DNA of 64,000 nt. Origin: Sphingopyxis sp. CCNWLW2 (GTDB lineage: Bacteria > Pseudomonadota > Alphaproteobacteria > Sphingomonadales > Sphingomonadaceae). Below are positions 1 to 64,000 of the stretch, piece after piece (the stretch's first letter is position 1; each line of letters starts with the position of its first letter). The stretch is taken from the NCBI RefSeq assembly GCF_037095755.1, contig NZ_JBAWKJ010000002.1, forward strand, positions 992,001-1,056,000, written 5' to 3'. The translations under genes were made by a program, and so were the position numbers. Below the pieces are notes generated by a model, which had not been told where the DNA came from, made no database searches, and was given only the letters and a program-made list of their open reading frames with translations.

Positions 1-445
1 CGACCGCGCCGGTGCCCCAGGCGGTGACCGCAACGATCGATACCGCGAGCAGCACCACGCCCGCGAGTTCGGGCCAGCCGAAAGTCGCGGCGCCAATCGC
101 CCCCGCCGCAGCGCCGAACACCGCAAGGATCAGGACGACGAAGATGATGTAGGCGACCTCGAACGCGACCCAGGCAGGACCAAGAAGCCCTTTGAAAAAG
201 CTGCGATAATCATAGGCACCGAGTTTGAGCGCGAGCGCGAAGGTCAGCGCCGCGACGACGCTCCAGACCAGCGTCGCGAGCAGCATCGCGGACAGCCCGC
301 CCCACGGCCCCGACGGCACGAAATATTCGGCCAGTTCGCGCCCCGTCGCATAGCCGCCGCCGATGATGACGGCCTTCAGCGCAAATCCGGGCAGCAGGTA
401 GCGCTGGAACCAGCTCGACCCGCTGCCCGTCTCGCCCACACTCAC
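1..445 (-). CDS. YkvI-like membrane transporter (3' end outside window)
   Basis: The first 148 codons of an integral membrane protein start at a GTG (445-443) that overlaps the TGA stop of the upstream DUF1611 gene by four bases (GTGA), so the two are translationally coupled. The start reads MSVGETGSGSSWFQRYLLPG and is followed by IIGGGYATGRELAEYF, typical of the YkvI family (LeuT-fold-like carriers of unknown substrate). About four hydrophobic segments are visible near residues 18-36, 46-74, 92-116 and 122-146, with a polar YDYRSFFK loop between the second and third. The position at the end of a D-amino-acid operon suggests an amino-acid or small peptide carrier; this is inference. The rest of the gene lies before position 1. 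Confidence 0.7.
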   Translation of the reverse strand, partial: MSVGETGSGSSWFQRYLLPGFALKAVIIGGGYATGRELAEYFVPSGPWGGLSAMLLATLVWSVVAALTFALALKLGAYDYRSFFKGLLGPAWVAFEVAYIIFVVLILAVFGAAAGAIGAATFGWPELAGVVLLAVSIVAVTAWGTGAV

Positions 446-1482
446 GCGAGAACGCTTTCGACGAGCGCGTCAAAGGCGCCGCCGCCACGGATCGGATCGG
501 CGACCGGAAGCCCGAGGCGGGTACGTTCGGCCGCCATCAGCGCTTCGGCCGCGTCGGCCCCATAGCTCGACGTGTTGAAGCTCACGCCGCCGCAACGGAT
601 CGCGGGATTGGTACGGCTGCCGAGGCGGATCGTCATGTCGATGACATCCTCGACCGACGGCAAGGCAAAGCTTTCCATGCCGAGAATCACGCTGCGCGTC
701 GGGTCGTGACAGACGACGAACACATCCGGCTGGCTGCCGTGGAGCAGGCCTAGCGACACCGGGGCATAGGCCGGATTGAAGATCGACCCCTGCCCCTCGA
801 TCACGTCCCAATGGTCTGCGGACGCATCGGGACTGAGCATTTCGGCCGCGCCCGCCTCGAAGTCCGAGATCACCGCGTCCATCGGCATGCCGCCGCCCGC
901 GATCATAATGCCCGTCTGGCCGGTCGCACGAAAATCGGCATCGAGGCCACGCTGGGCGAACGCCCGGTGCAGCGCGAGCGCGGTATATTTCTTGCCGAGC
1001 GCGCAGTCGGTGCCGACGGTCAGCAGCCGCTTGCCGGTGCGCTTGCGCCCCGTCCCCACCGGTATCGCGGGCGGCGGGGTGCGGATATCGATGAGCCGCT
1101 GCCCCGTGCGCGCAGCCGCCTCGACGAGCGCGGGAACACTCGTCAGCTTGGTATGAAGCCCGCTGATAATGTCGAGCCCCGCTTCCATCGCCTCGACGAG
1201 CACGGCGACCCAGGATGCGCCGATGATGCCGCCCTGATTAGCGACGCCGATCACCAGCGACCGCGCGCCTGCTGCCCGCGCGTCGGCGGGCGACAGGCGC
1301 GGCAGGCCGGTCGAAACGGTGCAGCCGTCGATTGCCCATTCGCCTGTGCAGCGATCGCCCGCCCAGTCGGCGAGACCAAAGGCGGTCTTGGCATAGCTCG
1401 CATTGGTCGTGTCACCGAGGAACAGCAAATAAGGCTGCGGCAGGGTCAGGCTGCCCTCCAGCCTGCCGATAGGCGCGTTCAT
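442..1482 (-). CDS. dgcN: DUF1611 protein, DgcN-type D-glutamate N-acetyltransferase candidate
   Basis: A 346-residue DUF1611 protein. Visible hallmarks are the N-terminal PYLLFLGDTTNASYAKTA segment, the P-loop-like GTDCALGKKYTA near residue 167, an ATGQTGIMIAGGG segment and a late VIEGQGS motif. The ATG at 1482 has GGAG nine bases upstream; a TTG at 1497 is possible but less likely. DUF1611 proteins named DgcN were described as D-glutamate N-acetyltransferases that work with the enolase-superfamily racemase DgcA; a DgcA-like gene lies 3.4 kb upstream in this island, supporting that role. The gene follows the TonB receptor by 20 bases and overlaps the YkvI-like gene. The older annotation, NAD-dependent epimerase/dehydratase, should not be trusted. 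Substrate assignment is by family and neighbourhood, not by residue-level proof. Confidence 0.72.
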   Translation of the reverse strand: MNAPIGRLEGSLTLPQPYLLFLGDTTNASYAKTAFGLADWAGDRCTGEWAIDGCTVSTGLPRLSPADARAAGARSLVIGVANQGGIIGASWVAVLVEAMEAGLDIISGLHTKLTSVPALVEAAARTGQRLIDIRTPPPAIPVGTGRKRTGKRLLTVGTDCALGKKYTALALHRAFAQRGLDADFRATGQTGIMIAGGGMPMDAVISDFEAGAAEMLSPDASADHWDVIEGQGSIFNPAYAPVSLGLLHGSQPDVFVVCHDPTRSVILGMESFALPSVEDVIDMTIRLGSRTNPAIRCGGVSFNTSSYGADAAEALMAAERTRLGLPVADPIRGGGAFDALVESVLA

Positions 1483-1502
1483 CTTGTCCAACTCCAATTC
1501 GC

Positions 1503-3689
1503 TCAGAAGGCCATGTCGAGCGCAACGCCGATCGTCCGCGGCTGCAACGGCGAGATCGCGAGGAAGCTCGGCCGGTTGAGCCCGTCGGCCATCGTCGACC
1601 GCGCCATCTCCCCCTTATTGTCGAGCAGATTGCGGGCATATGCGCGCACTGTCCAGTGATCGCCCAGGGTCACCGACGCGTTGAGGTCGACCGACGTATA
1701 GGCTTTGGCGCGCGCGACGAGCGGATCGCTTTCAACCAGCGACAGGCGGCTGCTCGCGTGGCGGACGCCGACGCCAAAGCTGCCCTTGTTGTCGCCGCCA
1801 AGTTCGAATTCATAATCGGCGCGCAGCGCACCGCTGAACTTCGGCACCGCAGGCAGACGGTCGCCGTCGACCCCGCTGATGTCTGGCACATCTTCGCTGA
1901 GCACCGCGTCGGTGTAGCTGCCCGTCGCGCTGATCGTCAGGCCGGGCGTCGGACGCAGCGCGAAGCTGCCTTCGATGCCCTTGCTCCGCGCCTTGCCGCC
2001 GTTGGCGCCGCCCGACACGCCGCCAAAGGAACGCACGACCTGAATATCGGTCCAGTCCATCAAGAAGAGCGCGACATCGACCGAGACCATGCGATCGGCG
2101 AAATCGGCCTTCAGTCCGACCTCATAGTTTTTCATTCGGTCGGCATCGACCGTCGGCGGGACATTGGGAACGATGACGTTCGGGCCGCCCGGGCGATAGC
2201 CGGTGGCAAGACGCGCATAGAGCATCGCGTCTTCGTTGATGTGGAACTGCGGACTGATCGAATAGGTGAAGACATCCTCGGACGATGTGCCCGGATCGTC
2301 GGCCTGCGGCACGATCGCGCCCGAGCTGATCTGGCGGAAGGTCTGTTCGTTACGCGCCCAGCGCACGCCGCCGGTGATCTCGAACTGCTCGCTGAGCTTG
2401 AAGGTCGCGTTGCCGAATACTGCATATTCCTTGTAGGTCGCGGGCAAGCCGACGGTGGCGAGCGGGTCGAGCGGTGCGATCGGGTTGCCGGCCATGTCGA
2501 ACGAGCGGACAAGCTGCGAATTGCTCGTCTTCTCGTCGGTGAAGAAACCCCCGATCAGCCATTCGAAACGTCCGCCGCTCGGCGAGGCGAGCCGCACCTC
2601 CTGCGTCCATTTCTTGAGCCCGAGGTCGAGCGCAAAGGGCGTGATACCGGGCGGAATCGCGCCGCCGGTGAGCAGCGGGAAGAGCACGCCAAAAGCATAG
2701 CTCGCGTCCTGCACCTGCGCGCTCTGCGTCTTGCTGTATGTCGTTGCCGAGGTCAGCGTCGCGGCGCCGAAATCATAGTCGATCGTCGCCGAATAATAAT
2801 CGAGATCGACGTCGAAGGATTCGGGCACATAATTGTTGTACGAACGCCCGTCGCCGAGCCGCCGGCCGGTGAGGTCGGCGGCATAGAGACCATTGCCCTC
2901 GGAATCGAGCGACTGCCAGATGCCCGCCAGCTTCACGCTGAGATCGGACGTCGGCGTCCACAACAGGGCGACGCGGCCGCCGCGCTGTTCATAATTATTC
3001 TGGTCCTTCAGCGCGGCATTGTTGACGCTGTCGACCCAACCCGGCGTGCTGCGCCAGGCAAAGCTGCCGCTGACCGCGAGCTTGTCCTGAACGATCGGCA
3101 CATTGACCATCGCCTGCGCGCCCCAGCCGAGCCCGTCGCCGCCCTTGATCGCGAAACCTTCGACGCCCGCCTTGACGCTGAACCTGTTCGTGTCGGGCTG
3201 GACGGTGACATATTTCACCAGGCCGCCGATCGAGCTCGCGCCATAGAGCGTGCCCTGCGGTCCCTTGAGCACTTCGATCCGTTGCAGATCATAGGGCATG
3301 AGGTCGATCGTGAAGGCCCCGGCGCGGTTATAGATCGCGCTCGACCCCACTGGCGCGTCGTCGAGATAGATGCCGACGGTCTGGCTGTTGTTGAGCGGCG
3401 CGACGCCGCGCAGCGTGATCGTCGTCTGTCCCGGCGTGCCGCTGTTGCTGACATTCATGCCGGGAACATAGCCGGCATAATCGACTAGCGAAGCCGAACC
3501 CTGTTCCTGCAGTTCGTCGCCGCTGACGACGGCGATCGAGATCGGCACATCCTGTACATTCTGCGTGCGCTTCTGTGCGGTCACGACGATTTCGCCGCTC
3601 GTTTCGACGGCGGCAGCGTCCTGCGCCTGCGCCGGCATAGCGGCGACGACCGCGGCGATGCTGGCTGCAATAAAGAGTCCCTGTTTCAT
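1503..3689 (-). CDS. TonB-dependent receptor (D-amino-acid/peptide island)
   Basis: A 728-residue outer-membrane receptor for active uptake. It has a signal peptide (MKQGLFIAASIAAVVAAMPA, cleaved near AQA), the plug start EIVVTAQKRTQNVQDVPISI near residue 32, RIEVLKGPQGTLYGASSIGG in the plug, and a long barrel that ends in a terminal Phe (ALDMAF), as expected for BAM recognition. The ATG at 3689 is chosen because the signal peptide starts there; codons upstream in frame belong to the end of the dipeptidase gene, whose stop is four bases away. A GGGGG run overlapping the dipeptidase end serves as ribosome site. It lies between the dipeptidase and DgcN-like genes, so the imported substrate is probably a peptide or N-acyl amino acid; the sequence itself does not identify it. 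Confidence 0.93.
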   Translation of the reverse strand: MKQGLFIAASIAAVVAAMPAQAQDAAAVETSGEIVVTAQKRTQNVQDVPISIAVVSGDELQEQGSASLVDYAGYVPGMNVSNSGTPGQTTITLRGVAPLNNSQTVGIYLDDAPVGSSAIYNRAGAFTIDLMPYDLQRIEVLKGPQGTLYGASSIGGLVKYVTVQPDTNRFSVKAGVEGFAIKGGDGLGWGAQAMVNVPIVQDKLAVSGSFAWRSTPGWVDSVNNAALKDQNNYEQRGGRVALLWTPTSDLSVKLAGIWQSLDSEGNGLYAADLTGRRLGDGRSYNNYVPESFDVDLDYYSATIDYDFGAATLTSATTYSKTQSAQVQDASYAFGVLFPLLTGGAIPPGITPFALDLGLKKWTQEVRLASPSGGRFEWLIGGFFTDEKTSNSQLVRSFDMAGNPIAPLDPLATVGLPATYKEYAVFGNATFKLSEQFEITGGVRWARNEQTFRQISSGAIVPQADDPGTSSEDVFTYSISPQFHINEDAMLYARLATGYRPGGPNVIVPNVPPTVDADRMKNYEVGLKADFADRMVSVDVALFLMDWTDIQVVRSFGGVSGGANGGKARSKGIEGSFALRPTPGLTISATGSYTDAVLSEDVPDISGVDGDRLPAVPKFSGALRADYEFELGGDNKGSFGVGVRHASSRLSLVESDPLVARAKAYTSVDLNASVTLGDHWTVRAYARNLLDNKGEMARSTMADGLNRPSFLAISPLQPRTIGVALDMAF

Positions 3690-3693
3690 CGTC

Positions 3694-4836
3694 TTACCCC
3701 CAGACTTGGGCGAGCAGGCGGCGGAAATTGCCACCGAGCACGGCCCGGATGTTTTCGTTGGAATAGCCCCGGCGAATGAGTTCTTCGGTGAGATCGAAGG
3801 TCTTGAGCGGATGGTCGAAACCGTCGATGTCGATCTTGTCGCGGAAGGCGTAGCTGCCCTTGTAGCTGCCCTTGAGCAGGGCGTATTCGTCGGGCTTCAT
3901 ATCGTCATAGCCATGGAGGTCCGCGTCCGATCCGATGCCGACATGGTCGATCCCCACCAGTTTGGCGACATGGTCGATATGGTCGGCCATATGCCCGACA
4001 TTGGTCGGGTCGCTCGTGCGGACGAACATGCGCACCCCGGTGATCCCCATCACCCCGCCCTTCGCCGCGAGCGCCTTGATCGCCGCATCGGTCTTGACGC
4101 GCGGGTGGTCGACAAGCGCGCGGGCGTTGCTGTGCGTGATCGCGATCGGCCCCTTGGCGATTTCGATGGCGTCGAGAGTCGTCTTGTCGCCGCAATGCGA
4201 GACGTCGATGAGCATCTTCTGCTTTTCCATCTCGGCGATGATCGCGGCGCCATAGTCGCTGACCCCGCCATCGACGCGTTCGGTGCTGCCCGATCCAATC
4301 AGGTTTTGCGTGTTATAGGTGAGCTGCGCGCAGCGCAGGCCGAGGCGGCGAAACAGCGCGACATCCTCGATCTTCTCGAAATGCTCGGCATTCTGGATCC
4401 CCATGATCACCGCGCATTTCTTGTCCGCCTTGGCGCGGTCGAGGTCCTGCACCGTATCCACAAGCGTGAAGACATGGCTGTTGCGCCCGGCGAACCCCTG
4501 CCAGCCCGCGAGGAATTCGAGCGCCTGCACCTTTGCGTCCGGGCCGCCGAGGCCATAAGCGTTGTGAAAACCGGTGATGCCGGACGCCTTGAACTCGGCA
4601 GCTTCGGCATCGGTCAGCCGATGCGCGACATAATTCGCGTCCAGCGTGATCTTGAGCGGCGCGAGCATGTCGATGACGAGCGACGAGGCGACCAGATCGA
4701 CCGCGCGACGCGAGTAGCTCTTCCCCGGAGCCGCGGCAAAGGCATAGGCACCCTTGTTGATCATCGGCACCGACACAGCAGCACCCACCACGCCCGCGAG
4801 TGCCGCGCGGCGCGTAATCTGGAACGACGCCGTCAT
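3694..4836 (-). CDS. M19 (membrane dipeptidase) family protein with altered metal site, Tat-exported
   Basis: A 380-residue member of peptidase family M19 (renal dipeptidase-like, active on dipeptides including those with a D-residue). The N-terminus ITRRAALAGVVGAAV is a twin-arginine signal, implying folded export to the periplasm. Later metal and substrate positions are present: SHCGD (H214), ITHSNAR (H235) and GIGSDAD (D304). The usual first motif, DGHND, is replaced by DMLAP at residues 56-60, and the bridging Glu of the family is Gln148 in GIQNAEH. The binuclear zinc site is therefore not canonical. GAGGGAGG precedes the ATG. It heads the operon dipeptidase, TonB receptor, dgcN, ykvI-like. 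It may release D-Glu from murein-type dipeptides, or catalyse a related one-metal reaction. Confidence 0.85.
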   Translation of the reverse strand: MTASFQITRRAALAGVVGAAVSVPMINKGAYAFAAAPGKSYSRRAVDLVASSLVIDMLAPLKITLDANYVAHRLTDAEAAEFKASGITGFHNAYGLGGPDAKVQALEFLAGWQGFAGRNSHVFTLVDTVQDLDRAKADKKCAVIMGIQNAEHFEKIEDVALFRRLGLRCAQLTYNTQNLIGSGSTERVDGGVSDYGAAIIAEMEKQKMLIDVSHCGDKTTLDAIEIAKGPIAITHSNARALVDHPRVKTDAAIKALAAKGGVMGITGVRMFVRTSDPTNVGHMADHIDHVAKLVGIDHVGIGSDADLHGYDDMKPDEYALLKGSYKGSYAFRDKIDIDGFDHPLKTFDLTEELIRRGYSNENIRAVLGGNFRRLLAQVWG

Positions 4837-4867
4837 CCCAACCTCCCTCTTTTATAGTTTCAATCTA

Positions 4868-4908
4868 GACTATTGTCCTAATCAGAAAATTGTCAACCCA
4901 TTTAGGAC
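4868..4908 (-). promoter_or_regulatory. Promoter/operator of the dipeptidase operon
   Basis: On the minus strand TTGACAATTTTC (4896-4885) is followed by TGATTAGGAC; TTGACA makes a good -35 box, with ATAGTC 17 bases downstream as a weak -10. The same 22-base stretch recurs with 18 matches at 8027-8006 in front of the serine-hydrolase operon, so it is probably a shared regulator site. An inverted pair, GTCCTAA (4875-4881) and TTAGGAC (4902-4908), encloses the -35 box. Confidence 0.55.
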
Positions 4909-4920
4909 ATATATTTGTCA

Positions 4921-5925
4921 TCATCCCCAGATTTCGGGCGGGCAATGGATCAGGCCGTCGCGATAGGCGACGCCCGGATCGCGATCGCGCGCGAGAAAGG
5001 TCGGCCCGTCGAGGTCGACGATGTCGCAAAGCTGGCCGACGAGATAGGAGGGCGCCATCGACAGGCTGGTGCCCATCATATTGCCGACCATGACGTCGAG
5101 CCCGAGCTTCTTCGCCTGCCGCGCGATCGCCAGCCCCTCGGTCAGCCCGCCGCATTTATCGAGCTTGATATTCACCACGTCGAACCGCCCGACGAGCGAG
5201 GCGGTGTCGGCGAGCGACAGCGCGCTTTCATCGGCGACGAACGGCAAGGGGCGCTTCAATCCGTCGAGATCGGCCTCGCGTCCGCGCTTCAGCGGTTGTT
5301 CGAGCTGCGCGACGCGCGCCGAGACGAGCACGGGCAGCAATTCGGCGAGCGTCGCGACGTCATAGCCCTGATTGGCATCGACCCCGATCCACGCGTGCGG
5401 CCGCGCGGTGCGGATCGCAACGACGCGCGCGATATCGTCGGCAAGGTCGCCGGTCAGCTTGACCTTGACCGGCGCCTCGGGATCGATCGCAAGCGCGGCT
5501 TTCGCCATCGCCTCCGCGCGGTCGGCACCAAGCGTAAGCGTCGAGCGCAGCGCCTTGGGCGGGTTCAGCCCGGCAAGCTTCCAGACCGGAGTTTCCATCT
5601 GCCTGGCCTCAAGATCCCAGAAGGCGCAGTCGAGCGCGTTGCGCGCGCCGCCCGGGGGGAGAAGCTGTTGCAGATCGTCACGCGTCGCGCCGTCTTCGAT
5701 CGCGCCGCGCACGCGCGTCGCCTCGGCCAGCATATGGTCGATATCGTCGCCGAGATAATAGACCCCGGCGCCCTCCCCGCGCCCGACATGCGTCCCGTCC
5801 GAAAGCTCGGCGACGAGCAATGCGGTTTCGGTGAAGACATGCCCCGAAATGCGGAACGGCTGGTGATAGGGAAAACGCTCGACCCGAAGGTCGAGCGTCA
5901 ATTCCTTTATGCGTTGCGTCGCCAT
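4921..5925 (-). CDS. dgcA: Enolase-superfamily racemase/epimerase, DgcA or L-Ala-D/L-Glu epimerase type
   Basis: A 334-residue muconate-lactonizing-subgroup protein of the enolase superfamily. Catalytic features are the KxK motif (KVK, 154-156), metal ligands D183 (GVDANQGY), E209 (LEQPL) and D232 (ADESA), and the opposite-face lysine K254 (NIKLDKCGG). These fit 1,1-proton transfer: either N-acetyl-D-glutamate racemisation (DgcA, partner of the DgcN-like protein here) or L-Ala-D/L-Glu epimerisation in murein recycling. The ATG shares its A with the TGA of the serine-hydrolase gene (TGATG), so they form one operon. The reading frame stays open for about 300 codons upstream, but that part overlaps the hydrolase and has no family similarity. 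No signal peptide, so cytoplasmic. Confidence 0.85.
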   Translation of the reverse strand: MATQRIKELTLDLRVERFPYHQPFRISGHVFTETALLVAELSDGTHVGRGEGAGVYYLGDDIDHMLAEATRVRGAIEDGATRDDLQQLLPPGGARNALDCAFWDLEARQMETPVWKLAGLNPPKALRSTLTLGADRAEAMAKAALAIDPEAPVKVKLTGDLADDIARVVAIRTARPHAWIGVDANQGYDVATLAELLPVLVSARVAQLEQPLKRGREADLDGLKRPLPFVADESALSLADTASLVGRFDVVNIKLDKCGGLTEGLAIARQAKKLGLDVMVGNMMGTSLSMAPSYLVGQLCDIVDLDGPTFLARDRDPGVAYRDGLIHCPPEIWG

Positions 5926-7904
5926 CAATAGACCATTCCGAAGCCGTAGAGATGGAAGGCGAGCGTCACCCAGACGAGGACCAGTGCGGCAAGGATCAGC
6001 AACACCGCGCCGAGCTTCATCGTCCAGCGGCGCTTGTCCTTGATGCTGAGCCACAGGTGCCAGGCCGCCGTCGCGAGCAGCCCGAAGGCAGCGAGCGGCG
6101 TCAGAATGCGCAGCAGGTGGATCAGCCAGTCGAGCGGGCCGCCGAGGCTGCCGATATCGGCCGAGAAGGCCGCGATCAGCCCGATCCAGCCGGCGAGCGC
6201 GCCGAGCGCGAGCCAGGCGAAGACCCGCGACAGGCGGTAGGCGCGCCGCGCCTTGCCCTCGAGCGCGAAGTCCGCCTTGAAGCTGCGGCGTACCAGCGCC
6301 CGCACCGGCCACGCCAGCGCCGCGAGCAGGATGATGCCGAAAGCGAAGATCAGCGCCGGATTGAGCCATGCCGCATTGACACTCGCCGGGGCGGGTTCGA
6401 ACACCATGAAGGGCGAACCGCCGTCGACGCTCCAGCGCACGACGCGGCCGTCCTTGACCTCGGCGGCGACGCGCTCGCCGGTGCCGGTGTCGCGCCATAC
6501 GAAGGGCTCGACCTCGACCCAGTCGCGTGCGCCGGCACCAAGGCCGTCGAGCGCCGGCAGCGTGATCTTGCCGTCCTCGGTCAGCGAGATCGTCAACTGG
6601 CCGAGCAGGCCGAACAGGCTCGCAAAATTGGTGAAGCTGCCGCGGCTGCTGACATAATGGCCGACCATCATTTGCGCATGTTCTTTGGCGGTCTTCGCAT
6701 CGACCTGCCCCGGCTTGTCGGCACCCGGCAGATAACGATCGGCGAATTTGTGGAACAGCGCGCTGCGGATCGCGCCCGCATCGCCCTGCGTCCCGGCGCT
6801 GTTCATCGAGATATAGACGCCGATGTCGGCGTCGGGGAACAGCCATAGATAGCTATGGAACCAGACGGTGTCGCCGCCATGCGCGATCGCGCGGTGGCCG
6901 TTGACCCATTGTTCGTAAAAACCGAGCGCCATGCTGTTGAGCGGCCCGACACCGGGCGCCTTGAAATCATGCATCTGCTTCGCGGTTTCGGGCTTCAGGA
7001 GGCCTGCGCCGTCATTCAGATGCGCGATCATAAATTTGCCCATGTCAGCGCCGCTCGCCGACAGGCTGCCCGCGGGTGCCGGGACGACGATCTCGAACGG
7101 CTTCGCCTTTTGCGTGACGTCGGGATAGCCCTTTGCCATATGCGGCGCGAGATTGGCGGGCAGCGGCTGGCGGAAGGTCGAATGCGCCATGCCCAGCGGC
7201 TTGAAGATATGATTGTCGACATAATCGTCGAAATCCTGGCCGCTCACCCGCTCGACGATATAACCCGCGAGTGCGGTCGCATAGTTCGAGTAGGCGGGCG
7301 TCGTACCGGGCGCGAAGACGCGGTCGGGCAGCGCGAGCGGCATCTGCTGCTTCAGCGTCATCACCGCTTTGGGATCACTGCTGATCAGATGGCGGATCGA
7401 TTCCTGGAAACCCGCGGTGTGCGTCATGATGTTGCGCATCGTCACCGGCTTGCCCTCAAAGGGCGGAATCTTGAAATCGAGATAGGCGTTGACGTCCTTG
7501 TCGAGGTCGATCTTGCCCGCCTCGACCTGCTGCATCACCGCGGTCCAGGTGAGGAGTTTCGACACCGATCCGGGCCGGAACAGCGTCGTCTCAGGCAGGA
7601 CCGGCGCGCGCTTGGCGACGTCGGAAAAGCCATAGCCTTTTTGGAGCACGACCTGATTGCCGCGCACGACGACGACGACCGCGCCCGGAATGCGCGCGCG
7701 TTCGAGCGCGTAGGGCAGATAGCCGTCAAGCCAGGCCTCAAGATCCTTGGCGTCGAGCGCGACCGGCGCTGTGGCGGTTCTTGCAGCCGGAACCGCGGCA
7801 GCTTCGGCTTTCTTTACGGTCGGTGCAGGCACAGGCCCCTGCGCCGCCAGCGGCAGCGCGGCAAAAGCCGCCAGCCCGATCATCGCCTTTCGGATGAAAC
7901 GCAT
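5925..7904 (-). CDS. Beta-lactamase-fold serine hydrolase with C-terminal membrane region
   Basis: A 659-residue class-C-like beta-lactamase/PBP4-like hydrolase. After a signal sequence (MRFIRKAMIGLAAFAALPLA), the catalytic domain holds SVSK (SxxK nucleophile, in FRPGSVSKLLTW), the tyrosine motif YSNYATAL, and HGGDT in place of KTG. It lies around residues 60-420, followed by a lipocalin-like middle. The C-terminus has four hydrophobic segments (near 525-545, 560-585, 590-615 and 630-655), so the enzyme is anchored in the inner membrane with its catalytic domain in the periplasm. Family members include D-aminopeptidases and D-Ala-D-Ala carboxypeptidase-like enzymes, which fits the island. ATG 7904 is taken from the signal peptide. 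The next gene, dgcA, overlaps by one base. Confidence 0.85.
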   Translation of the reverse strand: MRFIRKAMIGLAAFAALPLAAQGPVPAPTVKKAEAAAVPAARTATAPVALDAKDLEAWLDGYLPYALERARIPGAVVVVVRGNQVVLQKGYGFSDVAKRAPVLPETTLFRPGSVSKLLTWTAVMQQVEAGKIDLDKDVNAYLDFKIPPFEGKPVTMRNIMTHTAGFQESIRHLISSDPKAVMTLKQQMPLALPDRVFAPGTTPAYSNYATALAGYIVERVSGQDFDDYVDNHIFKPLGMAHSTFRQPLPANLAPHMAKGYPDVTQKAKPFEIVVPAPAGSLSASGADMGKFMIAHLNDGAGLLKPETAKQMHDFKAPGVGPLNSMALGFYEQWVNGHRAIAHGGDTVWFHSYLWLFPDADIGVYISMNSAGTQGDAGAIRSALFHKFADRYLPGADKPGQVDAKTAKEHAQMMVGHYVSSRGSFTNFASLFGLLGQLTISLTEDGKITLPALDGLGAGARDWVEVEPFVWRDTGTGERVAAEVKDGRVVRWSVDGGSPFMVFEPAPASVNAAWLNPALIFAFGIILLAALAWPVRALVRRSFKADFALEGKARRAYRLSRVFAWLALGALAGWIGLIAAFSADIGSLGGPLDWLIHLLRILTPLAAFGLLATAAWHLWLSIKDKRRWTMKLGAVLLILAALVLVWVTLAFHLYGFGMVY

Positions 7905-7971
7905 CGCTTTCCCCTTTTCATTGTCGTGGCCTGTCACATCTTGCAGCAAGCCGCGCGACCCCTTACCAAGG

Positions 7972-7987
7972 GACCAACATCTGTTGG
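7972..7987. promoter_or_regulatory. Dyad in 5' leader of the serine-hydrolase operon
   Basis: CCAACA and TGTTGG form six-base arms around TC, between the shared promoter motif and the hydrolase start, about 70 bases upstream of the gene. It could be an operator or an RNA hairpin. No second copy was seen in the window. Confidence 0.35.
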
Positions 7988-7998
7988 CCCGATAGGGA

Positions 7999-8027
7999 CA
8001 TAATGATCCTGATTGGAAAATTGTCAA
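7999..8027 (-). promoter_or_regulatory. Promoter/operator shared with the dipeptidase operon
   Basis: On the minus strand TTGACAATTTTC (8027-8016) is followed by CAATCAGGAT, matching 18 of 22 bases of the element at 4896-4875. ATTATG lies 17 bases after TTGACA, a possible -10. The plus-strand regulator gene starts 8 to 20 bases away, so a protein bound here could repress both directions. Confidence 0.55.
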
Positions 8028-8034
8028 ATATGGA

Positions 8035-8670
8035 ATGGAAAAATTAATGGCTGATCGCGGAGCCCCGCCAACGCTCGGCACGGTGATGAAGAGCATTCGC
8101 TCGCGAAACGGCTGGACGCTCAAGGAAATGAGCGCGAAATCGGGCATCCCGGTCTCGACATTGTCGAAGGTCGAGCACGACCGGCTGACGCTGAGCTATG
8201 ACAAGCTCCAGCAGCTCAGCCAGCGACTCAACATCCGCATGTCGGACCTGTTCGCCGAAGACGAAGGCGACAGTTCGCCGCGCGTGACCGGCCGTCGCAG
8301 CATCGGCACGATCGACCAGGCCGTGCGCGTCACCACCGACAATTACGACTATCATTATCTCTGCACCGACCTCCGGCAAAAGCGAATGATCCCGATCATC
8401 ACGCGGATTCGCGCGCACAGCGCCCGCGAATTCGGCGATCTCGTCCGCCATCAGGGTGAGGAATTCATCTTCGTGCTCGAAGGCGAGGTCGAAATTCACA
8501 CCGAATTCTATGACCCGGTCGCGCTCAAGACCGGTCAGGGCATCTATCTCGATTCGTCGATGGGCCACGCCTATGTCGTTGCCGAGGGATATGAAGAGGC
8601 GCTGGTCCTCGGCGTCTGTTCGAGCGCCGACGACGGGCTGATGGACAGCTTGATGAGCCTGCACGGCTGA
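8035..8670 (+). CDS. XRE-family regulator with cupin sensor domain
   Basis: A 211-residue transcription factor: helix-turn-helix near residues 15-70 (TLKEMSAKSGIPVSTLSKVE) joined to a C-terminal cupin (about 105-205) with the sequence HQGEEFIFVLEGEVEIHTEF. Such regulators sense small ligands in the cupin barrel. Two in-frame ATGs exist, at 8035 and 8047; the second has TGGAA upstream and may be the true start (207 residues). It faces the serine-hydrolase operon across the shared 22-base motif and is followed 23 bases later by the D-aminoacylase-like gene, so it is the obvious candidate local regulator of the D-amino-acid island. Binding and ligand are inferred. Confidence 0.85.
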   Translation: MEKLMADRGAPPTLGTVMKSIRSRNGWTLKEMSAKSGIPVSTLSKVEHDRLTLSYDKLQQLSQRLNIRMSDLFAEDEGDSSPRVTGRRSIGTIDQAVRVTTDNYDYHYLCTDLRQKRMIPIITRIRAHSAREFGDLVRHQGEEFIFVLEGEVEIHTEFYDPVALKTGQGIYLDSSMGHAYVVAEGYEEALVLGVCSSADDGLMDSLMSLHG

Positions 8671-8693
8671 CACCCCAGGTCACGGAGAAATTG

Positions 8694-10391
8694 ATGGCAT
8701 CGCACCGGCGCTTCGCACCTTCCTTCATGCTGCTTTGCAGTTCGATGCTCGTATCCGCGTCGGTGGCCGCACAGGCGCCCGCCTACGACCTCATCATCCG
8801 CGGCGGGACGATCTACGACGGATCGGGCAAAGCGCCGGTGGTCGGCGATGTCGCGATCAAGGACGACCGGATCGTCGCCGTCGGCAAGGTCGACGGCACC
8901 GCAAAGAGCGAGGTCACAGCCAAGGGCATGGCGGTCGCGCCGGGCTTCATCAACATGCTGAGCTGGGCGACCGAGTCGCTGATCGCCGACCCGAAGAGCC
9001 AGAGCGACATCCGCCAGGGCGTGACGCTCGAGGTGATGGGCGAAGGCTGGTCGATGGGGCCGGTGAACGCGACGATGAAGGCGCTGGAAACCGAACGACA
9101 GGGCGACATCAAATTTCCGATCGAGTGGACGAGCCTCGGCGATTATCTTGGCTGGCTCGAAAAGCGCGGCGTCTCGACCAATGTCGCGAGCTTCGTCGGC
9201 GCCGCGACGGTTCGCGTGCATGAGCTGGGCGAAGGCGATGTCGACCCGACGCCCGAGCAGCTTACCCGCATGCGTGCGCTGGTGAAGCAGGCGATGAACG
9301 AGGGCGCGATGGGGGTCGGCAGTTCGATCATCTATGCCCCCGGTTCCTATGCCGAAACCGACGAGCTTGTCGCGCTGACGAGCGAAGCGGCGAAATGCGG
9401 CGGCATGTATATCAGCCATATGCGTTCCGAAGGCGACCGGATCGAGGAAGCCGTCGACGAGCTGATCGACATCTCGCGCCGCTCGGGCGCGCCCGCCGAG
9501 ATCTATCATCTCAAGATGGCGGGGCGCAGCAACTGGGGCAAGCTCGACACGATCGTGAAAAAGATCGAGGACGCGCGGGCCGAAGGACTTAAGATCACGA
9601 CCGACATGTACACTTACACCGCCGGCGCGACGGGGCTCGATGCCGCGATGCCGACGTGGGTGCAGGCAGGCGGACTCGAGGAGTGGATCAAGCGGCTGAA
9701 AGACTCCGCGATCCGCGCGCGCGTCGCCGAAGAAATGAAGAAGCCCGGCAGCAATTGGGAAAATCTCTATTTCGGCGCGGGCGCCGACAAGATGATCCTA
9801 TCGGGGTTCAAAAATGACGCGCTCAAGCCGCTGACCGGCAAGACGCTCGCCGAGGTTGCGGCGATGCGCGGCAAAAGCCCCGAAGAAACCGCGATGGACC
9901 TCGTCGTCGAGGATGGCTCGCGCGTCGGCACCGTCTATTTCCTGATGTCCGAGGACAATGTGCGCAAGCAGGTGCAGCTGCCATGGATGAGCTTCGGGTC
10001 GGACGCCGCGTCGCAGGCGACCGAAGGCGTCTTCCTGAAATCGGGCGCACACCCGCGCACCTATGGCAACTTTGCGCGCCTACTCGGCCGCTATGTCCGC
10101 GACGAGAAGCTGATCCCGCTCGAACAGGCGGTGTACCGGCTCACCACCCTGCCCGCGACCAATCTGGGCATCAAGGATCGCGGGGCGCTGAGGCCCGGCT
10201 ATTATGCCGATGTCGTGGTGTTCGACCCGGCGACGATCGGCGACCGCTCGACCTTCGAGAAGCCGCACCAATATTCGGTCGGGATGCGCGATGTCTTCGT
10301 CAACGGCGTGGGCGTGTTGCGGAACGGCGAGCATAGCGGCGCGACGCCTGGGCGTGCGGTACGCGGTGCGGGCTGGAACCGCTGTTCCTAA
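8694..10391 (+). CDS. D-aminoacylase-like amidohydrolase lacking the HxH motif
   Basis: A 565-residue amidohydrolase-superfamily protein related to N-acyl-D-amino-acid deacylase. It has a signal peptide (start MASHRRFAPSF, cleaved near AAQA), then the composite beta-sandwich start DLIIRGGTIYDGSG. H242 (MYISHMR), H272 (EIYHLKM) and a late FGSDAAS aspartate are kept. The first motif, normally GFIDxHTH, is GFINMLSW (84-91), with Leu89 and Trp91 in place of both histidines, and the zinc-ligand Cys of D-aminoacylases appears as Glu117 in GEGWSMGP. This looks like a defined variant subfamily with a different metal site. ATG 8694 has GGAG six bases upstream; a TTG three bases earlier is ignored. It probably removes acyl groups from D-amino acids in the periplasm, but this is unproven. 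Confidence 0.82.
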   Translation: MASHRRFAPSFMLLCSSMLVSASVAAQAPAYDLIIRGGTIYDGSGKAPVVGDVAIKDDRIVAVGKVDGTAKSEVTAKGMAVAPGFINMLSWATESLIADPKSQSDIRQGVTLEVMGEGWSMGPVNATMKALETERQGDIKFPIEWTSLGDYLGWLEKRGVSTNVASFVGAATVRVHELGEGDVDPTPEQLTRMRALVKQAMNEGAMGVGSSIIYAPGSYAETDELVALTSEAAKCGGMYISHMRSEGDRIEEAVDELIDISRRSGAPAEIYHLKMAGRSNWGKLDTIVKKIEDARAEGLKITTDMYTYTAGATGLDAAMPTWVQAGGLEEWIKRLKDSAIRARVAEEMKKPGSNWENLYFGAGADKMILSGFKNDALKPLTGKTLAEVAAMRGKSPEETAMDLVVEDGSRVGTVYFLMSEDNVRKQVQLPWMSFGSDAASQATEGVFLKSGAHPRTYGNFARLLGRYVRDEKLIPLEQAVYRLTTLPATNLGIKDRGALRPGYYADVVVFDPATIGDRSTFEKPHQYSVGMRDVFVNGVGVLRNGEHSGATPGRAVRGAGWNRCS

Positions 10392-11287
10392 GCGGCAGCG
10401 AGCAAGCGCCGCTGTTCGGCGGGTGACTTGAACAGGAAATCATAAGGCAAGCCGAGCCGGACGCTCGCCTGACAATGCGGCGCCGTGCGATCGACGTGAC
10501 GGTCGGCAAGCCGGCCGGCGATCCGTAATGCGGTGCGGTCGAGCCGCGTCAGATCATAGCGCGGGCCGAGTTCCAGCTTGCGCCGGATATGCCCGGGAAG
10601 CAGCGACACCGACGCGCGCGCGATCGCACGATGCAGGAATCGCGGCACGCCCGGCGCCGCGCGGCCCGACTGGATAATGTCGAGGAATTCGAAGATGATC
10701 GGATGCGGTTCGAAGCGCGGTTCGAGTTCGTCCATCATCGCCATGAACGCGCCCACCGTCGGCGGCGTATGCCGCGCCCCGAACTCGCGCCCGATCGCAT
10801 CACCGTCGGCCATGAAGCGATCCTTGTCGGCGTCGCTGAGCGGACGGACGAAGCGGTCATAGGCCATCAGGAAGCCATAGGAAGCGGTCGCCGCGACCCA
10901 ATCGAGCAGCAGCGGATCGAGCGCCCGATATTTCGTGCCGTCGGGTGTCTCCCCCTTCACTTTGCCGTGCATCCGGTTGACCTGCCCGATCACAGCTTTT
11001 GCGCTACTCGCCGGTCCATAGCAGGCGAGCATCGCAACGAGTCCGGTGCGGCGCGAACGCCCGATCGGGTCGGCCTTGTAGGTCGAATGGTCCCACACCC
11101 CCGACCGGATGCGCGGCTCGGCAAATTCGAGCAGCACCGCGGCGATGCCGCCGATGCCGAGCGCGATCGGGTTCTTGTAGATGCGCCACTGGACGCTGTC
11201 GGGCGCGAGCAGCGCGGGTTCGCCGACGGGGGCGGCGAAGTCGATCGCCGTCCCCAGATATTCATCCTGCATCGGCAAACGCGCCAC
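10388..11287 (-). CDS. Oxygenase MpaB family (DUF2236) protein
   Basis: A 299-residue protein of the DUF2236 family, which includes rubber oxygenase (latex clearing protein) and fungal MpaB, heme-binding enzymes that cleave isoprenoid chains. Family features seen are the N-terminal substrate-pocket stretch QWRIYKNPIALGIGGIAAV, NRMHGKVKG with the conserved His, and DPLLLDWVAATASYG. No signal peptide is apparent. It follows the TonB receptor by 15 bases, so they form a two-gene operon, which suggests that the receptor imports, or the oxygenase attacks, a terpenoid or other lipid; this is inference. Its stop codon interlocks with that of the convergent D-aminoacylase-like gene. Confidence 0.8.
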   Translation of the reverse strand: MARLPMQDEYLGTAIDFAAPVGEPALLAPDSVQWRIYKNPIALGIGGIAAVLLEFAEPRIRSGVWDHSTYKADPIGRSRRTGLVAMLACYGPASSAKAVIGQVNRMHGKVKGETPDGTKYRALDPLLLDWVAATASYGFLMAYDRFVRPLSDADKDRFMADGDAIGREFGARHTPPTVGAFMAMMDELEPRFEPHPIIFEFLDIIQSGRAAPGVPRFLHRAIARASVSLLPGHIRRKLELGPRYDLTRLDRTALRIAGRLADRHVDRTAPHCQASVRLGLPYDFLFKSPAEQRRLLAAA

Positions 11288-11302
11288 GCTGTCCGTCTCC
11301 TT

Positions 11303-13774
11303 CTAGAAATCGTAACCCAGCGTCAGGCCAAAGGTTCGCGGCTGGTTGGCGAACCGGACCACGACGTTGGCGTTACTGGCGACCGCCGACCAATAATATT
11401 TGTTGAACAAGTTTTTCGACCAGAGCGACAGCGACCAGCCGCTTTCGTCCTTGAGACCAAGGCTCGCGTTGACGACGGCATAGGAAGCCACCTCATAGAG
11501 CGGATCGTCCTCGAAAATCGTGTTCGCCTTGCCCTGGTAACGCAGGCTGACCGCACCGTTGAGCGCCAGCGTATCGGTGATCGGCGCGTCATAGGCCGCG
11601 ACGATGCTACCCTGGAAACGCGGGCTGTAAATGAACTCGGCACCATCGAAATTCTCGGGCTGGCCGGCGGCGTTGGTACCGACATAGTCGATCACCTTCG
11701 TCTTCAGCCACAGGCCGTTGGCGGCGATCGTCAAGCCTTCGGCGGGACGCAGGGTCAACTCGCCCTCGAGACCATAGGCCTTCGACTTGGGCACATTGTC
11801 GAGGCGTGACAGCGCAGTGTAGATCGGATCGGCGAAATAGGTGCTGATCTGCTTGTCCTTATAGTCGTAATAGAAGGCCGCGAAATTGGCCTGTAGCAGC
11901 CGGTCCGCCAGCGTTGCCTTCACGCCGAGTTCGTAGGCGGTCAGCTTTTCCTGCGTCACCGGTGCATTCTGGCGCGCCTTGCTCGCCGCGTTGACCGGCG
12001 AGGTCCCCGACTTGTAGCCGCGCGACACCGACGCATAGACGAGCGTATCGTCGTTCGGCGACCAGTCGAGCGCGGCGCGCCAGGCAAGGTTGTTCTCGTC
12101 GAGCGTCGAGACCACCGGCCCGAAGCTGTTCGTCGCGTCGTTGAAGGTGTTGCACTGCCCTTCGGAGATCGGCGCCGGGATCGGCCGCGTACCGCCCGCC
12201 GAGAACAGGAAACGGTTCACGACGTTGACGTTCGGCAGCATGCTGCCCTTAAAGTCGCGCGAACAGCCGACATAATCCTGCTTGTCTTCGGTATAGCGCA
12301 GACCGACCGTCAGCTTGAGCTGGTCGGTCAGTTCGGCATCGGCATTGCCGAAGACGCTCCATGTCTTCGTGGTCATCGTGCCGATGTCTTCATAGGTGCG
12401 GAACGCGGTCGCCATGTCGGCGGCGGTGTAGCCGCCCGAATTGAACGGCGTATTGAGCAGGTTGACGCCCGGTACGATGATGAACGGCACCGCGCGGATG
12501 AAGCGCGCGTTCGCATTTTCGCCGAGCAAAGTGCGGTTGCTGTCGACGATCTTGTCGTGACCATAATAGCCCCCGACCAGCCAGTTGACCCGGCCGGCCT
12601 CGCCCTCGAAATGCACTTCCTGGGCAAAGCTCTTGATCCGGCCATCGGCCTTTTGCAGCAGGACTTCGAACGGCGCACCGCTCCAGTCGGACAATGCCTT
12701 GCGCTGGAAGTCATTGTAGCTGGTCAGGCTGACGAACTTCGCGGTGTCACCGATTTCCTGGTCGATGCGTGCCTTCATGCCCCAAAAACGGTTGTTTTCT
12801 GCAAGGTCGCCAGACAGACCCTCGCCGCGTCCGATATTGGCAGAACGTCCTGCCTCGGGCGCCCAATCGGCCTGGCTCGCCTTGGTCGGAAAATTGCTCG
12901 CCAGATAGGTCGCAAGCCCCGGAGCGTTGAACAGGCGCGAATTGCTGGTGCCCGAAACCGGGTTGGTCGCGGGCGTGAAGCCGATGCCCTGGCCGGCAAC
13001 GGTGTCCGACTTGTTCTGCCACCAGGTCACCGACAGGTCGATGCTCGTTCCCGGACCCGGATCGATCGCCAGCGAGCCGCGGATGCCCAGCTTGTCGACC
13101 TTGCCGAGGCGTTCGTCGGGGCGCGCATTGCTGATCTGCCAGCCTTTGTCGCTGTTTTCGCTGCGCACCGCGATGCGCGCCGCTATGCCCTCGCCGAACG
13201 GACCCGAGATATGACCCTCGAAATTATAGGTCTGGTAATTGCCGAGCTCCGCCTTGACGCCGCCCTCGAACGTGTCGGTGGGCTTCGCTGTGATGAAGTT
13301 GATCAGGCCGGCGGTGGTGTTGCGGCCATAGAGCGTGCCCTGCGGCCCCTTGAGCACTTCGACGCGCTCGAGGTCGTACACCGGCCCCGTGTTCATGATC
13401 GGATAGGCGTAAGCGACCTCGTCGACATAGGTGCCGACGGTGGAGGTGGCCGAGAGGTTGATCGTGTTGAAGCCGATACCGCGCAGCGTATAGGTCGGCA
13501 CGCCTTGATAGCTTTGCGAGACGGTGAAGCTTGGCGCCACCGTTGTCAGGTCGCGCATGTCGGTGACGCGTAGGTTTTCGAGCGTCGCGCCATCGACCGC
13601 CTGGATCGCCATGCCGACGTCGTTCATCGATTCGGCGCGGCGCTGCGCGGTGACGATGATGTCGCCTTCGGCCGCGGCCGTGTCGGCGGCGGTTTCCTCG
13701 GCTGCGAAGACCGGCGCTGCAATAACCAGACCGATCGCCGTGCCCGCACCCAAGAAAATACGCATTGCTTTCAT
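11303..13774 (-). CDS. TonB-dependent receptor paired with MpaB-family oxygenase
   Basis: An 823-residue outer-membrane receptor. It has a signal peptide (MKAMRIFLGAGTAIGLVIAA, ending near VFA), a plug start DIIVTAQRRAESMNDVGMAI, the plug motif RVEVLKGPQGTLYGRNTTAG and a terminal Phe (LTLGYDF). Two adjacent ATGs, 13777 and 13774, are possible; the second has GGGAGG seven bases upstream and is preferred. Length and plug type are those of the large sphingomonad receptors for carbohydrates, aromatics or terpenoids. It is divergent from the LuxR gene and probably controlled from the 13.78-13.92 kb region. Confidence 0.92.
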   Translation of the reverse strand: MKAMRIFLGAGTAIGLVIAAPVFAAEETAADTAAAEGDIIVTAQRRAESMNDVGMAIQAVDGATLENLRVTDMRDLTTVAPSFTVSQSYQGVPTYTLRGIGFNTINLSATSTVGTYVDEVAYAYPIMNTGPVYDLERVEVLKGPQGTLYGRNTTAGLINFITAKPTDTFEGGVKAELGNYQTYNFEGHISGPFGEGIAARIAVRSENSDKGWQISNARPDERLGKVDKLGIRGSLAIDPGPGTSIDLSVTWWQNKSDTVAGQGIGFTPATNPVSGTSNSRLFNAPGLATYLASNFPTKASQADWAPEAGRSANIGRGEGLSGDLAENNRFWGMKARIDQEIGDTAKFVSLTSYNDFQRKALSDWSGAPFEVLLQKADGRIKSFAQEVHFEGEAGRVNWLVGGYYGHDKIVDSNRTLLGENANARFIRAVPFIIVPGVNLLNTPFNSGGYTAADMATAFRTYEDIGTMTTKTWSVFGNADAELTDQLKLTVGLRYTEDKQDYVGCSRDFKGSMLPNVNVVNRFLFSAGGTRPIPAPISEGQCNTFNDATNSFGPVVSTLDENNLAWRAALDWSPNDDTLVYASVSRGYKSGTSPVNAASKARQNAPVTQEKLTAYELGVKATLADRLLQANFAAFYYDYKDKQISTYFADPIYTALSRLDNVPKSKAYGLEGELTLRPAEGLTIAANGLWLKTKVIDYVGTNAAGQPENFDGAEFIYSPRFQGSIVAAYDAPITDTLALNGAVSLRYQGKANTIFEDDPLYEVASYAVVNASLGLKDESGWSLSLWSKNLFNKYYWSAVASNANVVVRFANQPRTFGLTLGYDF

Positions 13775-13877
13775 CATCCATCCTCCCTCAAACAGCTTGT
13801 CGCCGAACTCGTCTTTGTGCGAGCGTCGCGCGAAGCCGGACCGTGCCAGAACATAGAATTGCGGCCGGGCGGACAAG

Positions 13878-13893
13878 CTGACACCTGTGTCAG
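13878..13893. promoter_or_regulatory. Lux-box-like dyad upstream of the LuxR gene
   Basis: CTGACAC and GTGTCAG are perfect seven-base arms around CT, centred 30 bases before the LuxR-family ATG and about 110 bases from the divergent TonB-receptor start. Position and symmetry suit a LuxR-type dimer site used for autoregulation or control of both directions. No second copy was seen in the window. Confidence 0.5.
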
Positions 13894-13915
13894 GATGTGG
13901 AGGGAAAAGCGGGTC

Positions 13916-14662
13916 ATGGATCATCAGCGCGAATGCTGGGCCGAAATGCCGGCGCTGATCGCGGCGGTGCAGGCGGCGGGCGACGCGATCGGCCTGCCCT
14001 TCGTCGCGGCACAGGCCGACCTTGGCGATCCCGAGCCGATGAGCGACGCCGAAGGCCGTCCCTATGCCGAAACCAGCTTTCGCTGGGTCGACCCGAACTA
14101 TGCCTATTGGCGCGACCGCAAGCTGGCGTTGCAGCTGGCCTTTCTGACCGCCGCGCGGCTCGTCGCCGAACCCTTTTATTACAGCGACGGCCGTCTCGGC
14201 ACATGGCGGTCGACGCGCCTACTTGACGAGGTCGACTGCTCGCAGGCGAAAAACACGCCCAATTTTGGCGAAGCGATCATCGCGCCGGTCCATCTGCCGC
14301 GCGGACTGGTCGGCGCCGTCTTCTGGTGCTCACGCGAACCCGTCGGGGTCGAGGCGCTGTTCGCAAAACACGCCGGCGACTTGCACAATCTCGCGCTGAA
14401 ACTCGTCGCCACGCACAATGAAGCGCGCGACCGCCCGCGCAACGCCACCGTGCCGCAGACGCTGACCCGCCGCGAGGTTCAGTGCCTGCGCTGGGCGGCG
14501 GCGGGCAAGACCGACGGCGAGATCGGGATCATCCTGTCGCTGTCGGTGTCGACGGTGCGGTTCCACCTTCGCAACGCCGCGGCCAAGCTCGGCGCGACCG
14601 GACGGGCGCAGTCGATCCAGATCGCCGCGGGACTCGGCTTCGTCGGCGCGCGCGCGGCCTGA
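13916..14662 (+). CDS. LuxR-family transcriptional regulator with autoinducer-binding-like domain
   Basis: A 248-residue regulator. The first 170 residues resemble the autoinducer-binding fold of LuxR proteins (FRWVDPNYAYWRDRK, then a hydrophobic domain); the C-terminal helix-turn-helix (about 185-245) has TLTRREVQCLRWAAAGKTDG and STVRFHLRNAAAKLGA. No acyl-homoserine-lactone synthase gene is in the window, so it is a LuxR solo or senses another ligand. ATG 13916 has AGGGAA nine bases upstream; an in-frame ATG at 13895 would place translation start against the dyad. It is followed 49 bases later by an acyl-CoA dehydrogenase gene and faces the TonB receptor-MpaB operon. Confidence 0.85.
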   Translation: MDHQRECWAEMPALIAAVQAAGDAIGLPFVAAQADLGDPEPMSDAEGRPYAETSFRWVDPNYAYWRDRKLALQLAFLTAARLVAEPFYYSDGRLGTWRSTRLLDEVDCSQAKNTPNFGEAIIAPVHLPRGLVGAVFWCSREPVGVEALFAKHAGDLHNLALKLVATHNEARDRPRNATVPQTLTRREVQCLRWAAAGKTDGEIGIILSLSVSTVRFHLRNAAAKLGATGRAQSIQIAAGLGFVGARAA

Positions 14663-14711
14663 TGCAGGTGCCAGCTTGGCCTCGCCTCGCCGCTGCGTAC
14701 AAGCCGGGCGC

Positions 14712-15842
14712 ATGGACATGCTGAACGACCCGGCGCTGACCGCCTTTCGCGAAGAGGTTCGCGCCTTCCTGAGCGCGAATTTGCCCGAGGATATCCGCCG
14801 GGGCGCCGCGCGCGCGACGAGCGTCTTTATCGACCCCGATGTGTCGCTGCCCTGGCAGCGCATCCTGCACGAAAAAGGTTGGGCAGCGCCCGACTGGCCC
14901 GCCGAATTCGGCGGCCCGGGCTGGAGCGAAATCGAGCGCTATATCTTCGCCGCCGAATGCGCGCACGCGGGCGCACCGAATTTGGCGCCGATGGGCCTCA
15001 AGATGGTCGCGCCGGTGATCATGCATTATGGCAGCCCCGAACAGCGTGCCCATTATCTGCCGCGCATATTGTCGGGCGAGGATTATTGGTGCCAGGGCTT
15101 TTCGGAGCCCGGCGCGGGGTCCGATCTGGCCGCGTTGCAACTGCGCGCGGTTCCTGATGGCAGCGATTATATCCTGAACGGGTCGAAGATCTGGACCACC
15201 CACGCGCATTTCGCGAACCGTATGTTCGCGCTCGTTCGCACCTCGAACGAAGGCAAGCCGCAGGCGGGAATCAGCTTCCTGCTGCTCGACATGGACTTGC
15301 CGGGCATCACCGTCGAGCCGATCCGGACGCTTGCCGGCGACCATGAATTCAACCAGGTGTTCTTCGACGACGTCCGCGTCCCGCAAGCAAACCGGCTCGG
15401 CGATGAAAACGAAGGCTGGTCGGTCGCGAAGCATCTGCTGACCTTCGAGCGCGGCGGCAAATATGCGCCAGGCCTGATCGGGCGGCTCGAACAGCTTCGT
15501 GCGCGCGACGACATCGAACCGGTGCTGCGCGCGCAGCTCGACCGCGAGGCGGTGACGCTGAAGGCGCTGCAGGCGCTCGAAGTCAAGGCGATGCGCGGCG
15601 TTGGCGGCAGCGCGGCGCTCTATGCCTCGGCGCTCAAGATACTGGGCACCGAAACCGCGCAGCGTATCGACACATTGGCGTGCGAAATCGCGGGTCACGC
15701 CGCCTGGGCCGATGCCGACGGACAGACGCCCGCCGAGCTGGCGGTCGCGGTGCCGCGCTATCTCAACGACCGCGCAGCGACCATTTACGCCGGATCGAAC
15801 GAGATCCAGCGCGACCTGATCGCAAGGACCATGCTGGGTTAG
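14712..15842 (+). CDS. Acyl-CoA dehydrogenase
   Basis: A 376-residue flavin enzyme that oxidises an acyl-CoA at the alpha-beta bond. Family signatures seen are PDWPAEFGGPGWSEIERYIF, the FAD/substrate segment CQGFSEPGAGSDLA (near 137-150), WTTHAHFANRMFALVRT and the C-terminal YAGSNEIQRDLIARTMLG. Start ATG 14712 is followed by a second ATG two codons on. It follows luxR in the same direction. The convergent neighbour at 15839 is a second, divergent acyl-CoA dehydrogenase homologue; their stops interlock. Such pairs often form alpha2beta2 enzymes for bulky substrates (as in steroid side-chain degradation), though here the two are on opposite strands. Confidence 0.9.
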   Translation: MDMLNDPALTAFREEVRAFLSANLPEDIRRGAARATSVFIDPDVSLPWQRILHEKGWAAPDWPAEFGGPGWSEIERYIFAAECAHAGAPNLAPMGLKMVAPVIMHYGSPEQRAHYLPRILSGEDYWCQGFSEPGAGSDLAALQLRAVPDGSDYILNGSKIWTTHAHFANRMFALVRTSNEGKPQAGISFLLLDMDLPGITVEPIRTLAGDHEFNQVFFDDVRVPQANRLGDENEGWSVAKHLLTFERGGKYAPGLIGRLEQLRARDDIEPVLRAQLDREAVTLKALQALEVKAMRGVGGSAALYASALKILGTETAQRIDTLACEIAGHAAWADADGQTPAELAVAVPRYLNDRAATIYAGSNEIQRDLIARTMLG

Positions 15843-16861
15843 GCAGCCGCCTCGGCAAAGCGCGCAAGATGACCGGCGCGCGGCCCGAATGCCGCCGCAA
15901 TCGCGAGCGCGCGCTTGAAATGCCCGCCGAGGCGGAGCTCTTCGGTGAGCCCCATCGCGCCGTGAATCTGCACCGCGCTTTCGCCGACGACGCGCACCGC
16001 GTCGCCGACTTCGATGCAGGCGGCGCTGACCGCCTGTGCGCGGTCGGCGCGGTCCCGATCGACCGCGAGGATCGCTTCCTCGGTCAGCGCCGCCGCCTTC
16101 ATCGCCGCAAGTTGCATGTCGGCCGCGCGGTGGCGCAGCGACTGGAAACGCCCGATCGCCGTGCCGAACTGCTTGCGTTGGCCGAGATAATCGATGCTGT
16201 CGGCGATCATGCGTTGCATCAGCCCGGCCGCTTCGGCGCAGCGCGCCGCGAGGATCAGGTCGTTCGCATAGTCGGCCCACAGGCGCGCGGCGTCACCGCT
16301 CGCGAGCGAAGTGGTGTCGCCGGGCTTGAGCGTGAAGGCGAGATCGGCCGAGACGCTGCCGTCGTGCATGATGCGATGCCGCTGCTCGACCTTGTCGCGA
16401 TCTGCGGGGATGAGCAGTAACGCCTCGTCGCTCGCGAGGAGCAGAAAATCGGCTTCGGCTGCCCCTGCAACCAGTGCCGCGCTGCCGCGCGCCAGCTCGC
16501 CGTCGACGACGGGCATCGCCGCGGTCGAAGCCGTGCAGACGATGGCGATCCGGCGGCTGCCCACCGCGAGATCAGCCAGCGCCGGATGATCGGGCACGAC
16601 CCGCGCCAGCAGCGCGGTCGCCGCGACGTGCGAAAGCCAGTCGGCACCCGCGAGTGCCGGCCCCAGCTCGGCCATGACGACGGCGATGTCGATCGGACCG
16701 CCGCCGAAACCGCCGGCGCTTTCGGGCAGCGCGAGGCCCGCTAGCCCGAGCGACTCCGAAAGCTCGCGCCAGCCGGGGCGCACATTGTCGGCGAGGAAGC
16801 GCTGGATGCTATCGCGCAACATTTGTTGCTCGTCCGAAAGCGGCAAGTCGAGTTCGGCCAT
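15839..16861 (-). CDS. Acyl-CoA dehydrogenase, second-subunit type
   Basis: A 340-residue acyl-CoA dehydrogenase homologue, shorter than usual (about 380). The N-terminal all-alpha domain (LSDEQQMLRDSIQRFLADN) and C-terminal helical domain (RKQFGTAIGRFQSLRHRAAD, then AVQIHGAMGLTEE) are clear, while the middle beta domain is poorly conserved and the usual SEP.GGSD FAD segment is not recognisable. It may be the non-catalytic partner in a heteromeric dehydrogenase with the 14712-15842 product. The stop overlaps that of its convergent neighbour by four bases. It reads away from the EamA gene across a 208-base divergent region. Confidence 0.85.
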   Translation of the reverse strand: MAELDLPLSDEQQMLRDSIQRFLADNVRPGWRELSESLGLAGLALPESAGGFGGGPIDIAVVMAELGPALAGADWLSHVAATALLARVVPDHPALADLAVGSRRIAIVCTASTAAMPVVDGELARGSAALVAGAAEADFLLLASDEALLLIPADRDKVEQRHRIMHDGSVSADLAFTLKPGDTTSLASGDAARLWADYANDLILAARCAEAAGLMQRMIADSIDYLGQRKQFGTAIGRFQSLRHRAADMQLAAMKAAALTEEAILAVDRDRADRAQAVSAACIEVGDAVRVVGESAVQIHGAMGLTEELRLGGHFKRALAIAAAFGPRAGHLARFAEAAA

Positions 16862-16993
16862 GTCAGTTCGCCGGCCCGGCGGTATATATGTGCGTCATTT
16901 GCTCTCCCGCACCTGTCCTGCAACTTGCCGCGCCGCGGGTCTAGCTGATTGGCGTAACAGGTCGAGGACAGCGAGCTGCGTGCCATATACTTA

Positions 16994-17009
16994 GCAATAA
17001 AACTATTGC
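16994..17009. promoter_or_regulatory. Dyad in the acyl-CoA dehydrogenase/EamA divergent region
   Basis: GCAATA and TATTGC are six-base arms around AAAC, overlapping the AT-rich part of the 16862-17069 region. The place suits an operator or core promoter for either gene. It has only half similarity to the TTAG-N4-CTAA palindromes further on. Nothing else is evident in this intergenic stretch. Confidence 0.3.
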
Positions 17010-17069
17010 ATGGGGCCGCATGCACAGTGCGATACGAGTCGAAGATCAAATGCACGGGCGGTGGGCGGG

Positions 17070-17981
17070 ATGAATCCGATCTGGCTTCCCGCGTCGCTGC
17101 TCGGCGGCCTGTTCCAGGCGTGGCGTACCGCGTTGCAGCAACGCCTGCGCGCCGAGCTCAGCATCAGCGGCGCGGGGCTGGTGCGCTATCTGTACGGCCT
17201 TCCCTTCGCGCTGGTTTTCGCCGCGATCTGGCTGACGATCCAGCACGATGTAATCCCGGAATTCGGCACCGCTTTCGCCGGTTTCGCGGCCGCCGGGGCG
17301 ATCACCCAAATGGCGGGGACGATCCTGCTCATCATGGCGTTCGGGCATCGCGGGTTCGTCGTCGGCACCGCCTTTTCGAAGACCGAAGCGGTGCAGGCTG
17401 CGCTCGTCACCGCGCTGTTCCTCGGCGAGCGGCTGCCGCTGCTCGCGTGGATCGGGATCGTTGCGGGGGTTGCTGGCGTGCTGGTGCTCGCGCTGGCCGG
17501 ACGCGGCGTGTCTGGGCGAGAGATCTGGCGCGCACTGGGCCAGCCGGCCGCGCTTTGCGGGCTCGGCGCCGGGTCGATGTTTGCGCTCGCCGCGATCGCG
17601 GTGAAGCTCGCGACCGCCGAGCTTGATGGCGTCGACCTGATCGGTTCGGCACTCGTCACGCTCGTTGTCGTGATGGCGATCCAGACCGCGCTGCACCTCG
17701 CGTGGGTTTTGCTGCGTGACCGTGATACCGCGCGCGCAGCTTGCCGCACATGGCGGAACTCGAGCCAGGTCGGCCTGCTGTCGGCGCTCGGCTCGGCCTG
17801 CTGGTATATCGGCTTTGCCGCGGCGCCTGCCGCGCTGGTGCGGATCGTCGGGCAGGTCGAGGTCGTGTTCACGATCGGCTTCGCGCATTTCTATCTGCGC
17901 GAGCCAGTGCGCTGGCACGAGATCGCGGGGCTGCTGCTCGTCGTCGGCGGGGTCGTGATGGCGCTGCTCGCGACCTTCTAG
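17070..17981 (+). CDS. EamA/DMT-family transporter
   Basis: A 303-residue membrane protein with about ten hydrophobic helices in two related halves, as in the drug/metabolite transporter family (EamA). The start MNPIWLPASLLGGLFQAWRT leads straight into helix 1; the C-terminal half ends in GLLLVVGGVVMALLATF. ATG 17070 is chosen over an upstream ATG at 17010 because it starts at the first helix; the upstream codons are polar and unlike the family. Substrate unknown: family members export amino acids, metabolites or drugs. The stop interlocks with that of the convergent lyase gene. Confidence 0.85.
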   Translation: MNPIWLPASLLGGLFQAWRTALQQRLRAELSISGAGLVRYLYGLPFALVFAAIWLTIQHDVIPEFGTAFAGFAAAGAITQMAGTILLIMAFGHRGFVVGTAFSKTEAVQAALVTALFLGERLPLLAWIGIVAGVAGVLVLALAGRGVSGREIWRALGQPAALCGLGAGSMFALAAIAVKLATAELDGVDLIGSALVTLVVVMAIQTALHLAWVLLRDRDTARAACRTWRNSSQVGLLSALGSACWYIGFAAAPAALVRIVGQVEVVFTIGFAHFYLREPVRWHEIAGLLLVVGGVVMALLATF

Positions 17982-18880
17982 GGAAAGGCGGGCGCCTTGC
18001 TGACCATCGCGGGCAAGGGCCGTCCCATCACCCCGGTCAGCCATCCCGCAGCGTCGACCACCTGCGGCAACGCCACACCGGTTTGGATGCCGCTGTTTTC
18101 GAGCAGGTAGATGACATCCTCGGTCGCCACATTGCCTGCCGCGCCCGGTGCGAAGGGACAGCCGCCGAGCCCGCCGAGCGAGGCGTCGACCGTCGCCGCG
18201 CCTGCATTCACCGCCGCCCAGACATTGGCGATGCCGGTGCCGCGCGTGTTGTGGAAGTGAACGCGCACGGGCAGGTCGCCGACCGCCTCGCGCACGCGGC
18301 CCACCATTTCCGACACTTGCGCCGGAACGCCGACACCAATCGTATCGGCGAGCGCGATTTCGCGCGGGTTCGCGTCAGCGGCGCGCTTCGCCATTTCGAC
18401 GACGCGGTCGATCGCGACGCGCCCCTCGAACGGGCAGCCAAAGGCGGTCGCGATGGTGATCTGGCCGCTGCGCCCCGCTTCTTTCGCGAGCGCGATAATC
18501 TCCATCGCGGCGGCGAGCGATTCGTCCGAGCTTTGCCCTTGATTGCGGATGCCGAAACTGTCGCTCGTCACGCACACCGCGCCGAGTTCGTCGATCCGCC
18601 CGGTTGCCAGCGCGCGCTCGGCGCCGCGACGATTGAGCACCAGGCCAATCCACGTCACATCGTCGCGGTCGGGCAGCATCGCGACCAGCTCAGCGGCGTC
18701 GGCGAGCTGCGGCACCTTCTTCGGATTGACGAAGCTCGTCACCTCGATACGGCGGACGCCATAGTCCAGTGCGCGGCGGATCAGCTCCAGCTTGTCGGCG
18801 GTCGGCACGATCGCCGCTTCATTCTGAAGCCCGTCGCGCGGGCCGACCTCGACCAGTTCCACAGCATGATTTTTCAACAT
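17978..18880 (-). CDS. HMG-CoA lyase family protein
   Basis: A 300-residue TIM-barrel lyase of the DRE-TIM group. Seen: VEVGPRDGLQNE (DRE motif, residues 10-21), EVTSFVNPKKVPQLAD, FHNTRGTG with metal-ligand His, and GGLGGCPFAPGAAGNVATED with the catalytic Cys. The classic reaction splits 3-hydroxy-3-methylglutaryl-CoA into acetoacetate and acetyl-CoA; close relatives split citramalyl-CoA-like or other 3-hydroxyacyl-CoAs. It is divergent from a CaiB-type CoA-transferase, with a shared TTAG-N4-CTAA-type operator (18926-18938) between them, so it belongs to the catabolic regulon rather than to leucine breakdown alone. The exact substrate is open. Confidence 0.88.
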   Translation of the reverse strand: MLKNHAVELVEVGPRDGLQNEAAIVPTADKLELIRRALDYGVRRIEVTSFVNPKKVPQLADAAELVAMLPDRDDVTWIGLVLNRRGAERALATGRIDELGAVCVTSDSFGIRNQGQSSDESLAAAMEIIALAKEAGRSGQITIATAFGCPFEGRVAIDRVVEMAKRAADANPREIALADTIGVGVPAQVSEMVGRVREAVGDLPVRVHFHNTRGTGIANVWAAVNAGAATVDASLGGLGGCPFAPGAAGNVATEDVIYLLENSGIQTGVALPQVVDAAGWLTGVMGRPLPAMVSKAPAFP

Positions 18881-18925
18881 CTTACGTCCCGACTATCCCG
18901 AGTCATTTAGCAGGTTGAAAATTAC

Positions 18926-18938
18926 ATAGCATTCTAAG
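18926..18938. promoter_or_regulatory. Regulon palindrome, site 1
   Basis: ATAGCATTCTAAG on the plus strand (CTTAGAATGCTAT on the other) sits 45 bases from the HMG-CoA-lyase start and 60 bases from the CoA-transferase start. It is one of eight variants of TTAG-N4-CTAA found in this catabolic region, always upstream of genes and mostly between divergent ones. Confidence 0.6.
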
Positions 18939-18998
18939 TATACAAAGGCCATGGGCGAGGCAGGTCGTCTTACCAGAGTCGGCCGCGAAAGGAACGAT

Positions 18999-20162
18999 AT
19001 GAGCGAGACATGCAGCGGGGGCGCGCTGGAAGGCATCAGGGTGGTCGAGATGGGGCAGCTGATCGCGGGCCCCTTCTGCGGCCAGCTGCTCGGCGACATG
19101 GGAGCCGAGATCGTCAAGCTCGAACCGCCGGAGACCGGCGACCAGATGCGCAACTGGGGCCAGGGCGACAAGCCGAGCTGGTGGCGCGTGATCGCGCGCA
19201 ACAAATATTCGGTCGCGGTCGATTTGCGGTCGAAGGAAGGTCAGGCACTCGCGCGCGAGCTGATCGCCAAGGCCGATATCCTCATCGAGAATTTCCGTCC
19301 CGGGACGCTCGAAAAATGGAACCTTGATCCCGCTGACCTCCGCAAGACCAACCCCGGGCTGATCGTCGTGCGCGTGTCGGGCTATGGCCAGACCGGTCCT
19401 TACTCCGCGCGCGCGGGTTTCGGCGGCATTGGCGAGGCGATGGGCGGCTGGCGCGGCATCGTCGGCTATCCCGACCTGCCGCCCGCGCGCATGGGGGTGT
19501 CGATCGGCGACACGCTCGCCGCGACATATGGCTGCATGGGCGCGCTCGCCGCGCTCCACCACCGCAGCAAGACTGGTGAAGGCCAGATCGTCGATTCGGC
19601 GCTTTATGAAGCGGTGCTGCAGGTGATGGAATCGACCGTGTCCGACTATTCGGCGAGCGGCACCAAGCGCCGCCGCACCGGATCGACGCTGCCCGCGATC
19701 GCGCCGTCGAATGTCTATCCGTGCAAGGATGGCGAATATCTGATCGGCGCCAATCAGGACGGGGTTTTCGCGCGCCTCGCCGCCGCGATGGGGCGCCCCG
19801 AACTCGCCAGCGACGAGCGTTATGCGACGCACCGCGCGCGGGGCGTGCGGCAGGAGGAGCTCGACGCGCTGATCGGCGAATGGACGAGCACGCTGACGAT
19901 CGCCGAACTCGAAGCGAAGATGGTCGAAGCGGGGGTTCCCGCTGGCCGCGTGTTCGATGCCGAGGACATGATGAGCGATCCGCATTTCGCCGCGCGCGAT
20001 GCGCTGGTGACGGTTGAGGATGCCGAGTTCGGCGAAGTCACGATGCAAGGCGTGTTCCCGAAACTGTCGGCGACGCCGGGCAGCGTGCGTCGCCCTGCTC
20101 CGTTGACGGTCGGGCAGGACAGCGCCGATGTGCTGAAACGCTGGCTCGGACGGGAGGCCTGA
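18999..20162 (+). CDS. CaiB/BaiF family (type III) CoA-transferase
   Basis: A 387-residue type III CoA-transferase, which moves CoA from a donor thioester to a free acid. Family features are the start GIRVVEMGQLIAGPFCGQLL, LGDMGAEIVKLEPP, NKYSVAVDL, and the conserved Asp region in ADILIENFRPGTLEKW. ATG 18999 has AAAGGAA at 18988; upstream in-frame codons lack similarity. A GST follows five bases later. With the divergent HMG-CoA-lyase homologue it could activate and then cleave a hydroxy-acid; the same enzyme pair type occurs in itaconate/citramalate breakdown. Substrates are not deducible from sequence alone. Confidence 0.9.
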   Translation: MSETCSGGALEGIRVVEMGQLIAGPFCGQLLGDMGAEIVKLEPPETGDQMRNWGQGDKPSWWRVIARNKYSVAVDLRSKEGQALARELIAKADILIENFRPGTLEKWNLDPADLRKTNPGLIVVRVSGYGQTGPYSARAGFGGIGEAMGGWRGIVGYPDLPPARMGVSIGDTLAATYGCMGALAALHHRSKTGEGQIVDSALYEAVLQVMESTVSDYSASGTKRRRTGSTLPAIAPSNVYPCKDGEYLIGANQDGVFARLAAAMGRPELASDERYATHRARGVRQEELDALIGEWTSTLTIAELEAKMVEAGVPAGRVFDAEDMMSDPHFAARDALVTVEDAEFGEVTMQGVFPKLSATPGSVRRPAPLTVGQDSADVLKRWLGREA

Positions 20163-20166
20163 CGCG

Positions 20167-20871
20167 ATGATTACGCTCTATGGTGGCCCCACCCCCAACG
20201 CGCGCAAGATCGCGATCGCACTTCTCGAAATGGGACTCGAATGGCGGCTCGAATATATCGACATCCTCGCGGGCGATCAGCTGACCCCCGAGTTCCTCGC
20301 GCTCAACCCGAACAACAAGACGCCGGTGATCGTCGATGACGAAGGTCCCGGCGGCAAGCAGTTCGTGCTGTGGGAAACCGGCGCGATCCTTCTCTATCTC
20401 GCCGAAAAGAGCGGGCGCTTCATGCCGGCCGATCCGGTGAAGCGCGCGATCTGCTGGCAATGGCTGATGTTCCAGGTGTCAGGGGTCGGCCCAATGTTCG
20501 GGCAGGAAGTGCATTTCTCGCACTACGCCAAGGATCGGCACGAATATGCGATCGAGCGCTACAGCCGCGAGGTCGACCGGCTGATGATGGTGCTCGACAA
20601 GCGCCTCGGCGAGGCCGCGTGGCTCGCGGGCGACGATTATACGATCGCCGATATGGCGACGCTGCCCTATCTGCGCCGCCAGCTGATCGAAAAGGCCGGG
20701 CGTTTCCCCAATGTCGATCGCTGGGGCGCCGCGATGCTCGAACGCCCCGCGGTCGCCGAAGGCATGACCGTCGGCGTCGCACGCGCCGAGACGATCGAGG
20801 GCGGGCTCACCGGTTTCACCGACGAGCATCGCGCGATCCTGTGGGGCGACCGCCAGCACGCAAAGCGCTGA
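20167..20871 (+). CDS. Glutathione S-transferase family protein (Nu-class-like)
   Basis: A 234-residue GST. The thioredoxin-fold N-domain starts MITLYGGPTPNARKIAIAL and has NPNNKTPVIVDD (cis-Pro) and the glutathione-binding ETGAILLYLAEKSG; the helical C-domain follows from about residue 95, with the DYTIADMATLP N-capping motif. The TPNARK start resembles YfcG/YghU-type enzymes that act as disulfide reductases or remove glutathione. GGGAGG at the end of the CoA-transferase gene provides the ribosome site, so it is co-transcribed. It is one of four GSTs in the regulon; the next one converges on it three bases away. Confidence 0.9.
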   Translation: MITLYGGPTPNARKIAIALLEMGLEWRLEYIDILAGDQLTPEFLALNPNNKTPVIVDDEGPGGKQFVLWETGAILLYLAEKSGRFMPADPVKRAICWQWLMFQVSGVGPMFGQEVHFSHYAKDRHEYAIERYSREVDRLMMVLDKRLGEAAWLAGDDYTIADMATLPYLRRQLIEKAGRFPNVDRWGAAMLERPAVAEGMTVGVARAETIEGGLTGFTDEHRAILWGDRQHAKR

Positions 20872-20874
20872 CGT

Positions 20875-21600
20875 TCAGTCCTTCGCAACCGCCGCATGGT
20901 TCGCGGCACCGAACATGTTCGACCATTCCTTGTCGTCGAGCTTTTGGTGGCGGCCGACATATTTGGCCGGCGCCTTCAGATCCTCGCGCGCCATCGCACG
21001 CGCGACCGCCGGGCGTCCGCGGATCCGTTCGAACCAGCCATGCATCGCGGGCCATTCGTCGAGGCCCATGCCCATCACGAATGCGGAAGCGCGACCCGGC
21101 CAGATCGCCATGTCTGCGATGCCATACGCCTCGCCCGCGACATAGGCGCTCTTTTCCAGCCGCTTTTCGAGCACAGTGAGCAGACGCGTCACTTCCTTCG
21201 TGTAGCGTTCGACCGCATAGTCCTGCCCCGCGGGCGCATAGCGCAGGAAATGGCTCGCCTGTCCGCCCATCGGCCCGAGTGCCGCCACCTGCCAGGTCAG
21301 CCATGACAAGGTCGCCGCGCGCGCCGCGCCCGACGCGGGAAGGAAGCGCCCGCTTTTCTCGGCCAGATATTGCAGGATCGCGCCCGACTCGAACACGGTG
21401 ATCGGATCGCCTCGACCTGCCGGATCCTGATCGACGATCGCGGGCAATTTGTGGTTCGGGTTGATGCGCCCGAACGCGGCGGTCAGCTGGTCGCCGTCGA
21501 AAATGTCATAGGAAATGACGCGGTAGGGTTCGCCGATTTCCTCGAGCATGATCGCGATCTTCTGGCCGTTCGGGGTCGCCGAATAATGGAAGTCGATCAT
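20875..21600 (-). CDS. Glutathione S-transferase family protein (YfcG/Nu-class-like)
   Basis: A 241-residue GST with N-domain start MIDFHYSATPNGQKIAIMLE, NPNHKLPAIVDQ and ESGAILQYLAEKSG, and a helical C-domain with YGIADMAIWP. The TPNGxK motif is that of Nu-class GSTs such as YfcG, which bind two glutathiones or act as disulfide-bond reductases. ATG 21600 lies one base after the TGA of the DUF3237 gene, so the two are an operon driven from the 22109-22230 region, opposite a TonB receptor. A paralogue with the same motifs lies beyond that receptor at 24593. Confidence 0.9.
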   Translation of the reverse strand: MIDFHYSATPNGQKIAIMLEEIGEPYRVISYDIFDGDQLTAAFGRINPNHKLPAIVDQDPAGRGDPITVFESGAILQYLAEKSGRFLPASGAARAATLSWLTWQVAALGPMGGQASHFLRYAPAGQDYAVERYTKEVTRLLTVLEKRLEKSAYVAGEAYGIADMAIWPGRASAFVMGMGLDEWPAMHGWFERIRGRPAVARAMAREDLKAPAKYVGRHQKLDDKEWSNMFGAANHAAVAKD

Positions 21601-21601
21601 T

Positions 21602-22108
21602 TCACAGCACCTCGTGGATCGCATGGCGCACCCCGAAATCGGTACGCTCGCCGACGCCGACCGCGAGCACGCCGTTCAGCCAGCCATATTTGACGCTCGC
21701 AGTTTCGAACACCGGCGCGATTCGCAGATAGTATCGCGACGGATCGGCGTCGGGGACAGCGGGATCGATGAAGGTCGCGCGCACATCGTCGGGAATGATG
21801 TTGCGGCCGGTGTAGCTGAGGTAAATGAGCTCGCCGTCGTCGGTCTGCCACACCGCACGTGCATCGAAGGTGCCGACCGAAGCATCGTCGCCCAGCCGCC
21901 CGCTGCGCGACCAGTTGCCGCCACCGGGGAGTACTATGCCATTGATACGCGGACCGAAAAAGCGGCCGCCGCTGATATAGCCGAGCCGCTGATCGCCGAA
22001 CGGCGACGCGCCGATGCCGATGATCCCGCCTCCCACCTCGAACTCGACGGTGCACAGATGGCGCGTCGCGAGTGCGACCGGGGTGATCTGCGTATTTTCT
22101 TCGTTCAT
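21602..22108 (-). CDS. DUF3237 family protein
   Basis: A 168-residue single-domain protein of the DUF3237 family, a small beta-barrel fold of unknown function common in catabolic clusters of Proteobacteria. Recognisable stretches are FEVGGGIIGIGASPFGDQRLGYISGG cut into TVEFEVGG and GGRFFGPRINGIVLPGGGNW, DARAVWQTDDGELIYLSYTG, and YYLRIAPVFETAS. No signal peptide, membrane helix or catalytic motif is seen. ATG 22108 has AGAGGA eight bases upstream; an upstream in-frame ATG at 22168 lies inside the operator region and is rejected. It is co-transcribed with the following GST. Confidence 0.75.
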   Translation of the reverse strand: MNEENTQITPVALATRHLCTVEFEVGGGIIGIGASPFGDQRLGYISGGRFFGPRINGIVLPGGGNWSRSGRLGDDASVGTFDARAVWQTDDGELIYLSYTGRNIIPDDVRATFIDPAVPDADPSRYYLRIAPVFETASVKYGWLNGVLAVGVGERTDFGVRHAIHEVL

Positions 22109-22149
22109 AATGCGAATCCTCTTCCTGCCTATGGACAAGCATAAAACCA

Positions 22150-22161
22150 TTAGTATACTAA
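22150..22161. promoter_or_regulatory. Regulon palindrome, site 2 (perfect)
   Basis: TTAGTATACTAA is a perfect 12-base palindrome between the DUF3237-GST operon (41 bases away) and the TonB receptor (69 bases away). It is identical to the core of site 8 at 48100-48111. Confidence 0.65.
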
Positions 22162-22163
22162 GG

Positions 22164-22178
22164 GTCAATCAGATTGAC
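22164..22178. promoter_or_regulatory. Second dyad upstream of the TonB receptor
   Basis: GTCAATC and GATTGAC form perfect seven-base arms around one A, two bases from the regulon palindrome. The outer GTCAA-N5-TTGAC pattern recurs in the long inverted repeat at 30441-30475, so a second regulator may act here. Confidence 0.45.
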
Positions 22179-22230
22179 GGATCGGAAGGCTTTCCGGGAC
22201 CGCGACGATAAGCTCTATGGGAGGGTGAAG

Positions 22231-24495
22231 ATGAAGGCGCATAACCAGTTCCTGCTGTCCGGCGTGGCGGCGATCGCAATGCTTGCCAATGCCGCACCGG
22301 CGATGGCGCAGGCCGCCCCTGCCGACACGGCGGACGTCGACGACAGCAACGCAAACGAGATCATCGTCACCGCGCAGAAGCGCGAACAAAATTTGCAGAA
22401 CGTGCCGATTTCGATGGAAGTCGTCAGCGGCGCCAAGCTCGCCGAGTTCAACACCAGCGATATCAAGGCGGTGATGAACTACACGCCGAACGTGTTCGTC
22501 CAGTCGACCGCGGGCAACGACGTCATCTATATTCGCGGCTTCGGTTCGCCGCCGGCGAACTTCGCCTTCGACCAGTCGGTTTCGCTCTATGTCGACGGCA
22601 TCTATGCCGGCCGCAACCGCCAGGCGCAGGCCCCCTTCTTCGACCTCGCACGCGTCGAAGTGCTGCGCGGGCCGCAGGGCGCGCTGTTCGGCAAGAACAC
22701 CGCGGCGGGCGCGGTCAGCGTCGTGTCGGCGGGTCCGACGAAGGATTTCGAAGGCGCGATCACCGGCCTTTACAACTTCGATCACAAGGGCACCGACTTC
22801 TCGGGCTATCTGTCAGGGCCGATCAGCGACACGCTCGGCGCGCGCTTCGCGTACAAGATCGTCAACCAGGACGGCTATATCTATAACCGCGCGACCGATC
22901 ACGACGACCCCGAAATCAAGTCGCAGCTGCTGCGCCTGACCGTGAAGTGGGAACCGTCGAACAATTTCGACTACACCGCGAAGATCGAGTACGGAAACCG
23001 CGAGGTCATCGGCGGAATCACCGTATCGAGCCCGTTAACCAGCGGCCAGGACCCGCAGACCACGCGCTATCTCGAGCGCTCGGCGCTCGGCGACGAGGGG
23101 AACAACAACAAGTCGGTGATGATCTCGGGCGTCGGCAACCTCGCGCTCGGCGATTTCACGCTGACCTCGGTCACCGGCTACAGCTGGTTCAAGTCAAAGA
23201 TCGTCAACGGCTTCGACCAGACGATCCCGAACAGCGGCGGTGCGTTTACGGCCAATTCGGTCTACAACGCCTTCCCCGAACGTTTCGACCAGATTTCGCA
23301 GGAAATCCGCATCCTGTCGCCGACGGGCAAGACTTTCGAATTCATCGCGGGCGCCTATTACGACAAGTCCGATTACACGCTGGAGCAATTTCAGGGCTTC
23401 AACATCGCGGCGCTCAACTATTTCGGCCGCATCGACAGCCTTTTCCGGCAAAAGGCTGAATCCTGGTCGGTCTTTGGCCAGGCGACGTTCAACATCAGCG
23501 ATGCCTTCCGCGCGATCGGCAGCCTGCGTTACAGCCACACGAAGAAGGACGGCAGTTTCGCCTCGCGGCTCGTCTATGGCCCCTTCGCGCTGCGCCCGAT
23601 CTCGAGCGCGACGGGTTCGATCAGCGAAGGCAATGTCGATCCGTCGGTGACGCTGCAGTACGACATCGCGCCGCGCATCATGGTCTACGCGACGTGGGGC
23701 CGCGGCTCGAAATCGGGCGGCTTCGTCTCGAACACGCTCGGCACGACAAGCGCGACCTTCTCGTTCGAGCCCGAACAGTCCGAGAATTTCGAGGCCGGCA
23801 TCAAATCGACGCTGTTCGACGGCAAGGTCGTCGCGAACGTCTCGGCCTATCATACCAAGTTCAAGGATTTGCAGGTTTCGGTCTATCAGCCCGCGATCTC
23901 GAGCTACCTGACCGGCAATGCCGCCGCGGCAACGTCGAAGGGCGTCGAAGGATCGCTCAGCATCTTCCCGATCCCCAATTTCGACATCAGCGCGTCGGCC
24001 GCCTATTCGGATATCAAATATGACGACTATCCCGGCGCGGCCTGCCTCGCCAGCCAGCCGTTGTCGGTTTGCAATCCCGCACAGACCGATCGGACGCAAC
24101 CGAACCACGTCGCGAACAATAACCTGGCCGGTTACCCCGTTGCCTATTCGTCGAAGTTCACGGGTAGCGTCACGGCACACGCGCGGTTCGACCTGTCGAG
24201 CGATCTGAAATTCGACATCACCGGCGTCGCGTCGGCTCGGTCGAAATATTTCAATTCGGACAACCAGAGCCCGATCTTCGGTGTCCAGCGCGGCTATGCG
24301 AAGCTCGATCTTCGCGTTCAGCTGGCCGATCAGGACGACCGCTGGCACGTCGCACTCGTCGGCAAGAATCTGACGAACGAAAAGACGATCGGCAGCGCGT
24401 TCAACCTGCCGGCGCCGATCACCGCGGCGCCGCGCGCGATCCTCTATCTCGAACCCACCCGCAACATTTCGGTCGAGGCCGGGGTCAAGTTCTAG
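22231..24495 (+). CDS. TonB-dependent receptor of the catabolic regulon
   Basis: A 754-residue outer-membrane receptor. It begins with a signal peptide (MKAHNQFLLSGVAAIAMLAN, cleaved near AMAQA), then the plug start EIIVTAQKREQNLQNVPISM, RVEVLRGPQGALFGKNTAAG in the plug, and a beta-barrel ending in Phe (EAGVKF). ATG 22231 is set by the signal peptide and by GGGAGGG six bases upstream. The gene lies between two GST genes and has the regulon palindrome and a second dyad in front, so it probably imports the substrate of the regulon. The identity of that substrate cannot be read from the barrel. Confidence 0.93.
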   Translation: MKAHNQFLLSGVAAIAMLANAAPAMAQAAPADTADVDDSNANEIIVTAQKREQNLQNVPISMEVVSGAKLAEFNTSDIKAVMNYTPNVFVQSTAGNDVIYIRGFGSPPANFAFDQSVSLYVDGIYAGRNRQAQAPFFDLARVEVLRGPQGALFGKNTAAGAVSVVSAGPTKDFEGAITGLYNFDHKGTDFSGYLSGPISDTLGARFAYKIVNQDGYIYNRATDHDDPEIKSQLLRLTVKWEPSNNFDYTAKIEYGNREVIGGITVSSPLTSGQDPQTTRYLERSALGDEGNNNKSVMISGVGNLALGDFTLTSVTGYSWFKSKIVNGFDQTIPNSGGAFTANSVYNAFPERFDQISQEIRILSPTGKTFEFIAGAYYDKSDYTLEQFQGFNIAALNYFGRIDSLFRQKAESWSVFGQATFNISDAFRAIGSLRYSHTKKDGSFASRLVYGPFALRPISSATGSISEGNVDPSVTLQYDIAPRIMVYATWGRGSKSGGFVSNTLGTTSATFSFEPEQSENFEAGIKSTLFDGKVVANVSAYHTKFKDLQVSVYQPAISSYLTGNAAAATSKGVEGSLSIFPIPNFDISASAAYSDIKYDDYPGAACLASQPLSVCNPAQTDRTQPNHVANNNLAGYPVAYSSKFTGSVTAHARFDLSSDLKFDITGVASARSKYFNSDNQSPIFGVQRGYAKLDLRVQLADQDDRWHVALVGKNLTNEKTIGSAFNLPAPITAAPRAILYLEPTRNISVEAGVKF

Positions 24496-24592
24496 GTTCG
24501 AATATGATGTCCCAGGGATCGGCCGCGATCGAAGCTTCCTCGACGGGGAAGCGGCGATCGCGGTCGTGACCTGTATGAAGGGGTGAAGCGCG

Positions 24593-25303
24593 ATGATCGA
24601 CGTCTATTTCACACCCACGCCGAACGGCCACAAGGTTTCGATCATGCTCGAAGAGATCGGGCTGCCGCACCGATTGCTCGTGATGAACATGCTCGAGGGC
24701 GATCATCTCACCCCCGAATATCGCCGCATCAACCCCAACGGCCGCCTGCCCGCGATCGTCGACCATGATCCGATCGGCGGCGGCGCGCCGTTGCCCATAT
24801 TCGAATCCGGCGCGATCCTGCTCTATCTCGCCGAGAAGAGCGGGCAATTGCTTCCCGAAAGCCCGCGCCGCAGATCGCAGGCGCAGCAATGGCTGATGTG
24901 GCAAATGGCGAGCTTCGGCCCAATGCAGGGACAGGCGCACCACTTCATCCGCTATGCGCCCGAGGGGCAGACCTATCCGGTCGAACGCTATCGCAACGAG
25001 ACGTTGCGGCTGCTGCATGTGCTCAACGGGCGGCTGAGCGAGGCCGATTATCTGGCGGAAGAATATTCGATCGCCGACATCGCGGCGTGGCCGTGGACGC
25101 GCGCGATCCGCGCGATCGGGCTGACGCTCGACGACTATCCCGCAGTCGCCGACTGGTTCGCGCGCATCGGCGAGCGCCCCGCCGTGATGGCAGGGACCGA
25201 CGTCAAGAACGCCGCCAACCTGTCGAGCGCGCGCCCGGTGCTAACCGAGGAGCAATGGTCGAACCTGTTCGGGAAGAATATGCTCGAGGCGCCGAGGCGG
25301 TGA
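24593..25303 (+). CDS. Glutathione S-transferase family protein (YfcG/Nu-class-like)
   Basis: A 236-residue GST related to the one at 20875-21600: start MIDVYFTPTPNGHKVSIMLE, NPNGRLPAIVDH, ESGAILLYLAEKSG, and C-domain YSIADIAAWPWTR. Both share a C-terminal EEQWSNLFG-like or DKEWSNMFG-like end, suggesting duplication around the receptor gene. It follows the TonB receptor by 97 bases and is probably in its operon. A palindromic repeat block follows its stop. Confidence 0.9.
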   Translation: MIDVYFTPTPNGHKVSIMLEEIGLPHRLLVMNMLEGDHLTPEYRRINPNGRLPAIVDHDPIGGGAPLPIFESGAILLYLAEKSGQLLPESPRRRSQAQQWLMWQMASFGPMQGQAHHFIRYAPEGQTYPVERYRNETLRLLHVLNGRLSEADYLAEEYSIADIAAWPWTRAIRAIGLTLDDYPAVADWFARIGERPAVMAGTDVKNAANLSSARPVLTEEQWSNLFGKNMLEAPRR

Positions 25304-25311
25304 ACCTTACT

Positions 25312-25427
25312 CCCCTCCCGCTTGCGGGAGGGGTTGGGGGTGGGCCAGCGACGCGCGGCATGCCCACCCCGCTGCGACTAGCAAACAAGTTTGCAAGTCT
25401 CGCTGCCCCTCCCACTTGCGGGAGGGG
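25312..25427. repeat. Palindromic repeat block between convergent genes
   Basis: Two near-identical hairpins, arms CCCCTCCCGC around TT (25312-25333) and a one-base variant (25406-25427), flank weaker inverted pairs (GGTGGGC/GCCCACC and CAAAC/GTTTG). It lies between the convergent GST and SDR genes and could act as a two-way terminator. GC-rich hairpins of this kind are scattered between genes in many sphingomonads; two copies do not make a CRISPR array. Confidence 0.7.
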
Positions 25428-25428
25428 A

Positions 25429-26196
25429 TTACACGGTATCCGCATGCCCCCACTGATATTCGACCTTGCCGTCCAGCCGCCGCACCGCGACCCAGTCGCC
25501 GCCCGCGAGGCTGTCATCCTCGATCAGCGCCGCAACACCTTCCGCGATATCCTCGGGCCGGCACGCCTCGTTGTTCGCAAGCACCGTCTTCATCCATTCG
25601 GACTTGCCGCCCGCCCCGGTCGTGTCGAGGATCGGGGTGTCGACCAGCCCCGGCAACATGCCCGCGACACGCACATTGCACTCGTCCTTCAGCGGCGCGC
25701 AGCAGCGCGTGAACATCATCACCGCCGCCTTGGTCGTCGCATACATCGCGTCGTAGAAGCCGGTGCCGAGCGCGACGGTCGACACGGTGTTGATAATCAC
25801 CCCGCCGCCGCGCTCACGCATCGCCTGCACCGCGATCTGCGTCGCCGCGACGAGCGAGGTGATGTTGACGTCGATGATCCAGCGGATGCGCGCGGCGTCG
25901 ACGTCGGGAAATTGCGGCAGGCCCGACACGACCCCGGCGTTGTTGTGCAATATGTCGACGTCGCCGTGCGCACGAAACCAGGCTTCGGTCGCGGGAATGT
26001 CCGACAGGTCGAGTATGTGGACGCTCGCCCGCGCGCCCTCGGCCTCGACCAGCCGCGCGGTCTCGGCGAGCCCCGCTTCGTTGACGTCGACGAGCGCGAT
26101 CTCCGCCGCGCCGCGGCTGGCCAGCATCACCGCGGTCGCGCGGCCGATGCCGCCCGCCGAGCCCGTCACGATGGCGGTCTTGCCGTTGATATCCAT
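25429..26196 (-). CDS. SDR-family NAD(P)-dependent oxidoreductase
   Basis: A 255-residue classical short-chain dehydrogenase/reductase. It has the cofactor motif TGSAGGIGRA (TGxxxGxG, residues 11-20), DVNEAG with an Asp that favours NAD, the structural NNAG, the active-site TVSTVAL serine and YATTK (YxxxK). No membrane segment or signal. ATG 26196 has GGGAGA upstream; the frame stays open far upstream but that part lies across the divergent MFS gene. It is controlled from the divergent region holding palindrome site 3. Substrate, an alcohol or ketone, unknown. Confidence 0.9.
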   Translation of the reverse strand: MDINGKTAIVTGSAGGIGRATAVMLASRGAAEIALVDVNEAGLAETARLVEAEGARASVHILDLSDIPATEAWFRAHGDVDILHNNAGVVSGLPQFPDVDAARIRWIIDVNITSLVAATQIAVQAMRERGGGVIINTVSTVALGTGFYDAMYATTKAAVMMFTRCCAPLKDECNVRVAGMLPGLVDTPILDTTGAGGKSEWMKTVLANNEACRPEDIAEGVAALIEDDSLAGGDWVAVRRLDGKVEYQWGHADTV

Positions 26197-26248
26197 CTCT
26201 TCTCTCCCGTCGATCTTGTCGTTACCGTAAAGCACATTGACAGATAAA

Positions 26249-26262
26249 CTTAAATACCTAAG
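26249..26262. promoter_or_regulatory. Regulon palindrome, site 3 (degenerate)
   Basis: CTTAAATACCTAAG keeps the outer CTTA and TAAG halves, with GTATTTT-like bases after it as also seen at site 5. It lies between the divergent SDR (52 bases) and MFS (42 bases) genes. It is the weakest of the eight sites. Confidence 0.45.
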
Positions 26263-26304
26263 TATTTTTGGAACGAGAAGACTCGTGCGTTTTTGGAGAG
26301 TGTG

Positions 26305-27600
26305 ATGACAGAGGCGACAGCCCTCGATGGAGGCGCCATAGCGTCCGACCGCGGCCTTGCCGTGCGCCGCAATGTCGCGCTCGCGATGCTGTTCGTGGTC
26401 GGCACGATCAACTTCGTCGACCGCCAGCTTCTGTCGGTGCTCGTCGAACCGATCCGCGCCGAGATGGATTTCAGCGATACGCAGTTCGGTCTGCTCACCG
26501 GCCTTGCCTTCGCGCTTTTCTATGCCGCAATGGGGGTTCCCGTCGCGATGATCGCCGACCGCTGGAACCGCGTGAAGCTGATCGGCATTGCGTGCGTCGT
26601 GTGGAGCGGGTTCACCGCCGCGTGCGGCTTCGCATCGAATTTCTGGCAACTCGCGCTCATGCGCTTTGGCGTCGGTGCGGGCGAAGCGGGCGGCACCGCG
26701 CCGTCGCTGTCGGTCATCGCCGACTATTATCCGCCCGCACAGCGCCCGCTCGCGATCGGCATCTTCACGCTCAACGGTCCGTTCGGGGTGTTCGTCGGCG
26801 CGACCTTTGGCGCTTGGGCGGCCGCGAACATCGGATGGCGCAACGCGTTCATCCTGATCGGCATCGTCGGCGTGATCGTCGCCCCGGTCCTGATCTGGCT
26901 CGTCCGCGAGCCCGCGCGTGGGCAGATGGATACGCAAAAGGCGACCGACGCCGCCCTGCCCTTCAGCCAGAGCCTTGCGATGTTCTGGCGCCGCCCGTCG
27001 CTGCGCATGGTGATGATCGGCAGCGGCCTCGCTGCATTTACCAGCTATGGCATGCTCAACTGGATTCCGGCCTTCCTGATGCGGACGCAGAAAATGCCGC
27101 TCGACGCCATGGCGACCTATTTCGGCCCGGCGGCGGGCATCACCTTCGGCATCGGCATCCTCGGCGGCGGCTGGCTGGTCAGCCACCGCGCGAAAGTGTC
27201 CGCGCGCGCCTATGGCACAATTCCGGCGCTCGCGACCGCCGTGCTGATCCCGACCTTCATCGCCGCGCTGCTCGTCGACAGCTGGCAGCTCTCGCTCGCG
27301 CTCATGCTGATCCCGATGGCGGCGTGCACCGCCTATGTCGCCCCGGCGCTCGCATTGGTGCAAAATCTGACCCCGCCGCGCAGCCGCGCGACCGCCGCGG
27401 CGGTACTGATGCTGATGTTCAACATCATCGGCCTTGGGCTCGGCCCGCTATTCGCGGGGATCATCAGCGATAGCCTGAAGCCCGATTATGGCGACGAAAG
27501 CCTGCGCTGGGCGCTGATGGCGCTCATGCCCTTCGCCGCCGCTGCCGGGATCGCGCAGTTCCGCATGACGCGTTACCTCGAGAAGGATTTCGCCGAATGA
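26305..27600 (+). CDS. Spinster-family MFS transporter
   Basis: A 431-residue, 12-helix major facilitator. Helix 1 starts LAMLFVVGTINFVDRQLLSV, typical of the spinster group found in sphingomonad catabolic loci; DRWNRVKLIG is the MFS loop 2-3 motif. ATG 26305 has GGAGAG four bases upstream. It is the first gene of a seven-gene operon (MFS, SDR, NTF2-like, CMD, SMP-30, GST, VOC), with ATGA overlaps or short gaps between most of them. It is the likely inner-membrane carrier for the substrate taken up by the TonB receptor. Confidence 0.92.
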   Translation: MTEATALDGGAIASDRGLAVRRNVALAMLFVVGTINFVDRQLLSVLVEPIRAEMDFSDTQFGLLTGLAFALFYAAMGVPVAMIADRWNRVKLIGIACVVWSGFTAACGFASNFWQLALMRFGVGAGEAGGTAPSLSVIADYYPPAQRPLAIGIFTLNGPFGVFVGATFGAWAAANIGWRNAFILIGIVGVIVAPVLIWLVREPARGQMDTQKATDAALPFSQSLAMFWRRPSLRMVMIGSGLAAFTSYGMLNWIPAFLMRTQKMPLDAMATYFGPAAGITFGIGILGGGWLVSHRAKVSARAYGTIPALATAVLIPTFIAALLVDSWQLSLALMLIPMAACTAYVAPALALVQNLTPPRSRATAAAVLMLMFNIIGLGLGPLFAGIISDSLKPDYGDESLRWALMALMPFAAAAGIAQFRMTRYLEKDFAE

Positions 27601-28484
27601 CCGATGTCGCGGGGAAGACCGCCTTCATCACCGGCGGCGCGAGCGGAATTGGGCTTGCCACCGCCAGGGCGCTCGCCGCCAAAGGCGCGTCGGTGATCCT
27701 CGCCGATATCGACGGTGCGGGCGCCGATAGCGCGGCCGAAACCCTGCGCGCGGAAGGCGCGAACGCCCTCGGCCTCCAGCTCGACGTGACCAGGGAGGAA
27801 AGCTGGGCCGCCGCGGGCGAACAGGCGCGCGCGTTCGGCCCCGTGCGCATCCTGTTCAGCAACGCCGGGGTCGGCGGCGGATCGGGGCCGTTCGAGCAAT
27901 ACGACACCGACGTCTGGCGCTGGAACTATGCCGTCAACGCGCACGCGCATCTCTATGCCTGCCGCACCTTCCTCGGCGACATGAAGGCGAGCGGCGAGCC
28001 AAGCCACCTCGTCATCACCTCGTCGATGGTCGCGATCGTGCCGCCGCCGATCTCGGTCGCCTATATCAGCTCCAAATATGCGACGCTGGGTATCGCGATG
28101 GCGCTACGCAACGAGCTGGCCGGAACCTGCGTCGATATTTCGGTGCTGATGCCCGGCATGTCGGCAACGCGGATCGTCGAGACGACGCGCGACCTCCGCC
28201 CCGCCCAAATCGAGATCGGCAAGGCGGCGGCGACGAGCCAGGCGATGCAGGGCGTGCTCGCGGGCGGCATGGCGCCGGACAAGATCGGCGCCCGCGTTGT
28301 CGAAGCGATCGAGGCCGGCGAATATTGGATTTTCACCCATCCCGAATGGAAGGCGATGGCCGAACTGGTGACGCAGCATATGCTGGCGTCCTTCGGCCCC
28401 TCGGCCGATCCCGCATACAAAGGCGACGACATCGACGGGCTGATCGCCGCGAACGGCGGCCGCATGTTCGGCGCGAAGGTTTAA
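27597..28484 (+). CDS. SDR-family oxidoreductase
   Basis: A 295-residue SDR, slightly longer than the classical 250. Cofactor motif TGGASGIGLA, ADID at the end of strand 2 (NAD preference), NAGVGG, serine in ITSSMV, and YISSK (YxxxK) are all present. The C-terminal 60 residues (IDGLIAANGGRMFGAKV end) extend beyond the core and may cover the active site. ATGA overlap with the MFS gene. Probably oxidises or reduces a hydroxyl/keto group of the imported compound. Confidence 0.9.
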   Translation: MTDVAGKTAFITGGASGIGLATARALAAKGASVILADIDGAGADSAAETLRAEGANALGLQLDVTREESWAAAGEQARAFGPVRILFSNAGVGGGSGPFEQYDTDVWRWNYAVNAHAHLYACRTFLGDMKASGEPSHLVITSSMVAIVPPPISVAYISSKYATLGIAMALRNELAGTCVDISVLMPGMSATRIVETTRDLRPAQIEIGKAAATSQAMQGVLAGGMAPDKIGARVVEAIEAGEYWIFTHPEWKAMAELVTQHMLASFGPSADPAYKGDDIDGLIAANGGRMFGAKV

Positions 28485-28494
28485 GGAGAGCATC

Positions 28495-28890
28495 ATGGCA
28501 GAGCAGGACGACATCCGCGCAATGGCGCAGCACTTTTTCGACGCGATCGAAGCTGGCGACATCGAGACGATGCAGAACAGCTTCACCCCCGATGCCGAGA
28601 TCTGGCACAACACCGACGAGCTGATCGTCACCCCGGCGCAGACCGCGCAGACGCTCACCGGCATGGTCGCGCGGATCAAGGACCGCGAATATGCCGACCG
28701 CCGGCTGACCACCTTCCCCGGCGGCTTCGTTCAGCAGCATGTGCTGAAGGGCAAGCGCGTCCACGACGACGGCGCGGTCCGTCTCCCCTGCGCGATCATC
28801 TGCCAGGTCGAAGGCGGCAAGATTACGCGCCTCGACGAGTATTTCGACAGCGCGCATGTTGCCGAATTTCGCAAATTCGCGAACGCCTGA
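28495..28890 (+). CDS. NTF2/SnoaL-like family protein
   Basis: A 131-residue alpha+beta-barrel protein of the NTF2-like superfamily: MAQHFFDAIEAGDIETM helix, FTPDAEIWHNTDE, GGFVQQHVLKG, and CQVEGGKITRLDEYFD are typical. Family members act as isomerases, dehydratases or ligand-binding proteins; His and Asp near residues 38-42 line the pocket but do not define a reaction. AGGAG precedes the ATG. It lies ten bases after the SDR gene. Confidence 0.85.
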   Translation: MAEQDDIRAMAQHFFDAIEAGDIETMQNSFTPDAEIWHNTDELIVTPAQTAQTLTGMVARIKDREYADRRLTTFPGGFVQQHVLKGKRVHDDGAVRLPCAIICQVEGGKITRLDEYFDSAHVAEFRKFANA

Positions 28891-28900
28891 GGAGTTAGCC

Positions 28901-29548
28901 ATGCCCGTCCTGCGCCAGGTTCCCCGCTCGGAAGTCACCGACGAGACCGTCCTTGCCTATTACAACCGGCTGTTCGGCGACCGCGACCCCGTCGCCGAGC
29001 CCGGCACCGCGACCGGCACGCCCGGCGACTGGTGGACGGTCTTCGCGCTGTCGCCCGACATCTTCGAACATGCGGTCAAAGGTTTCGCCGTCTATCGCAA
29101 CCCGGCGCGCACGATCGATCCGGTGCTGCGCGAACTCGGCCAGACGCGCGCGGGCTGGGTCAAGGGCAGCCAGTTTGTCTTCTCGCAGCATTGCAAGTCG
29201 CTTCGCGGCCTCGGCGTCAGCGAGGAGAAGATCGCCGGCATCGCCTATTGGCAGGTTGCCGATTGCTACAATGAGCAGGAGCGCACCGTCCTCGCCTATG
29301 CCGACTGCCTTGCACAGGCGAGCGGGCGCGTTCCGCTCGAGGTGTTCGACAAGCTCAAGACCTTCTGGAACGACGAGCAAATTTTCGAATTCACCTACAT
29401 CACCTGCCTCTATGACATGCATGCGGTGATCACCCGCGCGCTGCGCATGGAATATGACGCGCGCGAGGATCCGATCGTCGAAGTCGCGGCGCCCGAAGGC
29501 TTCAACGCCGCCGACTTCCTCAGCGCCCCGCGCCCGGCGAACGGATGA
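28901..29548 (+). CDS. Carboxymuconolactone decarboxylase (AhpD-like) family protein
   Basis: A 215-residue helical protein of the CMD/AhpD fold. The core around residues 55-160 includes AVYRNPARTIDPVLRELG (as RNPARTIDPVLRE), FSQHCKSLRGLGVSEEKI and a single Cys in SQHCKS where peroxidase members have CxxC, so alkylhydroperoxidase activity is unlikely. GAGGAG lies ten bases before ATG 28901. Its stop overlaps the SMP-30 start (ATGA). It may decarboxylate or isomerise an intermediate; the role is open. Confidence 0.82.
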   Translation: MPVLRQVPRSEVTDETVLAYYNRLFGDRDPVAEPGTATGTPGDWWTVFALSPDIFEHAVKGFAVYRNPARTIDPVLRELGQTRAGWVKGSQFVFSQHCKSLRGLGVSEEKIAGIAYWQVADCYNEQERTVLAYADCLAQASGRVPLEVFDKLKTFWNDEQIFEFTYITCLYDMHAVITRALRMEYDAREDPIVEVAAPEGFNAADFLSAPRPANG

Positions 29549-30459
29549 ACGGCTTCGGCGCACCCGAGGTCGTCGCGACGGGACTTCGCTTTCCCGAAGG
29601 CCCGGTGCCGATGGCGGACGGGTCGGTGCTGCTCGTCGAGATCGCGCGCGGCACGCTGACCCGCGTCACAGTCGATGGCGAACTTTCGGTCGTTGCCGAA
29701 CTCGGTGGCGGTCCGAACGGCCTCGCGATCGGGCCCGACGGCGCGGCCTATGTGTGCAACAATGGCGGCTTCGAATGGATCGAGGCGGGCGGCCTGCTGT
29801 TCCCCGGTCACGCCGCGCATGCCGAAGCCTGCGGGTCGATCCAGCGCGTCGACCTGACCACCGGCGCAGTGACGACGCTTTACGACAGGTTCGAGGGCGA
29901 GCGGCTCAAGGGACCGAACGATATCGTCTTCGATGCCGACGGGGGTTTCTGGTTCACCGACCATGGCCAGGTACGCGACACCGGCCGCGACCATGGCGCG
30001 ATTTATCATGCCGCCGCCGACGGGTCGAAGATAAGCCGCCAGCGCGCCGACATGATGGGGCCGAACGGCATCGGCCTCTCCCCTGATGGCAGTACGCTGT
30101 ACGTCAGCGAGACGATGACCGCGCGTGTCTGGGCGATGGACATCGTGGCGCCCGGCGAACTCGCCCCGCCCCCACCGTGGGCGCCCGGGCGCTTCGTCGG
30201 CGCCCCGCCCGCCTTCCGCCTGCTCGACAGCATGGCGATCGAGGAGAGCGGGCGCATCTGCGTCGGCACGATGGTCGAGGGCGGGGTCACGATTTTCGAC
30301 CCCGATGGCGGCGGCTCGGAATTCGTGCCGCTACCCGATGTCGGGATCACCAACATCGCCTTTGGCGGCGCCGATCGGCGCGATGCTTATATTACGGCAT
30401 CGACGACGGGGACGCTGTATCGTGTCCGCTGGCCGCGCCCCGGGTTAATCGTCAACTAA
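29545..30459 (+). CDS. SMP-30/gluconolactonase family hydrolase
   Basis: A 304-residue six-bladed beta-propeller. Family signatures: GLRFPEGPVPMADGSVL with metal-ligand Glu (residue 17), GGGPNGLAIGPDG, KGPNDIVFDADGGFWFTD with Asn, MGPNGIGLSPDG and DSMAIEESG. These form the calcium/zinc site used to hydrolyse lactones or, in related enzymes, phosphotriesters. No signal peptide, so cytoplasmic. The last codons and stop (TAA, 30457-30459) lie inside a long inverted repeat. Likely opens a lactone intermediate of the pathway. Confidence 0.88.
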   Translation: MNGFGAPEVVATGLRFPEGPVPMADGSVLLVEIARGTLTRVTVDGELSVVAELGGGPNGLAIGPDGAAYVCNNGGFEWIEAGGLLFPGHAAHAEACGSIQRVDLTTGAVTTLYDRFEGERLKGPNDIVFDADGGFWFTDHGQVRDTGRDHGAIYHAAADGSKISRQRADMMGPNGIGLSPDGSTLYVSETMTARVWAMDIVAPGELAPPPPWAPGRFVGAPPAFRLLDSMAIEESGRICVGTMVEGGVTIFDPDGGGSEFVPLPDVGITNIAFGGADRRDAYITASTTGTLYRVRWPRPGLIVN

Positions 30460-30475
30460 GTTGACGATTAACCCG
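30441..30475. promoter_or_regulatory. Long inverted repeat across the SMP-30 stop codon
   Basis: Seventeen-base arms (CGGGTTAATCGTCAACT and its complement) match perfectly around a single A at 30458. It ends 31 bases before the next ATG (GST). It has no U tract, so it is either an intra-operon hairpin that protects or pauses RNA, or an operator. The inner GTCAA-N5-TTGAC resembles the dyad at 22164-22178. Confidence 0.6.
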
Positions 30476-30506
30476 CAAGATGATAAAGAGACGGGGAGAG
30501 GATAAG

Positions 30507-31124
30507 ATGAAATTCTATAACAGCGTTGGCCCCAACCCGCGCGTCGTGAAGCTTTTCATGGCAGAAAAGGGTATCGAAATCGCCGAGGTCAGCGTCGACC
30601 TGCGCGGCGGCGAGAACCGGCGCGCGCCGTATAATGTCGATGTGAACCCCGCCGGTCAGACCCCCGCGCTCGAACTCGACGACGGCAGCTTCATCTGCGA
30701 AGTCACCGCGATCTGCGAATATCTCGACGAGCGTTTTCCCGAGCCGACGCTGATCGGATCGACGCCCGAAGAGCGCGCCAAGACGCGCATGTGGACGCGC
30801 CGCGTCGACCTCAAGATTTGCGAGCCGCTGACCAATGGCTTCCGCTTTGCCGAGGGCCTGCCGCTGTTTGAATCGCGGCTGCGCTGCCTGCCCGAGGCCG
30901 CGCCGGGGCTGAAAGCAACCGCACAGGACGGGATCGAATGGCTCGACGGGCAGATCGCGGGGCGCGAATTCATCGCGGGCGACGCGATCAGCCTCGCCGA
31001 CATCATGCTGTTCGCGTTCCTCGATTTCGGCGCGACGGTCGGCCAGCCGATCGATCCCGCATTCACCAACATCGTGCGCTGGTACGAGCGGATGAAAAGC
31101 CGCCCCAGCGTCAACGCAAACTGA
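30507..31124 (+). CDS. Glutathione S-transferase family protein
   Basis: A 205-residue GST of another subtype than the other three: start MKFYNSVGPNPRVVKLFMAE, PAGQTPALELDDG, and EVTAICEYLDERFPEP for glutathione binding; C-domain has FIAGDAISLADIMLF. GGGGAGAGG precedes ATG 30507. It is the sixth gene of the MFS operon, immediately before a VOC protein, which suggests a glutathione-conjugate step in the route. Confidence 0.9.
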   Translation: MKFYNSVGPNPRVVKLFMAEKGIEIAEVSVDLRGGENRRAPYNVDVNPAGQTPALELDDGSFICEVTAICEYLDERFPEPTLIGSTPEERAKTRMWTRRVDLKICEPLTNGFRFAEGLPLFESRLRCLPEAAPGLKATAQDGIEWLDGQIAGREFIAGDAISLADIMLFAFLDFGATVGQPIDPAFTNIVRWYERMKSRPSVNAN

Positions 31125-31142
31125 ACCACAAGGAGACGGATC

Positions 31143-31736
31143 ATGGCTGCAGCAAATAGCGAATTCGAATTCTGCGGGGTCAATCACCTCGCGCTCGTGT
31201 GCAAGGATATGGCAAGGACGGTCGAATTCTACCGCGACACGCTCGGCATGCCGCTGGTCAAAACGCTCGACCTGCCCGGCGGGCGCGGCCAGCATTTCTT
31301 CTTCGACATCGGCAATGGCGACAGCCTCGCCTTCTTCTGGTTCCCGAACGCACCCGAAGCGGTTCCCGGCATTTCGGCGCCCGAGGCGCTGCCGACACGG
31401 GGCAATTTCATGTCGGCGCACGGATCGATGAACCACCTCGCGATCAACGTCCGTGCCGAAAAATTCGACGAATATTACCAGAGGCTGGTCGACAAGGGCG
31501 TCGAGGTCACCCCGATCCTGAACCACGACAATTCGCCGACGCAGTCGTCGCCCGAGATGAACGACGACGTCTATGTCCGCTCGGTCTATTTCTTCGACCC
31601 CGACGGCGTCTGCCTCGAATTTGCGGCGTGGACGAAGGTGTTCGACGAAAGCGATGTCGCGCACGACCCGGTGCAGGCCGACGGCACCAAGCGCGAAGGC
31701 TTCATCACCGGCCGCAACCCGGTGCCCGCCGAATAG
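31143..31736 (+). CDS. VOC (glyoxalase/dioxygenase) family protein
   Basis: A 197-residue vicinal-oxygen-chelate protein with two beta-alpha-beta-beta-beta modules. Metal ligands are likely His in GVNHLALV (residue 14), His in SMNHLAIN (about 99) and Glu in GVCLEFAAW (about 160), the pattern of type I dioxygenases and glyoxalases. AAGGAG precedes the ATG. It is the last gene of the MFS operon and is followed by an intrinsic terminator. Reaction could be ring cleavage, isomerisation or glutathione-linked. Confidence 0.88.
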   Translation: MAAANSEFEFCGVNHLALVCKDMARTVEFYRDTLGMPLVKTLDLPGGRGQHFFFDIGNGDSLAFFWFPNAPEAVPGISAPEALPTRGNFMSAHGSMNHLAINVRAEKFDEYYQRLVDKGVEVTPILNHDNSPTQSSPEMNDDVYVRSVYFFDPDGVCLEFAAWTKVFDESDVAHDPVQADGTKREGFITGRNPVPAE

Positions 31737-31770
31737 ACATTCCCAAAAGTACACTGGGAACTCCTCCTGG

Positions 31771-31797
31771 ACCCGGCCTTTGGCCGGGTTCTTTTTT
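31771..31797 (+). terminator. Intrinsic terminator of the MFS-VOC operon
   Basis: ACCCGGCC and GGCCGGGT form an eight-base stem around TTT, followed by TCTTTTTT. It lies 35 bases after the VOC stop and is the clearest rho-independent terminator in the window. Confidence 0.85.
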
Positions 31798-31854
31798 GTG
31801 GAGGTTGGCGGGCTGGCCGTTATCGACCGATGGTAGCCATTCTATATCTTACTT

Positions 31855-31926
31855 CGTCATCCCCGCGAAAGCGGGGACCCAGCGAGCCGACACTGCTACT
31901 GGATTCCCGCTTTCGCGGGAATGACG
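31855..31926. repeat. Paired inverted intergenic repeat
   Basis: Two 28-base units in inverted orientation, 31855-31882 and 31899-31926, each with an internal CCCGCGAAAGCGGG-type hairpin and CGTCAT/ATGACG ends. It lies in the 215-base gap between the convergent VOC and CoA-ligase genes. The arrangement is that of REP-like mobile hairpins, also seen at 34665-34731. Confidence 0.7.
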
Positions 31927-31951
31927 AGTTGGGGGGATGGCAACCGGAAAG

Positions 31952-33517
31952 CTACCCTACCGCCCTGTCACGCCCCTCCCAATAGGGCGCGCGCAATTCG
32001 CGGCGCAGCACCTTGCCCGACGGGTTGCGCGGCAAGGTCTCGATAAACTCGATGCTCTTGGGAATTTTATACGCCGCGATCCGCTCGCGCGCCCAAGCGA
32101 CGACATCGGCGGGGTCGAGCGTCGCGCCCGCCGTGGGCACGATCAGCGCCTTGACGCTCTCCCCCCATTTTTCGTCGGGCACGCCGATCACCGCGACATC
32201 GGCGACGCCGGGGCAGCCCATGATCGCGCTCTCGACCTCGGCCGGATAGACATTCTCGCCGCCCGATACGATCATGTCCTTGATGCGATCGTGGACGTAG
32301 TAGAATCCGTCGGCGTCGCGATAGCCGACGTCGCCGGTGTGGAGCCAGCCGCCCGCGAGCGTCTCTTCGGTCGCCGCGGCGCGGTTCCAATATTCCTTCA
32401 TCACGATGCCGCCACGGATCGCAATCTCGCCGATCTCGCCCTCGCCGAGCTCGCGGCCATCGCCGCCCAGGATCGCCATCGCGGCGCCCGGCCAAGGCTT
32501 GCCGCACGAGGTGAGCTTGCCCGGCAGATCATGCGCGCTCGGCGACAGATAGGAGCCGCCGCCGGCCGACTCGGTCATGCCGTAAAATTGCACGAAGTCG
32601 CAGCCGAAGGTCGCGCGCGCGCGGCGCAGCACATCCTCGGCGATCGGCGACGCGCCATAGGCGATCGACTTGAGCGCGGGATAGGCGCCGCTGTTCGCAT
32701 CGGGCTGGAGCAGCATCATCTGGATCATCGCGGGCGCGAGGAAGGCGTGCGCGACATTTTCCTCGCGCATCATGCGCACCGCGTCGGCCGCGGTGAAATC
32801 CTTGACGAGCACGAGCCGCCCGCCCTGCGCGAGCCCCGAGAAGCTGACGTTGGTGCCCGCAACGTGGAACAGCGGCATGACGATCATCACCGTCTCGTCC
32901 TCGCCATAAGCAAAGCCGTCGACCTCGGTCGCCGCCTCGAGGAAGGTGCGGTAATTGGCGTTGGTGAGCACGACACCCTTCGGCAGGCCAGTCGTGCCGC
33001 TGGTGTAGAGCTGGAGCACATCGTCGGTGAGCTCAGGCGGATCGGCGAGCGGTGCTTCGGATGCATCGCCGAGCCATGCATCAAACGGCTCGAACGCGGG
33101 ATGTTCGCCATAAAGCGCGATCAGTCTTGGCGGTGTCGCGAGGTCGGCGACCGCGGCGAGCGCGCAGTCGAAGAAATCCTCGCCGACGAATAACAGTTTC
33201 GGCCCGGCATCGCCCAGGATGAAGCCGATCTCGGCCGGCGCGAGGCGGCAGTTGATCGGCGCGAAACAGGCGCGTGCCCGCGCGGTGCCGAAGAAGAGCG
33301 GATACCAGCCGTCATGATTCTTGGTCAGCGCCGAGACGCGGTCGCCCGGCGCCACGCCCGCCGCGATCAACGCGTGTCCGACGCGGTTAGAGCGCGCATC
33401 GAGCGCGGCAAAGCTCGTCTCGCGCGTCCCGAACTTTACCGCGGTCGCCTGCCCCCGCACGCGCGCCTGCGCCGCCGGAATATCCGCCAGCGTCCGGATG
33501 GCCTCCAGATCGATCAT
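31952..33517 (-). CDS. AMP-dependent acyl-CoA ligase
   Basis: A 521-residue ANL-superfamily adenylate-forming enzyme. Motifs: YTSGTTGLPKGVVLT (P-loop, A3, near 170), FYGMTESAGG (A5), GGWLHTGDVGYRDADG (A7), HDRIKDMIVSGGENVYP (A8) and NPSGKVLRRELR (catalytic Lys, A10). It activates a carboxylic acid to its CoA thioester with ATP. ATG 33517 has GGAGAG upstream. It is divergent from the MetE-like gene across palindrome site 4. Substrate type is not certain; the pocket sequence is not that of 4-coumarate or acetate ligases. Confidence 0.92.
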   Translation of the reverse strand: MIDLEAIRTLADIPAAQARVRGQATAVKFGTRETSFAALDARSNRVGHALIAAGVAPGDRVSALTKNHDGWYPLFFGTARARACFAPINCRLAPAEIGFILGDAGPKLLFVGEDFFDCALAAVADLATPPRLIALYGEHPAFEPFDAWLGDASEAPLADPPELTDDVLQLYTSGTTGLPKGVVLTNANYRTFLEAATEVDGFAYGEDETVMIVMPLFHVAGTNVSFSGLAQGGRLVLVKDFTAADAVRMMREENVAHAFLAPAMIQMMLLQPDANSGAYPALKSIAYGASPIAEDVLRRARATFGCDFVQFYGMTESAGGGSYLSPSAHDLPGKLTSCGKPWPGAAMAILGGDGRELGEGEIGEIAIRGGIVMKEYWNRAAATEETLAGGWLHTGDVGYRDADGFYYVHDRIKDMIVSGGENVYPAEVESAIMGCPGVADVAVIGVPDEKWGESVKALIVPTAGATLDPADVVAWARERIAAYKIPKSIEFIETLPRNPSGKVLRRELRAPYWEGRDRAVG

Positions 33518-33552
33518 TTTGCTCTCCCAATCGTCGTTTCGACTTGAATTAG

Positions 33553-33565
33553 ATAGAATACTAAG
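33553..33565. promoter_or_regulatory. Regulon palindrome, site 4
   Basis: ATAGAATACTAAG lies 35 bases from the CoA-ligase start and 22 bases from the MetE-like start, between two divergent genes. It matches the other regulon sites (TTAG-N4-CTAA on the reverse strand, with a T in the last position). Confidence 0.6.
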
Positions 33566-33587
33566 CAAATGCTTGGCCAGCCCAAAA

Positions 33588-34655
33588 ATGAGAGGAATGG
33601 CCTTGTTCGACCACCCCATCCTGCCGACAACGATCGTCGGAAGCTACCCCCAGCCTGACTGGCTGATCGACCGCGAGCGGCTGAAGGCCAGCCTGCCACC
33701 GCGCGTGCGCGCCGAAACGCTGTGGCGTGTCCCCGAACCCTGGCTCGCCGACGCACAGGAAGCCGCCACCCTGATGGCGATCCGCGATCAGGAAGAGGTC
33801 GGGATCGACATCGTCGGCGACGGCGAAATGCGCCGCGAAAGCTATTCGAACCGCCTCGCGACCGCGCTGTCGGGGATCGACCGGGAAAAGCATGGCTCCG
33901 CGATCGACCGCACGGGCAACGCGAACCCTGTGCCGCTCGTTTCGGGTCCGATCCGCCGTGTCGCGCCGATCGAAGCGCAGGACGCGAACTTCCTCCGCCG
34001 TCATTCGACAAAGCCGGTAAAGCTCACCCTGCCCGGCCCATTCACGATGACGCAGCAGGCCGAGAATGGCTATTATCCGGACGCGCGGTCGCTCGCGATG
34101 GACTATGCCGACGCGGTCAATGCCGAGGTCAAGGATCTGTTCGCGGCGGGTGTCGATGTCGTCCAGCTCGACGAACCCTATCTGCAGGCGCGCGCCGCCG
34201 AAGCGAACAGCTATGCGATCGAGGCGATCAACCGCGCGCTCGACGGCGTCGGCGGCACGACCGCGCTCCATATCTGCTTCGGCTATGCGATGGTGCACCA
34301 TGGCGCGGGCGCGACGGGGCCCAAGCCCAAAGCCTATGATTTCCTCGCCGAACTCGAGGCGTCGGCGATCGACGTCATCTCGATCGAGGCAGCGCAGCCC
34401 GGGCTCGACCCCGCGATCCTCGCCGAGCTGCCAACCAAGACGATCATGTACGGCGTGCTCGACCTGTCGATCCCCGAGGTCGAAACGCCCGAGGTCGTCG
34501 CGGGGCGCATCCGCGAGGCGCTGCGCTATGTTGACGCCGAACGGCTTTGGATCGCGCCCGATTGCGGGATGAAATATCACAGCCGCGAGCATTCGCAGGC
34601 CAAGCTGAAGGCGATGGTCGACGGGACCGCGATGGTACGGGCGGAGCTGAAATAG
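33588..34655 (+). CDS. MetE C-terminal-like (cobalamin-independent methyltransferase fold) protein
   Basis: A 355-residue protein of the UROD/MetE barrel, equal to the catalytic C-terminal half of methionine synthase MetE. The zinc-ligand set is visible: His and Cys in ALHICFGYA, Glu in SIEAAQPG and Cys in APDCGMKYHSR. Stand-alone proteins of this type include methyl-transferases and the epoxyalkane:coenzyme M transferase, so the thiol acceptor need not be homocysteine. Two starts are possible, 33588 or 33597 (ALFDHPILPTT follows); the second has AGAGGA with no spacing, so the first is used. In this locus it may demethylate or open an activated intermediate. No MetE N-domain is present. Confidence 0.82.
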   Translation: MRGMALFDHPILPTTIVGSYPQPDWLIDRERLKASLPPRVRAETLWRVPEPWLADAQEAATLMAIRDQEEVGIDIVGDGEMRRESYSNRLATALSGIDREKHGSAIDRTGNANPVPLVSGPIRRVAPIEAQDANFLRRHSTKPVKLTLPGPFTMTQQAENGYYPDARSLAMDYADAVNAEVKDLFAAGVDVVQLDEPYLQARAAEANSYAIEAINRALDGVGGTTALHICFGYAMVHHGAGATGPKPKAYDFLAELEASAIDVISIEAAQPGLDPAILAELPTKTIMYGVLDLSIPEVETPEVVAGRIREALRYVDAERLWIAPDCGMKYHSREHSQAKLKAMVDGTAMVRAELK

Positions 34656-34664
34656 GGTTTTGAG

Positions 34665-34731
34665 GTGTTCCCCGGCGAAAGCCGGGGCCCATAGCGGGGC
34701 CGACTGGACCCCGGCTTTCGCCGGGGAACAC
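34665..34731. repeat. Paired inverted intergenic repeat
   Basis: GTGTTCCCCGGCGAAAGCC and its inverted copy enclose a short spacer between the convergent MetE-like and alpha/beta-hydrolase genes. It belongs to the same kind of CCGGCGAAAGCCGG hairpin element as 31855-31926 and may work as a two-way terminator. Confidence 0.7.
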
Positions 34732-34736
34732 ATATG

Positions 34737-35429
34737 TCAGCCGTCGACGAATTCCGTCAACAACGGCACCACCACCTCGGGCGCCTCGACCGTCGGCAGA
34801 TGCCCTGCCCCTGCCACGACTTCGAGCCGCGCCCCCGGGACCGCCCCCAGAATCTCGTCATGGTGCGCGCGGCTGGTGATGCCGTCCTTCTCGCCCCAGA
34901 TCAGCAAGGTCGGCACCGCGATCTCGCCGAGCCGCGGACGGCTGTCGATGCGTGCCATGATCGCGCGCTGCTGCGCGAGGAAGGTATCAGCGCCGGTATC
35001 GGCCGCCATCGCCCGCGCGATACCGAGCAGGCGCGCATCGCTGCGCTTCTCCTCGGGGAAGAGGATCGGGATGCGTTCCTCGACAACCTGGTCGAACCGG
35101 CCGCTTTCGACGAGATCGATATAGCCCTGCCGCCGCGCGGTCTGCGCCGGGCCATCGGCCGAGGCGAGCGTCGAGATCAGCGCGAGCTTCTCGACGCGAT
35201 CGGGCGCGCGCCGCATCACCTCGAACGCGACGAAGCCGCCCATCGCGTGCGCGACCAGCGCGAACCGCGGCGGCGCATTGTCGAGCAGGCGCTGCGCGAA
35301 ACCCTCGATGGTGTCGTCGCTCCGGTTATCGGCAACGATCACTTCGCGATCGCCCCACGCATCGGTCAGCGGCTGCCAAACGGCGTCAGTCAAAAGCTGA
35401 CCGGTTATCAAAACAATAGGAAGAGACAT
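34737..35429 (-). CDS. Alpha/beta-hydrolase fold protein with nucleophile Ser replaced by Ala
   Basis: A 230-residue alpha/beta-hydrolase. The nucleophile elbow, normally GxSxG, reads LVAHAMGGF, with Ala62 (codon GCG) where serine is expected. The acid (D182 in WGEKDG) and histidine (H210 in AGAGHLP) of the triad remain, as does the N-terminal oxyanion region. Either it has lost hydrolysis and binds ligand, or it catalyses a non-hydrolytic reaction using the His/Asp pair. Its ATG overlaps the stop of the D-2-hydroxyacid dehydrogenase gene (TAATG), making it the last gene of the 39.75-34.74 kb operon. The gene is intact otherwise, so simple decay is unlikely. Confidence 0.85.
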   Translation of the reverse strand: MSLPIVLITGQLLTDAVWQPLTDAWGDREVIVADNRSDDTIEGFAQRLLDNAPPRFALVAHAMGGFVAFEVMRRAPDRVEKLALISTLASADGPAQTARRQGYIDLVESGRFDQVVEERIPILFPEEKRSDARLLGIARAMAADTGADTFLAQQRAIMARIDSRPRLGEIAVPTLLIWGEKDGITSRAHHDEILGAVPGARLEVVAGAGHLPTVEAPEVVVPLLTEFVDG

Positions 35430-36349
35430 TAGACCACCTGATGAAGAAGATTTTCGTTGGCCGCGAGCCGACGGCAATTTTCCTGTGCGACCGTCAGGCT
35501 GCGCACGAGCGTTTCGGGCGTGAGCCATGCGATATGCGGCGCGAGCACGACGCTCGGCAAGCCGAGCAGCGGATTGCCGCGCGGCAAGGGTTCTTCGGCG
35601 AAAACATCGAGCCCGGCGCCGCACAGATGGCCCGTGGTCAGCGCCTCGACCAGCCGCGCCTGATCGACCAGTTCGCCGCGCGCGGTGTTGACGAGCACCG
35701 CCCCCTTCTTCATCGCGAACGGATCGACGCTCGCGCGTGTCTCGTCGGTGAGCGGCATGTGGAGCGAAACGATATCGGCTTCGGCGATCAAGTTGTTGAA
35801 AGGGCGATATTCATACGCGCAGTCACGGCGATGGCGCGCGGTATAGACGACGTTCGCCCCGAGCGCCGCCAGCACCGGCGCGAGCAGCTGCGCCGAATGG
35901 CCGAAGCCCACCAGCCCGACGGTCCGGCCCGCAATCTCCCCGACACTGTCGAGTTCGGACGGATCGGCGGTCCACCCCTCGCCGGCGCGGGTGCGCCCAT
36001 CGAAGAAGCAAGTCCGGCGCAGTACCGCCATCATCAGCGACAGCGCCATTTCGGCAACCGCCTGGCTGTTGGTGCCGGGCATGTTGCAGACGGCTACTCC
36101 ATGGTCACGGGCGGCATCGAGCGCGATCGTATTCACCCCGACACCGAGCTTCTGGATCAGCTTCAATTTCGGCGCCGACGCGATGAATTCGGGTGTCACG
36201 GGGGTCAGCACGTGGAGCAGCGCGGTGATATCCGGCGCAACCGCATCGAGTGGTGCCGCCTCGTCGACATGAGTCACCACACCGGGGCCGAAGATCGCAT
36301 CGACGGCTTCGCGGAAGCCGGGACTCGGGCGAGCGTGGAGGACGATCAT
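35429..36349 (-). CDS. D-2-hydroxyacid dehydrogenase family protein
   Basis: A 306-residue NAD-dependent dehydrogenase of the D-isomer 2-hydroxyacid family. The nucleotide-binding core is around 95-280, with VGLVGFGHSAQLLAP (GxGxxx form VGFGHS) and catalytic Arg (NTARGELVD), Glu (FAEEPLP) and His (LAPHIAWLT). It interconverts a 2-hydroxy acid and a 2-oxo acid. ATG 36349 overlaps the enolase-like stop (ATGA). The neighbour set suggests that it reduces or oxidises a product of the enolase-like enzyme. Confidence 0.88.
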   Translation of the reverse strand: MIVLHARPSPGFREAVDAIFGPGVVTHVDEAAPLDAVAPDITALLHVLTPVTPEFIASAPKLKLIQKLGVGVNTIALDAARDHGVAVCNMPGTNSQAVAEMALSLMMAVLRRTCFFDGRTRAGEGWTADPSELDSVGEIAGRTVGLVGFGHSAQLLAPVLAALGANVVYTARHRRDCAYEYRPFNNLIAEADIVSLHMPLTDETRASVDPFAMKKGAVLVNTARGELVDQARLVEALTTGHLCGAGLDVFAEEPLPRGNPLLGLPSVVLAPHIAWLTPETLVRSLTVAQENCRRLAANENLLHQVV

Positions 36350-37644
36350 GCCGCGACCCGGCCGATCGATCCAGCGAAGGCAGAGAAGCCCGCGAACGCC
36401 GCGTCGCCGCCCATCGCTTCCTCGATCCGCAGCATCTCGTTCCACTTCGCCATGCGTTCCGACCGTGTGAAGCTGCCGACCTTCAATTGCCCGGCGTCCC
36501 ATCCGGTCGCGAGATGGGCGATGGTGACATCCTCGCTCTCGCCCGAGCGCGCCGAGACGATCGCGCCCCAACCGCGCGCCACGGCAGCGTCGAGCGCAGC
36601 CTTTGCCTCGGTGACGGTGCCGACCTGATTGACCTTGATCAGCGCGGCGTTGCACACCCCCGCATCGCCCGCCCGTTCGACACGCGCGGCATTGGTGACG
36701 AGCACATCGTCGCCGATGATCTGGACGCGGTCGCCGATCGCGGAAGTGACGGCGGCCATCGCCGTCCAGTCGTCCTGCCCCGCGGGGTCCTCGATCGACA
36801 GGATCGGATAGCGACCCGCCCATTCGACGATACGCGCGGCCATCGCTTCGCTCGTCAGACGTCCATCGTCGAGCGCGAGGCTGTAGCCCGAGGCGTCGCC
36901 GAGCTCGTTCGCGGCGATATCGAGCGAGATGAACACCTCCTCACCCGCGCGGTGACCGCTCGCCTCGATCGCCTTGGTGAGCGTGTCGAGCGCATCCTCG
37001 TTCGACGCGAAATTCGGCCACCAGCCGCCCTCGTCGGCGACCCCCGACAAGGGCCCCTTCGCCTCCATCAGCTTGCCCGCCGCGCGGTAAACATCGTCGG
37101 TGATCTCGAGTGCGCGACGGAAGCTGCCTGCCTTCGGGCACATCACCATGAAATCCTGCACGTCGGTGCGACGTCCCGCGTGCGCCCCGCCGCCGAAAAT
37201 CTGGATTTCGGGCAGCGGCACGCGCACCTTGCGATCCCCGGCGAGATAGCGCCAGAGCGGTTCGCGCGCGTCCGCCGCGGCGGCGTGGAGCACCGCCATC
37301 GACACCGCGACAACCGCGTTCGCGCCGAGCCGCGCCTTGTTCGGCGAGCCGTCGAGGTCGCAAAGCGCCGCGTCGACCGACGCCTGCTCGCGCGCATCCA
37401 TGCCTGCGATCGCCTGCGCAATCTCCGAGCCGACCCCCGCAACCGCGCGATTGACGCCAAAACCGCCGAACGCTTCGCCGCCATCGCGCAGGTCGATTGC
37501 CTCATGCGCCCCGCGCGAGGCGCCCGCGGGAGCGATCGCGCGCCCGACCGCGCCCGATTCAAGCACGACTTCGGCCTCGACGGTGGGCCGGCCGCGCGAA
37601 TCCCAAAGCTGGCGGCCGGTGACGGAGGCGATACGCGAGGTCAT
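36346..37644 (-). CDS. Enolase (phosphopyruvate hydratase) homologue with altered active site
   Basis: A 432-residue full-length enolase homologue (usual length about 430): GRQLWDSRGRPTVEAEV start, GAS loop, H155 (GGGAHAGRR), E205 (VADEGG), metal ligands D242 (SLDIA), E285 (SIEDP) and D312 (GDD), base K337 (LIKVNQVGT) and K388 (QLKVG). Two normally invariant catalytic positions differ: the Glu of QEFM is Asp164 (VQDFM), and the phosphate-binding His of SHRSGETED is Ala365 (VSARSGESED, codon GCG). It is unlikely to be the housekeeping glycolytic enzyme and probably dehydrates or binds a related substrate. Overlaps with both neighbours (ATGA) place it in an operon with a dehydrogenase and an APH-fold kinase. 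Confidence 0.85.
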   Translation of the reverse strand: MTSRIASVTGRQLWDSRGRPTVEAEVVLESGAVGRAIAPAGASRGAHEAIDLRDGGEAFGGFGVNRAVAGVGSEIAQAIAGMDAREQASVDAALCDLDGSPNKARLGANAVVAVSMAVLHAAAADAREPLWRYLAGDRKVRVPLPEIQIFGGGAHAGRRTDVQDFMVMCPKAGSFRRALEITDDVYRAAGKLMEAKGPLSGVADEGGWWPNFASNEDALDTLTKAIEASGHRAGEEVFISLDIAANELGDASGYSLALDDGRLTSEAMAARIVEWAGRYPILSIEDPAGQDDWTAMAAVTSAIGDRVQIIGDDVLVTNAARVERAGDAGVCNAALIKVNQVGTVTEAKAALDAAVARGWGAIVSARSGESEDVTIAHLATGWDAGQLKVGSFTRSERMAKWNEMLRIEEAMGGDAAFAGFSAFAGSIGRVAA

Positions 37645-38618
37645 GCAAAAGTCCTTTTCCAGTTGGCGACGAGCACGTCGATCAGCGACGGCGCGACAAT
37701 CAGCCCCCGCGCCTGATCGCGCACGACGCGCTTATGTTCGGGGTCGGTGAGATAGGGTGCAGGCGACTTGCCCTCGACGCGCGCGAGGAGCAGCGCCGCG
37801 GTGAGCTTGCCCGCGCGGAGCAGCAGATCGTCGGCATCCTCCCAATCGGTACCCGCGCGATAGGCGGAGACCAGCACGGCGGCCGCCTCATTCAATTGCA
37901 CATCGCCTGACCAGACCGCCTTGAGCAGCAAGTGCGTCGTGCAGAAAGCGAGGTCGAAGGCCGGGTCGCCATAGACGGCGCATTCGGCGTCGAGGAACAC
38001 CGGGCCATCCGCGCTGACGAGGATGTTTTTCGGACTGACGTCGCCATGGACGAGCGCGATCTTGCGCGAGGACAGATCGTCGGCAAGCGCCGTCAGCGCG
38101 AGCGCCAACTCGCTATCCTGCCGGGCAACATGGAGCAAGAAGGGATCGACGCGGAGCGCGCGAAACATGTCGTCATTGGGGAAGTCGGCGCGGTCGGCGT
38201 CGTTAAACGCGGTCGCGGCATGGACGGCGGCAATCCCCTGCCCCACCTGCGCGGCAAAACCGGCGTCGATGCGGCCCGCCATCAGTTCGTCCTTCCACAC
38301 CGGGCAGCCGGGCAGAAAGCGCATGGCGAAGGCGTGGCCGGGCAGTTCGGCGAGCACCTCCGGCACAATCCGCGGATCGACGCCGCGCGCGCGTTTGAGC
38401 CAGCGCACCTCGCTCGTCCCGCGCTCGACGGGGGCGAGCCATTCGGCGGCGACGCGCAGTTGCGGCAGCGGCCGCTTGACGACGATCGGCCCCGAGGGCG
38501 TCTCGACCTTCCACACGTCGCACGACACGCCGCCGGTCAGCGGTTCGAGAACGATATCGCCCTCGCCCACCAGCCCGGCGTCGCGCAATCCGTCGATGAT
38601 GTCGGCGTCGGCCGTCAC
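37641..38618 (-). CDS. Aminoglycoside-phosphotransferase-fold kinase family protein
   Basis: A 325-residue APH-fold protein. Kinase features: VVKRPLP lysine (near 48), catalytic loop LVHGDVSPKNILV (HGDxxxxN) and metal Asp in VFLDAECAVYGDPAFDLAF. Such kinases phosphorylate small-molecule hydroxyls. It begins with GTG at 38618, one base after the stop of the preceding hydrolase gene, and overlaps the enolase-like start by four bases. The pairing of a small-molecule kinase with an enolase-like dehydratase and a hydroxyacid dehydrogenase suggests phosphorylation of a hydroxy acid followed by elimination; this is a hypothesis. Confidence 0.85.
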   Translation of the reverse strand: MTADADIIDGLRDAGLVGEGDIVLEPLTGGVSCDVWKVETPSGPIVVKRPLPQLRVAAEWLAPVERGTSEVRWLKRARGVDPRIVPEVLAELPGHAFAMRFLPGCPVWKDELMAGRIDAGFAAQVGQGIAAVHAATAFNDADRADFPNDDMFRALRVDPFLLHVARQDSELALALTALADDLSSRKIALVHGDVSPKNILVSADGPVFLDAECAVYGDPAFDLAFCTTHLLLKAVWSGDVQLNEAAAVLVSAYRAGTDWEDADDLLLRAGKLTAALLLARVEGKSPAPYLTDPEHKRVVRDQARGLIVAPSLIDVLVANWKRTFA

Positions 38619-38619
38619 G

Positions 38620-39750
38620 TCACAGCTTCTCCCGGATCCACGCGCCGACGAGGTCGGCGGCGTTCTGCCGTTCTTCGATCGAGTCCTCGAAATAATGCGC
38701 GCCGGGGATCAATTCGAGCTTCTTGTCGCTGCTCCCGAGGAAATCGAAGATCTTGCGCGCGTCGCTCGGAAAAACGCCCGTGTCGGCGGTTCCCTGCACG
38801 ACGAGCGCGGGCGTGTCGTGTTTGGCGAGGTGCGGCTGCCCCTGACAGGGCGAGGTTTCGAGGCTCCACATATTGAGCCAGGTCTTGATCGTGTTCGCGC
38901 GCCCGATGCTCGGCGTACGGTTCGCGGTCGCAGGGTCGCCGCGATAGCACCAGTTGGGCTTGCGATCCGACGGATCGATCGACGGGTCGACGCAGCGGAT
39001 ATCGCCCCAGCACCGGAACATCGGAAAGATGCGGTCGGGAATGCCCGCCGCGTTGAGCCGTGCGAGCTCGGCCTTCGCCCAGTCGGTGATGCGCTGGTTG
39101 CGCGCGCGCTGGCCGGCGCGATATTTCGCGATGAATTCGTCCGAATAGGGCGGGCCGTTGTCGGGGTTGAACGGGTCGAGCTCGGGGTCGGTGAGGGTCG
39201 GATCATTCTCGTCGATCACCGACGCGTCCATCCAGTCGGTGAGCACTTCGGGACGCCCCTGGTGCGCGTTGAAGCTGATATAGAGATCGCCCTTGATCAG
39301 CTGCGCCAGCGCGTCCTGCCCGACCGAAGGCAGGCGGTCGGTCAAGGTCGGCGCGATCGCTTCGGCCTGATAGGCGCCCATCAGCGAGCCGCCGCCCGAG
39401 TTGCCGAGGATGACGATCTGCTCGACGCCCGCCTCTTCTTTGAGCCACTTTATTCCGACGCCGATGTCGAGGATCGCATGTTCGAGCAGGAACTGGTCCT
39501 CGAACCCGCGATAGCGCGTGTTCCAGCCGAGGAAGCCGAAACCCTGCCGCGCGAAATAGGGCGCGATATAATGTTCCTTGAAATCGACATTATAATGGGT
39601 GGCGATGATCGCGACCTTCGGCCGCTTGCCCGCCTCGGTCCAATAAATGCCCTGGCACGGATGCCCGCCCGCCTGAATACGCGGCGCGGTCGGCGACGCC
39701 AGCCCTACGAATTGCGCGTCCAGTCCTTCGATCCCGTTCGGGTCCATCAT
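38620..39750 (-). CDS. Alpha/beta-hydrolase (large, GNSGGG elbow)
   Basis: A 376-residue alpha/beta-hydrolase. The nucleophile elbow is ILGNSGGGSLMGA (Ser near 117), with acid in VVQGTADTGVFPSD and His in IPGAHYFED. The long insertion (about residues 165-290) carries several Cys residues (FRCWGDIRC, NWCYRG) and may form a lid. No signal peptide. It is the first gene of the 39.75-34.74 kb operon. It probably hydrolyses an ester or activated acid entering the pathway; the match to a named family is loose. Confidence 0.82.
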   Translation of the reverse strand: MMDPNGIEGLDAQFVGLASPTAPRIQAGGHPCQGIYWTEAGKRPKVAIIATHYNVDFKEHYIAPYFARQGFGFLGWNTRYRGFEDQFLLEHAILDIGVGIKWLKEEAGVEQIVILGNSGGGSLMGAYQAEAIAPTLTDRLPSVGQDALAQLIKGDLYISFNAHQGRPEVLTDWMDASVIDENDPTLTDPELDPFNPDNGPPYSDEFIAKYRAGQRARNQRITDWAKAELARLNAAGIPDRIFPMFRCWGDIRCVDPSIDPSDRKPNWCYRGDPATANRTPSIGRANTIKTWLNMWSLETSPCQGQPHLAKHDTPALVVQGTADTGVFPSDARKIFDFLGSSDKKLELIPGAHYFEDSIEERQNAADLVGAWIREKL

Positions 39751-39773
39751 CGTCTCTCCTGTTTATGATTATG

Positions 39774-41408
39774 TCAGCGGGTGACTTCAAAGGGCAGCTC
39801 GTACCCCTCAAGCCCCGCGCGGATCGCTTTCTTGTCGATCTTGCCCGTCGGCCCCAGCGGGATTTCCGCAACGAACAATATGTCGTCGGGCATCCACCAT
39901 TTGGCGATCTTGCCGTCGAGAAAGGATTTGAGATCGTCGGCGGAGGCGCTGGCGCCGGGCTTCAACTGGCACAGCAGGATCGGCCGCTCGTCCCATTTCG
40001 GATGCGCGATCCCGACAACGGCGGCGTTGGCGACCGCCTCATGCCCCATCGCGATATTCTCGATCTCGATCGAGCTGATCCACTCGCCGCCCGACTTCAC
40101 GACATCCTTCGCGCGGTCGGTGATCTGCATATAGCCTTCGCCATCGATCGTGCTGACGTCGCCGGTGTCGAAGAAGCCTTCGGCGTCGAGCACGTCGCCA
40201 CCCTCGCCGCCATAATAGCCGCCCGCGATCGTCGGCCCCTTGACCATCAGCCGCCCCGGCGTCTTGCCGTCGTGCGGCAGGCGGTTGCCCGCATCGTCGA
40301 CCAGCTTCATCTCGAGTCCGCAGAGCAGCCGGCCCTGCTTGAGCTTATACGCCATCTGCTCGGCGTCGGATTTCGCCGCGACCGCGGCACTGGGCACCGA
40401 CACCGTGCCGAGCGGCGAGGTTTCGGTCATGCCCCAGCCCTGGATGACGTCGACACCATAATCGTCGCGGAACGTCCGGATGATCGATTCGGGGCACGCC
40501 GATCCGCCGATCGTGACGCGCTCCAGCGTCGTGAAGCGCTTTCCATTTTCCTGCATATATTGCAGCAACATCTGCCACACTGTTGGCACGGCCGCCGAAT
40601 AGGTCACGCCCTCCTCTTCGATCAGATTATAGATCGATTCGCCGTCCATTCGTTGCCCGGGCAAGACCAGCTTCGCGCCGACCGCGGGCGCCGAATAGAC
40701 GACGCCCCACGCATTGGCATGATACATGGGCACGACGAGCAGCACCGTATCGCGCGCCGACAGGCCGAGTGCGTCGCGCTGCAAGGTCATCAGCGCATGG
40801 ATATAGTTAGACCGATGCGAATAGAGCACGCCCTTGGGATTCCCCGTCGTGCCGCTGGTATAGCAAAGCCCGCACGCCGCATTTTCGTCGAACCCGCCCC
40901 AGACATATTCGGCGGGTTGCCCGGCAATCCAGTCGTCGAAGGCGGTCGCGGCAAAGCTGGTTTGCGGCATCGACGCAGCGTCGCAGAAAAAGATCACCTT
41001 CTCGATCGACGGCACCTGCGGCAGCAATTGCTCGACGAGCTCTGCGGTCGCCGGGTCGGCGATCAGCAGCCGATCGCCCGCGTGGTTCGCGATATAGGCG
41101 ATCTGTTCGGGAAAGAGCCGCGGGTTGAGCGTATGGAGCACCGCCCCCATCCCCGCCGCACCGTACCAGGCGGCGAGGTGCCGCGCGCCGTTCCACGCCA
41201 TCGTCGCGACACGGTCGCCGGGCTTAATCCCCTCGGCGGCGAGCGCGTTCGACACGCGCTTCGCATCGGCATGGACGTCGGCCCAGGTCGAGCGGGTGAC
41301 GCGCCCTTCGGCATCGCGCGACACGATCTCGCGCGCGCCGTGCCAGTTCGCCGCATGATCGATGATCCGGTCGACCGTCAGCGGCACATTCTGCATCAAC
41401 CCGTCCAT
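39774..41408 (-). CDS. Fatty-acid-type acyl-CoA ligase (AlkK-like)
   Basis: A 544-residue ANL ligase of the medium/long-chain fatty acid group related to AlkK. Motifs: CYTSGTTGNPKGVLYSHRS (A3), GWGMTETSPLG (A5), GFFDTGDVSTIDGEGYM (A7), TDRAKDVVKSGGEWISS (A8) and GPTGKIDKKAIR (catalytic Lys). Activates an acid to acyl-CoA for beta-oxidation. It reads away from the MarR gene at 41555 across palindrome site 5, which lies 30 bases before its start. The operon at 39.75-34.74 kb follows in the same direction after 23 bases, so they may be one transcript. Confidence 0.92.
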   Translation of the reverse strand: MDGLMQNVPLTVDRIIDHAANWHGAREIVSRDAEGRVTRSTWADVHADAKRVSNALAAEGIKPGDRVATMAWNGARHLAAWYGAAGMGAVLHTLNPRLFPEQIAYIANHAGDRLLIADPATAELVEQLLPQVPSIEKVIFFCDAASMPQTSFAATAFDDWIAGQPAEYVWGGFDENAACGLCYTSGTTGNPKGVLYSHRSNYIHALMTLQRDALGLSARDTVLLVVPMYHANAWGVVYSAPAVGAKLVLPGQRMDGESIYNLIEEEGVTYSAAVPTVWQMLLQYMQENGKRFTTLERVTIGGSACPESIIRTFRDDYGVDVIQGWGMTETSPLGTVSVPSAAVAAKSDAEQMAYKLKQGRLLCGLEMKLVDDAGNRLPHDGKTPGRLMVKGPTIAGGYYGGEGGDVLDAEGFFDTGDVSTIDGEGYMQITDRAKDVVKSGGEWISSIEIENIAMGHEAVANAAVVGIAHPKWDERPILLCQLKPGASASADDLKSFLDGKIAKWWMPDDILFVAEIPLGPTGKIDKKAIRAGLEGYELPFEVTR

Positions 41409-41438
41409 GCGACTCTCTCTCCATTCTCGTTACAATAG

Positions 41439-41451
41439 ATAGTATGCTAAG
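41439..41451. promoter_or_regulatory. Regulon palindrome, site 5
   Basis: ATAGTATGCTAAG, followed by TATTTT, lies 30 bases from the AlkK-like ligase start and 103 bases before the MarR gene. It may serve for MarR autoregulation as well as ligase control. Confidence 0.6.
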
Positions 41452-41554
41452 TATTTTACCTTTGCAACGCCGCTCTGCCTTGCTTCGCTCGCTCCGCTCT
41501 TCTAGCTTGCTGACGTCGGCACCCCGCCGGCAACAGGGGCATATCATAGCGTCC

Positions 41555-42004
41555 ATGCGCACCAACCAGCTTATCATCGCGCTTTTCCAGCGCTTCTGCT
41601 GGCTCGACGAAGGGCTTCAAGCGCGGCTCCACGACCATGGCTGGCCCGACGTCAACCGCCCGCAATCGATGGTGATGACGAATATCGTCAGCGGTATCGT
41701 GCGCCCGTCGGACATCGCGCGCAATCTGGGCATATCGCGGCAGGCGATCCACAGCACGATTAGCCAGATGGTGAAGCTCGGCATCGTGCAGATGGAAGTC
41801 GATCCCGCCGACCGCCGCCACATGATCGTGTCGCTGACTGACCTTGGCGCGCGCATGCGCAAGGACGCGCAGCGCTCGATGGACGAGCTTACTGCACAAA
41901 TCGCGGCCAAGCTGGGACAGGACAAGTTCGACGCCCTGTTCGCGGCGCTCGAGGCCGACTGGGGCGACAATATCGACCGCCCCGCCGCCGCCCCGCGCCG
42001 TTAG
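41555..42004 (+). CDS. MarR-family winged-helix regulator
   Basis: A 149-residue MarR regulator. The recognition helix region is IARNLGISRQAIHSTISQM (about 55-75), followed by the wing DPADRRHMIVSLTDLG. ATG 41555 (MRTNQLIIALFQR) is preferred; in-frame codons back to 41444 begin inside the operator and encode low-complexity sequence. No strong ribosome site is seen. Divergent from the AlkK-like ligase with the regulon palindrome between, it is one of two MarR candidates to read the eight TTAG-N4-CTAA sites. MarR repressors usually let go of DNA on binding an aromatic or acyl-CoA ligand. Confidence 0.85.
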   Translation: MRTNQLIIALFQRFCWLDEGLQARLHDHGWPDVNRPQSMVMTNIVSGIVRPSDIARNLGISRQAIHSTISQMVKLGIVQMEVDPADRRHMIVSLTDLGARMRKDAQRSMDELTAQIAAKLGQDKFDALFAALEADWGDNIDRPAAAPRR

Positions 42005-42012
42005 GTCAGGAC

Positions 42013-42588
42013 CTAGGCCGACAGCGCCTTCGCGACCGCGATCAGCCGTCCGGCGGTCATTTCGACCAGCGACGCCGGCAGCGGCTCCTTCAAGCTGCCA
42101 TCCTCGGCAAAGGCGGCGTGCGCATTCGGCACCAGCACCTGTTCGGGAATCACCAGCATCTGGATCGTCGAGAGTATCTGGCGCAGATGCATCAACCCGC
42201 GGAGCCCGCCGAACGGACTGATCGACGCCGACATGATCGCCGCCGCCTTGCCGCGATAGGCGGTCAGCGCAACCATACCCTCGTCCCCGGTCGGGCGGGA
42301 GGCCCAGTCGATGGCGTTTTTGAGCAACGGTGTGAGCGAGCCATTATATTCGGGGGAGATGAAGAGCAGGCCGTCCTGCGCGACGAAAAGCGCCTTAAGC
42401 TTCAGCGCGTCGGACGGAAAATCGTTCGCCTCGCGCGCCGCCGAATAGAGCGGCAGGTCGAACGCTGCGAGATAGACCCGCGTCACGGTTGCGCCCTGCG
42501 CTTCGAGACTCGCCGCGGCGACCTCGCCCAATGCGCGGTTGAACGATCCCTCGCGGGTGCTGCCGACGATGACGGCGATGCTGGTCAT
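42013..42588 (-). CDS. NADPH-dependent FMN reductase family protein
   Basis: A 191-residue flavodoxin-like NAD(P)H:FMN or quinone reductase. FMN-phosphate loop GSTREGSFNRAL (residues 9-20), FISPEYNGSLTPLLKNAIDW (SPEYNxSxP signature near 76-95) and GLRGLMHLRQIL are clear. Soluble, probably tetrameric like its family. GGGAGG lies upstream of the ATG. Palindrome site 6 lies 19 bases before the start. It may supply reduced flavin or reduce a quinone intermediate. It is convergent with the MarR gene at 41555. Confidence 0.9.
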   Translation of the reverse strand: MTSIAVIVGSTREGSFNRALGEVAAASLEAQGATVTRVYLAAFDLPLYSAAREANDFPSDALKLKALFVAQDGLLFISPEYNGSLTPLLKNAIDWASRPTGDEGMVALTAYRGKAAAIMSASISPFGGLRGLMHLRQILSTIQMLVIPEQVLVPNAHAAFAEDGSLKEPLPASLVEMTAGRLIAVAKALSA

Positions 42589-42607
42589 TTTCCCTCCCGG
42601 ACATATA

Positions 42608-42621
42608 GTTAGAATGCTAAC
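42608..42621. promoter_or_regulatory. Regulon palindrome, site 6
   Basis: GTTAG-AATG-CTAAC, five-base arms, directly upstream of the flavin reductase gene and just beyond the 3' end of the second MarR gene. It is the only site not between divergent genes, so it must act on the reductase. Confidence 0.65.
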
Positions 42622-42653
42622 TTATTGTCCGGGTGCACGGCAAATGCAAGCGG

Positions 42654-43160
42654 TCAGGCCTTGATGTCGGAAAGCACCGCGAGCTTGCGCGTTTCATCGC
42701 CAAGATTGTCGATGACGCGGCGCATCAGCCCCTGCAGCACCTCGACCTCTTCGTCGGTCATCCCCTTGGTGGCGATCTCGTGAATCTCGGCGTTCATCGG
42801 CGCGAGGATCAGTTCGAGCTTCTTCGCATGCGGGGTCAGGTGAATGAAGGTCTTGCGGCGGTCGTCGGCGGTCTTCTTGCGCGTGATCAGCCCGGCCTTT
42901 TCCAGTCCCTTGAGCGCAACGACCGTCGTCGGTTCGCGCATGCCGACGCGTTCGCTGAGTTCGCGCTGGGTGATGCCGTCCTCGCGCCATAGCTGGCGCA
43001 GGAAACGCCACTGTCCCGCCGACACGTCGTGCGTCAGCGTGCGGCGCTCGAGCAACCGCGAGAAAGACCGGAAAACGACGCGCGCCAGATAGCCGATGCT
43101 GTTTTCCGGATCGGTATAATATTCGGCTGGATGCCGGTAATCCTGTGTTTTCTTTGCCAA
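42654..43160 (-). CDS. MarR-family winged-helix regulator
   Basis: A MarR regulator. With the TTG start proposed here (43160) it has 168 residues and reads MAKKTQDYRHPAEYYTD; GGGGAG lies seven bases upstream of that TTG, whereas the only in-frame ATG (43268) adds an Arg-rich, poorly conserved 36-residue head. The DNA-binding domain has ITQRELSERVGMREPTTVVAL and the wing TRKKTADDRRKTFIHLTP. The long N-terminus before the winged helix (RTLTHDVSAGQWRFLRQLW) is typical of MarR proteins in aromatic-acid clusters. It is divergent from the LeuD-like gene across palindrome site 7 and is the other candidate regulator of the regulon. Confidence 0.82.
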   Translation of the reverse strand: MAKKTQDYRHPAEYYTDPENSIGYLARVVFRSFSRLLERRTLTHDVSAGQWRFLRQLWREDGITQRELSERVGMREPTTVVALKGLEKAGLITRKKTADDRRKTFIHLTPHAKKLELILAPMNAEIHEIATKGMTDEEVEVLQGLMRRVIDNLGDETRKLAVLSDIKA

Positions 43161-43322
43161 AACCCTGCTCCCCTGTCGCGGTCCCCGGCGCCCGGCGCCG
43201 GTCCGCGCGAGCGCGAACCTTAGGACGCGAAGATTCGCGCGGCAACTGTCTTCATCGCCGTCCTGCATCGCATGGTGCGGCCAACTCCGCGATAATGTTG
43301 GACAAGATCGGTCAATCCATTT

Positions 43323-43338
43323 ACTTAGAATACTAAGT
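43323..43338. promoter_or_regulatory. Regulon palindrome, site 7
   Basis: ACTTAG-AATA-CTAAGT, six-base arms, 13 bases before the LeuD-like GTG start and 162 bases before the proposed MarR start. So close to the start codon, bound protein would block ribosome-site transcription of leuD. Confidence 0.65.
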
Positions 43339-43351
43339 TAATGGAGGCGAT

Positions 43352-43936
43352 GTGCAAAAATTTACCCGGACGAAAGCAGTCGCGGCCCCGCTGCCACTCG
43401 CCAATGTCGACACCGACATGATCATCCCCGCGCAATATATGAAATCGCTGACCCGCTCGGGGCTTGGTAAACATCTGTTTCGCGAGCTTCGCTTTGCGGC
43501 GGACGGGAGCGAGCGTAGCGATTTCATCCTGAATCAGCCGACATGCCGTAGTGCGCAGGTGGTCGTCGCCGACCGCAATTTCGGCTGCGGGTCGTCACGC
43601 GAGCATGCGGTGTGGGCGCTCACCGACTTCGGCATTCGCTGCGTCATCGCGCCAAGCTTCGGCGATATCTTTGCTGGGAACGCCCGCAAGAATGGCCTGC
43701 TGCTGATCCGCCTGCCCGACGCAACATGCGCGCGGCTGCGCGACGAAATCGCGCTCGCCCAATATGCGCCGGTCGAGGTCGATCTGGATGCACAGCAGAT
43801 ACGGCTCGCGTCGGGCGAGGCGATCGATTTCGCGATCGATCCCGATGATCGCCGGATCCTGATGGATGGGCTCGACGACATCGCCCGCACGCTGCGCCAC
43901 GCCGATGCGATCGCGCGGTTCGAAGCGACGCTCTAG
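43352..43936 (+). CDS. LeuD-type small subunit of an isopropylmalate dehydratase family hydro-lyase
   Basis: A 194-residue swivel-domain subunit. Features: PLPLANVDTDMIIPAQYMK start (VDTDxIxP), NFGCGSSREHAVWAL (substrate-binding SSREH) and APSFGDIFAGNARKNGLL. The start is GTG (43352) with GGAGG four bases upstream; an overlapping ATG at 43350 is in another frame. It pairs with the convergent LeuC-type gene ten bases beyond its stop. The set lies in a catabolic regulon with no other leucine-biosynthesis genes, so it probably acts on citraconate/2-methylmalate or a similar branched hydroxy-diacid rather than isopropylmalate; this is inferred. Confidence 0.88.
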   Translation: MQKFTRTKAVAAPLPLANVDTDMIIPAQYMKSLTRSGLGKHLFRELRFAADGSERSDFILNQPTCRSAQVVVADRNFGCGSSREHAVWALTDFGIRCVIAPSFGDIFAGNARKNGLLLIRLPDATCARLRDEIALAQYAPVEVDLDAQQIRLASGEAIDFAIDPDDRRILMDGLDDIARTLRHADAIARFEATL

Positions 43937-43945
43937 AGTCTGACC

Positions 43946-45358
43946 CTAGCCGGGCACTTCGGGCACCGCGATGCAGCCCGCAATCGCACTCGCCGCCGCG
44001 AGAGCCGGGCTCATCAAATGGGTGCGCCCGCCGCGCCCTTGCCGGTTCTCGAAATTACGGTTCGACGTCGCGGCACAGCGCTCGCCGGGCAGCAGCCGAT
44101 CGGCGTTCATGCCGACGCACATCGAGCAGCCGGGCTCGCGCCAGTCGAACCCCGCGTCGCGCAGGATGCGGTCGATCCCCTCTTCCTCGGCCTGCCTTTT
44201 GACCAGCCCCGACCCCGGCACGACCATCGCGCGAACATGCGGCGCGACGCGGCGGCCGCGCACGACCTCTGCGACGACGCGCAAATCCTCGATCCGGCTG
44301 TTGGTGCAGCTGCCGATGAACACGCGGTCGAGCCGCAATCCGGCGATCGGTGCGCCCGGCGTCAGGTCCATATAGGCAAGCGCACGTGTCGCTGCCGAAC
44401 AGGCTTCGGCGTTCGTCAACGCAGCCGGATCGGGAACCAGTCCGTCGATCGCGGCAACCTGCGAGGGGTTCGTGCCCCAGCTTACCATCGGCCGGACATC
44501 GCGCGCGTCGACGCGTATCTCGCGATCGAATAGCGCCCCATCGTCACTTGCGAGGGTCGCCCAGCGCGCTTGCGCTATATCCCACGCCCTCCCTCCGGGC
44601 GCCGCGGGCCGACCCGCCAAATAGGCGAAGGTTGTCGCATCGGGTGCGACCAGTCCCGCGCGCGCGCCCATTTCTATGCTGAGATTGCAGAGCGTCATTC
44701 GCGCCTCCATCGACAGCGCGCGAACGGCTTCGCCGGCATATTCGACGACATGCCCTCCCGCACCGTCGACGCCGATCACGCCGAGCAGGTGGAGCGCGAG
44801 ATCCTTGGCGTGGACGTGCGGCGCGAGCACGCCATCGACCGTCACGCGCATGTTGCGCGACCGCCGCTGGCGGATCGTCTGCGTCGCCAGCACATGCTCG
44901 ACCTCCGACGTGCCGATGCCGAACGCCAGCGCGCCGAAGGCGCCATGGGTCGAGGTGTGGCTGTCGCCGCAGACGATCGTCATTCCCGGCTGCGAGCGCC
45001 CCTGTTCGGGGCCGACGACATGGACGATGCCGCCGCGCGGGTCACCCATCGGGAAATTCTCGATCCCGAAATGGCGTGTATTGCTGACCAGCGCTTCGAG
45101 TTGCGCGCGCGCTTCGGCATCGGCAACCCCGGCGGGGCCCGCCGCCTGACCCGCGGTCGGCACATTATGATCGGACAGCGCGAGCGCGAGCTCGGGACGC
45201 CGCACCGCCCGACCTGCCGCCGCCAGCCCCGCGAAGGCTTGCGGCGAGGTCACCTCATGGAGCAGGTGCAGGTCGATATAGAGCAAAGTTTCGCCGTCAT
45301 CCTCGGCGACGGCGTGCGCATCCCATATCTTGTCGTAAAGCGTGCGGGGCCGGTTCAC
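43946..45358 (-). CDS. LeuC-type large subunit of an isopropylmalate dehydratase family hydro-lyase
   Basis: A 470-residue aconitase-superfamily subunit (usual length about 467). The [4Fe-4S] ligands are Cys in [10 protein letters not shown] and the CxxC of [29 protein letters not shown] is the family signature near 130-150. It starts with GTG at 45358, overlapping the TGA of the preceding acyl-CoA dehydrogenase gene (GTGA). LeuC and LeuD normally lie together on one strand; here they converge with separate promoters. Catalyses reversible dehydration/hydration of a 2- or 3-hydroxy diacid. Sequence is that of ordinary bacterial LeuC, so the substrate is judged from context only. Confidence 0.9.
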
Positions 45359-46650
45359 AGTTTCCCGATCGTTTCGCGCCGCGGCCCCATAAATCCGAAC
45401 AGATAGGCTGCGACCTTTCGCATTTGTATTTCCTCGGCGCCTTCGGTGATGCGGTAGCGGCGGTGGTGGCGGTAGATATGTTCGAACGGCTTGTGGCGTG
45501 AGTAGCCGATGCCGCCATGGACCTGCATCGCGCGGTCGGCGGCTTCGCAGACGAGCCGGTTCGCCCAGTAGTTGCACATGCTGACCTTGTCGGAGAGCGT
45601 GCGCTCGACCTCCTTGTGCGGGGTATTGTCCATGTCCCACGCGGTCTTGCGAATGAGCAGGCGCAGCATCTCGGCCTGCGTCGCCAGCTCGACGAGCGGG
45701 AACTGGATCGCCTGGTTCTTCGCCAGCGCCTCGCCGAACGGCTTGCGGGTCCGGGCGTATTTCACGCTTTCCTCGATGCAATAGACCGCGGCGCCGAGCG
45801 ACGATGCCGCCTGCCGGATGCGGTTCTGGTGGACGAAGCTCTGCGCGATCGCGAGGGCGCCGCCCTCGGGGCCGAGCCGCGCGCTGTCGGGAACCCACAC
45901 ATCGCTGAACGTCATCCTTGGATGGTCGGTCGGCATGTTGAACGTCCACAGATACTCATCGACCGTCATGCCCGGCGTGCCGGTCGGCACGAGCAGGCAG
46001 GTGATGCCCTTCGCATCGCCGTCCTCGCCGCTGGTGCGGCAGAAGGTCGCGCAGTGCGTCGCGCTGTGCATGCCGGTGATCCACATCTTGCGCCCGTCGA
46101 TCCGCCAGCCGTCGATGCCGTCGCGGGTCTCCTTGACCGCGCGCGTCTCCATATGCGTTGCGTCGCTGCCATGGTCGGGCTCGGTCAGCCCGAACGCAGT
46201 GCGGCGCTTGCCTTCGAACCCGCCGAGGATAAATTCCTGCTTCTGCTCCTCGCTCGTCGCGAACTGCTCGAACATCTCGACGAAGGGGAAGTTGCCGACG
46301 ATGCTGTGCTCGTTCTGGAGGTCGTTGTGGAGGCCAAGGCCCTTCGCCGCGAAGTGCTCGCGGATCACCGCCATCGCGAGGTTCGAGCCGTCCTTGCCGC
46401 CGTATTTCTTCGGCGCCGAGAAGCGCCAGTGGCCCGCGGCGTCGGCCTTGCGGGTGGCTTGGCGTAGCAGCGCTTCCCACTCGTGGCGCGGCAGCCCCTG
46501 ATTGTCCCAGTCGGTGCGTGCATGCTCGCGCCGATGGTCGAAGAAGCGGATATTGTCGTCCGCCAGTTCGAGCGGCCTGATCTCGGCCTCGATAAACGCG
46601 TCGAGCTCGTCGAGATACGCCTGCAAGGCGGCGGGCATCGCAAAGTCCAT
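45355..46650 (-). CDS. Acyl-CoA dehydrogenase (long form)
   Basis: A 431-residue acyl-CoA dehydrogenase. FAD/substrate stretch [37 protein letters not shown] and the C-terminal [26 protein letters not shown] (as [20 protein letters not shown]) with [12 protein letters not shown] are clear. The N-terminus ([20 protein letters not shown]) is that of the FadE-type group often encoded beside APH-fold phosphotransferases, as here. ATG 46650 has GGAGAG upstream. It lies between the phosphotransferase and LeuC-type genes in one operon. Probably oxidises the CoA ester formed by one of the two CoA ligases. Confidence 0.92.
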
Positions 46651-46669
46651 GTCTCTCTCCCTGTTATCT

Positions 46670-48013
46670 CTATCCGCGCCAGTCGGCGCGCGCCGCGGCG
46701 AGCGCGGCATATTTGGGGCTGTCGATCGCGCATTTATCGAGCACATCGCGCCGCAGCTTCGCGAGCAGGCCGGGTTCGGCGAGCGTCGTGGTTCCTGACA
46801 GCAAGGCCTCCGACAGCGCCTTGTCCTCGGCGCGCACGCCCGCACCCAGGTCACGCAGCACGATGCTGAGCGCGTTCATCGCGACCACCGCCTCGAACTT
46901 TGCATGCCCCTCGGCGCCCGGCTTGATCGATCCCTCGATCCAGTCGCGCACCGCCTGCACGATCTCGCGGTTCGTCGGCTCGCCGGTCGGCGCCGGTGCA
47001 GCGCCGGGAGACGCGGGCAGCGCCCTTCCCCGCTCGGCCTCGGGCACCTCGTCCTCGAGCAAGCGAACGAGGTCGAGCTCCTGCTCCGCCGTCCGCCGGC
47101 CGATGACGACGCGCTCGACCGTCGGGTCGGCGCCGCTCCGCCACATCTGCCCCATCTGCAGGCAGCCGAGCGCCCACCAGAGCGTCCGGTAGATCAGCCA
47201 GAAGCGGAAGCGGCCGCGATCGACCTTCGTCCCGCCCGCCGCCTCATAGGCCGCAAAATACTCCTCGAGGCTGCCGACCCCGAACGCCGGTTTATCGAGC
47301 ATGCCGAAGCGCCAGACGGTCATGCAGCCGAACGCCAGATCCTCATGCGCGTCGCCGCGGTGCGCGAGTTCCCAGTCGAGCACCGCCGCCAGACCGTCGG
47401 CGCCCACCATCACATTGCCCATGCGGTAATCACCGTGGACGAGCACCGGCGGCGCCGGTTCGGGCAGATGCTCCTCGCACCAGCGGATCGCCAGCGCGAT
47501 CACCGGGCGGTCGCCGCCGTACGACAGAAAGCGCGAGCGCAGCTCCGCCAGCGCCGCCGCCGTGTCCATCAGCGGGATCGCAGCGGGCACGCGGTCCAGT
47601 GGGATACGGTGGATCCGTGCCAGCTCGCGGCCGAGATCCTCCAGCAGCGACGGCGGCGGACCCGCCAAGATCATCGCCGGCGACACCTCCGCCCGCACCC
47701 GCCGCATCACATAACCCGTGCCCAGCCCGTCGCCCGGCTCCAGCACCCCGACGACCTCGGGCGCCTTCACCCCCGCATCAAACGCCGCCATCACCAGCGC
47801 CGCCTCGTCGACATGCCCGAACGGGCGGTCCGCCATATAATCCGCCGACGGCGCGCGCCGCAGCACATAGCCCGACGTCCCGCCCGCACCCGCCCAATCG
47901 AACGCGAAGCTCTCCATGTTCGCACCGCCCGACAAACGCGTCAGACCCGACAAAACGCCAGAACCGACAATCCGGGTCATCAAGGCTGGGAGTAGGGCCG
48001 CAACGTCGGTCAT
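46670..48013 (-). CDS. APH-fold phosphotransferase fused to DUF6285 domain
   Basis: A 447-residue two-domain protein. Residues 1-330 are an APH-fold kinase: LSGGANMESFAFDW, VLRRAP lysine, PVLVHGDYRMGNVMV (HGDxxxxN) and AVLDWELAHRGDAHEDLAF (DxE/D metal motif). Residues about 345-447, from GEPTNREIVQAVRDWIEG to AALAAARADWRG, match the small DUF6285 domain, usually a separate gene next to such kinases. The pairing with acyl-CoA dehydrogenase resembles eukaryotic ACAD10/11, where the kinase phosphorylates 4-hydroxyacyl-CoA before elimination. Start 48013 is preferred; an in-frame ATG at 48088 would give a 25-residue head and lie close to the palindrome. It heads the operon with acyl-CoA dehydrogenase and LeuC. 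Confidence 0.85.
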   Translation of the reverse strand: MTDVAALLPALMTRIVGSGVLSGLTRLSGGANMESFAFDWAGAGGTSGYVLRRAPSADYMADRPFGHVDEAALVMAAFDAGVKAPEVVGVLEPGDGLGTGYVMRRVRAEVSPAMILAGPPPSLLEDLGRELARIHRIPLDRVPAAIPLMDTAAALAELRSRFLSYGGDRPVIALAIRWCEEHLPEPAPPVLVHGDYRMGNVMVGADGLAAVLDWELAHRGDAHEDLAFGCMTVWRFGMLDKPAFGVGSLEEYFAAYEAAGGTKVDRGRFRFWLIYRTLWWALGCLQMGQMWRSGADPTVERVVIGRRTAEQELDLVRLLEDEVPEAERGRALPASPGAAPAPTGEPTNREIVQAVRDWIEGSIKPGAEGHAKFEAVVAMNALSIVLRDLGAGVRAEDKALSEALLSGTTTLAEPGLLAKLRRDVLDKCAIDSPKYAALAAARADWRG

Positions 48014-48098
48014 GCGAACGGCATCCCGCGCACGGATAATCTGAACATATTTGGCATTCCACCCCGCATCGCCGGCGCCTTCTCGCATGGTTGTTTTG

Positions 48099-48112
48099 CT
48101 TAGTATACTAAC
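48099..48112. promoter_or_regulatory. Regulon palindrome, site 8 (perfect core)
   Basis: CTTAGTATACTAAC contains the perfect palindrome TTAGTATACTAA (48100-48111), identical to site 2. It lies upstream of the phosphotransferase operon and 106 bases before the divergent cupin gene, and is the last regulon site found. Confidence 0.65.
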
Positions 48113-48218
48113 TATATGCGATGAATCTTTTGGCGGCAAGTAACCTTGAGCGCGTCGACGGCGAAACTCTCCGCAAGCACCCGGAAGCAACATCCCGACC
48201 ACCCAAAGGAGGCCGATT

Positions 48219-48632
48219 ATGACCCGACACATCCGCACCCTGTTCACCGCCGCACTCCTGCTCGCGAGTCCCGCCATCGCGGCGATGCCCGCGCCCGAAG
48301 GCCTCAGCCGGACCGACCTTCAGCGCCACGACCTCTCAGCGCCCGGCCGCGAGACGATCCAGGCGCGCATCGATATCGCGCCGGGCGTGGTCGCGCCGTG
48401 GCATCGCCACCCCGGCGAGGAGGTGATCTACATCATCGAAGGAACGCTCGAATATCAGCTCGAAGGACAGGCGCCGGTAACGCTGAAAGCCGGCGAAGTG
48501 CTGTTCGTGCCGGCGGGTGTCGCCCACAAGGCACGCAATCGCACGGCCGTGAACGGCGCCGAACTCGCAACCTATATCGTTGAAAAGGGTAAGCCATTAC
48601 TTGTTCCGGCCGAAGTAATCGAGGCGCGCTAA
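48219..48632 (+). CDS. Secreted cupin-domain protein
   Basis: A 137-residue single-domain cupin with a signal peptide (MTRHIRTLFTAALLLASPAI, cleaved near AIAA). Metal-site motif 1 is PWHRHPGEEVIYIIEGTLEY (HxH...E...G) and motif 2 is PAGVAHKARN with a His. A strong AAGGAGG precedes the ATG. Probably periplasmic; may bind or convert a small ligand, or be a metal-dependent isomerase/dioxygenase. It is divergent from the phosphotransferase operon and may or may not belong to the regulon. Confidence 0.85.
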   Translation: MTRHIRTLFTAALLLASPAIAAMPAPEGLSRTDLQRHDLSAPGRETIQARIDIAPGVVAPWHRHPGEEVIYIIEGTLEYQLEGQAPVTLKAGEVLFVPAGVAHKARNRTAVNGAELATYIVEKGKPLLVPAEVIEAR

Positions 48633-48709
48633 CGCCCCCACCGACCATCCGATAAGGCAATATTTAGAATTGGGAGGTAAAAGGACGACGGGGACCAGGG
48701 AGGGAATGC

Positions 48710-51055
48710 ATGTTCAGCGTCCTCGAATGCGTCGTTTATCAGCACGATCTGCGATTCGTCCTGATTGCAGCGCTCGTCTGCATCCTCGGGAATATCAGCC
48801 TTTTTGTCGTCCTGGGCCGCTCGACGCACTGCGTCGACGCGCGCCGACGTCACTGGCTCATGGTCGCGGCGGTGGCCGAAGGCGTCGGCGTGTGGGCGAC
48901 GCATTTCGTCGCCATGCTCGCCTATCGCGGATCGATGCCGATCCGTTTCGACGTCGGCCTCACCATCCTGTCGGTTGCAATCGCGATCGGTTTCTTCTGG
49001 TGCAGCTTTCGATTGCTCGGCAAAGCGCCCAGCGCCGGACGCTGCGCCGCCGCTGCCGCAGGCGCGGCCGTCGGCGTAGCGGCGATGCATTTCACAGGCA
49101 TGGCATCGATCATCGCACCGGCCCGCGTGACCTATGACCTGGTTCCGATCATCGTCTCGCTGCTGCTATCGGGGCTGTGCTTTTTCGCCGCCTTCCTGGC
49201 ATTCGCACGAACGAAGGGCTGGACGAAGGTCGCCCTGCCCGCGGGTTTCGCGGTCCTCGCGATCGTCATCCTGCACTTCACCGCGATGTCGGCCACCACG
49301 CTCGTCCCCGATCCGACGCGCGGCGACATATTGGGAACGGCGAACAGCCGCGACTGGCTCGTCCCGGCGATCGTGATTGCCAATGTCGCGCTGGTCGCGC
49401 TGGCGCTCACCGGTTCGCTCGTCGACCGCTGGCTCACCGACGCGCACGGGCTGGCCGATGCAACGCTCGAGGCGCTCGCGATCACGTATGACGGACGGAT
49501 CGTCGAGGTGAACGCGCGGCTTTGCGCCCTGCTTGGCGTCAGCAGCGGCGCGATCGTCGGCAGTACGCCCTCCGACTGGTTCGTCGCGAGCGACGGCAGC
49601 TCGTTCGAGGCGCCCGACGGCCATTCCGCCGAGGCGCGCCTCCGCAACAGCTTCGACGAAGACCATATCCTGGAAATTGCGACTCAGACGATCGAATATC
49701 GCGGGCGAAGCTGCCAGGTTCTTGCGATCCGCGACTTGTCCGACCGGAAACGCGCGCAACGGGCGATCGAACATCTGGCATCCCACGACCCGCTGACGGA
49801 TCTGTCGAACCGTGCCCACTTTGGGCGCGCACTCGACGCGGCGATCGACGCGAAAAAGCCCTTTTCCCTGCTCGCGCTCGACCTTGACCGGTTCAAGGCG
49901 GTGAACGACATCTTCGGCCATGGTGCGGGCGACGAAATCCTGTGCCGGATCGCCGACATTCTCCGCTCCGTCGTGCGCGCCGACGACATTGTCGCGCGCA
50001 TCGGCGGCGACGAATTCCTCATCCTCCAGACCGGCGTGTCGGAACCCGACGAAGCACGCAAACTTTCGGCGCGCATCCTCGATACGCTGGCGATCGAAAT
50101 GGACGTCGCGCGCGATCCGATGGCGGTCGGGGTCAGCATCGGCGTCGCGCTCTTTCCGCAGGACGGAACCGACGCCGAGGTGCTGCAACGCAACGCCGAT
50201 ACGGCGCTCTATCGCGCGAAGAATAACGGAAGGGGCAACGCCGCCTTCTTCGATCAGGAGATGGACGAGCTCGCGCAGGAACGCCGCGCGCTCGAACATG
50301 ACCTGCGACACGCGATCGCCCGCGATCAGCTTTATGTCGTGTACCAGCCGCTCGTCGCGACCGCCTTCGCCTCGGTGATCGGTTATGAGGCGCTGCTCCG
50401 CTGGAATCATCCCGAACGGGGCGAGATCGCGCCCGACGATTTCATCCCTGTTGCCGAGGAAATCGGTGCCATCGTTGCGATCGGCGAATGGGTGCTGCGC
50501 GAAGCCTGCCAGGCGGCGGCGGCCTGGCCCAAGAATGTATCGGTGGCCGTCAATGTGTCGACGATCCAGTTCCAGGTGCCAAACCTGCCCGCCGTCGTTC
50601 GCGACGCGCTGTCGCAATCGGGGCTGGAGGCGCATCGGCTCGAACTCGAAATCACCGAGACCGCTTTTCTGCGCAACAAGCACAGCGCGCTGAAGGCGCT
50701 CCACGAAATCCGCGCGCTCGGCGTCCGGATCGCGATGGACGATTTCGGCACCGGCTATTCGTCGCTGAGCAATCTCAAGGCCTTCCCGTTCGACAAGATT
50801 AAGATCGACAAGAGCTTTGTTGCCTCGATTTCGGACGACGAAGCTGCGCGGTCGATCGTGCGCGCGATCATCGGGCTCGGCCGCAGTTTCAACATGCCGA
50901 TCGTCGCCGAAGGGGTCGAAACGCCGGAACAGCGCCAGATGCTGCTCGACGAGGGCTGCCCGCAAGCGCAAGGCTATTATTTCGGCCGCCCGGCTGCCGA
51001 TCCCTTTCAGGCAGAACCTTGGCCCGATTTGGAAAAGCGCGACGCTGAGGGCTGA
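48710..51055 (+). CDS. MHYT-PAS-GGDEF-EAL cyclic-di-GMP protein
   Basis: A 781-residue membrane signalling protein. The N-terminal seven-helix MHYT sensor (about 1-235) has three repeats, THFVAMLAY, MHFTGMAS and LHFTAMSA, thought to bind a metal. A PAS-like segment follows (about 245-345), then GGDEF (350-515) with intact RIGGDEFLI and EAL (530-770) with YEALLRW and the catalytic DDFGTGYSSL loop. Both catalytic motifs look functional, so it may make or break c-di-GMP depending on signal. GGGAGGG precedes ATG 48710. No clear link to the neighbouring catabolic genes; it stands alone. Confidence 0.93.
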   Translation: MFSVLECVVYQHDLRFVLIAALVCILGNISLFVVLGRSTHCVDARRRHWLMVAAVAEGVGVWATHFVAMLAYRGSMPIRFDVGLTILSVAIAIGFFWCSFRLLGKAPSAGRCAAAAAGAAVGVAAMHFTGMASIIAPARVTYDLVPIIVSLLLSGLCFFAAFLAFARTKGWTKVALPAGFAVLAIVILHFTAMSATTLVPDPTRGDILGTANSRDWLVPAIVIANVALVALALTGSLVDRWLTDAHGLADATLEALAITYDGRIVEVNARLCALLGVSSGAIVGSTPSDWFVASDGSSFEAPDGHSAEARLRNSFDEDHILEIATQTIEYRGRSCQVLAIRDLSDRKRAQRAIEHLASHDPLTDLSNRAHFGRALDAAIDAKKPFSLLALDLDRFKAVNDIFGHGAGDEILCRIADILRSVVRADDIVARIGGDEFLILQTGVSEPDEARKLSARILDTLAIEMDVARDPMAVGVSIGVALFPQDGTDAEVLQRNADTALYRAKNNGRGNAAFFDQEMDELAQERRALEHDLRHAIARDQLYVVYQPLVATAFASVIGYEALLRWNHPERGEIAPDDFIPVAEEIGAIVAIGEWVLREACQAAAAWPKNVSVAVNVSTIQFQVPNLPAVVRDALSQSGLEAHRLELEITETAFLRNKHSALKALHEIRALGVRIAMDDFGTGYSSLSNLKAFPFDKIKIDKSFVASISDDEAARSIVRAIIGLGRSFNMPIVAEGVETPEQRQMLLDEGCPQAQGYYFGRPAADPFQAEPWPDLEKRDAEG

Positions 51056-51219
51056 AGCCCCGAAGTCAACGATAGCCTTCGCGCGGCGAATGGGGCACAA
51101 GCCTTGCGATGGCAGGATATGGGGGATCGATTTGGCCGGTGCGGGACCTTCGGTCCGCCGGCGAGCCTGATTCCACTGCCGAATGCCGTCGGCGCGCAGC
51201 GCGCCTGCCGGGCTGACGC

Positions 51220-51756
51220 ATGGCCGACGCCGAAGAACCCGATATTCTTGCAGCCGCGATCGCGGGCGACCGCGACGCTTTCGAAGCCTTGTTGCGACGC
51301 CACTATGACCGCATCCACGGCCTCGCGTGGCAATTGACCGGATCGCGCGCCGATGCCGACGACATCGCGCAGGATGTCTGCTGTATCCTCGCGGAGAAGC
51401 TCTCCGCCTTTCGCGGCGACGCCAAATTCACGACCTGGCTGTGCAGCGTCGTCTATAATGCCTGCCGCGATTTCCACCGGCGGCGGTCGGCCTTTACGCG
51501 GTTCACCGGGCGGCTGAGTATCATGGCGGGGCTGGCGCGGGGTCCCGACGGCCGCGACCTGTACGACGCGGTTTGGATTGAAAGCGCGATCGCGCGGCTG
51601 AAACCCGAGCTTCGCGATACCGCGGTGCTGATTGCCGGGCAGCAGCTGTCGCATGCCGAAGCCGCGCAAATCCTGGGGATCGCCGAAGCGACGGTGTCCT
51701 GGCGAATGCACGAGATCCGGCGTCAGCTCGCGGCGAATCCCAGCCCCGACGACTGA
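51220..51756 (+). CDS. ECF-type RNA polymerase sigma factor
   Basis: A 178-residue sigma-70 family ECF factor. Region 2 (about 20-85) has [20 protein letters not shown] and [20 protein letters not shown]; region 4 (about 125-172) has [20 protein letters not shown]. Start ATG 51220 ([12 protein letters not shown]). It is followed by a VWA lipoprotein and a membrane TPR protein in the same direction, the likely output or control proteins. The 164-base gap before it shows no clear motif. Confidence 0.9.
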
Positions 51757-51867
51757 CCGCGCGGCGCACCGGAATTTTTTTCGCAAAGGCCGCCAAGGAT
51801 TTCCCGCGCCCGCGCGTCCCAGGGACATGCGGGCGATTGTGCGCCGCTGTTGCCAGGGAGACATGTC

Positions 51868-53637
51868 ATGTCCCGTTTCTATCTGACGCTTACCGCGGGC
51901 CTCTCGATCACGCTCGTCACCGCCTGCTCGCAATCGAACGAAGCCGATATTGCGTCGCCGTCGTCGGAGGCGACCGCGCCGGCCCCAAAGGCCGAGCTCG
52001 AAGAGCATGCCTCGGACATCGTCGTCACCGGACAGCGGGTCGCCCCGCACGTGATGGACGCGCCGGTGGCGATGTCGGTGATCGGTTCGCAACACATCGC
52101 ATCGCCCCCGCCCCCGCCGGCACAGGCCCGCAAACTGGTCGTGACGGGCAGCGCCATTCGCGCCCCCTATCCCGATCGGATGATGCCCTGGTATCAGGAT
52201 GTCGGCCGCGACAAGTTCACCTCGACGCAGGAGAATGCGTTCAAGATCGCGCGCGACGAACCCGTGTCGACCTTTTCGATCGACGTCGACACCGCCTCCT
52301 ATTCCTTTGTCCGCACGTCGCTGAACAACAATGCGCTGCCGCAGCCCGCCGCGGTGCGGACCGAGGAGCTGGTCAATTATTTCCCCTATGATTATGCGGC
52401 GCCGCGCAGCGCGCAACAGCCTTTCTCCTCGAATATCGCGGTCTTCCCCAGCCCGTTCACAGCGGGCCGCAAGCTCGTTCGCATCGGGATCAAGGGCTAT
52501 GCGATCGAACGCGCAACGCGGTCACGCGCGAACCTCGTCTTCCTGATCGACACGTCGGGATCGATGAACGCGCCGAACAGGCTGCCGCTGGTCAAGAAAT
52601 CGCTCGGCTTGCTCCTCGATCAGCTCGATCGCAACGACCGCGTATCGATCGTGACCTATGCCGGCAATGCGGGCACCGCGCTCGAGCCGACGCCGGCGAG
52701 CCTGAAAGGCAAGATCCTCGCGGTGATCGACCAGCTCGGCGCGGGCGGCAGCACCGCGGGCGCCGAGGGCATCCGCCAGGCCTATGCGCTCGCCGAGCGC
52801 AATCTCGACCCCAACGGCGTCAACCGCGTCGTCCTCGCGACCGACGGCGACTTCAACGTCGGCATCACCAATCAGGACGAGCTGAAGGGATATATCGAGC
52901 GTGAGCGCGGCAAGGGTATCTTCCTCTCGGTCCTCGGCTTTGGCATGGGCAATTACAACGACGCGCTGATGCAGACGCTCGCCCAGAACGGCAACGGCGC
53001 CGCCGCCTATATCGACACGCTCGGCGAAGCGCGCAAAACTTTGGTCGACGAGGCCACCTCGACGCTGTTCCCAATCGCGAAGGATGTGAAGATCCAGGTC
53101 GAGTTCAACCCCGCGACCGTCGCCGAATATCGGTTGATCGGCTATGAAACGCGGATGCTGAACCGCGATGATTTCGACAATGACAAGGTCGACGCGGGCG
53201 ATGTCGGTTCGGGGCAGACGGTCACCGCGATCTACGAGATCGTTCCCGTTGGCGGACCGCGCACGATGGGCGACCTCAGATACAGCAAGCCCGCGCGGCG
53301 TACCGTAGCCGCGCCGTCGAGCGAATATGGCTTTGTGAAGATCCGCTACAAATTGCCGAAATCGGATCGCCGCCAGCTGATTTCGACCCCGATCGATCGG
53401 CGCGTCGAATTCGCCCGCTTCGCCGATGCGCCGCAGGACGCTCGCTTCGCGACCGGGGTCGCGGCCTTTGCCGAACTGCTCCGCGGCGGACGCTACAGCG
53501 GATCGATGACCTATGACGATGTGCTGCAGATCGTCGGCGCCGCGCGCGGCACCGACGATTTCGGATATCGCATGGAGCTGGTCCAGATGGTCCGCGCCGC
53601 CAAGACGGCGGGATCGATGGCGAAGCTGGAACGCTGA
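51868..53637 (+). CDS. VWA-domain (YfbK-like) lipoprotein with TonB-receptor plug-like segment
   Basis: A 589-residue lipoprotein: the signal ends in the lipobox LVTAC (Cys20). The YfbK-type N-domain leads to a VWA domain with MIDAS DTSGSM (D228) near 220-400 and a YfbK C-terminal domain. Residues 49-78 (SDIVVTGQRVAPHVMDAPVA, then MSVIGSQHIA) look like the start of a TonB-receptor plug, and KLVVTGSAIRAPY (89-101) is a second such motif; neither belongs to known VWA proteins. ATG 51868 has CAGGGAG seven bases upstream. Likely faces the periplasm and works with the ECF sigma. Function unknown. Confidence 0.88.
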   Translation: MSRFYLTLTAGLSITLVTACSQSNEADIASPSSEATAPAPKAELEEHASDIVVTGQRVAPHVMDAPVAMSVIGSQHIASPPPPPAQARKLVVTGSAIRAPYPDRMMPWYQDVGRDKFTSTQENAFKIARDEPVSTFSIDVDTASYSFVRTSLNNNALPQPAAVRTEELVNYFPYDYAAPRSAQQPFSSNIAVFPSPFTAGRKLVRIGIKGYAIERATRSRANLVFLIDTSGSMNAPNRLPLVKKSLGLLLDQLDRNDRVSIVTYAGNAGTALEPTPASLKGKILAVIDQLGAGGSTAGAEGIRQAYALAERNLDPNGVNRVVLATDGDFNVGITNQDELKGYIERERGKGIFLSVLGFGMGNYNDALMQTLAQNGNGAAAYIDTLGEARKTLVDEATSTLFPIAKDVKIQVEFNPATVAEYRLIGYETRMLNRDDFDNDKVDAGDVGSGQTVTAIYEIVPVGGPRTMGDLRYSKPARRTVAAPSSEYGFVKIRYKLPKSDRRQLISTPIDRRVEFARFADAPQDARFATGVAAFAELLRGGRYSGSMTYDDVLQIVGAARGTDDFGYRMELVQMVRAAKTAGSMAKLER

Positions 53638-53747
53638 TCATGGTGTGGCGGCGTTTCGACGAGGCGCCGCCGCATTCGCGCCGCCCGTTTCGGCTGGTCG
53701 ATCGAGATATTCGACCGCCGCGATATTGTGCGTATAAGGCCAGACGA

Positions 53748-53830
53748 TGCTCATGCCCCTTCTCTCGCGCGCGCTGTCTCGACACGGTTCGAAATTGCGC
53801 CAGAACGCGCCGGAGGCAACGTGGCCATGA
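53748..53830 (+). CDS. Possible 26-codon leader ORF coupled to the TPR gene
   Basis: ATG 53748 opens a 26-residue frame (MLMPLLSRALSRHGSKLRQN and six more residues) whose TGA overlaps the next gene's ATG (ATGA). It has no clear ribosome site and could be chance; the coupling geometry is the only argument. The 183-base gap between the VWA and TPR genes holds nothing else recognisable. Confidence 0.2.
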
Positions 53831-54894
53831 CGGGCGATGACGAGCTGAAAGCGTTCCTGCCCGAACCGCCGCCGCCCGCCCCGAAGCGGCGCGAGGCGGC
53901 GATTGCCGACGCACTTGCCCGCTTCGACGGCGCCCCCGCACCTGAGGTCGCGCTTCGACCGGCGAGAGCATCCTGGTGGGCCAATCTTTGGCGCCCGCAG
54001 GCCGGGCTGTTCGCGACCGCCGCGCTGGTCGCCACGATCAGCCTGCCCTTCGCATGGACGGCATTGGATCCGGGCGCGCCGGCCGCCGACGAACAGATTG
54101 CGCGCGAGACGGGCGAGCCGGCACCAACGGTTGTGGACAACCAGGCCGAAGTGCCCGCTCCCGTCGCGATCGCGGCACCGCCGTCCGCAAAGAGCAGCCC
54201 TGCCGCCGAGCAAGTTGCGGCGGCGCCACCCGCCGTTTCCGCGCCAGCGCCGAAGCGCGTCGAACTCGCGCAGGCGCCCCCCGCCGCGTCGGCAGCAAAA
54301 GCCGAGGAACGGGAGGCGATCACCGTCTTGGCGCAACGCGTGGCGCGTCCGGTCCAGGATGCGCCGTCCGCCATTTCGGCCTATTCATCGAGCGAAGTCG
54401 CCGAGGATTCGGCCGTCGTCACGGGATCGCGCATCGCGGCGCGCGGCGCCGCAAGGCGCGGCGACTGGAACGCCTGCACGGTGAACGATCCAAGTCAGGC
54501 GCTGTCGCGGTGCAAAAAGCTGGCAAACAGGGGTGCGAAAGCCGTTCGGGCGCAAGCCGATGCGCATCTTGCCGACGGGCTGAAGCAGGCGTGGGAGGGC
54601 GATATCGACGGCGCGATCACCGCCTTCGACCAGGCGATTGCCGTCGCGCCCGACCTGTCGGTCGCCTACCTCAATCGCGGCCTCGCCTACGACCGCCAGG
54701 GCGAAAGCGCGCGCGCGATCGCCGATCTCGACCGCGCGGTCCGCCATGCCCCGCAATCGGCGCGCGCCTATTATAATCGCAGCCTTCTGCTGCGAAAGCA
54801 GGGCGATACGAAGCGCGCCGAGGTCGACGAACAGCGCGCGATCAACCTCGACTCCCGGTATCAGGCGGTACGGCAGCCGCGCGAACGCGATTAA
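53827..54894 (+). CDS. Single-pass membrane TPR protein, anti-sigma-like, with plug-like segment
   Basis: A 355-residue protein: cytoplasmic N-terminus (MTGDDELKAFLPEPPPPAPK), one membrane helix near 59-80, a Pro/Ala-rich linker and C-terminal TPR repeats (about 235-345, e.g. AYLNRGLAYDRQGESARAIA). Layout resembles anti-sigma proteins, but no FecR or zinc-anti-sigma motif is seen. Residues 164-192 (AITVLAQRVARPVQDAPSAI, then SAYSSSEVAE) again resemble a TonB-receptor plug start, followed by AVVTGSRIAARG. Start is ATG 53827 or GTG 53821; GGAGG is ten or four bases upstream respectively. Probably links periplasmic state to the ECF sigma. Confidence 0.75.
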   Translation: MTGDDELKAFLPEPPPPAPKRREAAIADALARFDGAPAPEVALRPARASWWANLWRPQAGLFATAALVATISLPFAWTALDPGAPAADEQIARETGEPAPTVVDNQAEVPAPVAIAAPPSAKSSPAAEQVAAAPPAVSAPAPKRVELAQAPPAASAAKAEEREAITVLAQRVARPVQDAPSAISAYSSSEVAEDSAVVTGSRIAARGAARRGDWNACTVNDPSQALSRCKKLANRGAKAVRAQADAHLADGLKQAWEGDIDGAITAFDQAIAVAPDLSVAYLNRGLAYDRQGESARAIADLDRAVRHAPQSARAYYNRSLLLRKQGDTKRAEVDEQRAINLDSRYQAVRQPRERD

Positions 54895-55895
54895 ACGGGA
54901 CCGGTCGAATAGATCCCGGAAAAATGCGCGTCATCCACGCCCTCGGGTGCGGACGCGCCACCGAGCCGGTGATAATCCTGTACAATCTGCGACAGCGCCG
55001 ACAGCGCCAGCGTCGCCGGATCGCGCGTCGCCGGGATGAGTCCCACCGATGTGCGAAGCTTTTCCTGAAGATCCTCGCGCACGCCGGCATCGCGCAAGGC
55101 GTTCCGCCGGACATCCTGCGTCCGCTCGCTCCCGATCGCCCCGATGTAAAAGGAACGAAGCTGGAGCGCGCGCGGCAGCAACTCCTCTTCCCAGTCGCGA
55201 TCGTGAAAGACCGAAATGATCGCGGTCCATGGATCGGTGACGAGCGGCGGCAAGTTCGTGCGCGAAGTCAGGCGGACGGTGTCGAAACCTTCGGCATCCA
55301 GATCGGCAAGCGCCCGTTCGTCGGGGGAAAGCACGCTGACCTCAGCGCCGAAGGCGGCGGCGAGACGCGCCAGCGCGGTGAGTTCTTCGCCCTGCCCCAT
55401 CGCGACGATATGAAGCTTCGGCGTATAGCCGAGGCGGAAGCTCCCATCCTCCCAGCCGGCGATCGCGCGCGCACCAGTGATCGTGTCGAAATGCACGCCG
55501 TCGTCGTCCAGCCGCAGCGCCGCCAACTCCCGGCGATCATGCTGCGCCAGCGCCTGTGCGATCGCATGCGGATCGGGTCGCGGATTGAACAACAGGTCGA
55601 TCCCGCCGCCGCACGGAAGCCGGATGTCGAGATAGGGCGACCCCGCGCCGAAGCGCACGAGCTTTGCGCGGCCGTCGGATAGCGTTCCGATCGCTTCGGC
55701 GACGACCGCCGCCTCGATGCAGCCGCCCGAGAAGGAACCGAGGTATCGTCCGTCCTCGGCGACCGCCATCTGGGCGCCGATCGCCCGCGGCGACGATCCC
55801 TCGATCGCGGTGAGCGTGACGAGGATCGTCCCGACGCCCTCTTCCGCACGGGCTAGGACAAAGCGCAATATGTCGGCCGGCGTGGTTGCTATCAT
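54891..55895 (-). CDS. XdhC-family molybdenum-cofactor maturation protein
   Basis: A 334-residue XdhC/CoxI family protein that inserts sulfurated molybdenum cofactor into xanthine-dehydrogenase-type enzymes. N-domain features are VTLTAIEGSSPRAIGAQMAV and GSFSGGCIEAAVVAEA (conserved Cys); the C-terminal Rossmann-like domain has YIGAIGSERTQDVRR (GxxGS). It lies near a MobA-like gene and the PaoABC-type operon, the expected clients. Its stop interlocks with that of the TPR gene. Confidence 0.9.
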   Translation of the reverse strand: MIATTPADILRFVLARAEEGVGTILVTLTAIEGSSPRAIGAQMAVAEDGRYLGSFSGGCIEAAVVAEAIGTLSDGRAKLVRFGAGSPYLDIRLPCGGGIDLLFNPRPDPHAIAQALAQHDRRELAALRLDDDGVHFDTITGARAIAGWEDGSFRLGYTPKLHIVAMGQGEELTALARLAAAFGAEVSVLSPDERALADLDAEGFDTVRLTSRTNLPPLVTDPWTAIISVFHDRDWEEELLPRALQLRSFYIGAIGSERTQDVRRNALRDAGVREDLQEKLRTSVGLIPATRDPATLALSALSQIVQDYHRLGGASAPEGVDDAHFSGIYSTGPV

Positions 55896-55952
55896 CTGCG
55901 ATTTGCTTTGAAGTCAGCCGGCGCGCAAAGCGCGCATGAAGGAACGAGAGCA

Positions 55953-56528
55953 ATGGTCGAAGCCGCGAACATCGCCGTCATCCTGCTTGCCGCGGGAACA
56001 TCGCAGCGGTTCGGGACCGACGACAAGCTGCTGGCGCCGCTCGCGGGCGAACCGCTGGCGCTGCACGCGGCCGGGCACATCGCCCAGCTTGCGCCGCGGC
56101 GCCGCATCGCCGTGTGCCGCGACGACCATGACGCGCTCGCACGGTTGCTGGCGTCGCACGGCTTCGAAATCATCGCCAATCCGAACCCCGAGCAGGGACT
56201 CTCGCGATCGCTGTCGTGCGGCATTGCCGAAGCGGCGCGGGGGCCGGACGCCGCGGCGATGGTCTGCCTCGCCGACATGCCGTTCGTCGGCGCCGGCCAT
56301 CTGCGCAAACTCATCGCGCGCTTCGATCCGTTGGCGGCGCCCGTGGTGGCATCGACGAATGGCGATGCGGCGATGCCCCCCGCGCTGTTCGCCCGCGCGC
56401 TGTTCGATACGCTGCGCAGCGGCGAAGGCGACCGGGGCGGCAAGGCCTTGCTGGCCGATGCCGCACTCGTCCCCGCCCCTGCCGGCGAGCTGGTGGACAT
56501 CGACCTGCCGGACGATTTGCACAAATGA
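55953..56528 (+). CDS. MobA-like nucleotidyltransferase for molybdenum cofactor
   Basis: A 191-residue NTP-transferase of the MobA/MocA type: VILLAAGTSQRFGTDDKLLAPL (LAAGxSxRFGxxDK, as LLAAGTSQRFGTDDKLLAP) for nucleotide binding and VCLADMPFV for the metal. In this family it makes molybdopterin cytosine dinucleotide, the cofactor of PaoABC-type aldehyde oxidoreductases. ATG 55953 is preferred over 55908 because the fold starts just after it and AAGGAACGAG precedes it. Divergent from xdhC and convergent with paoC. Confidence 0.88.
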   Translation: MVEAANIAVILLAAGTSQRFGTDDKLLAPLAGEPLALHAAGHIAQLAPRRRIAVCRDDHDALARLLASHGFEIIANPNPEQGLSRSLSCGIAEAARGPDAAAMVCLADMPFVGAGHLRKLIARFDPLAAPVVASTNGDAAMPPALFARALFDTLRSGEGDRGGKALLADAALVPAPAGELVDIDLPDDLHK

Positions 56529-56550
56529 AATCCCCCTCTCACGCTGGCGA

Positions 56551-58752
56551 TCACACCATGTCCGGCAGCTTGCCCAGCAGCTTGTCGAGCGTGATCGGGT
56601 AGTTGCGGACGCGCACGCCGGTCGCGTTGTAGACCGCGTTGGCGACCGCCGCCGCGACGCCGCAAATGCCGAGTTCGCCGACGCCCTTCGCCTTCATCGG
56701 CGAGGTGGTCGGATCGGCCTCGTCGAGGAAAATTACCTCCTGATGCGGAATGTCGGCGTGGACGGGGACTTCATAGCCGGCGAGATCGTGGTTGACGAAA
56801 AAGCCGAAGCGCTTGTCGACCGCAAGCTCCTCCATCAGCGCCGCCCCCGCGCCCATCGTCATCGCGCCGATCACCTGGCTGCGCGCCGCCTTGGGATTGA
56901 GGATGCGCCCGGCGGCACAGACCGCGAGCATGCGGCGGACGCGGATTTCGCCCGTCATCGCATCGACGCCGACCTCGACGAAATGCGCGCCAAAGGTCGA
57001 TTGCTGGAATTTCTCGGCGAGGTCGCCATATTCCATATTGTCCTCGGCGACGAGTTCACCGTCGGCGGCGGCATCGCCGAGCGCGACGCTGCGCCGTCCG
57101 GCCTTGACCTTGCCGTCCGCAAAGACCGCATCGGACGCGAGGCCGAGTTTCTGCACCACCGCCTCGCGCAGCTTGACGCATGCGGCATAGACGCCCGCGG
57201 TCGAGCTGTTCGCACCCCACTGCCCGCCCGAACCCGCCGAAACCGGAAACGCCGAATCGCCGAGCTTCACCACGACCTTGTCGAGCGGCACACCCATCAT
57301 TTCGGCGGCGGTCTGCGCGATGATCGTATAGGTGCCGGTGCCGATGTCGGTCATGTCGGTCTCGACCGTCACGATCCCCGATTTGGCGAGGCGAACGCGC
57401 GCCGCCGAGGGCCCGTTGAGGTTGTTGCGGAACGCCGCGGCGACCCCCATCCCGACCAGCCAGCGCCCGTCGCGCGTGACACCGGGCTTGGCGCGCTTGC
57501 TCCAGCCGAACTTGTCGGCGCCGGTCTCGAGGCATTTGTTGAGCTGGCGCTGCGAAAAGGGCCGGCTCGGTTTTTGGGGGTCGACCTGCGTATCGTTGAG
57601 GACGCGCAGCGCGACCGGGTCCATGCCCAGCTTCTCGGCCAGCTCGTCGACCGCGATCTCGAGCGCCATCAGCCCCGGCGCCTCGCCGGGCGCCCGCATC
57701 GCATTGCCTTCGGGCAGGTCGAGCACCGCAAGGCGCATCGCGGTCATGCGATTTTCGCCGGCATAGAGCAGGCGCGTCTGCGCCACCGCGGTTTCGGGGC
57801 CGCCGCCGGGCAGGTCGCCCGACCAGCTTTCGTGGCCGATCGCCGTTAGCTTGCCGTCGGCGGTCGCGCCCAAGCGGACGCGCTGGATGGTCGCCGGGCG
57901 GTGCGTCGTGTTGTTGATCATCAGCGGCCGGGGCAGCGCGACCTTGACCGGCCGCTTCGCCGCCTTCGCCCCCAGCGCGGCCAGCAGCACATCGGCGCGA
58001 TTGAACAATTTCCCGCCAAAACCGCCGCCGATATAGGGCGAGTCGAAGCGGATATTCTCCTTTGGAATGCCGAGCGTCTTCGCCATATCGCCGACCGACC
58101 AGGCGATCATCTGGTTCGACGTCCAGACGGTCAGCTTGTCACCCTCCCACGCGGCGATCGTCGCGTGCGGCTCCATCATCGCGTGGCTGTGATCGGGGGT
58201 CGTATAGCGCGCATCGAGCTGCACCGGCGCTGCGGCGAAGGCGGCGGCGAAATTGCCGACGGCGCTGTCGGGTTCGGTGCCGAAAGAGGCTTTCGGCTTG
58301 ATCGCGGTGTCGATCGCGGCGGCGAGGTCGTAAGCGCCCTTGCCGCGCGCATATTCGACGCGGACGAGCGAGGCGGCGGCGCGCGCCTGTTCGAAACTGT
58401 CGGCGACGACGAGCGCGATCGCCTGATGATAATGTTCGATATCGGGGCCGCCGAGCAATTTTGCGGTGTTGAAATCGCCCTTCGCCAGCTTGCCCGCATT
58501 GTCCGCGGTGACGATCGCGATGACGCCGGGCGCAGCTCGGGCGTCGTCGAGGTTCATCGACGCGATCCGTCCCTTGGCGATCGCCGATCCGACGACATAG
58601 CCATAGGCCTGGTTCGCCGCGACATCGTGCCGTTCATAGGCATAGGGCGCGGTGCCCGTCGTCTTGAGCGGCCCGTCGATGCGGTTGGTGGGTTTGCCGA
58701 CGATCTTCATCTGATCGATCGGGTTGGTCCTCGCGGGCGTGTCGAATTTCAT
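56551..58752 (-). CDS. paoC: Aldehyde oxidoreductase molybdenum-binding subunit, PaoC type
   Basis: A 733-residue large subunit of a periplasmic xanthine-oxidase-family aldehyde oxidase (E. coli PaoC is similar in length). IDGPLKTTGTAPYAYE opens the first domain; the molybdopterin domain has SPYIGGGFGGKLF, RAPGEAPGLMALE and GAGSGGQWGANSS-like phosphate loops, and KGVGELGICGVAAAVANAVY contains the catalytic Glu (GxGE). No signal peptide; like PaoC it would be exported with the Tat-targeted small subunit. It follows paoB by three bases. Confidence 0.92.
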   Translation of the reverse strand: MKFDTPARTNPIDQMKIVGKPTNRIDGPLKTTGTAPYAYERHDVAANQAYGYVVGSAIAKGRIASMNLDDARAAPGVIAIVTADNAGKLAKGDFNTAKLLGGPDIEHYHQAIALVVADSFEQARAAASLVRVEYARGKGAYDLAAAIDTAIKPKASFGTEPDSAVGNFAAAFAAAPVQLDARYTTPDHSHAMMEPHATIAAWEGDKLTVWTSNQMIAWSVGDMAKTLGIPKENIRFDSPYIGGGFGGKLFNRADVLLAALGAKAAKRPVKVALPRPLMINNTTHRPATIQRVRLGATADGKLTAIGHESWSGDLPGGGPETAVAQTRLLYAGENRMTAMRLAVLDLPEGNAMRAPGEAPGLMALEIAVDELAEKLGMDPVALRVLNDTQVDPQKPSRPFSQRQLNKCLETGADKFGWSKRAKPGVTRDGRWLVGMGVAAAFRNNLNGPSAARVRLAKSGIVTVETDMTDIGTGTYTIIAQTAAEMMGVPLDKVVVKLGDSAFPVSAGSGGQWGANSSTAGVYAACVKLREAVVQKLGLASDAVFADGKVKAGRRSVALGDAAADGELVAEDNMEYGDLAEKFQQSTFGAHFVEVGVDAMTGEIRVRRMLAVCAAGRILNPKAARSQVIGAMTMGAGAALMEELAVDKRFGFFVNHDLAGYEVPVHADIPHQEVIFLDEADPTTSPMKAKGVGELGICGVAAAVANAVYNATGVRVRNYPITLDKLLGKLPDMV

Positions 58753-58755
58753 GGC

Positions 58756-59706
58756 TCAGCCCTTCGCTTGCGCCAGCACCCCGGCGAGCGTGCGCTCGAC
58801 GAGGGGCAGCTTATAGGCGTTTTCGTGGGTGGTCTTGGCGCCCGCGAGCAGGCCGTCGGCGACGGGCGTCGCGCCGCGCGGCAGCGCCGCCTCGGCGGCT
58901 TCGACGCGCCACGGCTTATAGCCGACCCCGCCAAGCGCCACACGGCCAGTGCCATCGCGCTGGACGATCGCGCCCACCGCGATCAGCGCAAAGGCATAGG
59001 AGGCGCGGTCGCGGACCTTGTGATAGATATGCGTCCCGCCGACGGGCTTCGGCAGCGTGACCGCGGTGATCAGCTCGCCTGGCGCCAACACCGTCTCCAG
59101 ATGCGGAGTCTTGCCCGGCGCGCGATAGAAATCGGCGATAGGGATTGCGCGCGCCTTGCCAGCCGCGTCGACCGTCTCGATCGCGGCATCAAGCGCGCGC
59201 ATCGCCACCGCCATGTCGCTGGGATGCGTCGCGATACACGCGTCGCTCGCGCCGACGACCGCGTGCAGCCGGTTGAAACCGCCGATCGCGGCGCAGCCGC
59301 TGCCGGGCTGGCGCTTGTTGCACGGCTGGTTGGTGTCGTAGAAATAGGGGCAGCGCGTCCGCTGGAGCAGATTGCCCGCGGTCGTCGCCTTGTTGCGAAG
59401 CTGCCCCGATGCGCCCGCGACCAGCGCGCGGGTCAACAGGGCATAGTCGCGCCGCACGCGCGCGTCGCTCGCAAGGTCGGTGTTGCGAACCATCGCGCCG
59501 ATGCGGAGGCCGCCTTCGGGCGTCGCCTCGATCTTGTCGAGCGCGAGGCGGCTGACGTCGATGAGGTGGCTCGGCGTTTCGATCTCGAGCTTCATCAGGT
59601 CGAGCAGGTTGGTGCCGCCCGCGATGAAGCGCGCACCGGGCGTCCGGGCAAAAGCCGCGGTCGCCGCCGCCGCGCTGTCGACGCGTTCGTAGGTGAAGCT
59701 TTTCAT
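58756..59706 (-). CDS. paoB: Aldehyde oxidoreductase FAD-binding subunit, PaoB type
   Basis: A 316-residue FAD subunit. FAD site [20 protein letters not shown]; the special [4Fe-4S] loop of the PaoB group is seen as [21 protein letters not shown], shortened here to its Cys-bearing ends [12 protein letters not shown] and GSGC. C-terminal domain has [15 protein letters not shown]. The 4-Fe cluster separates this from ordinary xanthine dehydrogenases. ATG 59706 overlaps paoA (ATGA). Confidence 0.92.
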
Positions 59707-60344
59707 GCCTTCACTCCCGCCACATCGGTGATCGCATCGATGATGTTCGAATAGGCGCCGCAGCGGCAGATATTGCCGCTCATCCGCTCGCGCAGTTCGA
59801 CCTTCGTCACCGCCGGGGCGGCGGCGAGGTCGGCGGTGACATGGCTCGGAACTCCGGCCTTGATCTCGTCGAGCACCGCGACCGCCGAACAAATCTGACC
59901 CGGCGTGCAATAGCCGCATTGATAGCCGTCGTGCGTCACGAACGCGTCCTGCATCGCATGCATCTTGTCGGGGGTGCCGAGGCCTTCGATCGTTGTGATC
60001 TTCTCGCCCTCGTGCATCACCGCCAAGGTCAGGCAGCTGTTGATCCGCCGCCCGTCGACGATCACGGTGCAGGCCCCGCACTGGCCGTGGTCGCAGCCCT
60101 TCTTGGTCCCGGTCAGATGCAGATGCTCGCGCAGCGCGTCGAGCAGCGACGTTCGCGTGTCGAGCTCGAGCTCGCGCGCCGTACCGTTCACCTCGAAGGC
60201 CACTTTGGCGGTCGGCAGAGATTTGGCAGCAGGCGTGGCGGCCGTCGCCGTCCCGATCGGGACCAGCGTCACCGTCGCGACCGAGGCCGCACCGCCCACC
60301 AGCACACCGCGCCGGGACAGCTCATATTCTTCTGGGGTCTGCAT
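59703..60344 (-). CDS. paoA: Aldehyde oxidoreductase 2Fe-2S subunit with Tat signal, PaoA type
   Basis: A 213-residue iron-sulfur subunit. A twin-arginine signal ([15 protein letters not shown]) near residues 9-24 sends the whole complex to the periplasm. First [2Fe-2S] ligands are [12 protein letters not shown] and a later SCLTLAV Cys; second cluster CGYCTPGQ and CRCGAYS. ATG 60344 is chosen as the signal starts there. It heads the paoABC operon, driven from the 220-base region shared with the divergent amidohydrolase gene. Confidence 0.92.
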
Positions 60345-60460
60345 CGCGTTCGTCCGTTTCTGTTCTGTTTGCCAATGGGCGCGAATACCCACGGGAAGGT
60401 TCAGGCAGTCGATACCGCGCGGCTTATAAGGACCGCGTCGGCACAGAAAATTCGGATTCC

Positions 60461-60476
60461 TGATACACCGGTATCA
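60461..60476. promoter_or_regulatory. Dyad between paoA and amidohydrolase genes
   Basis: TGATAC and GTATCA are six-base arms around ACCG, 117 bases from paoA and 89 bases from the amidohydrolase start. A candidate operator for either direction. The rest of the 60345-60564 region shows nothing further. Confidence 0.4.
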
Positions 60477-60564
60477 TAGTGTGGGACCGGGGAACAGACG
60501 CTGGTCCATGCGATCGCGTGGCAAGTCGATTGCGGACCTGAAATGAGGGCGCTAGCGACGAGCC

Positions 60565-61944
60565 ATGACATCGGTTCGTTTACGCCCGCCGGCGCTCGGC
60601 GCTGCCCTTCGCTCGCTTGGCCTCGCCGCATCGCTGATGGCGGCGGCGCCGTCGTACGCGGCCGAACAGGCGCTTTACACCAATGTGTCGGTGATCGACG
60701 GCACCGGCGGTCCCGCGCAAACCGGGCAGGATATTTTGATCGACGGCGAGCGGATCGTCGCGGTCGGCGCGCACGGCACGCTGGCATCGCGCGCGGCGAC
60801 GGCGCGCCGGGTCGACCTCTCCGGCCGCTTCGTCATCCCGGGGCTTATCGACAGCCACGTCCACCTCGCCACCCCGCCGAACCGGGTGCGCGCCGAGGCG
60901 ATCCTCCGCCGCCAGCTTTATGGCGGCGTCACCGCGGTGCGCGACATGGCCGACGATCTGCGCGCGGTGGGCGAGCTTTCGCGCGCGTCGCTCGTCGGCG
61001 AGATTCCCGCGCCCGACATCTATTATGCGGCATTGATGGCGGGGCCGTCCTTTTTCGAAGACCCCCGCGTCCTCGCGGTCAGCAGCGGCTTCACGCCGGG
61101 CACCGCGCCGTGGATGCAGGCGATCGACAAAAAGACCGACCTCCGCACCGCGGTCACGCTGGCGCGCGGCACGTCGGCGAGCGCGATCAAGATTTACGCC
61201 AACCTGCCCGCTGAGCGCGTGAAAGCGATCACCGCCGAGGCGCACCGCCAGAAATTGATGATCTGGGCGCACAGCGCGGTCTTCCCTGCCCGTCCCGTCG
61301 AGGTGATCGCGGCGGGCGTCGATTCGGTCAGCCATGTCTGTTATCTCGGCTACGAAGCGCAGCCCGAAATGCTCGCCTCCTATCAGGACCGCACCCCGGT
61401 GGACGAGGCACGCCTTGCACCGACCGGCGACGATCCGGTCGTCGCGCGCCTCTTCGACGCGATGCGGAAGCGCGGCACGATCCTCGACGCGACCGGCAGC
61501 CTGTTCGTCAAATTCGAGGCCGCGCGCAAAGCCGGCCCAGGGGCCAAGCCGCTGCGTTGCGGCGGCGCCCGCACGATCCGCCTGACCCAGCAGGCATGGC
61601 GCGCGGGGTTGCCGATTTCGACCGGCACCGACTTCGTCAATCCCGCCGGCGACGCCTGGCCCGAAGTCCACGCCGAGCTTCGCTATCTGGCGAAGGACGT
61701 TGGCATGCCGCCGCTCGCGGTCATCCATTCGGCGACGCTCGTCGGCGCGCGCGCTGCGGGGCAGGACAAGGATATGGGATCGATCGAGCCCGGCAAGCTC
61801 GCGAACTTCGTCGTGCTGGCGGCGGACCCGCTCGCCGACATCGGCAATATCGAACGTATCGAAATGACGGTGAAGCGCGGCCGCGAATATCGGCGCGCCG
61901 ACTATATCGCGCCGACCGCGAAGGAGCTTGGGAATGACGATTGA
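60565..61944 (+). CDS. Secreted amidohydrolase family protein (intact HxH)
   Basis: A 459-residue amidohydrolase with a signal peptide (start MTSVRLRPPALGAALRSLGL, cleaved near SYAA). Metal site is complete, unlike its relative at 8694: HVH in GLIDSHVHLA (near 98-100), the Lys-bearing SAIKIYANL, His in MIWAHSA and VSHVCYL, and Asp in STGTDFV. Imidazolone-propionase/prolidase-like members of this group cleave peptide or cyclic amide bonds. It overlaps the following dipeptidase gene by 11 bases. Likely a periplasmic peptidase or cyclic-amide hydrolase. Confidence 0.85.
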   Translation: MTSVRLRPPALGAALRSLGLAASLMAAAPSYAAEQALYTNVSVIDGTGGPAQTGQDILIDGERIVAVGAHGTLASRAATARRVDLSGRFVIPGLIDSHVHLATPPNRVRAEAILRRQLYGGVTAVRDMADDLRAVGELSRASLVGEIPAPDIYYAALMAGPSFFEDPRVLAVSSGFTPGTAPWMQAIDKKTDLRTAVTLARGTSASAIKIYANLPAERVKAITAEAHRQKLMIWAHSAVFPARPVEVIAAGVDSVSHVCYLGYEAQPEMLASYQDRTPVDEARLAPTGDDPVVARLFDAMRKRGTILDATGSLFVKFEAARKAGPGAKPLRCGGARTIRLTQQAWRAGLPISTGTDFVNPAGDAWPEVHAELRYLAKDVGMPPLAVIHSATLVGARAAGQDKDMGSIEPGKLANFVVLAADPLADIGNIERIEMTVKRGREYRRADYIAPTAKELGNDD

Positions 61945-63055
61945 CCGGCGCGCGATGCTTGCGGGTGCGGCGGGACTGGCTGCAACCTCGCTGCTGCCGG
62001 GAACTACCCACGCCGCCGCCCCTGACGGCCGCAAATGGGTGATCGTCAATGCGCTCGGCGGTCTTGCCGATCCGAATATACGTGACGCACCCGATCCCTT
62101 TTCGCCGCGTGTGCTGGCTGAGGCGCATGCATCGGGCGTCACCGCGATCAACTGCACGCTCGGCTATGTCGCGGGCCCGGCCGAACCGTTCGAAAAGAGC
62201 GTCGCCGACGTCGCCGAGATGGATATGCTGCTGCGCCGCTATCCGCGCGACCTTATCAAGATTTTGAGCGCGGCCGATATCCGCCGCGCCAAGGCCGAAA
62301 AGAAGATCGGGATCATCTACGGCTTCCAGAACGGCGCGATGATGGGCAAGGACGCGGGCCGCGTCGACATCTTCGCCAACATGGGCGTGCGCATATTCCA
62401 GCTCACCTATAATCCGGCGAACCAGCTGGGCGACGGATCGATGGCGCCGGGCAATCGCGGGCTGACGCCGTTCGGGCGCGAAGTCATCGAGCGGCTCAAT
62501 GCGCAGAAGATGATCGTCGATCTGTCGCACAGCGGCGAGCAAACCTGCCTCGAAGCCGCGCGCGCATCGAAGGTGCCGATCTCGATCAACCACACCGGTT
62601 GCCGCGCGGTCACCGACCTGCCGCGCAACAAGAGCGACGCCGAATTGCGGCTGGTCGCCGAAAAGGGCGGCTTCGTCGGCATCTATTTCATGCCCTTCCT
62701 GAACGTCTCGGGCCACGCCCGCGCCGAGGATGTCGTCGCGCATATCGACCATGCGGTGAACATCTGCGGCGAGGATCATGTCGGGATCGGCACCGACGGC
62801 ACCGTCGGCCAGATCGACGATCTTCAAGCATACGAAGCCGTGCTCGCCAAGGAGATCGCCGAGCGCCGCGCGGCGGGGATCAGCGCGGCGGGCGAGCGGC
62901 CCGACACCTATCCTTTCGTCGTCGACCTGCGCGGGCCTGACCAGTTTCGCAAGCTGATCGGCCTGCTCGCCGCGCGCGGCTATTCGAGCCGCCCGATCGA
63001 GAAGATCATGGGGCTCAATTTCCTGCGCCACGCCGAAAGCGTCTGGGGTGGCTGA
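61934..63055 (+). CDS. M19 (membrane dipeptidase) family protein, second copy, altered metal site
   Basis: A 373-residue M19 homologue with a twin-arginine-like signal (TIDRRAMLAGAAGLAA). H199 (DLSHSGE), H220 (SINHTGC) and GIGTDGT aspartate are kept; the first motif is NALGG (39-43) instead of DGHND, and Gln132 (GFQNGAM) replaces the bridging Glu. The same two changes occur in the copy at 3694, so both belong to a variant M19 branch. ATG 61934 has AAGGAG eight bases upstream, inside the preceding amidohydrolase gene. It overlaps the ornithine-cyclodeaminase-type gene by eight bases. Confidence 0.85.
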   Translation: MTIDRRAMLAGAAGLAATSLLPGTTHAAAPDGRKWVIVNALGGLADPNIRDAPDPFSPRVLAEAHASGVTAINCTLGYVAGPAEPFEKSVADVAEMDMLLRRYPRDLIKILSAADIRRAKAEKKIGIIYGFQNGAMMGKDAGRVDIFANMGVRIFQLTYNPANQLGDGSMAPGNRGLTPFGREVIERLNAQKMIVDLSHSGEQTCLEAARASKVPISINHTGCRAVTDLPRNKSDAELRLVAEKGGFVGIYFMPFLNVSGHARAEDVVAHIDHAVNICGEDHVGIGTDGTVGQIDDLQAYEAVLAKEIAERRAAGISAAGERPDTYPFVVDLRGPDQFRKLIGLLAARGYSSRPIEKIMGLNFLRHAESVWGG

Positions 63056-64000
63056 TCCGATCCGCTTCATCGACGCGGCCGAGGTCCGGCAGCGGCTCGA
63101 CCACCGGACGTGCATCGACCTGATGCGCCACGCGATGATCGCGCTCGCCGAAGGGCGGAGCCGGCAATTGCTGCGCGGCATCATCGACCTCGACGGGGGC
63201 GACATGTTCGGCGTGATGCCCGGCGCGCTCGACGGCGCGGGCTTTGGCGCGAAGATCATCAGCATCTTCCCGGCCGCCGCCGCGCATGGCAGCTCGCATC
63301 AGGGCGTCATCATCCTGTTCGACCGCACGAGCGGGGCGCCGGTGTGCGTGATCGACGCCAGCGAGGTCACCGCGATCCGTACCGCCGCCGCATCGGCAGC
63401 GGCAACCGACGCACTCGCACGGCCCGAAGCGCGCCGTCTCGTGATCATGGGGACCGGCGAGCAGGCATGGCACCATGTCGCCGCCATCCGCCATGTGCGG
63501 CCGCTTGACGACGTGCGAATTTGGGGCCGGTCGCCCGAAAAGGCGGAGGAGCTTGCCGGCCGGATCGCCGACGATTTCGGCCTTCCCGCCCAGACGGCGG
63601 CGTCGGTCGCCGACGCCGCGGAGGGCGCCGACATCATCTGCACGCTGACCGGCGCGGCCGAGCCCTTCCTGCTCGACGCGCATGTCGCCGACGGGACGCA
63701 TATCAACGCCGTCGGCTCCAGCCGCGCCGGCCCGTCGGAAATCGACGAAGCGCTTGTCGCACGGGCGCGTTTCGTGCCCGATCATCGCGAGGGCGTGCTG
63801 GCACAAGGCGCCGAATATCTGCGCGCACGCGAGGCGGGGCTCGTCACCGAAGCGCATATCCTGCCCGAGATCGGGCACGTCTTTTCAGGCTCCAGTCCCG
63901 GCCGCCTCGCGGCATCGGACGTCACCATCTATAAATCGCTGGGCTCGATCGTACAGGATCTCGCCTGCGCGGCCTGGCTTTGGAAGATGGACCTCGATCG
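63048..64000 (+). CDS. Ornithine cyclodeaminase/mu-crystallin family protein (3' end outside window)
   Basis: The first 317 codons of an OCD/mu-crystallin family protein, starting at GTG 63048 within the end of the dipeptidase gene (reads VADPIRFIDAAEVRQRLDH). Substrate-side residues appear in GAKIISIFP and the dinucleotide fold as VIMGTGEQAWHHVAAI (GxGxQA). Family members are NAD(P)-dependent: ornithine cyclodeaminase, ketimine reductase, alanine or 2,3-diaminopropionate dehydrogenases. After a peptidase and an amidohydrolase, it probably handles an imino or amino acid they release. Nearly complete; only the last residues are missing. Confidence 0.85.
   Translation, partial: MADPIRFIDAAEVRQRLDHRTCIDLMRHAMIALAEGRSRQLLRGIIDLDGGDMFGVMPGALDGAGFGAKIISIFPAAAAHGSSHQGVIILFDRTSGAPVCVIDASEVTAIRTAAASAAATDALARPEARRLVIMGTGEQAWHHVAAIRHVRPLDDVRIWGRSPEKAEELAGRIADDFGLPAQTAASVADAAEGADIICTLTGAAEPFLLDAHVADGTHINAVGSSRAGPSEIDEALVARARFVPDHREGVLAQGAEYLRAREAGLVTEAHILPEIGHVFSGSSPGRLAASDVTIYKSLGSIVQDLACAAWLWKMDLD

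Follow-up and report, generated by a model that had tools for sequence, protein, structure and literature searches.

What controls a 29-kb span of catabolic genes in Sphingopyxis sp. CCNWLW2, and is one regulator enough? The window analyzed here, a 64-kb stretch of this genome, was reported in a preliminary description to carry eight variants of the palindrome TTAG-N4-CTAA, said to link uptake, CoA-activation, GST, SDR, lyase and dehydratase genes to a single regulator, most likely one of two MarR proteins encoded among them. We computed the sites, their intergenic position and conservation, the promoter-like boxes that they overlap at some promoters, and their co-occurrence with the regulators. 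Genes and TTAG-type sites are as follows (gene assignments by Pfam except where stated; site scores from a matrix of the eight sites).

17978..18880 (-): HMGL-like lyase
18926..18937: TTAG-type operator ATAGCATTCTAA, between HMGL-like lyase (-) and CoA-transferase III (+); score 24.6
18999..20871 (+): CoA-transferase III and GSTa
20875..22108 (-): GSTb and DUF3237
22150..22161: TTAG-type operator TTAGTATACTAA, between DUF3237 (-) and TonB receptor (+); score 20.7; kept upstream of the receptor
22231..25303 (+): TonB-dependent receptor and GSTc
25429..26235 (-): SDR1
26250..26261: weak TTAG-type operator TTAAATACCTAA, between SDR1 (-) and MFS (+); score 17.6
26305..31736 (+): MFS, SDR2, SnoaL, CMD, SMP-30 lactonase-like, GSTd, VOC
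31952..33517 (-): acyl-CoA ligase A
33553..33564: TTAG-type operator ATAGAATACTAA, between ligase A (-) and MetE-like (+); score 22.5
33597..34655 (+): MetE-like (Meth_synt_2) protein; NCBIfam methionine synthase models below cut-off
34737..41408 (-): operon of ligase B, hydrolase ABH2, APH1 kinase, enolase paralog, 2-hydroxyacid dehydrogenase, hydrolase ABH1
41439..41450: TTAG-type operator ATAGTATGCTAA, between ligase B (-) and MarR1 (+); score 24.2
41555..42004 (+): MarR1, proposed repressor at GTCAA-N5-TTGAC; Pfam MarR_2 PF12802, 34.7 bits (cut-off 27)
42013..42588 (-): NADPH-dependent FMN reductase
42609..42620: TTAG-type operator TTAGAATGCTAA, upstream of FMN reductase (-); score 24.8
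42654..43160 (-): MarR2, proposed repressor at TTAG-N4-CTAA; Pfam MarR PF01047, 55.0 bits (cut-off 24.6)
43325..43336: TTAG-type operator TTAGAATACTAA, between MarR2 (-) and LeuD-like (+); score 28.5
43352..43936 (+): LeuD-like dehydratase subunit (Aconitase_C)
43946..47917 (-): operon of APH2 (APH-DUF6285), acyl-CoA dehydrogenase, LeuC-like (Aconitase)
48100..48111: TTAG-type operator TTAGTATACTAA, between the LeuC-ACAD-APH2 operon (-) and cupin (+); score 25.0
48219..48632 (+): cupin-like protein; NCBIfam matches below cut-off

All eight palindromes are present, four of them one or two bases away from where they had been placed. By our own gene calls all eight are intergenic and seven lie between divergent genes, as first described; the exception is 42609, flanked by MarR2 and the FMN reductase on the same strand. 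Both copies described as perfect 12-base palindromes, 22150 and 48100, are indeed so, and the weakest of the eight is 26250, CTTAAATACCTAAG. Allowing one mismatch at most, TTAGNNNNCTAA matches the window nine times, where 2.3 matches would be expected by shuffling and none of 100 shuffles reaches nine; the ninth match, TTAGGACGCGAA at 43220, scores below 14 with the site matrix. This matrix gives the eight sites 17.6–28.5 and no other window position 14 or more, a separation due in part to the matrix having been derived from these same sites. No RNA element at 18000–49000 matches Rfam at gathering score.

Comparison with related loci shows that the palindrome is confined almost wholly to intergenic DNA, with 240 intergenic matches and one coding match to the TTAG matrix over 80 loci. 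At a score of at least 16, the 39 loci whose MarR2 is at least 84% identical hold 165 intergenic and no coding matches and the remaining 41 hold 75 and one; 60 column-permuted matrices average 2.1 intergenic matches on the distant set (maximum 22). Among 42 distinct sequences upstream of ligase B, most operator columns are at least 95% identical and most flanking columns are variable, and the 26250 site lies at the same location in four relatives (L070, L072, L076 and L129). That all eight palindromes are genuine control sites of the uptake-and-breakdown gene set, and deeply conserved, is thus well supported, and the proposal that they join its uptake, ligase, GST, SDR, lyase and dehydratase genes is upheld, the palindrome behaving as an operator. 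Of the family genomes, 8 of 16 that have a MarR2 match contain exact TTAGNATNCTAA, versus 27 of 282 without one (P 1e-4). The 27 genomes that carry exact sites without a MarR2 match count against a tie to MarR2.

A genome-wide search for TTAGNATNCTAA with up to one mismatch yields 17 matches, compared with 25 for the reversed control pattern, and the total therefore does not rise above control. Clustering in the span does stand out: seven of the 17 fall within the 29 kb, 0.6% of the genome, where 0.107 are expected (Poisson P ∼3e-11, or ∼5e-9 after allowing for 158 spans). The earlier statement that no such site lies outside the span holds for the window and fails for the genome, which has good TTAG sites at C1:2202448, C1:2205891 and possibly C1:1747940. 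The locus at C1:2.20 Mb encodes paralogs of both MarR genes and carries both this palindrome and the second type described below, and the regulon is predicted from these features to extend there. Six lone genome matches (L014–L018 and L020) were set aside with scores of only 12.3–15.5; two of them, L014 and L016, do contain distant ACAD- and SDR-like genes (27–34% identity). Another lone match, L019, was set aside despite a score of 19.5, since none of its genes resembles the set at E<=1e-5.

A second palindrome, GTCAA-N5-TTGAC, is common to five of six MarR1-bearing clusters that lack both MarR2 and TTAG sites. It is the top palindrome in the six MarR1-only clusters, occurring in 8 of 107 intergenic regions, and in 200 resamplings no palindrome of any kind exceeds five. 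The 19 loci outside the GTCAA matrix yield 22 intergenic matches and one coding match (permuted matrices, mean 0.41, maximum 6); over the whole genome, one-mismatch matches are at chance level (108 vs 105). The window has two exact copies and one with a single mismatch:

22164..22178: second-type operator GTCAATCAGATTGAC, abutting 22150 with centers 15.5 bp apart; score only 14.6
26227..26241: second-type operator GTAAAGCACATTGAC (one mismatch), center 21.5 bp from that of 26250; score 16.6
30451..30465: second-type operator GTCAACTAAGTTGAC, ∼49 bp upstream of GSTd-VOC; score 26.5

The last is the core of a 33-bp perfect palindrome (30442–30474) and places GSTd-VOC, within the 26305..31736 gene group, behind an operator of its own. 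Relatives carry GTCAA sites at the same three positions. One precedes GSTd in 24 of 30 loci; one sits at the receptor promoter, where the spacing of the two operators is constant in 19 of 28 loci (two of these 19 being the same site); and one corresponds to 26227/26250, with the spacing unchanged in four relatives. The GSTd promoter, in 25 sequences, has TTGACN-N17-TA with G at the extended -10 position, at least 90% conserved.

Both regulators carry a MarR family domain, MarR1 through MarR_2, its score of 21.0 on PF01047 alone being below 24.6. Their presumed recognition helices are unlike, with an RQ core in MarR1 and R-E/D-x-TT in MarR2; a PDB sequence search gives clear relatives for MarR2 and the MetE-like protein and only weak ones for MarR1, ABH2, APH1 and APH2. 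Across 35 genomes or loci, which were our own choice, GTCAA sites accompany MarR1 in 20 of 25 rows versus 1 of 10 without it (P 2e-4) and TTAG sites accompany MarR2 in 19 of 27 versus 1 of 8 (P 0.011), while the crossed pairs give P 0.27 and 0.43, all by Fisher tests that ignore shared ancestry. The exceptions run both ways. TTAG sites scoring at least 16 are absent from eight of the 27 MarR2 rows (G021, G085, G242, G277, L168, L180, L171 and L175); the orphan MarR2 genes of the first four are 68–73% identical and keep the same VGMREPTTVVALK helix with no TTAG site, and L168 is a MAG from Parasphingopyxis in which MarR2 stands alone. A single TTAG site occurs in G089, which has no MarR2. Five of the 25 MarR1 rows have no GTCAA site (G099, G219, L151, L172 and L174), MarR1 of L172 and L174 being only 36% identical; G021 has one weak-looking GTCAA match without MarR1, and a match in G122, near the ligase B promoter, is probably spurious.

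From these patterns we assign TTAG-N4-CTAA to MarR2 and GTCAA-N5-TTGAC to MarR1 as the likely pairs. Of the two MarR proteins first proposed, MarR2 is the best candidate at the TTAG sites; a sole regulator confined to 29 kb is not supported, as the region has a second operator type and TTAG sites recur at the second locus beside paralogs of both MarR genes. MarR2 could still control everything, with the GTCAA palindrome unrelated or minor, in that the eight TTAG sites reach nearly all operons of the span and two Parasphingopyxis genomes, G074 (10 TTAG sites) and L166 (5), retain the gene set with no GTCAA site and no MarR1 homolog at E<=1e-10. We think this unlikely, as the GTCAA palindrome recurs at three places in relatives, overlaps the GSTd promoter-like boxes and tracks MarR1. 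The assignments might instead be swapped, or TTAG sites read by both proteins or a mixed dimer, since both MarR genes adjoin TTAG sites and the second locus pairs both paralogs with such sites. This too has little probability: seven of eight MarR1-only clusters have no TTAG site, G074 and L166 carry TTAG sites despite having no MarR1, and the presumed recognition helices differ.

The ligase B promoter has a -10-like box that overlaps operator 41439. Under a strict rule (TTG-N16..18-TAnnnT whose second box overlaps the TTAG operator), such promoters occur for ligase B in 39/49 sequences, FMN reductase 35/41, APH2 10/10, ligase A 21/36 and HMGL 4/5, are fewer for LeuD (only 15/41), LeuC (7/23), CoA-transferase (2/9), MarR1 (8/51) and MarR2 (11/50), and are absent for MetE (0/42), TBDT (0/8), MFS (0/7), SDR1 (0/5) and DUF3237 (0/8); as the operator itself supplies TAnnnT, these counts, made without a shuffled control, mainly test the TTG. 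A -10-like box within the palindrome at several enzyme promoters fits repression, and the overlap suggests plain repression. The same boxes might mean that the palindromes are mere symmetric bidirectional promoters, TAGNAT being a -10 box on both strands. We reject this in its pure form as very improbable: the conserved arms extend past the -10 hexamer, the genome matches concentrate in the span, MarR1-only clusters of similar make-up mostly lack the palindrome, and it agrees with a known MarR-family operator. Chance AT-rich matches in GC-rich DNA, to which the genome-wide count below control might point, are refuted by the intergenic-to-coding ratio in the 80 loci.

The locus is therefore probably a catabolic regulon under two MarR-type repressors with two operator types, a reading for which we infer the protein-site pairing, repression, ligands and two-input logic. 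MarR2 would recognize CTTAG-N4-CTAAG, a palindrome like that of SlyA, at all eight window sites; its dimer would mask the -10 box at several enzyme promoters and, where a site separates divergent genes, could shut both sides. MarR1 would bind GTCAA-N5-TTGAC at GSTd-VOC, where the TTGAC arm may double as the -35 box, and also at the receptor/DUF3237 and MFS/SDR1 promoters. The uptake promoters (TonB receptor and MFS), with adjacent operators of both types, would open only once both repressors are released; the remaining site-bearing promoters have a TTAG operator alone, and GSTd-VOC a GTCAA operator alone. Inducers are probably pathway intermediates, for instance acyl-CoA thioesters made by the regulon's two ligases. 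More speculatively, and with less than even confidence, we propose a two-input gate with differing ligands, its operators lying over -10 versus -35 boxes and back to back at uptake promoters at a fixed distance (15.5 or 21.5 bp), in which the two regulators and their operators move together as a unit, as at the second locus of this genome, serving an undescribed glutathione- and CoA-dependent pathway across Sphingomonadales and Phenylobacterium-like bacteria, gammaproteobacteria having related gene sets.

These results offer candidate operator sequences for two MarR subfamilies and would place ∼30 genes of a pathway widespread in sphingomonads, of which we found no published description, in a single circuit. 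The natural composite operator may make the inputs of two related repressors separable, and regulon membership narrows the search for the substrate. In the portions of the literature on MarR operators and sphingomonad gene sets available to us, the system is not described; nor did TTAGTATACTAA appear as a MarR site there, in a search that was poorly specific.

Parts of the system have known relatives. LvaA/LvaB is a bacterial system of the ACAD10/11 type, and DUF6285 may correspond to LvaB. The ACAD10/11-type 4-hydroxyacyl-CoA kinase plus dehydrogenase, as described in two papers (PMC12440821, PMC11342911), is paralleled here by an APH kinase adjoining an acyl-CoA dehydrogenase, as an enzyme analogy only. 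FerC of Sphingobium SYK-6 and CouR are catabolic MarR repressors released by CoA thioesters (PMC5487221). Compared by description only, they resemble the present set as MarR repressors of catabolic genes and differ from it in that here there are two operators and other gene content; an acyl-CoA effector as for FerC/CouR would suit the two acyl-CoA ligases within the regulon. A parallel in operator form is SlyA, a MarR family member of Salmonella and E. coli that recognizes TTAGCAAGCTAA (PMC2156107). At hlyE, SlyA is described as an antagonist of H-NS. The window sites share its TTAG-N4-CTAA form, at which MarR2 would bind, and MarR2 and SlyA align across the DNA-binding region, where the recognition helix is similar in part and the DRR wing is shared. 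However, aligned with E. coli SlyA, MarR2 shows 28% identity, it scores 45.9 bits on the NCBIfam SlyA model PRK03573 (cut-off 120), and the targets of the present sites are catabolic.

All eight TTAG sites (TTAG-N4-CTAA) that the preliminary description placed in a 29-kb span were found in the window, seven of them between divergent genes as it had stated. By gene calls from a codon-usage model, non-coding DNA makes up 4,021 of the 64,000 bases, and every one of the eight falls within it. With at most one mismatch, TTAGNNNNCTAA has nine matches in the window against 2.3 expected, and none of 100 shuffles reached nine. The pattern itself is not over-represented genome-wide, since TTAGNATNCTAA with at most one mismatch occurs 17 times in the 4.62-Mb genome compared to 25 times for the reversed control; seven of the 17 fall in the 29-kb span. 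The window lies at G000:C2:992001–1056000. The genome is Sphingopyxis-like, with Sphingopyxis accounting for 10 of the 12 named relatives of MarR2 at 96–99% identity. The two regulator genes of the set are:

41555–42004, + strand: MarR1, MarR-family regulator
42654–43160, − strand: MarR2, MarR-family regulator

Related loci were collected with a MarR2-alignment search, and the best 80 of 81 confirmed loci were all mapped and scanned with a matrix built from the eight window sites (cut-off score 16). Matches scoring at least 16 were 165 intergenic and none coding in the 39 of these best 80 with MarR2 at least 84% identical, and 75 intergenic and one coding in the other 41, coding DNA being 6 to 11 times larger than intergenic DNA in the loci scanned; 60 symmetric column permutations of the matrix gave at most 22 intergenic matches in the distant set. 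Despite changed gene order among relatives, the sites keep the same promoters: LeuC or APH2, LeuD/MarR2, FMN reductase, MarR1/ligase B, MetE/ligase A, SDR1/MFS and DUF3237/receptor. The window gene set is a real, conserved regulon. Exact TTAGNATNCTAA is present in 35 of 298 family genomes, comprising 8 of 16 with a MarR2 match (E≤1e-25) versus 27 of 282 without (Fisher P = 1e-4). One genome with no MarR2 match at E≤1e-25 (G016) has ten exact copies, those listed being TTAGGATACTAA or its complement; these are probably a dispersed repeat. Orphan MarR2 genes with the same recognition helix occur at loci L154, L159, L161 and L162; three of these genes adjoin a lone APH1 kinase, and no TTAG site was found near any of the four.

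The whole set had been ascribed to a single regulator; a second operator type, GTCAA-N5-TTGAC (the GTCAA site), which tracks MarR1, speaks against this. It emerged from six clusters with a MarR1 homolog (38–47% identity) and without MarR2, in whose 107 intergenic regions every exact 5-base inverted repeat with gaps of 0–9 was enumerated. GTCAA-N5-TTGAC ranked first, in eight regions from five of the six genomes, with the runner-up palindrome at four; in 200 Markov resamplings the maximum for any palindrome was five, and for this one zero. In MarR2 clusters, sampled as seven stretches of 20 kb, it likewise ranked first (5 of 68 regions; TTAGT-N2-ACTAA, 3). The window has exact sites at 22164 and 30451 and one with a single mismatch at 26227, and one-mismatch matches at 23203 and 31257 lie within genes. 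Five exact copies are present in the genome, and with at most one mismatch the genome-wide count equals that of the control (108 vs 105). A matrix of 29 intergenic matches from the six MarR1-only clusters, tested at score 16 on 19 loci outside its building, gave 22 intergenic matches and one coding; 100 permuted matrices gave a mean of 0.41 and a maximum of 6.

The GTCAA site lies upstream of GSTd in 24 of 30 loci (L216–L238 and L243), 49–53 bp from the start in 23 and at a similar distance by sequence in L224; it was not found there in L239–L242, L244 and L245 (51–71% identity). The GSTd upstream region carries TTGACN, a 17-bp spacing, a TA box and an extended −10 G, at least 90% conserved in 25 sequences. 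A 33-bp perfect palindrome at 30442–30474 of the window overlaps the SMP-30 gene end; relatives keep its GTCAA core, and not all keep its outer arms. The region upstream of the receptor was compared in 28 loci, drawn from 26 of 32 genomes. Both operators occur with centres 15.5 bp apart in 19 of these loci (L212 and L215 being one site), and at separate positions in L203. Four loci (L201, L207, L208 and L209) carry a TTAG site alone, two (L206 and L213) carry a GTCAA site alone, and in L197 a TTAG site is accompanied by a degraded GTCAA site. At L214, which is a second receptor gene at 49% identity, there is a TTAG-like site scoring 16.4, and a GTCAA site is present 713 bp upstream. At SDR1/MFS, the window coordinates put the two centres 21.5 bp from each other, and L070, L072, L076 and L129 show the same spacing.

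In an alignment of 42 distinct sequences upstream of ligase B, TTGCAA and TACTAT are separated by 17 bp, with TACTAT within the TTAG operator. Raw, uncalibrated counts of TTG-N16..18-TAnnnT in which the second box overlaps the operator gave 39 of 49 distinct sequences for ligase B, 35/41 for FMN reductase, 10/10 for APH2, 21/36 for ligase A, 4/5 for HMGL, 15/41 for LeuD, 7/23 for LeuC and 2/9 for CoA-transferase. There were none at MetE (0/42), TBDT (0/8), MFS (0/7), SDR1 (0/5) or DUF3237 (0/8), and the regulator genes gave 8/51 (MarR1) and 11/50 (MarR2); ABH2, APH1, VOC, SnoaL, cupin, GSTa, two non-regulon genes and 35 others stood outside the count. Read by eye, MarR1 and MarR2 have their own conserved box pairs ∼50–110 bp past the operator. 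Such a layout would suit repression of several enzyme promoters by a protein whose own gene largely escapes it.

Co-occurrence was scored in 35 rows of our choosing (20 genomes and 15 loci), counting intergenic sites scoring at least 16; kinship is ignored in all P values. GTCAA sites occur in 20 of 25 rows with MarR1 versus 1 of 10 without (P = 2e-4), and for TTAG sites the figures are 19 of 27 rows with MarR2 versus 1 of 8 lacking it (P = 0.011), with P values of 0.27 and 0.43 for the crossed pairings. When the test is restricted to the 27 rows with MarR2, which had no part in building the GTCAA matrix, GTCAA sites follow MarR1 status (14/17 vs 1/10; P = 8e-4). L172 and L174 were scored MarR1-positive despite only 36% identity. 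The presence of MarR1 was determined by searching the whole genome for the 20 genomes and 11 locus rows; for L163, L171, L175 and L176 the local map was used. Nine of the best 80 of 81 MarR2 loci are in genomes already among the rows and 56 were omitted, mainly as only 10 kb around MarR2 was covered, short of the receptor or GSTd; also omitted were distant MarR2 matches (37–39% identity) of G196, G149, G178 and G150 and second MarR1 loci of G201 and G101. Most clear-cut are Parasphingopyxis G074 and L166, with ten and five TTAG sites, no GTCAA site and no MarR1 homolog genome-wide at E≤1e-10; a third Parasphingopyxis with a lone MarR2 (L168) has neither site type at 16 or above. The presumed recognition helix core is RQ in MarR1 homologs and R-(E/D)-x-TT in MarR2 homologs. 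Counting against the assignment are the site-less orphan MarR2 genes in four genomes and the other rows in which site and regulator do not coincide.

The absence of TTAG sites outside the span does not extend to the genome scale, where two convincing copies share a second locus:

C1:2198000–2212000 (L012, same genome, G000): second locus with both MarR paralogs and two TTAG sites
C1:2202448: TTAG site CTTAGTTTGCTAAG, convincing match outside the span
C1:2204014: MarR1 paralog, 38% identity
C1:2205891: TTAG site CTTAGCATACTAAG, convincing match outside the span
C1:2210553: MarR2 paralog, 53% identity
C1:1747940 (L013:4941, same genome, elsewhere): CTTAGAATGCTATT, score 19.4, flanked by a TetR-type gene and a TonB receptor

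At the second locus the MarR1 paralog has one GTCAA-type site, GTTAAGTTTCTTGAC, next to it, and further genes encode a DUF3237 protein, two TonB receptors, an MFS protein, an acyl-CoA dehydrogenase, a sulfatase and an FMN reductase. L177 and L181 are arranged similarly. At C1:1747940 a sulfatase gene is next in line after the receptor, and this site is a possible extra regulon member.

In the regulon, uptake is represented by the receptor and MFS. The enzymes include four GSTs, a pair of acyl-CoA ligases, a CoA transferase, an HMGL-like lyase, a LeuCD-like dehydratase, and an acyl-CoA dehydrogenase with an APH-DUF6285 protein next to it. Two of the enzyme genes are:

36346–37644: enolase paralog, NCBIfam enolase 471 bits vs cut-off 300
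46670–47917: APH kinase fused to DUF6285, adjoining acyl-CoA dehydrogenase and a LeuC-like gene

The APH-DUF6285 protein and the neighbouring dehydrogenase recall the kinase-plus-dehydrogenase handling of 4-hydroxyacyl-CoA; the fusion may be a 4-hydroxyacyl-CoA kinase, and such handling would suit the SMP-30 lactonase-like gene. Relative to E. coli enolase, the paralog has His370 replaced by Ala, Glu168 by Asp and Asn155 by Gly, with the other 13 checked positions the same; it may act on another phospho-acid. The 2-hydroxyacid dehydrogenase, APH kinase and enolase paralog could together take a C3 acid towards phosphoenolpyruvate.

For the two-operator design we found no earlier description, the literature searched having yielded no account of this system. 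The regulon itself appears ordinary in kind, namely MarR repression. The published SlyA consensus, TTAGCAAGCTAA (PMC2156107), has the same shape as the window TTAG operator. MarR2 itself falls below the NCBIfam cut-off for SlyA (45.9 against 120). CoA thioesters are known to release certain MarR repressors of catabolic genes, among them FerC of Sphingobium (PMC5487221).
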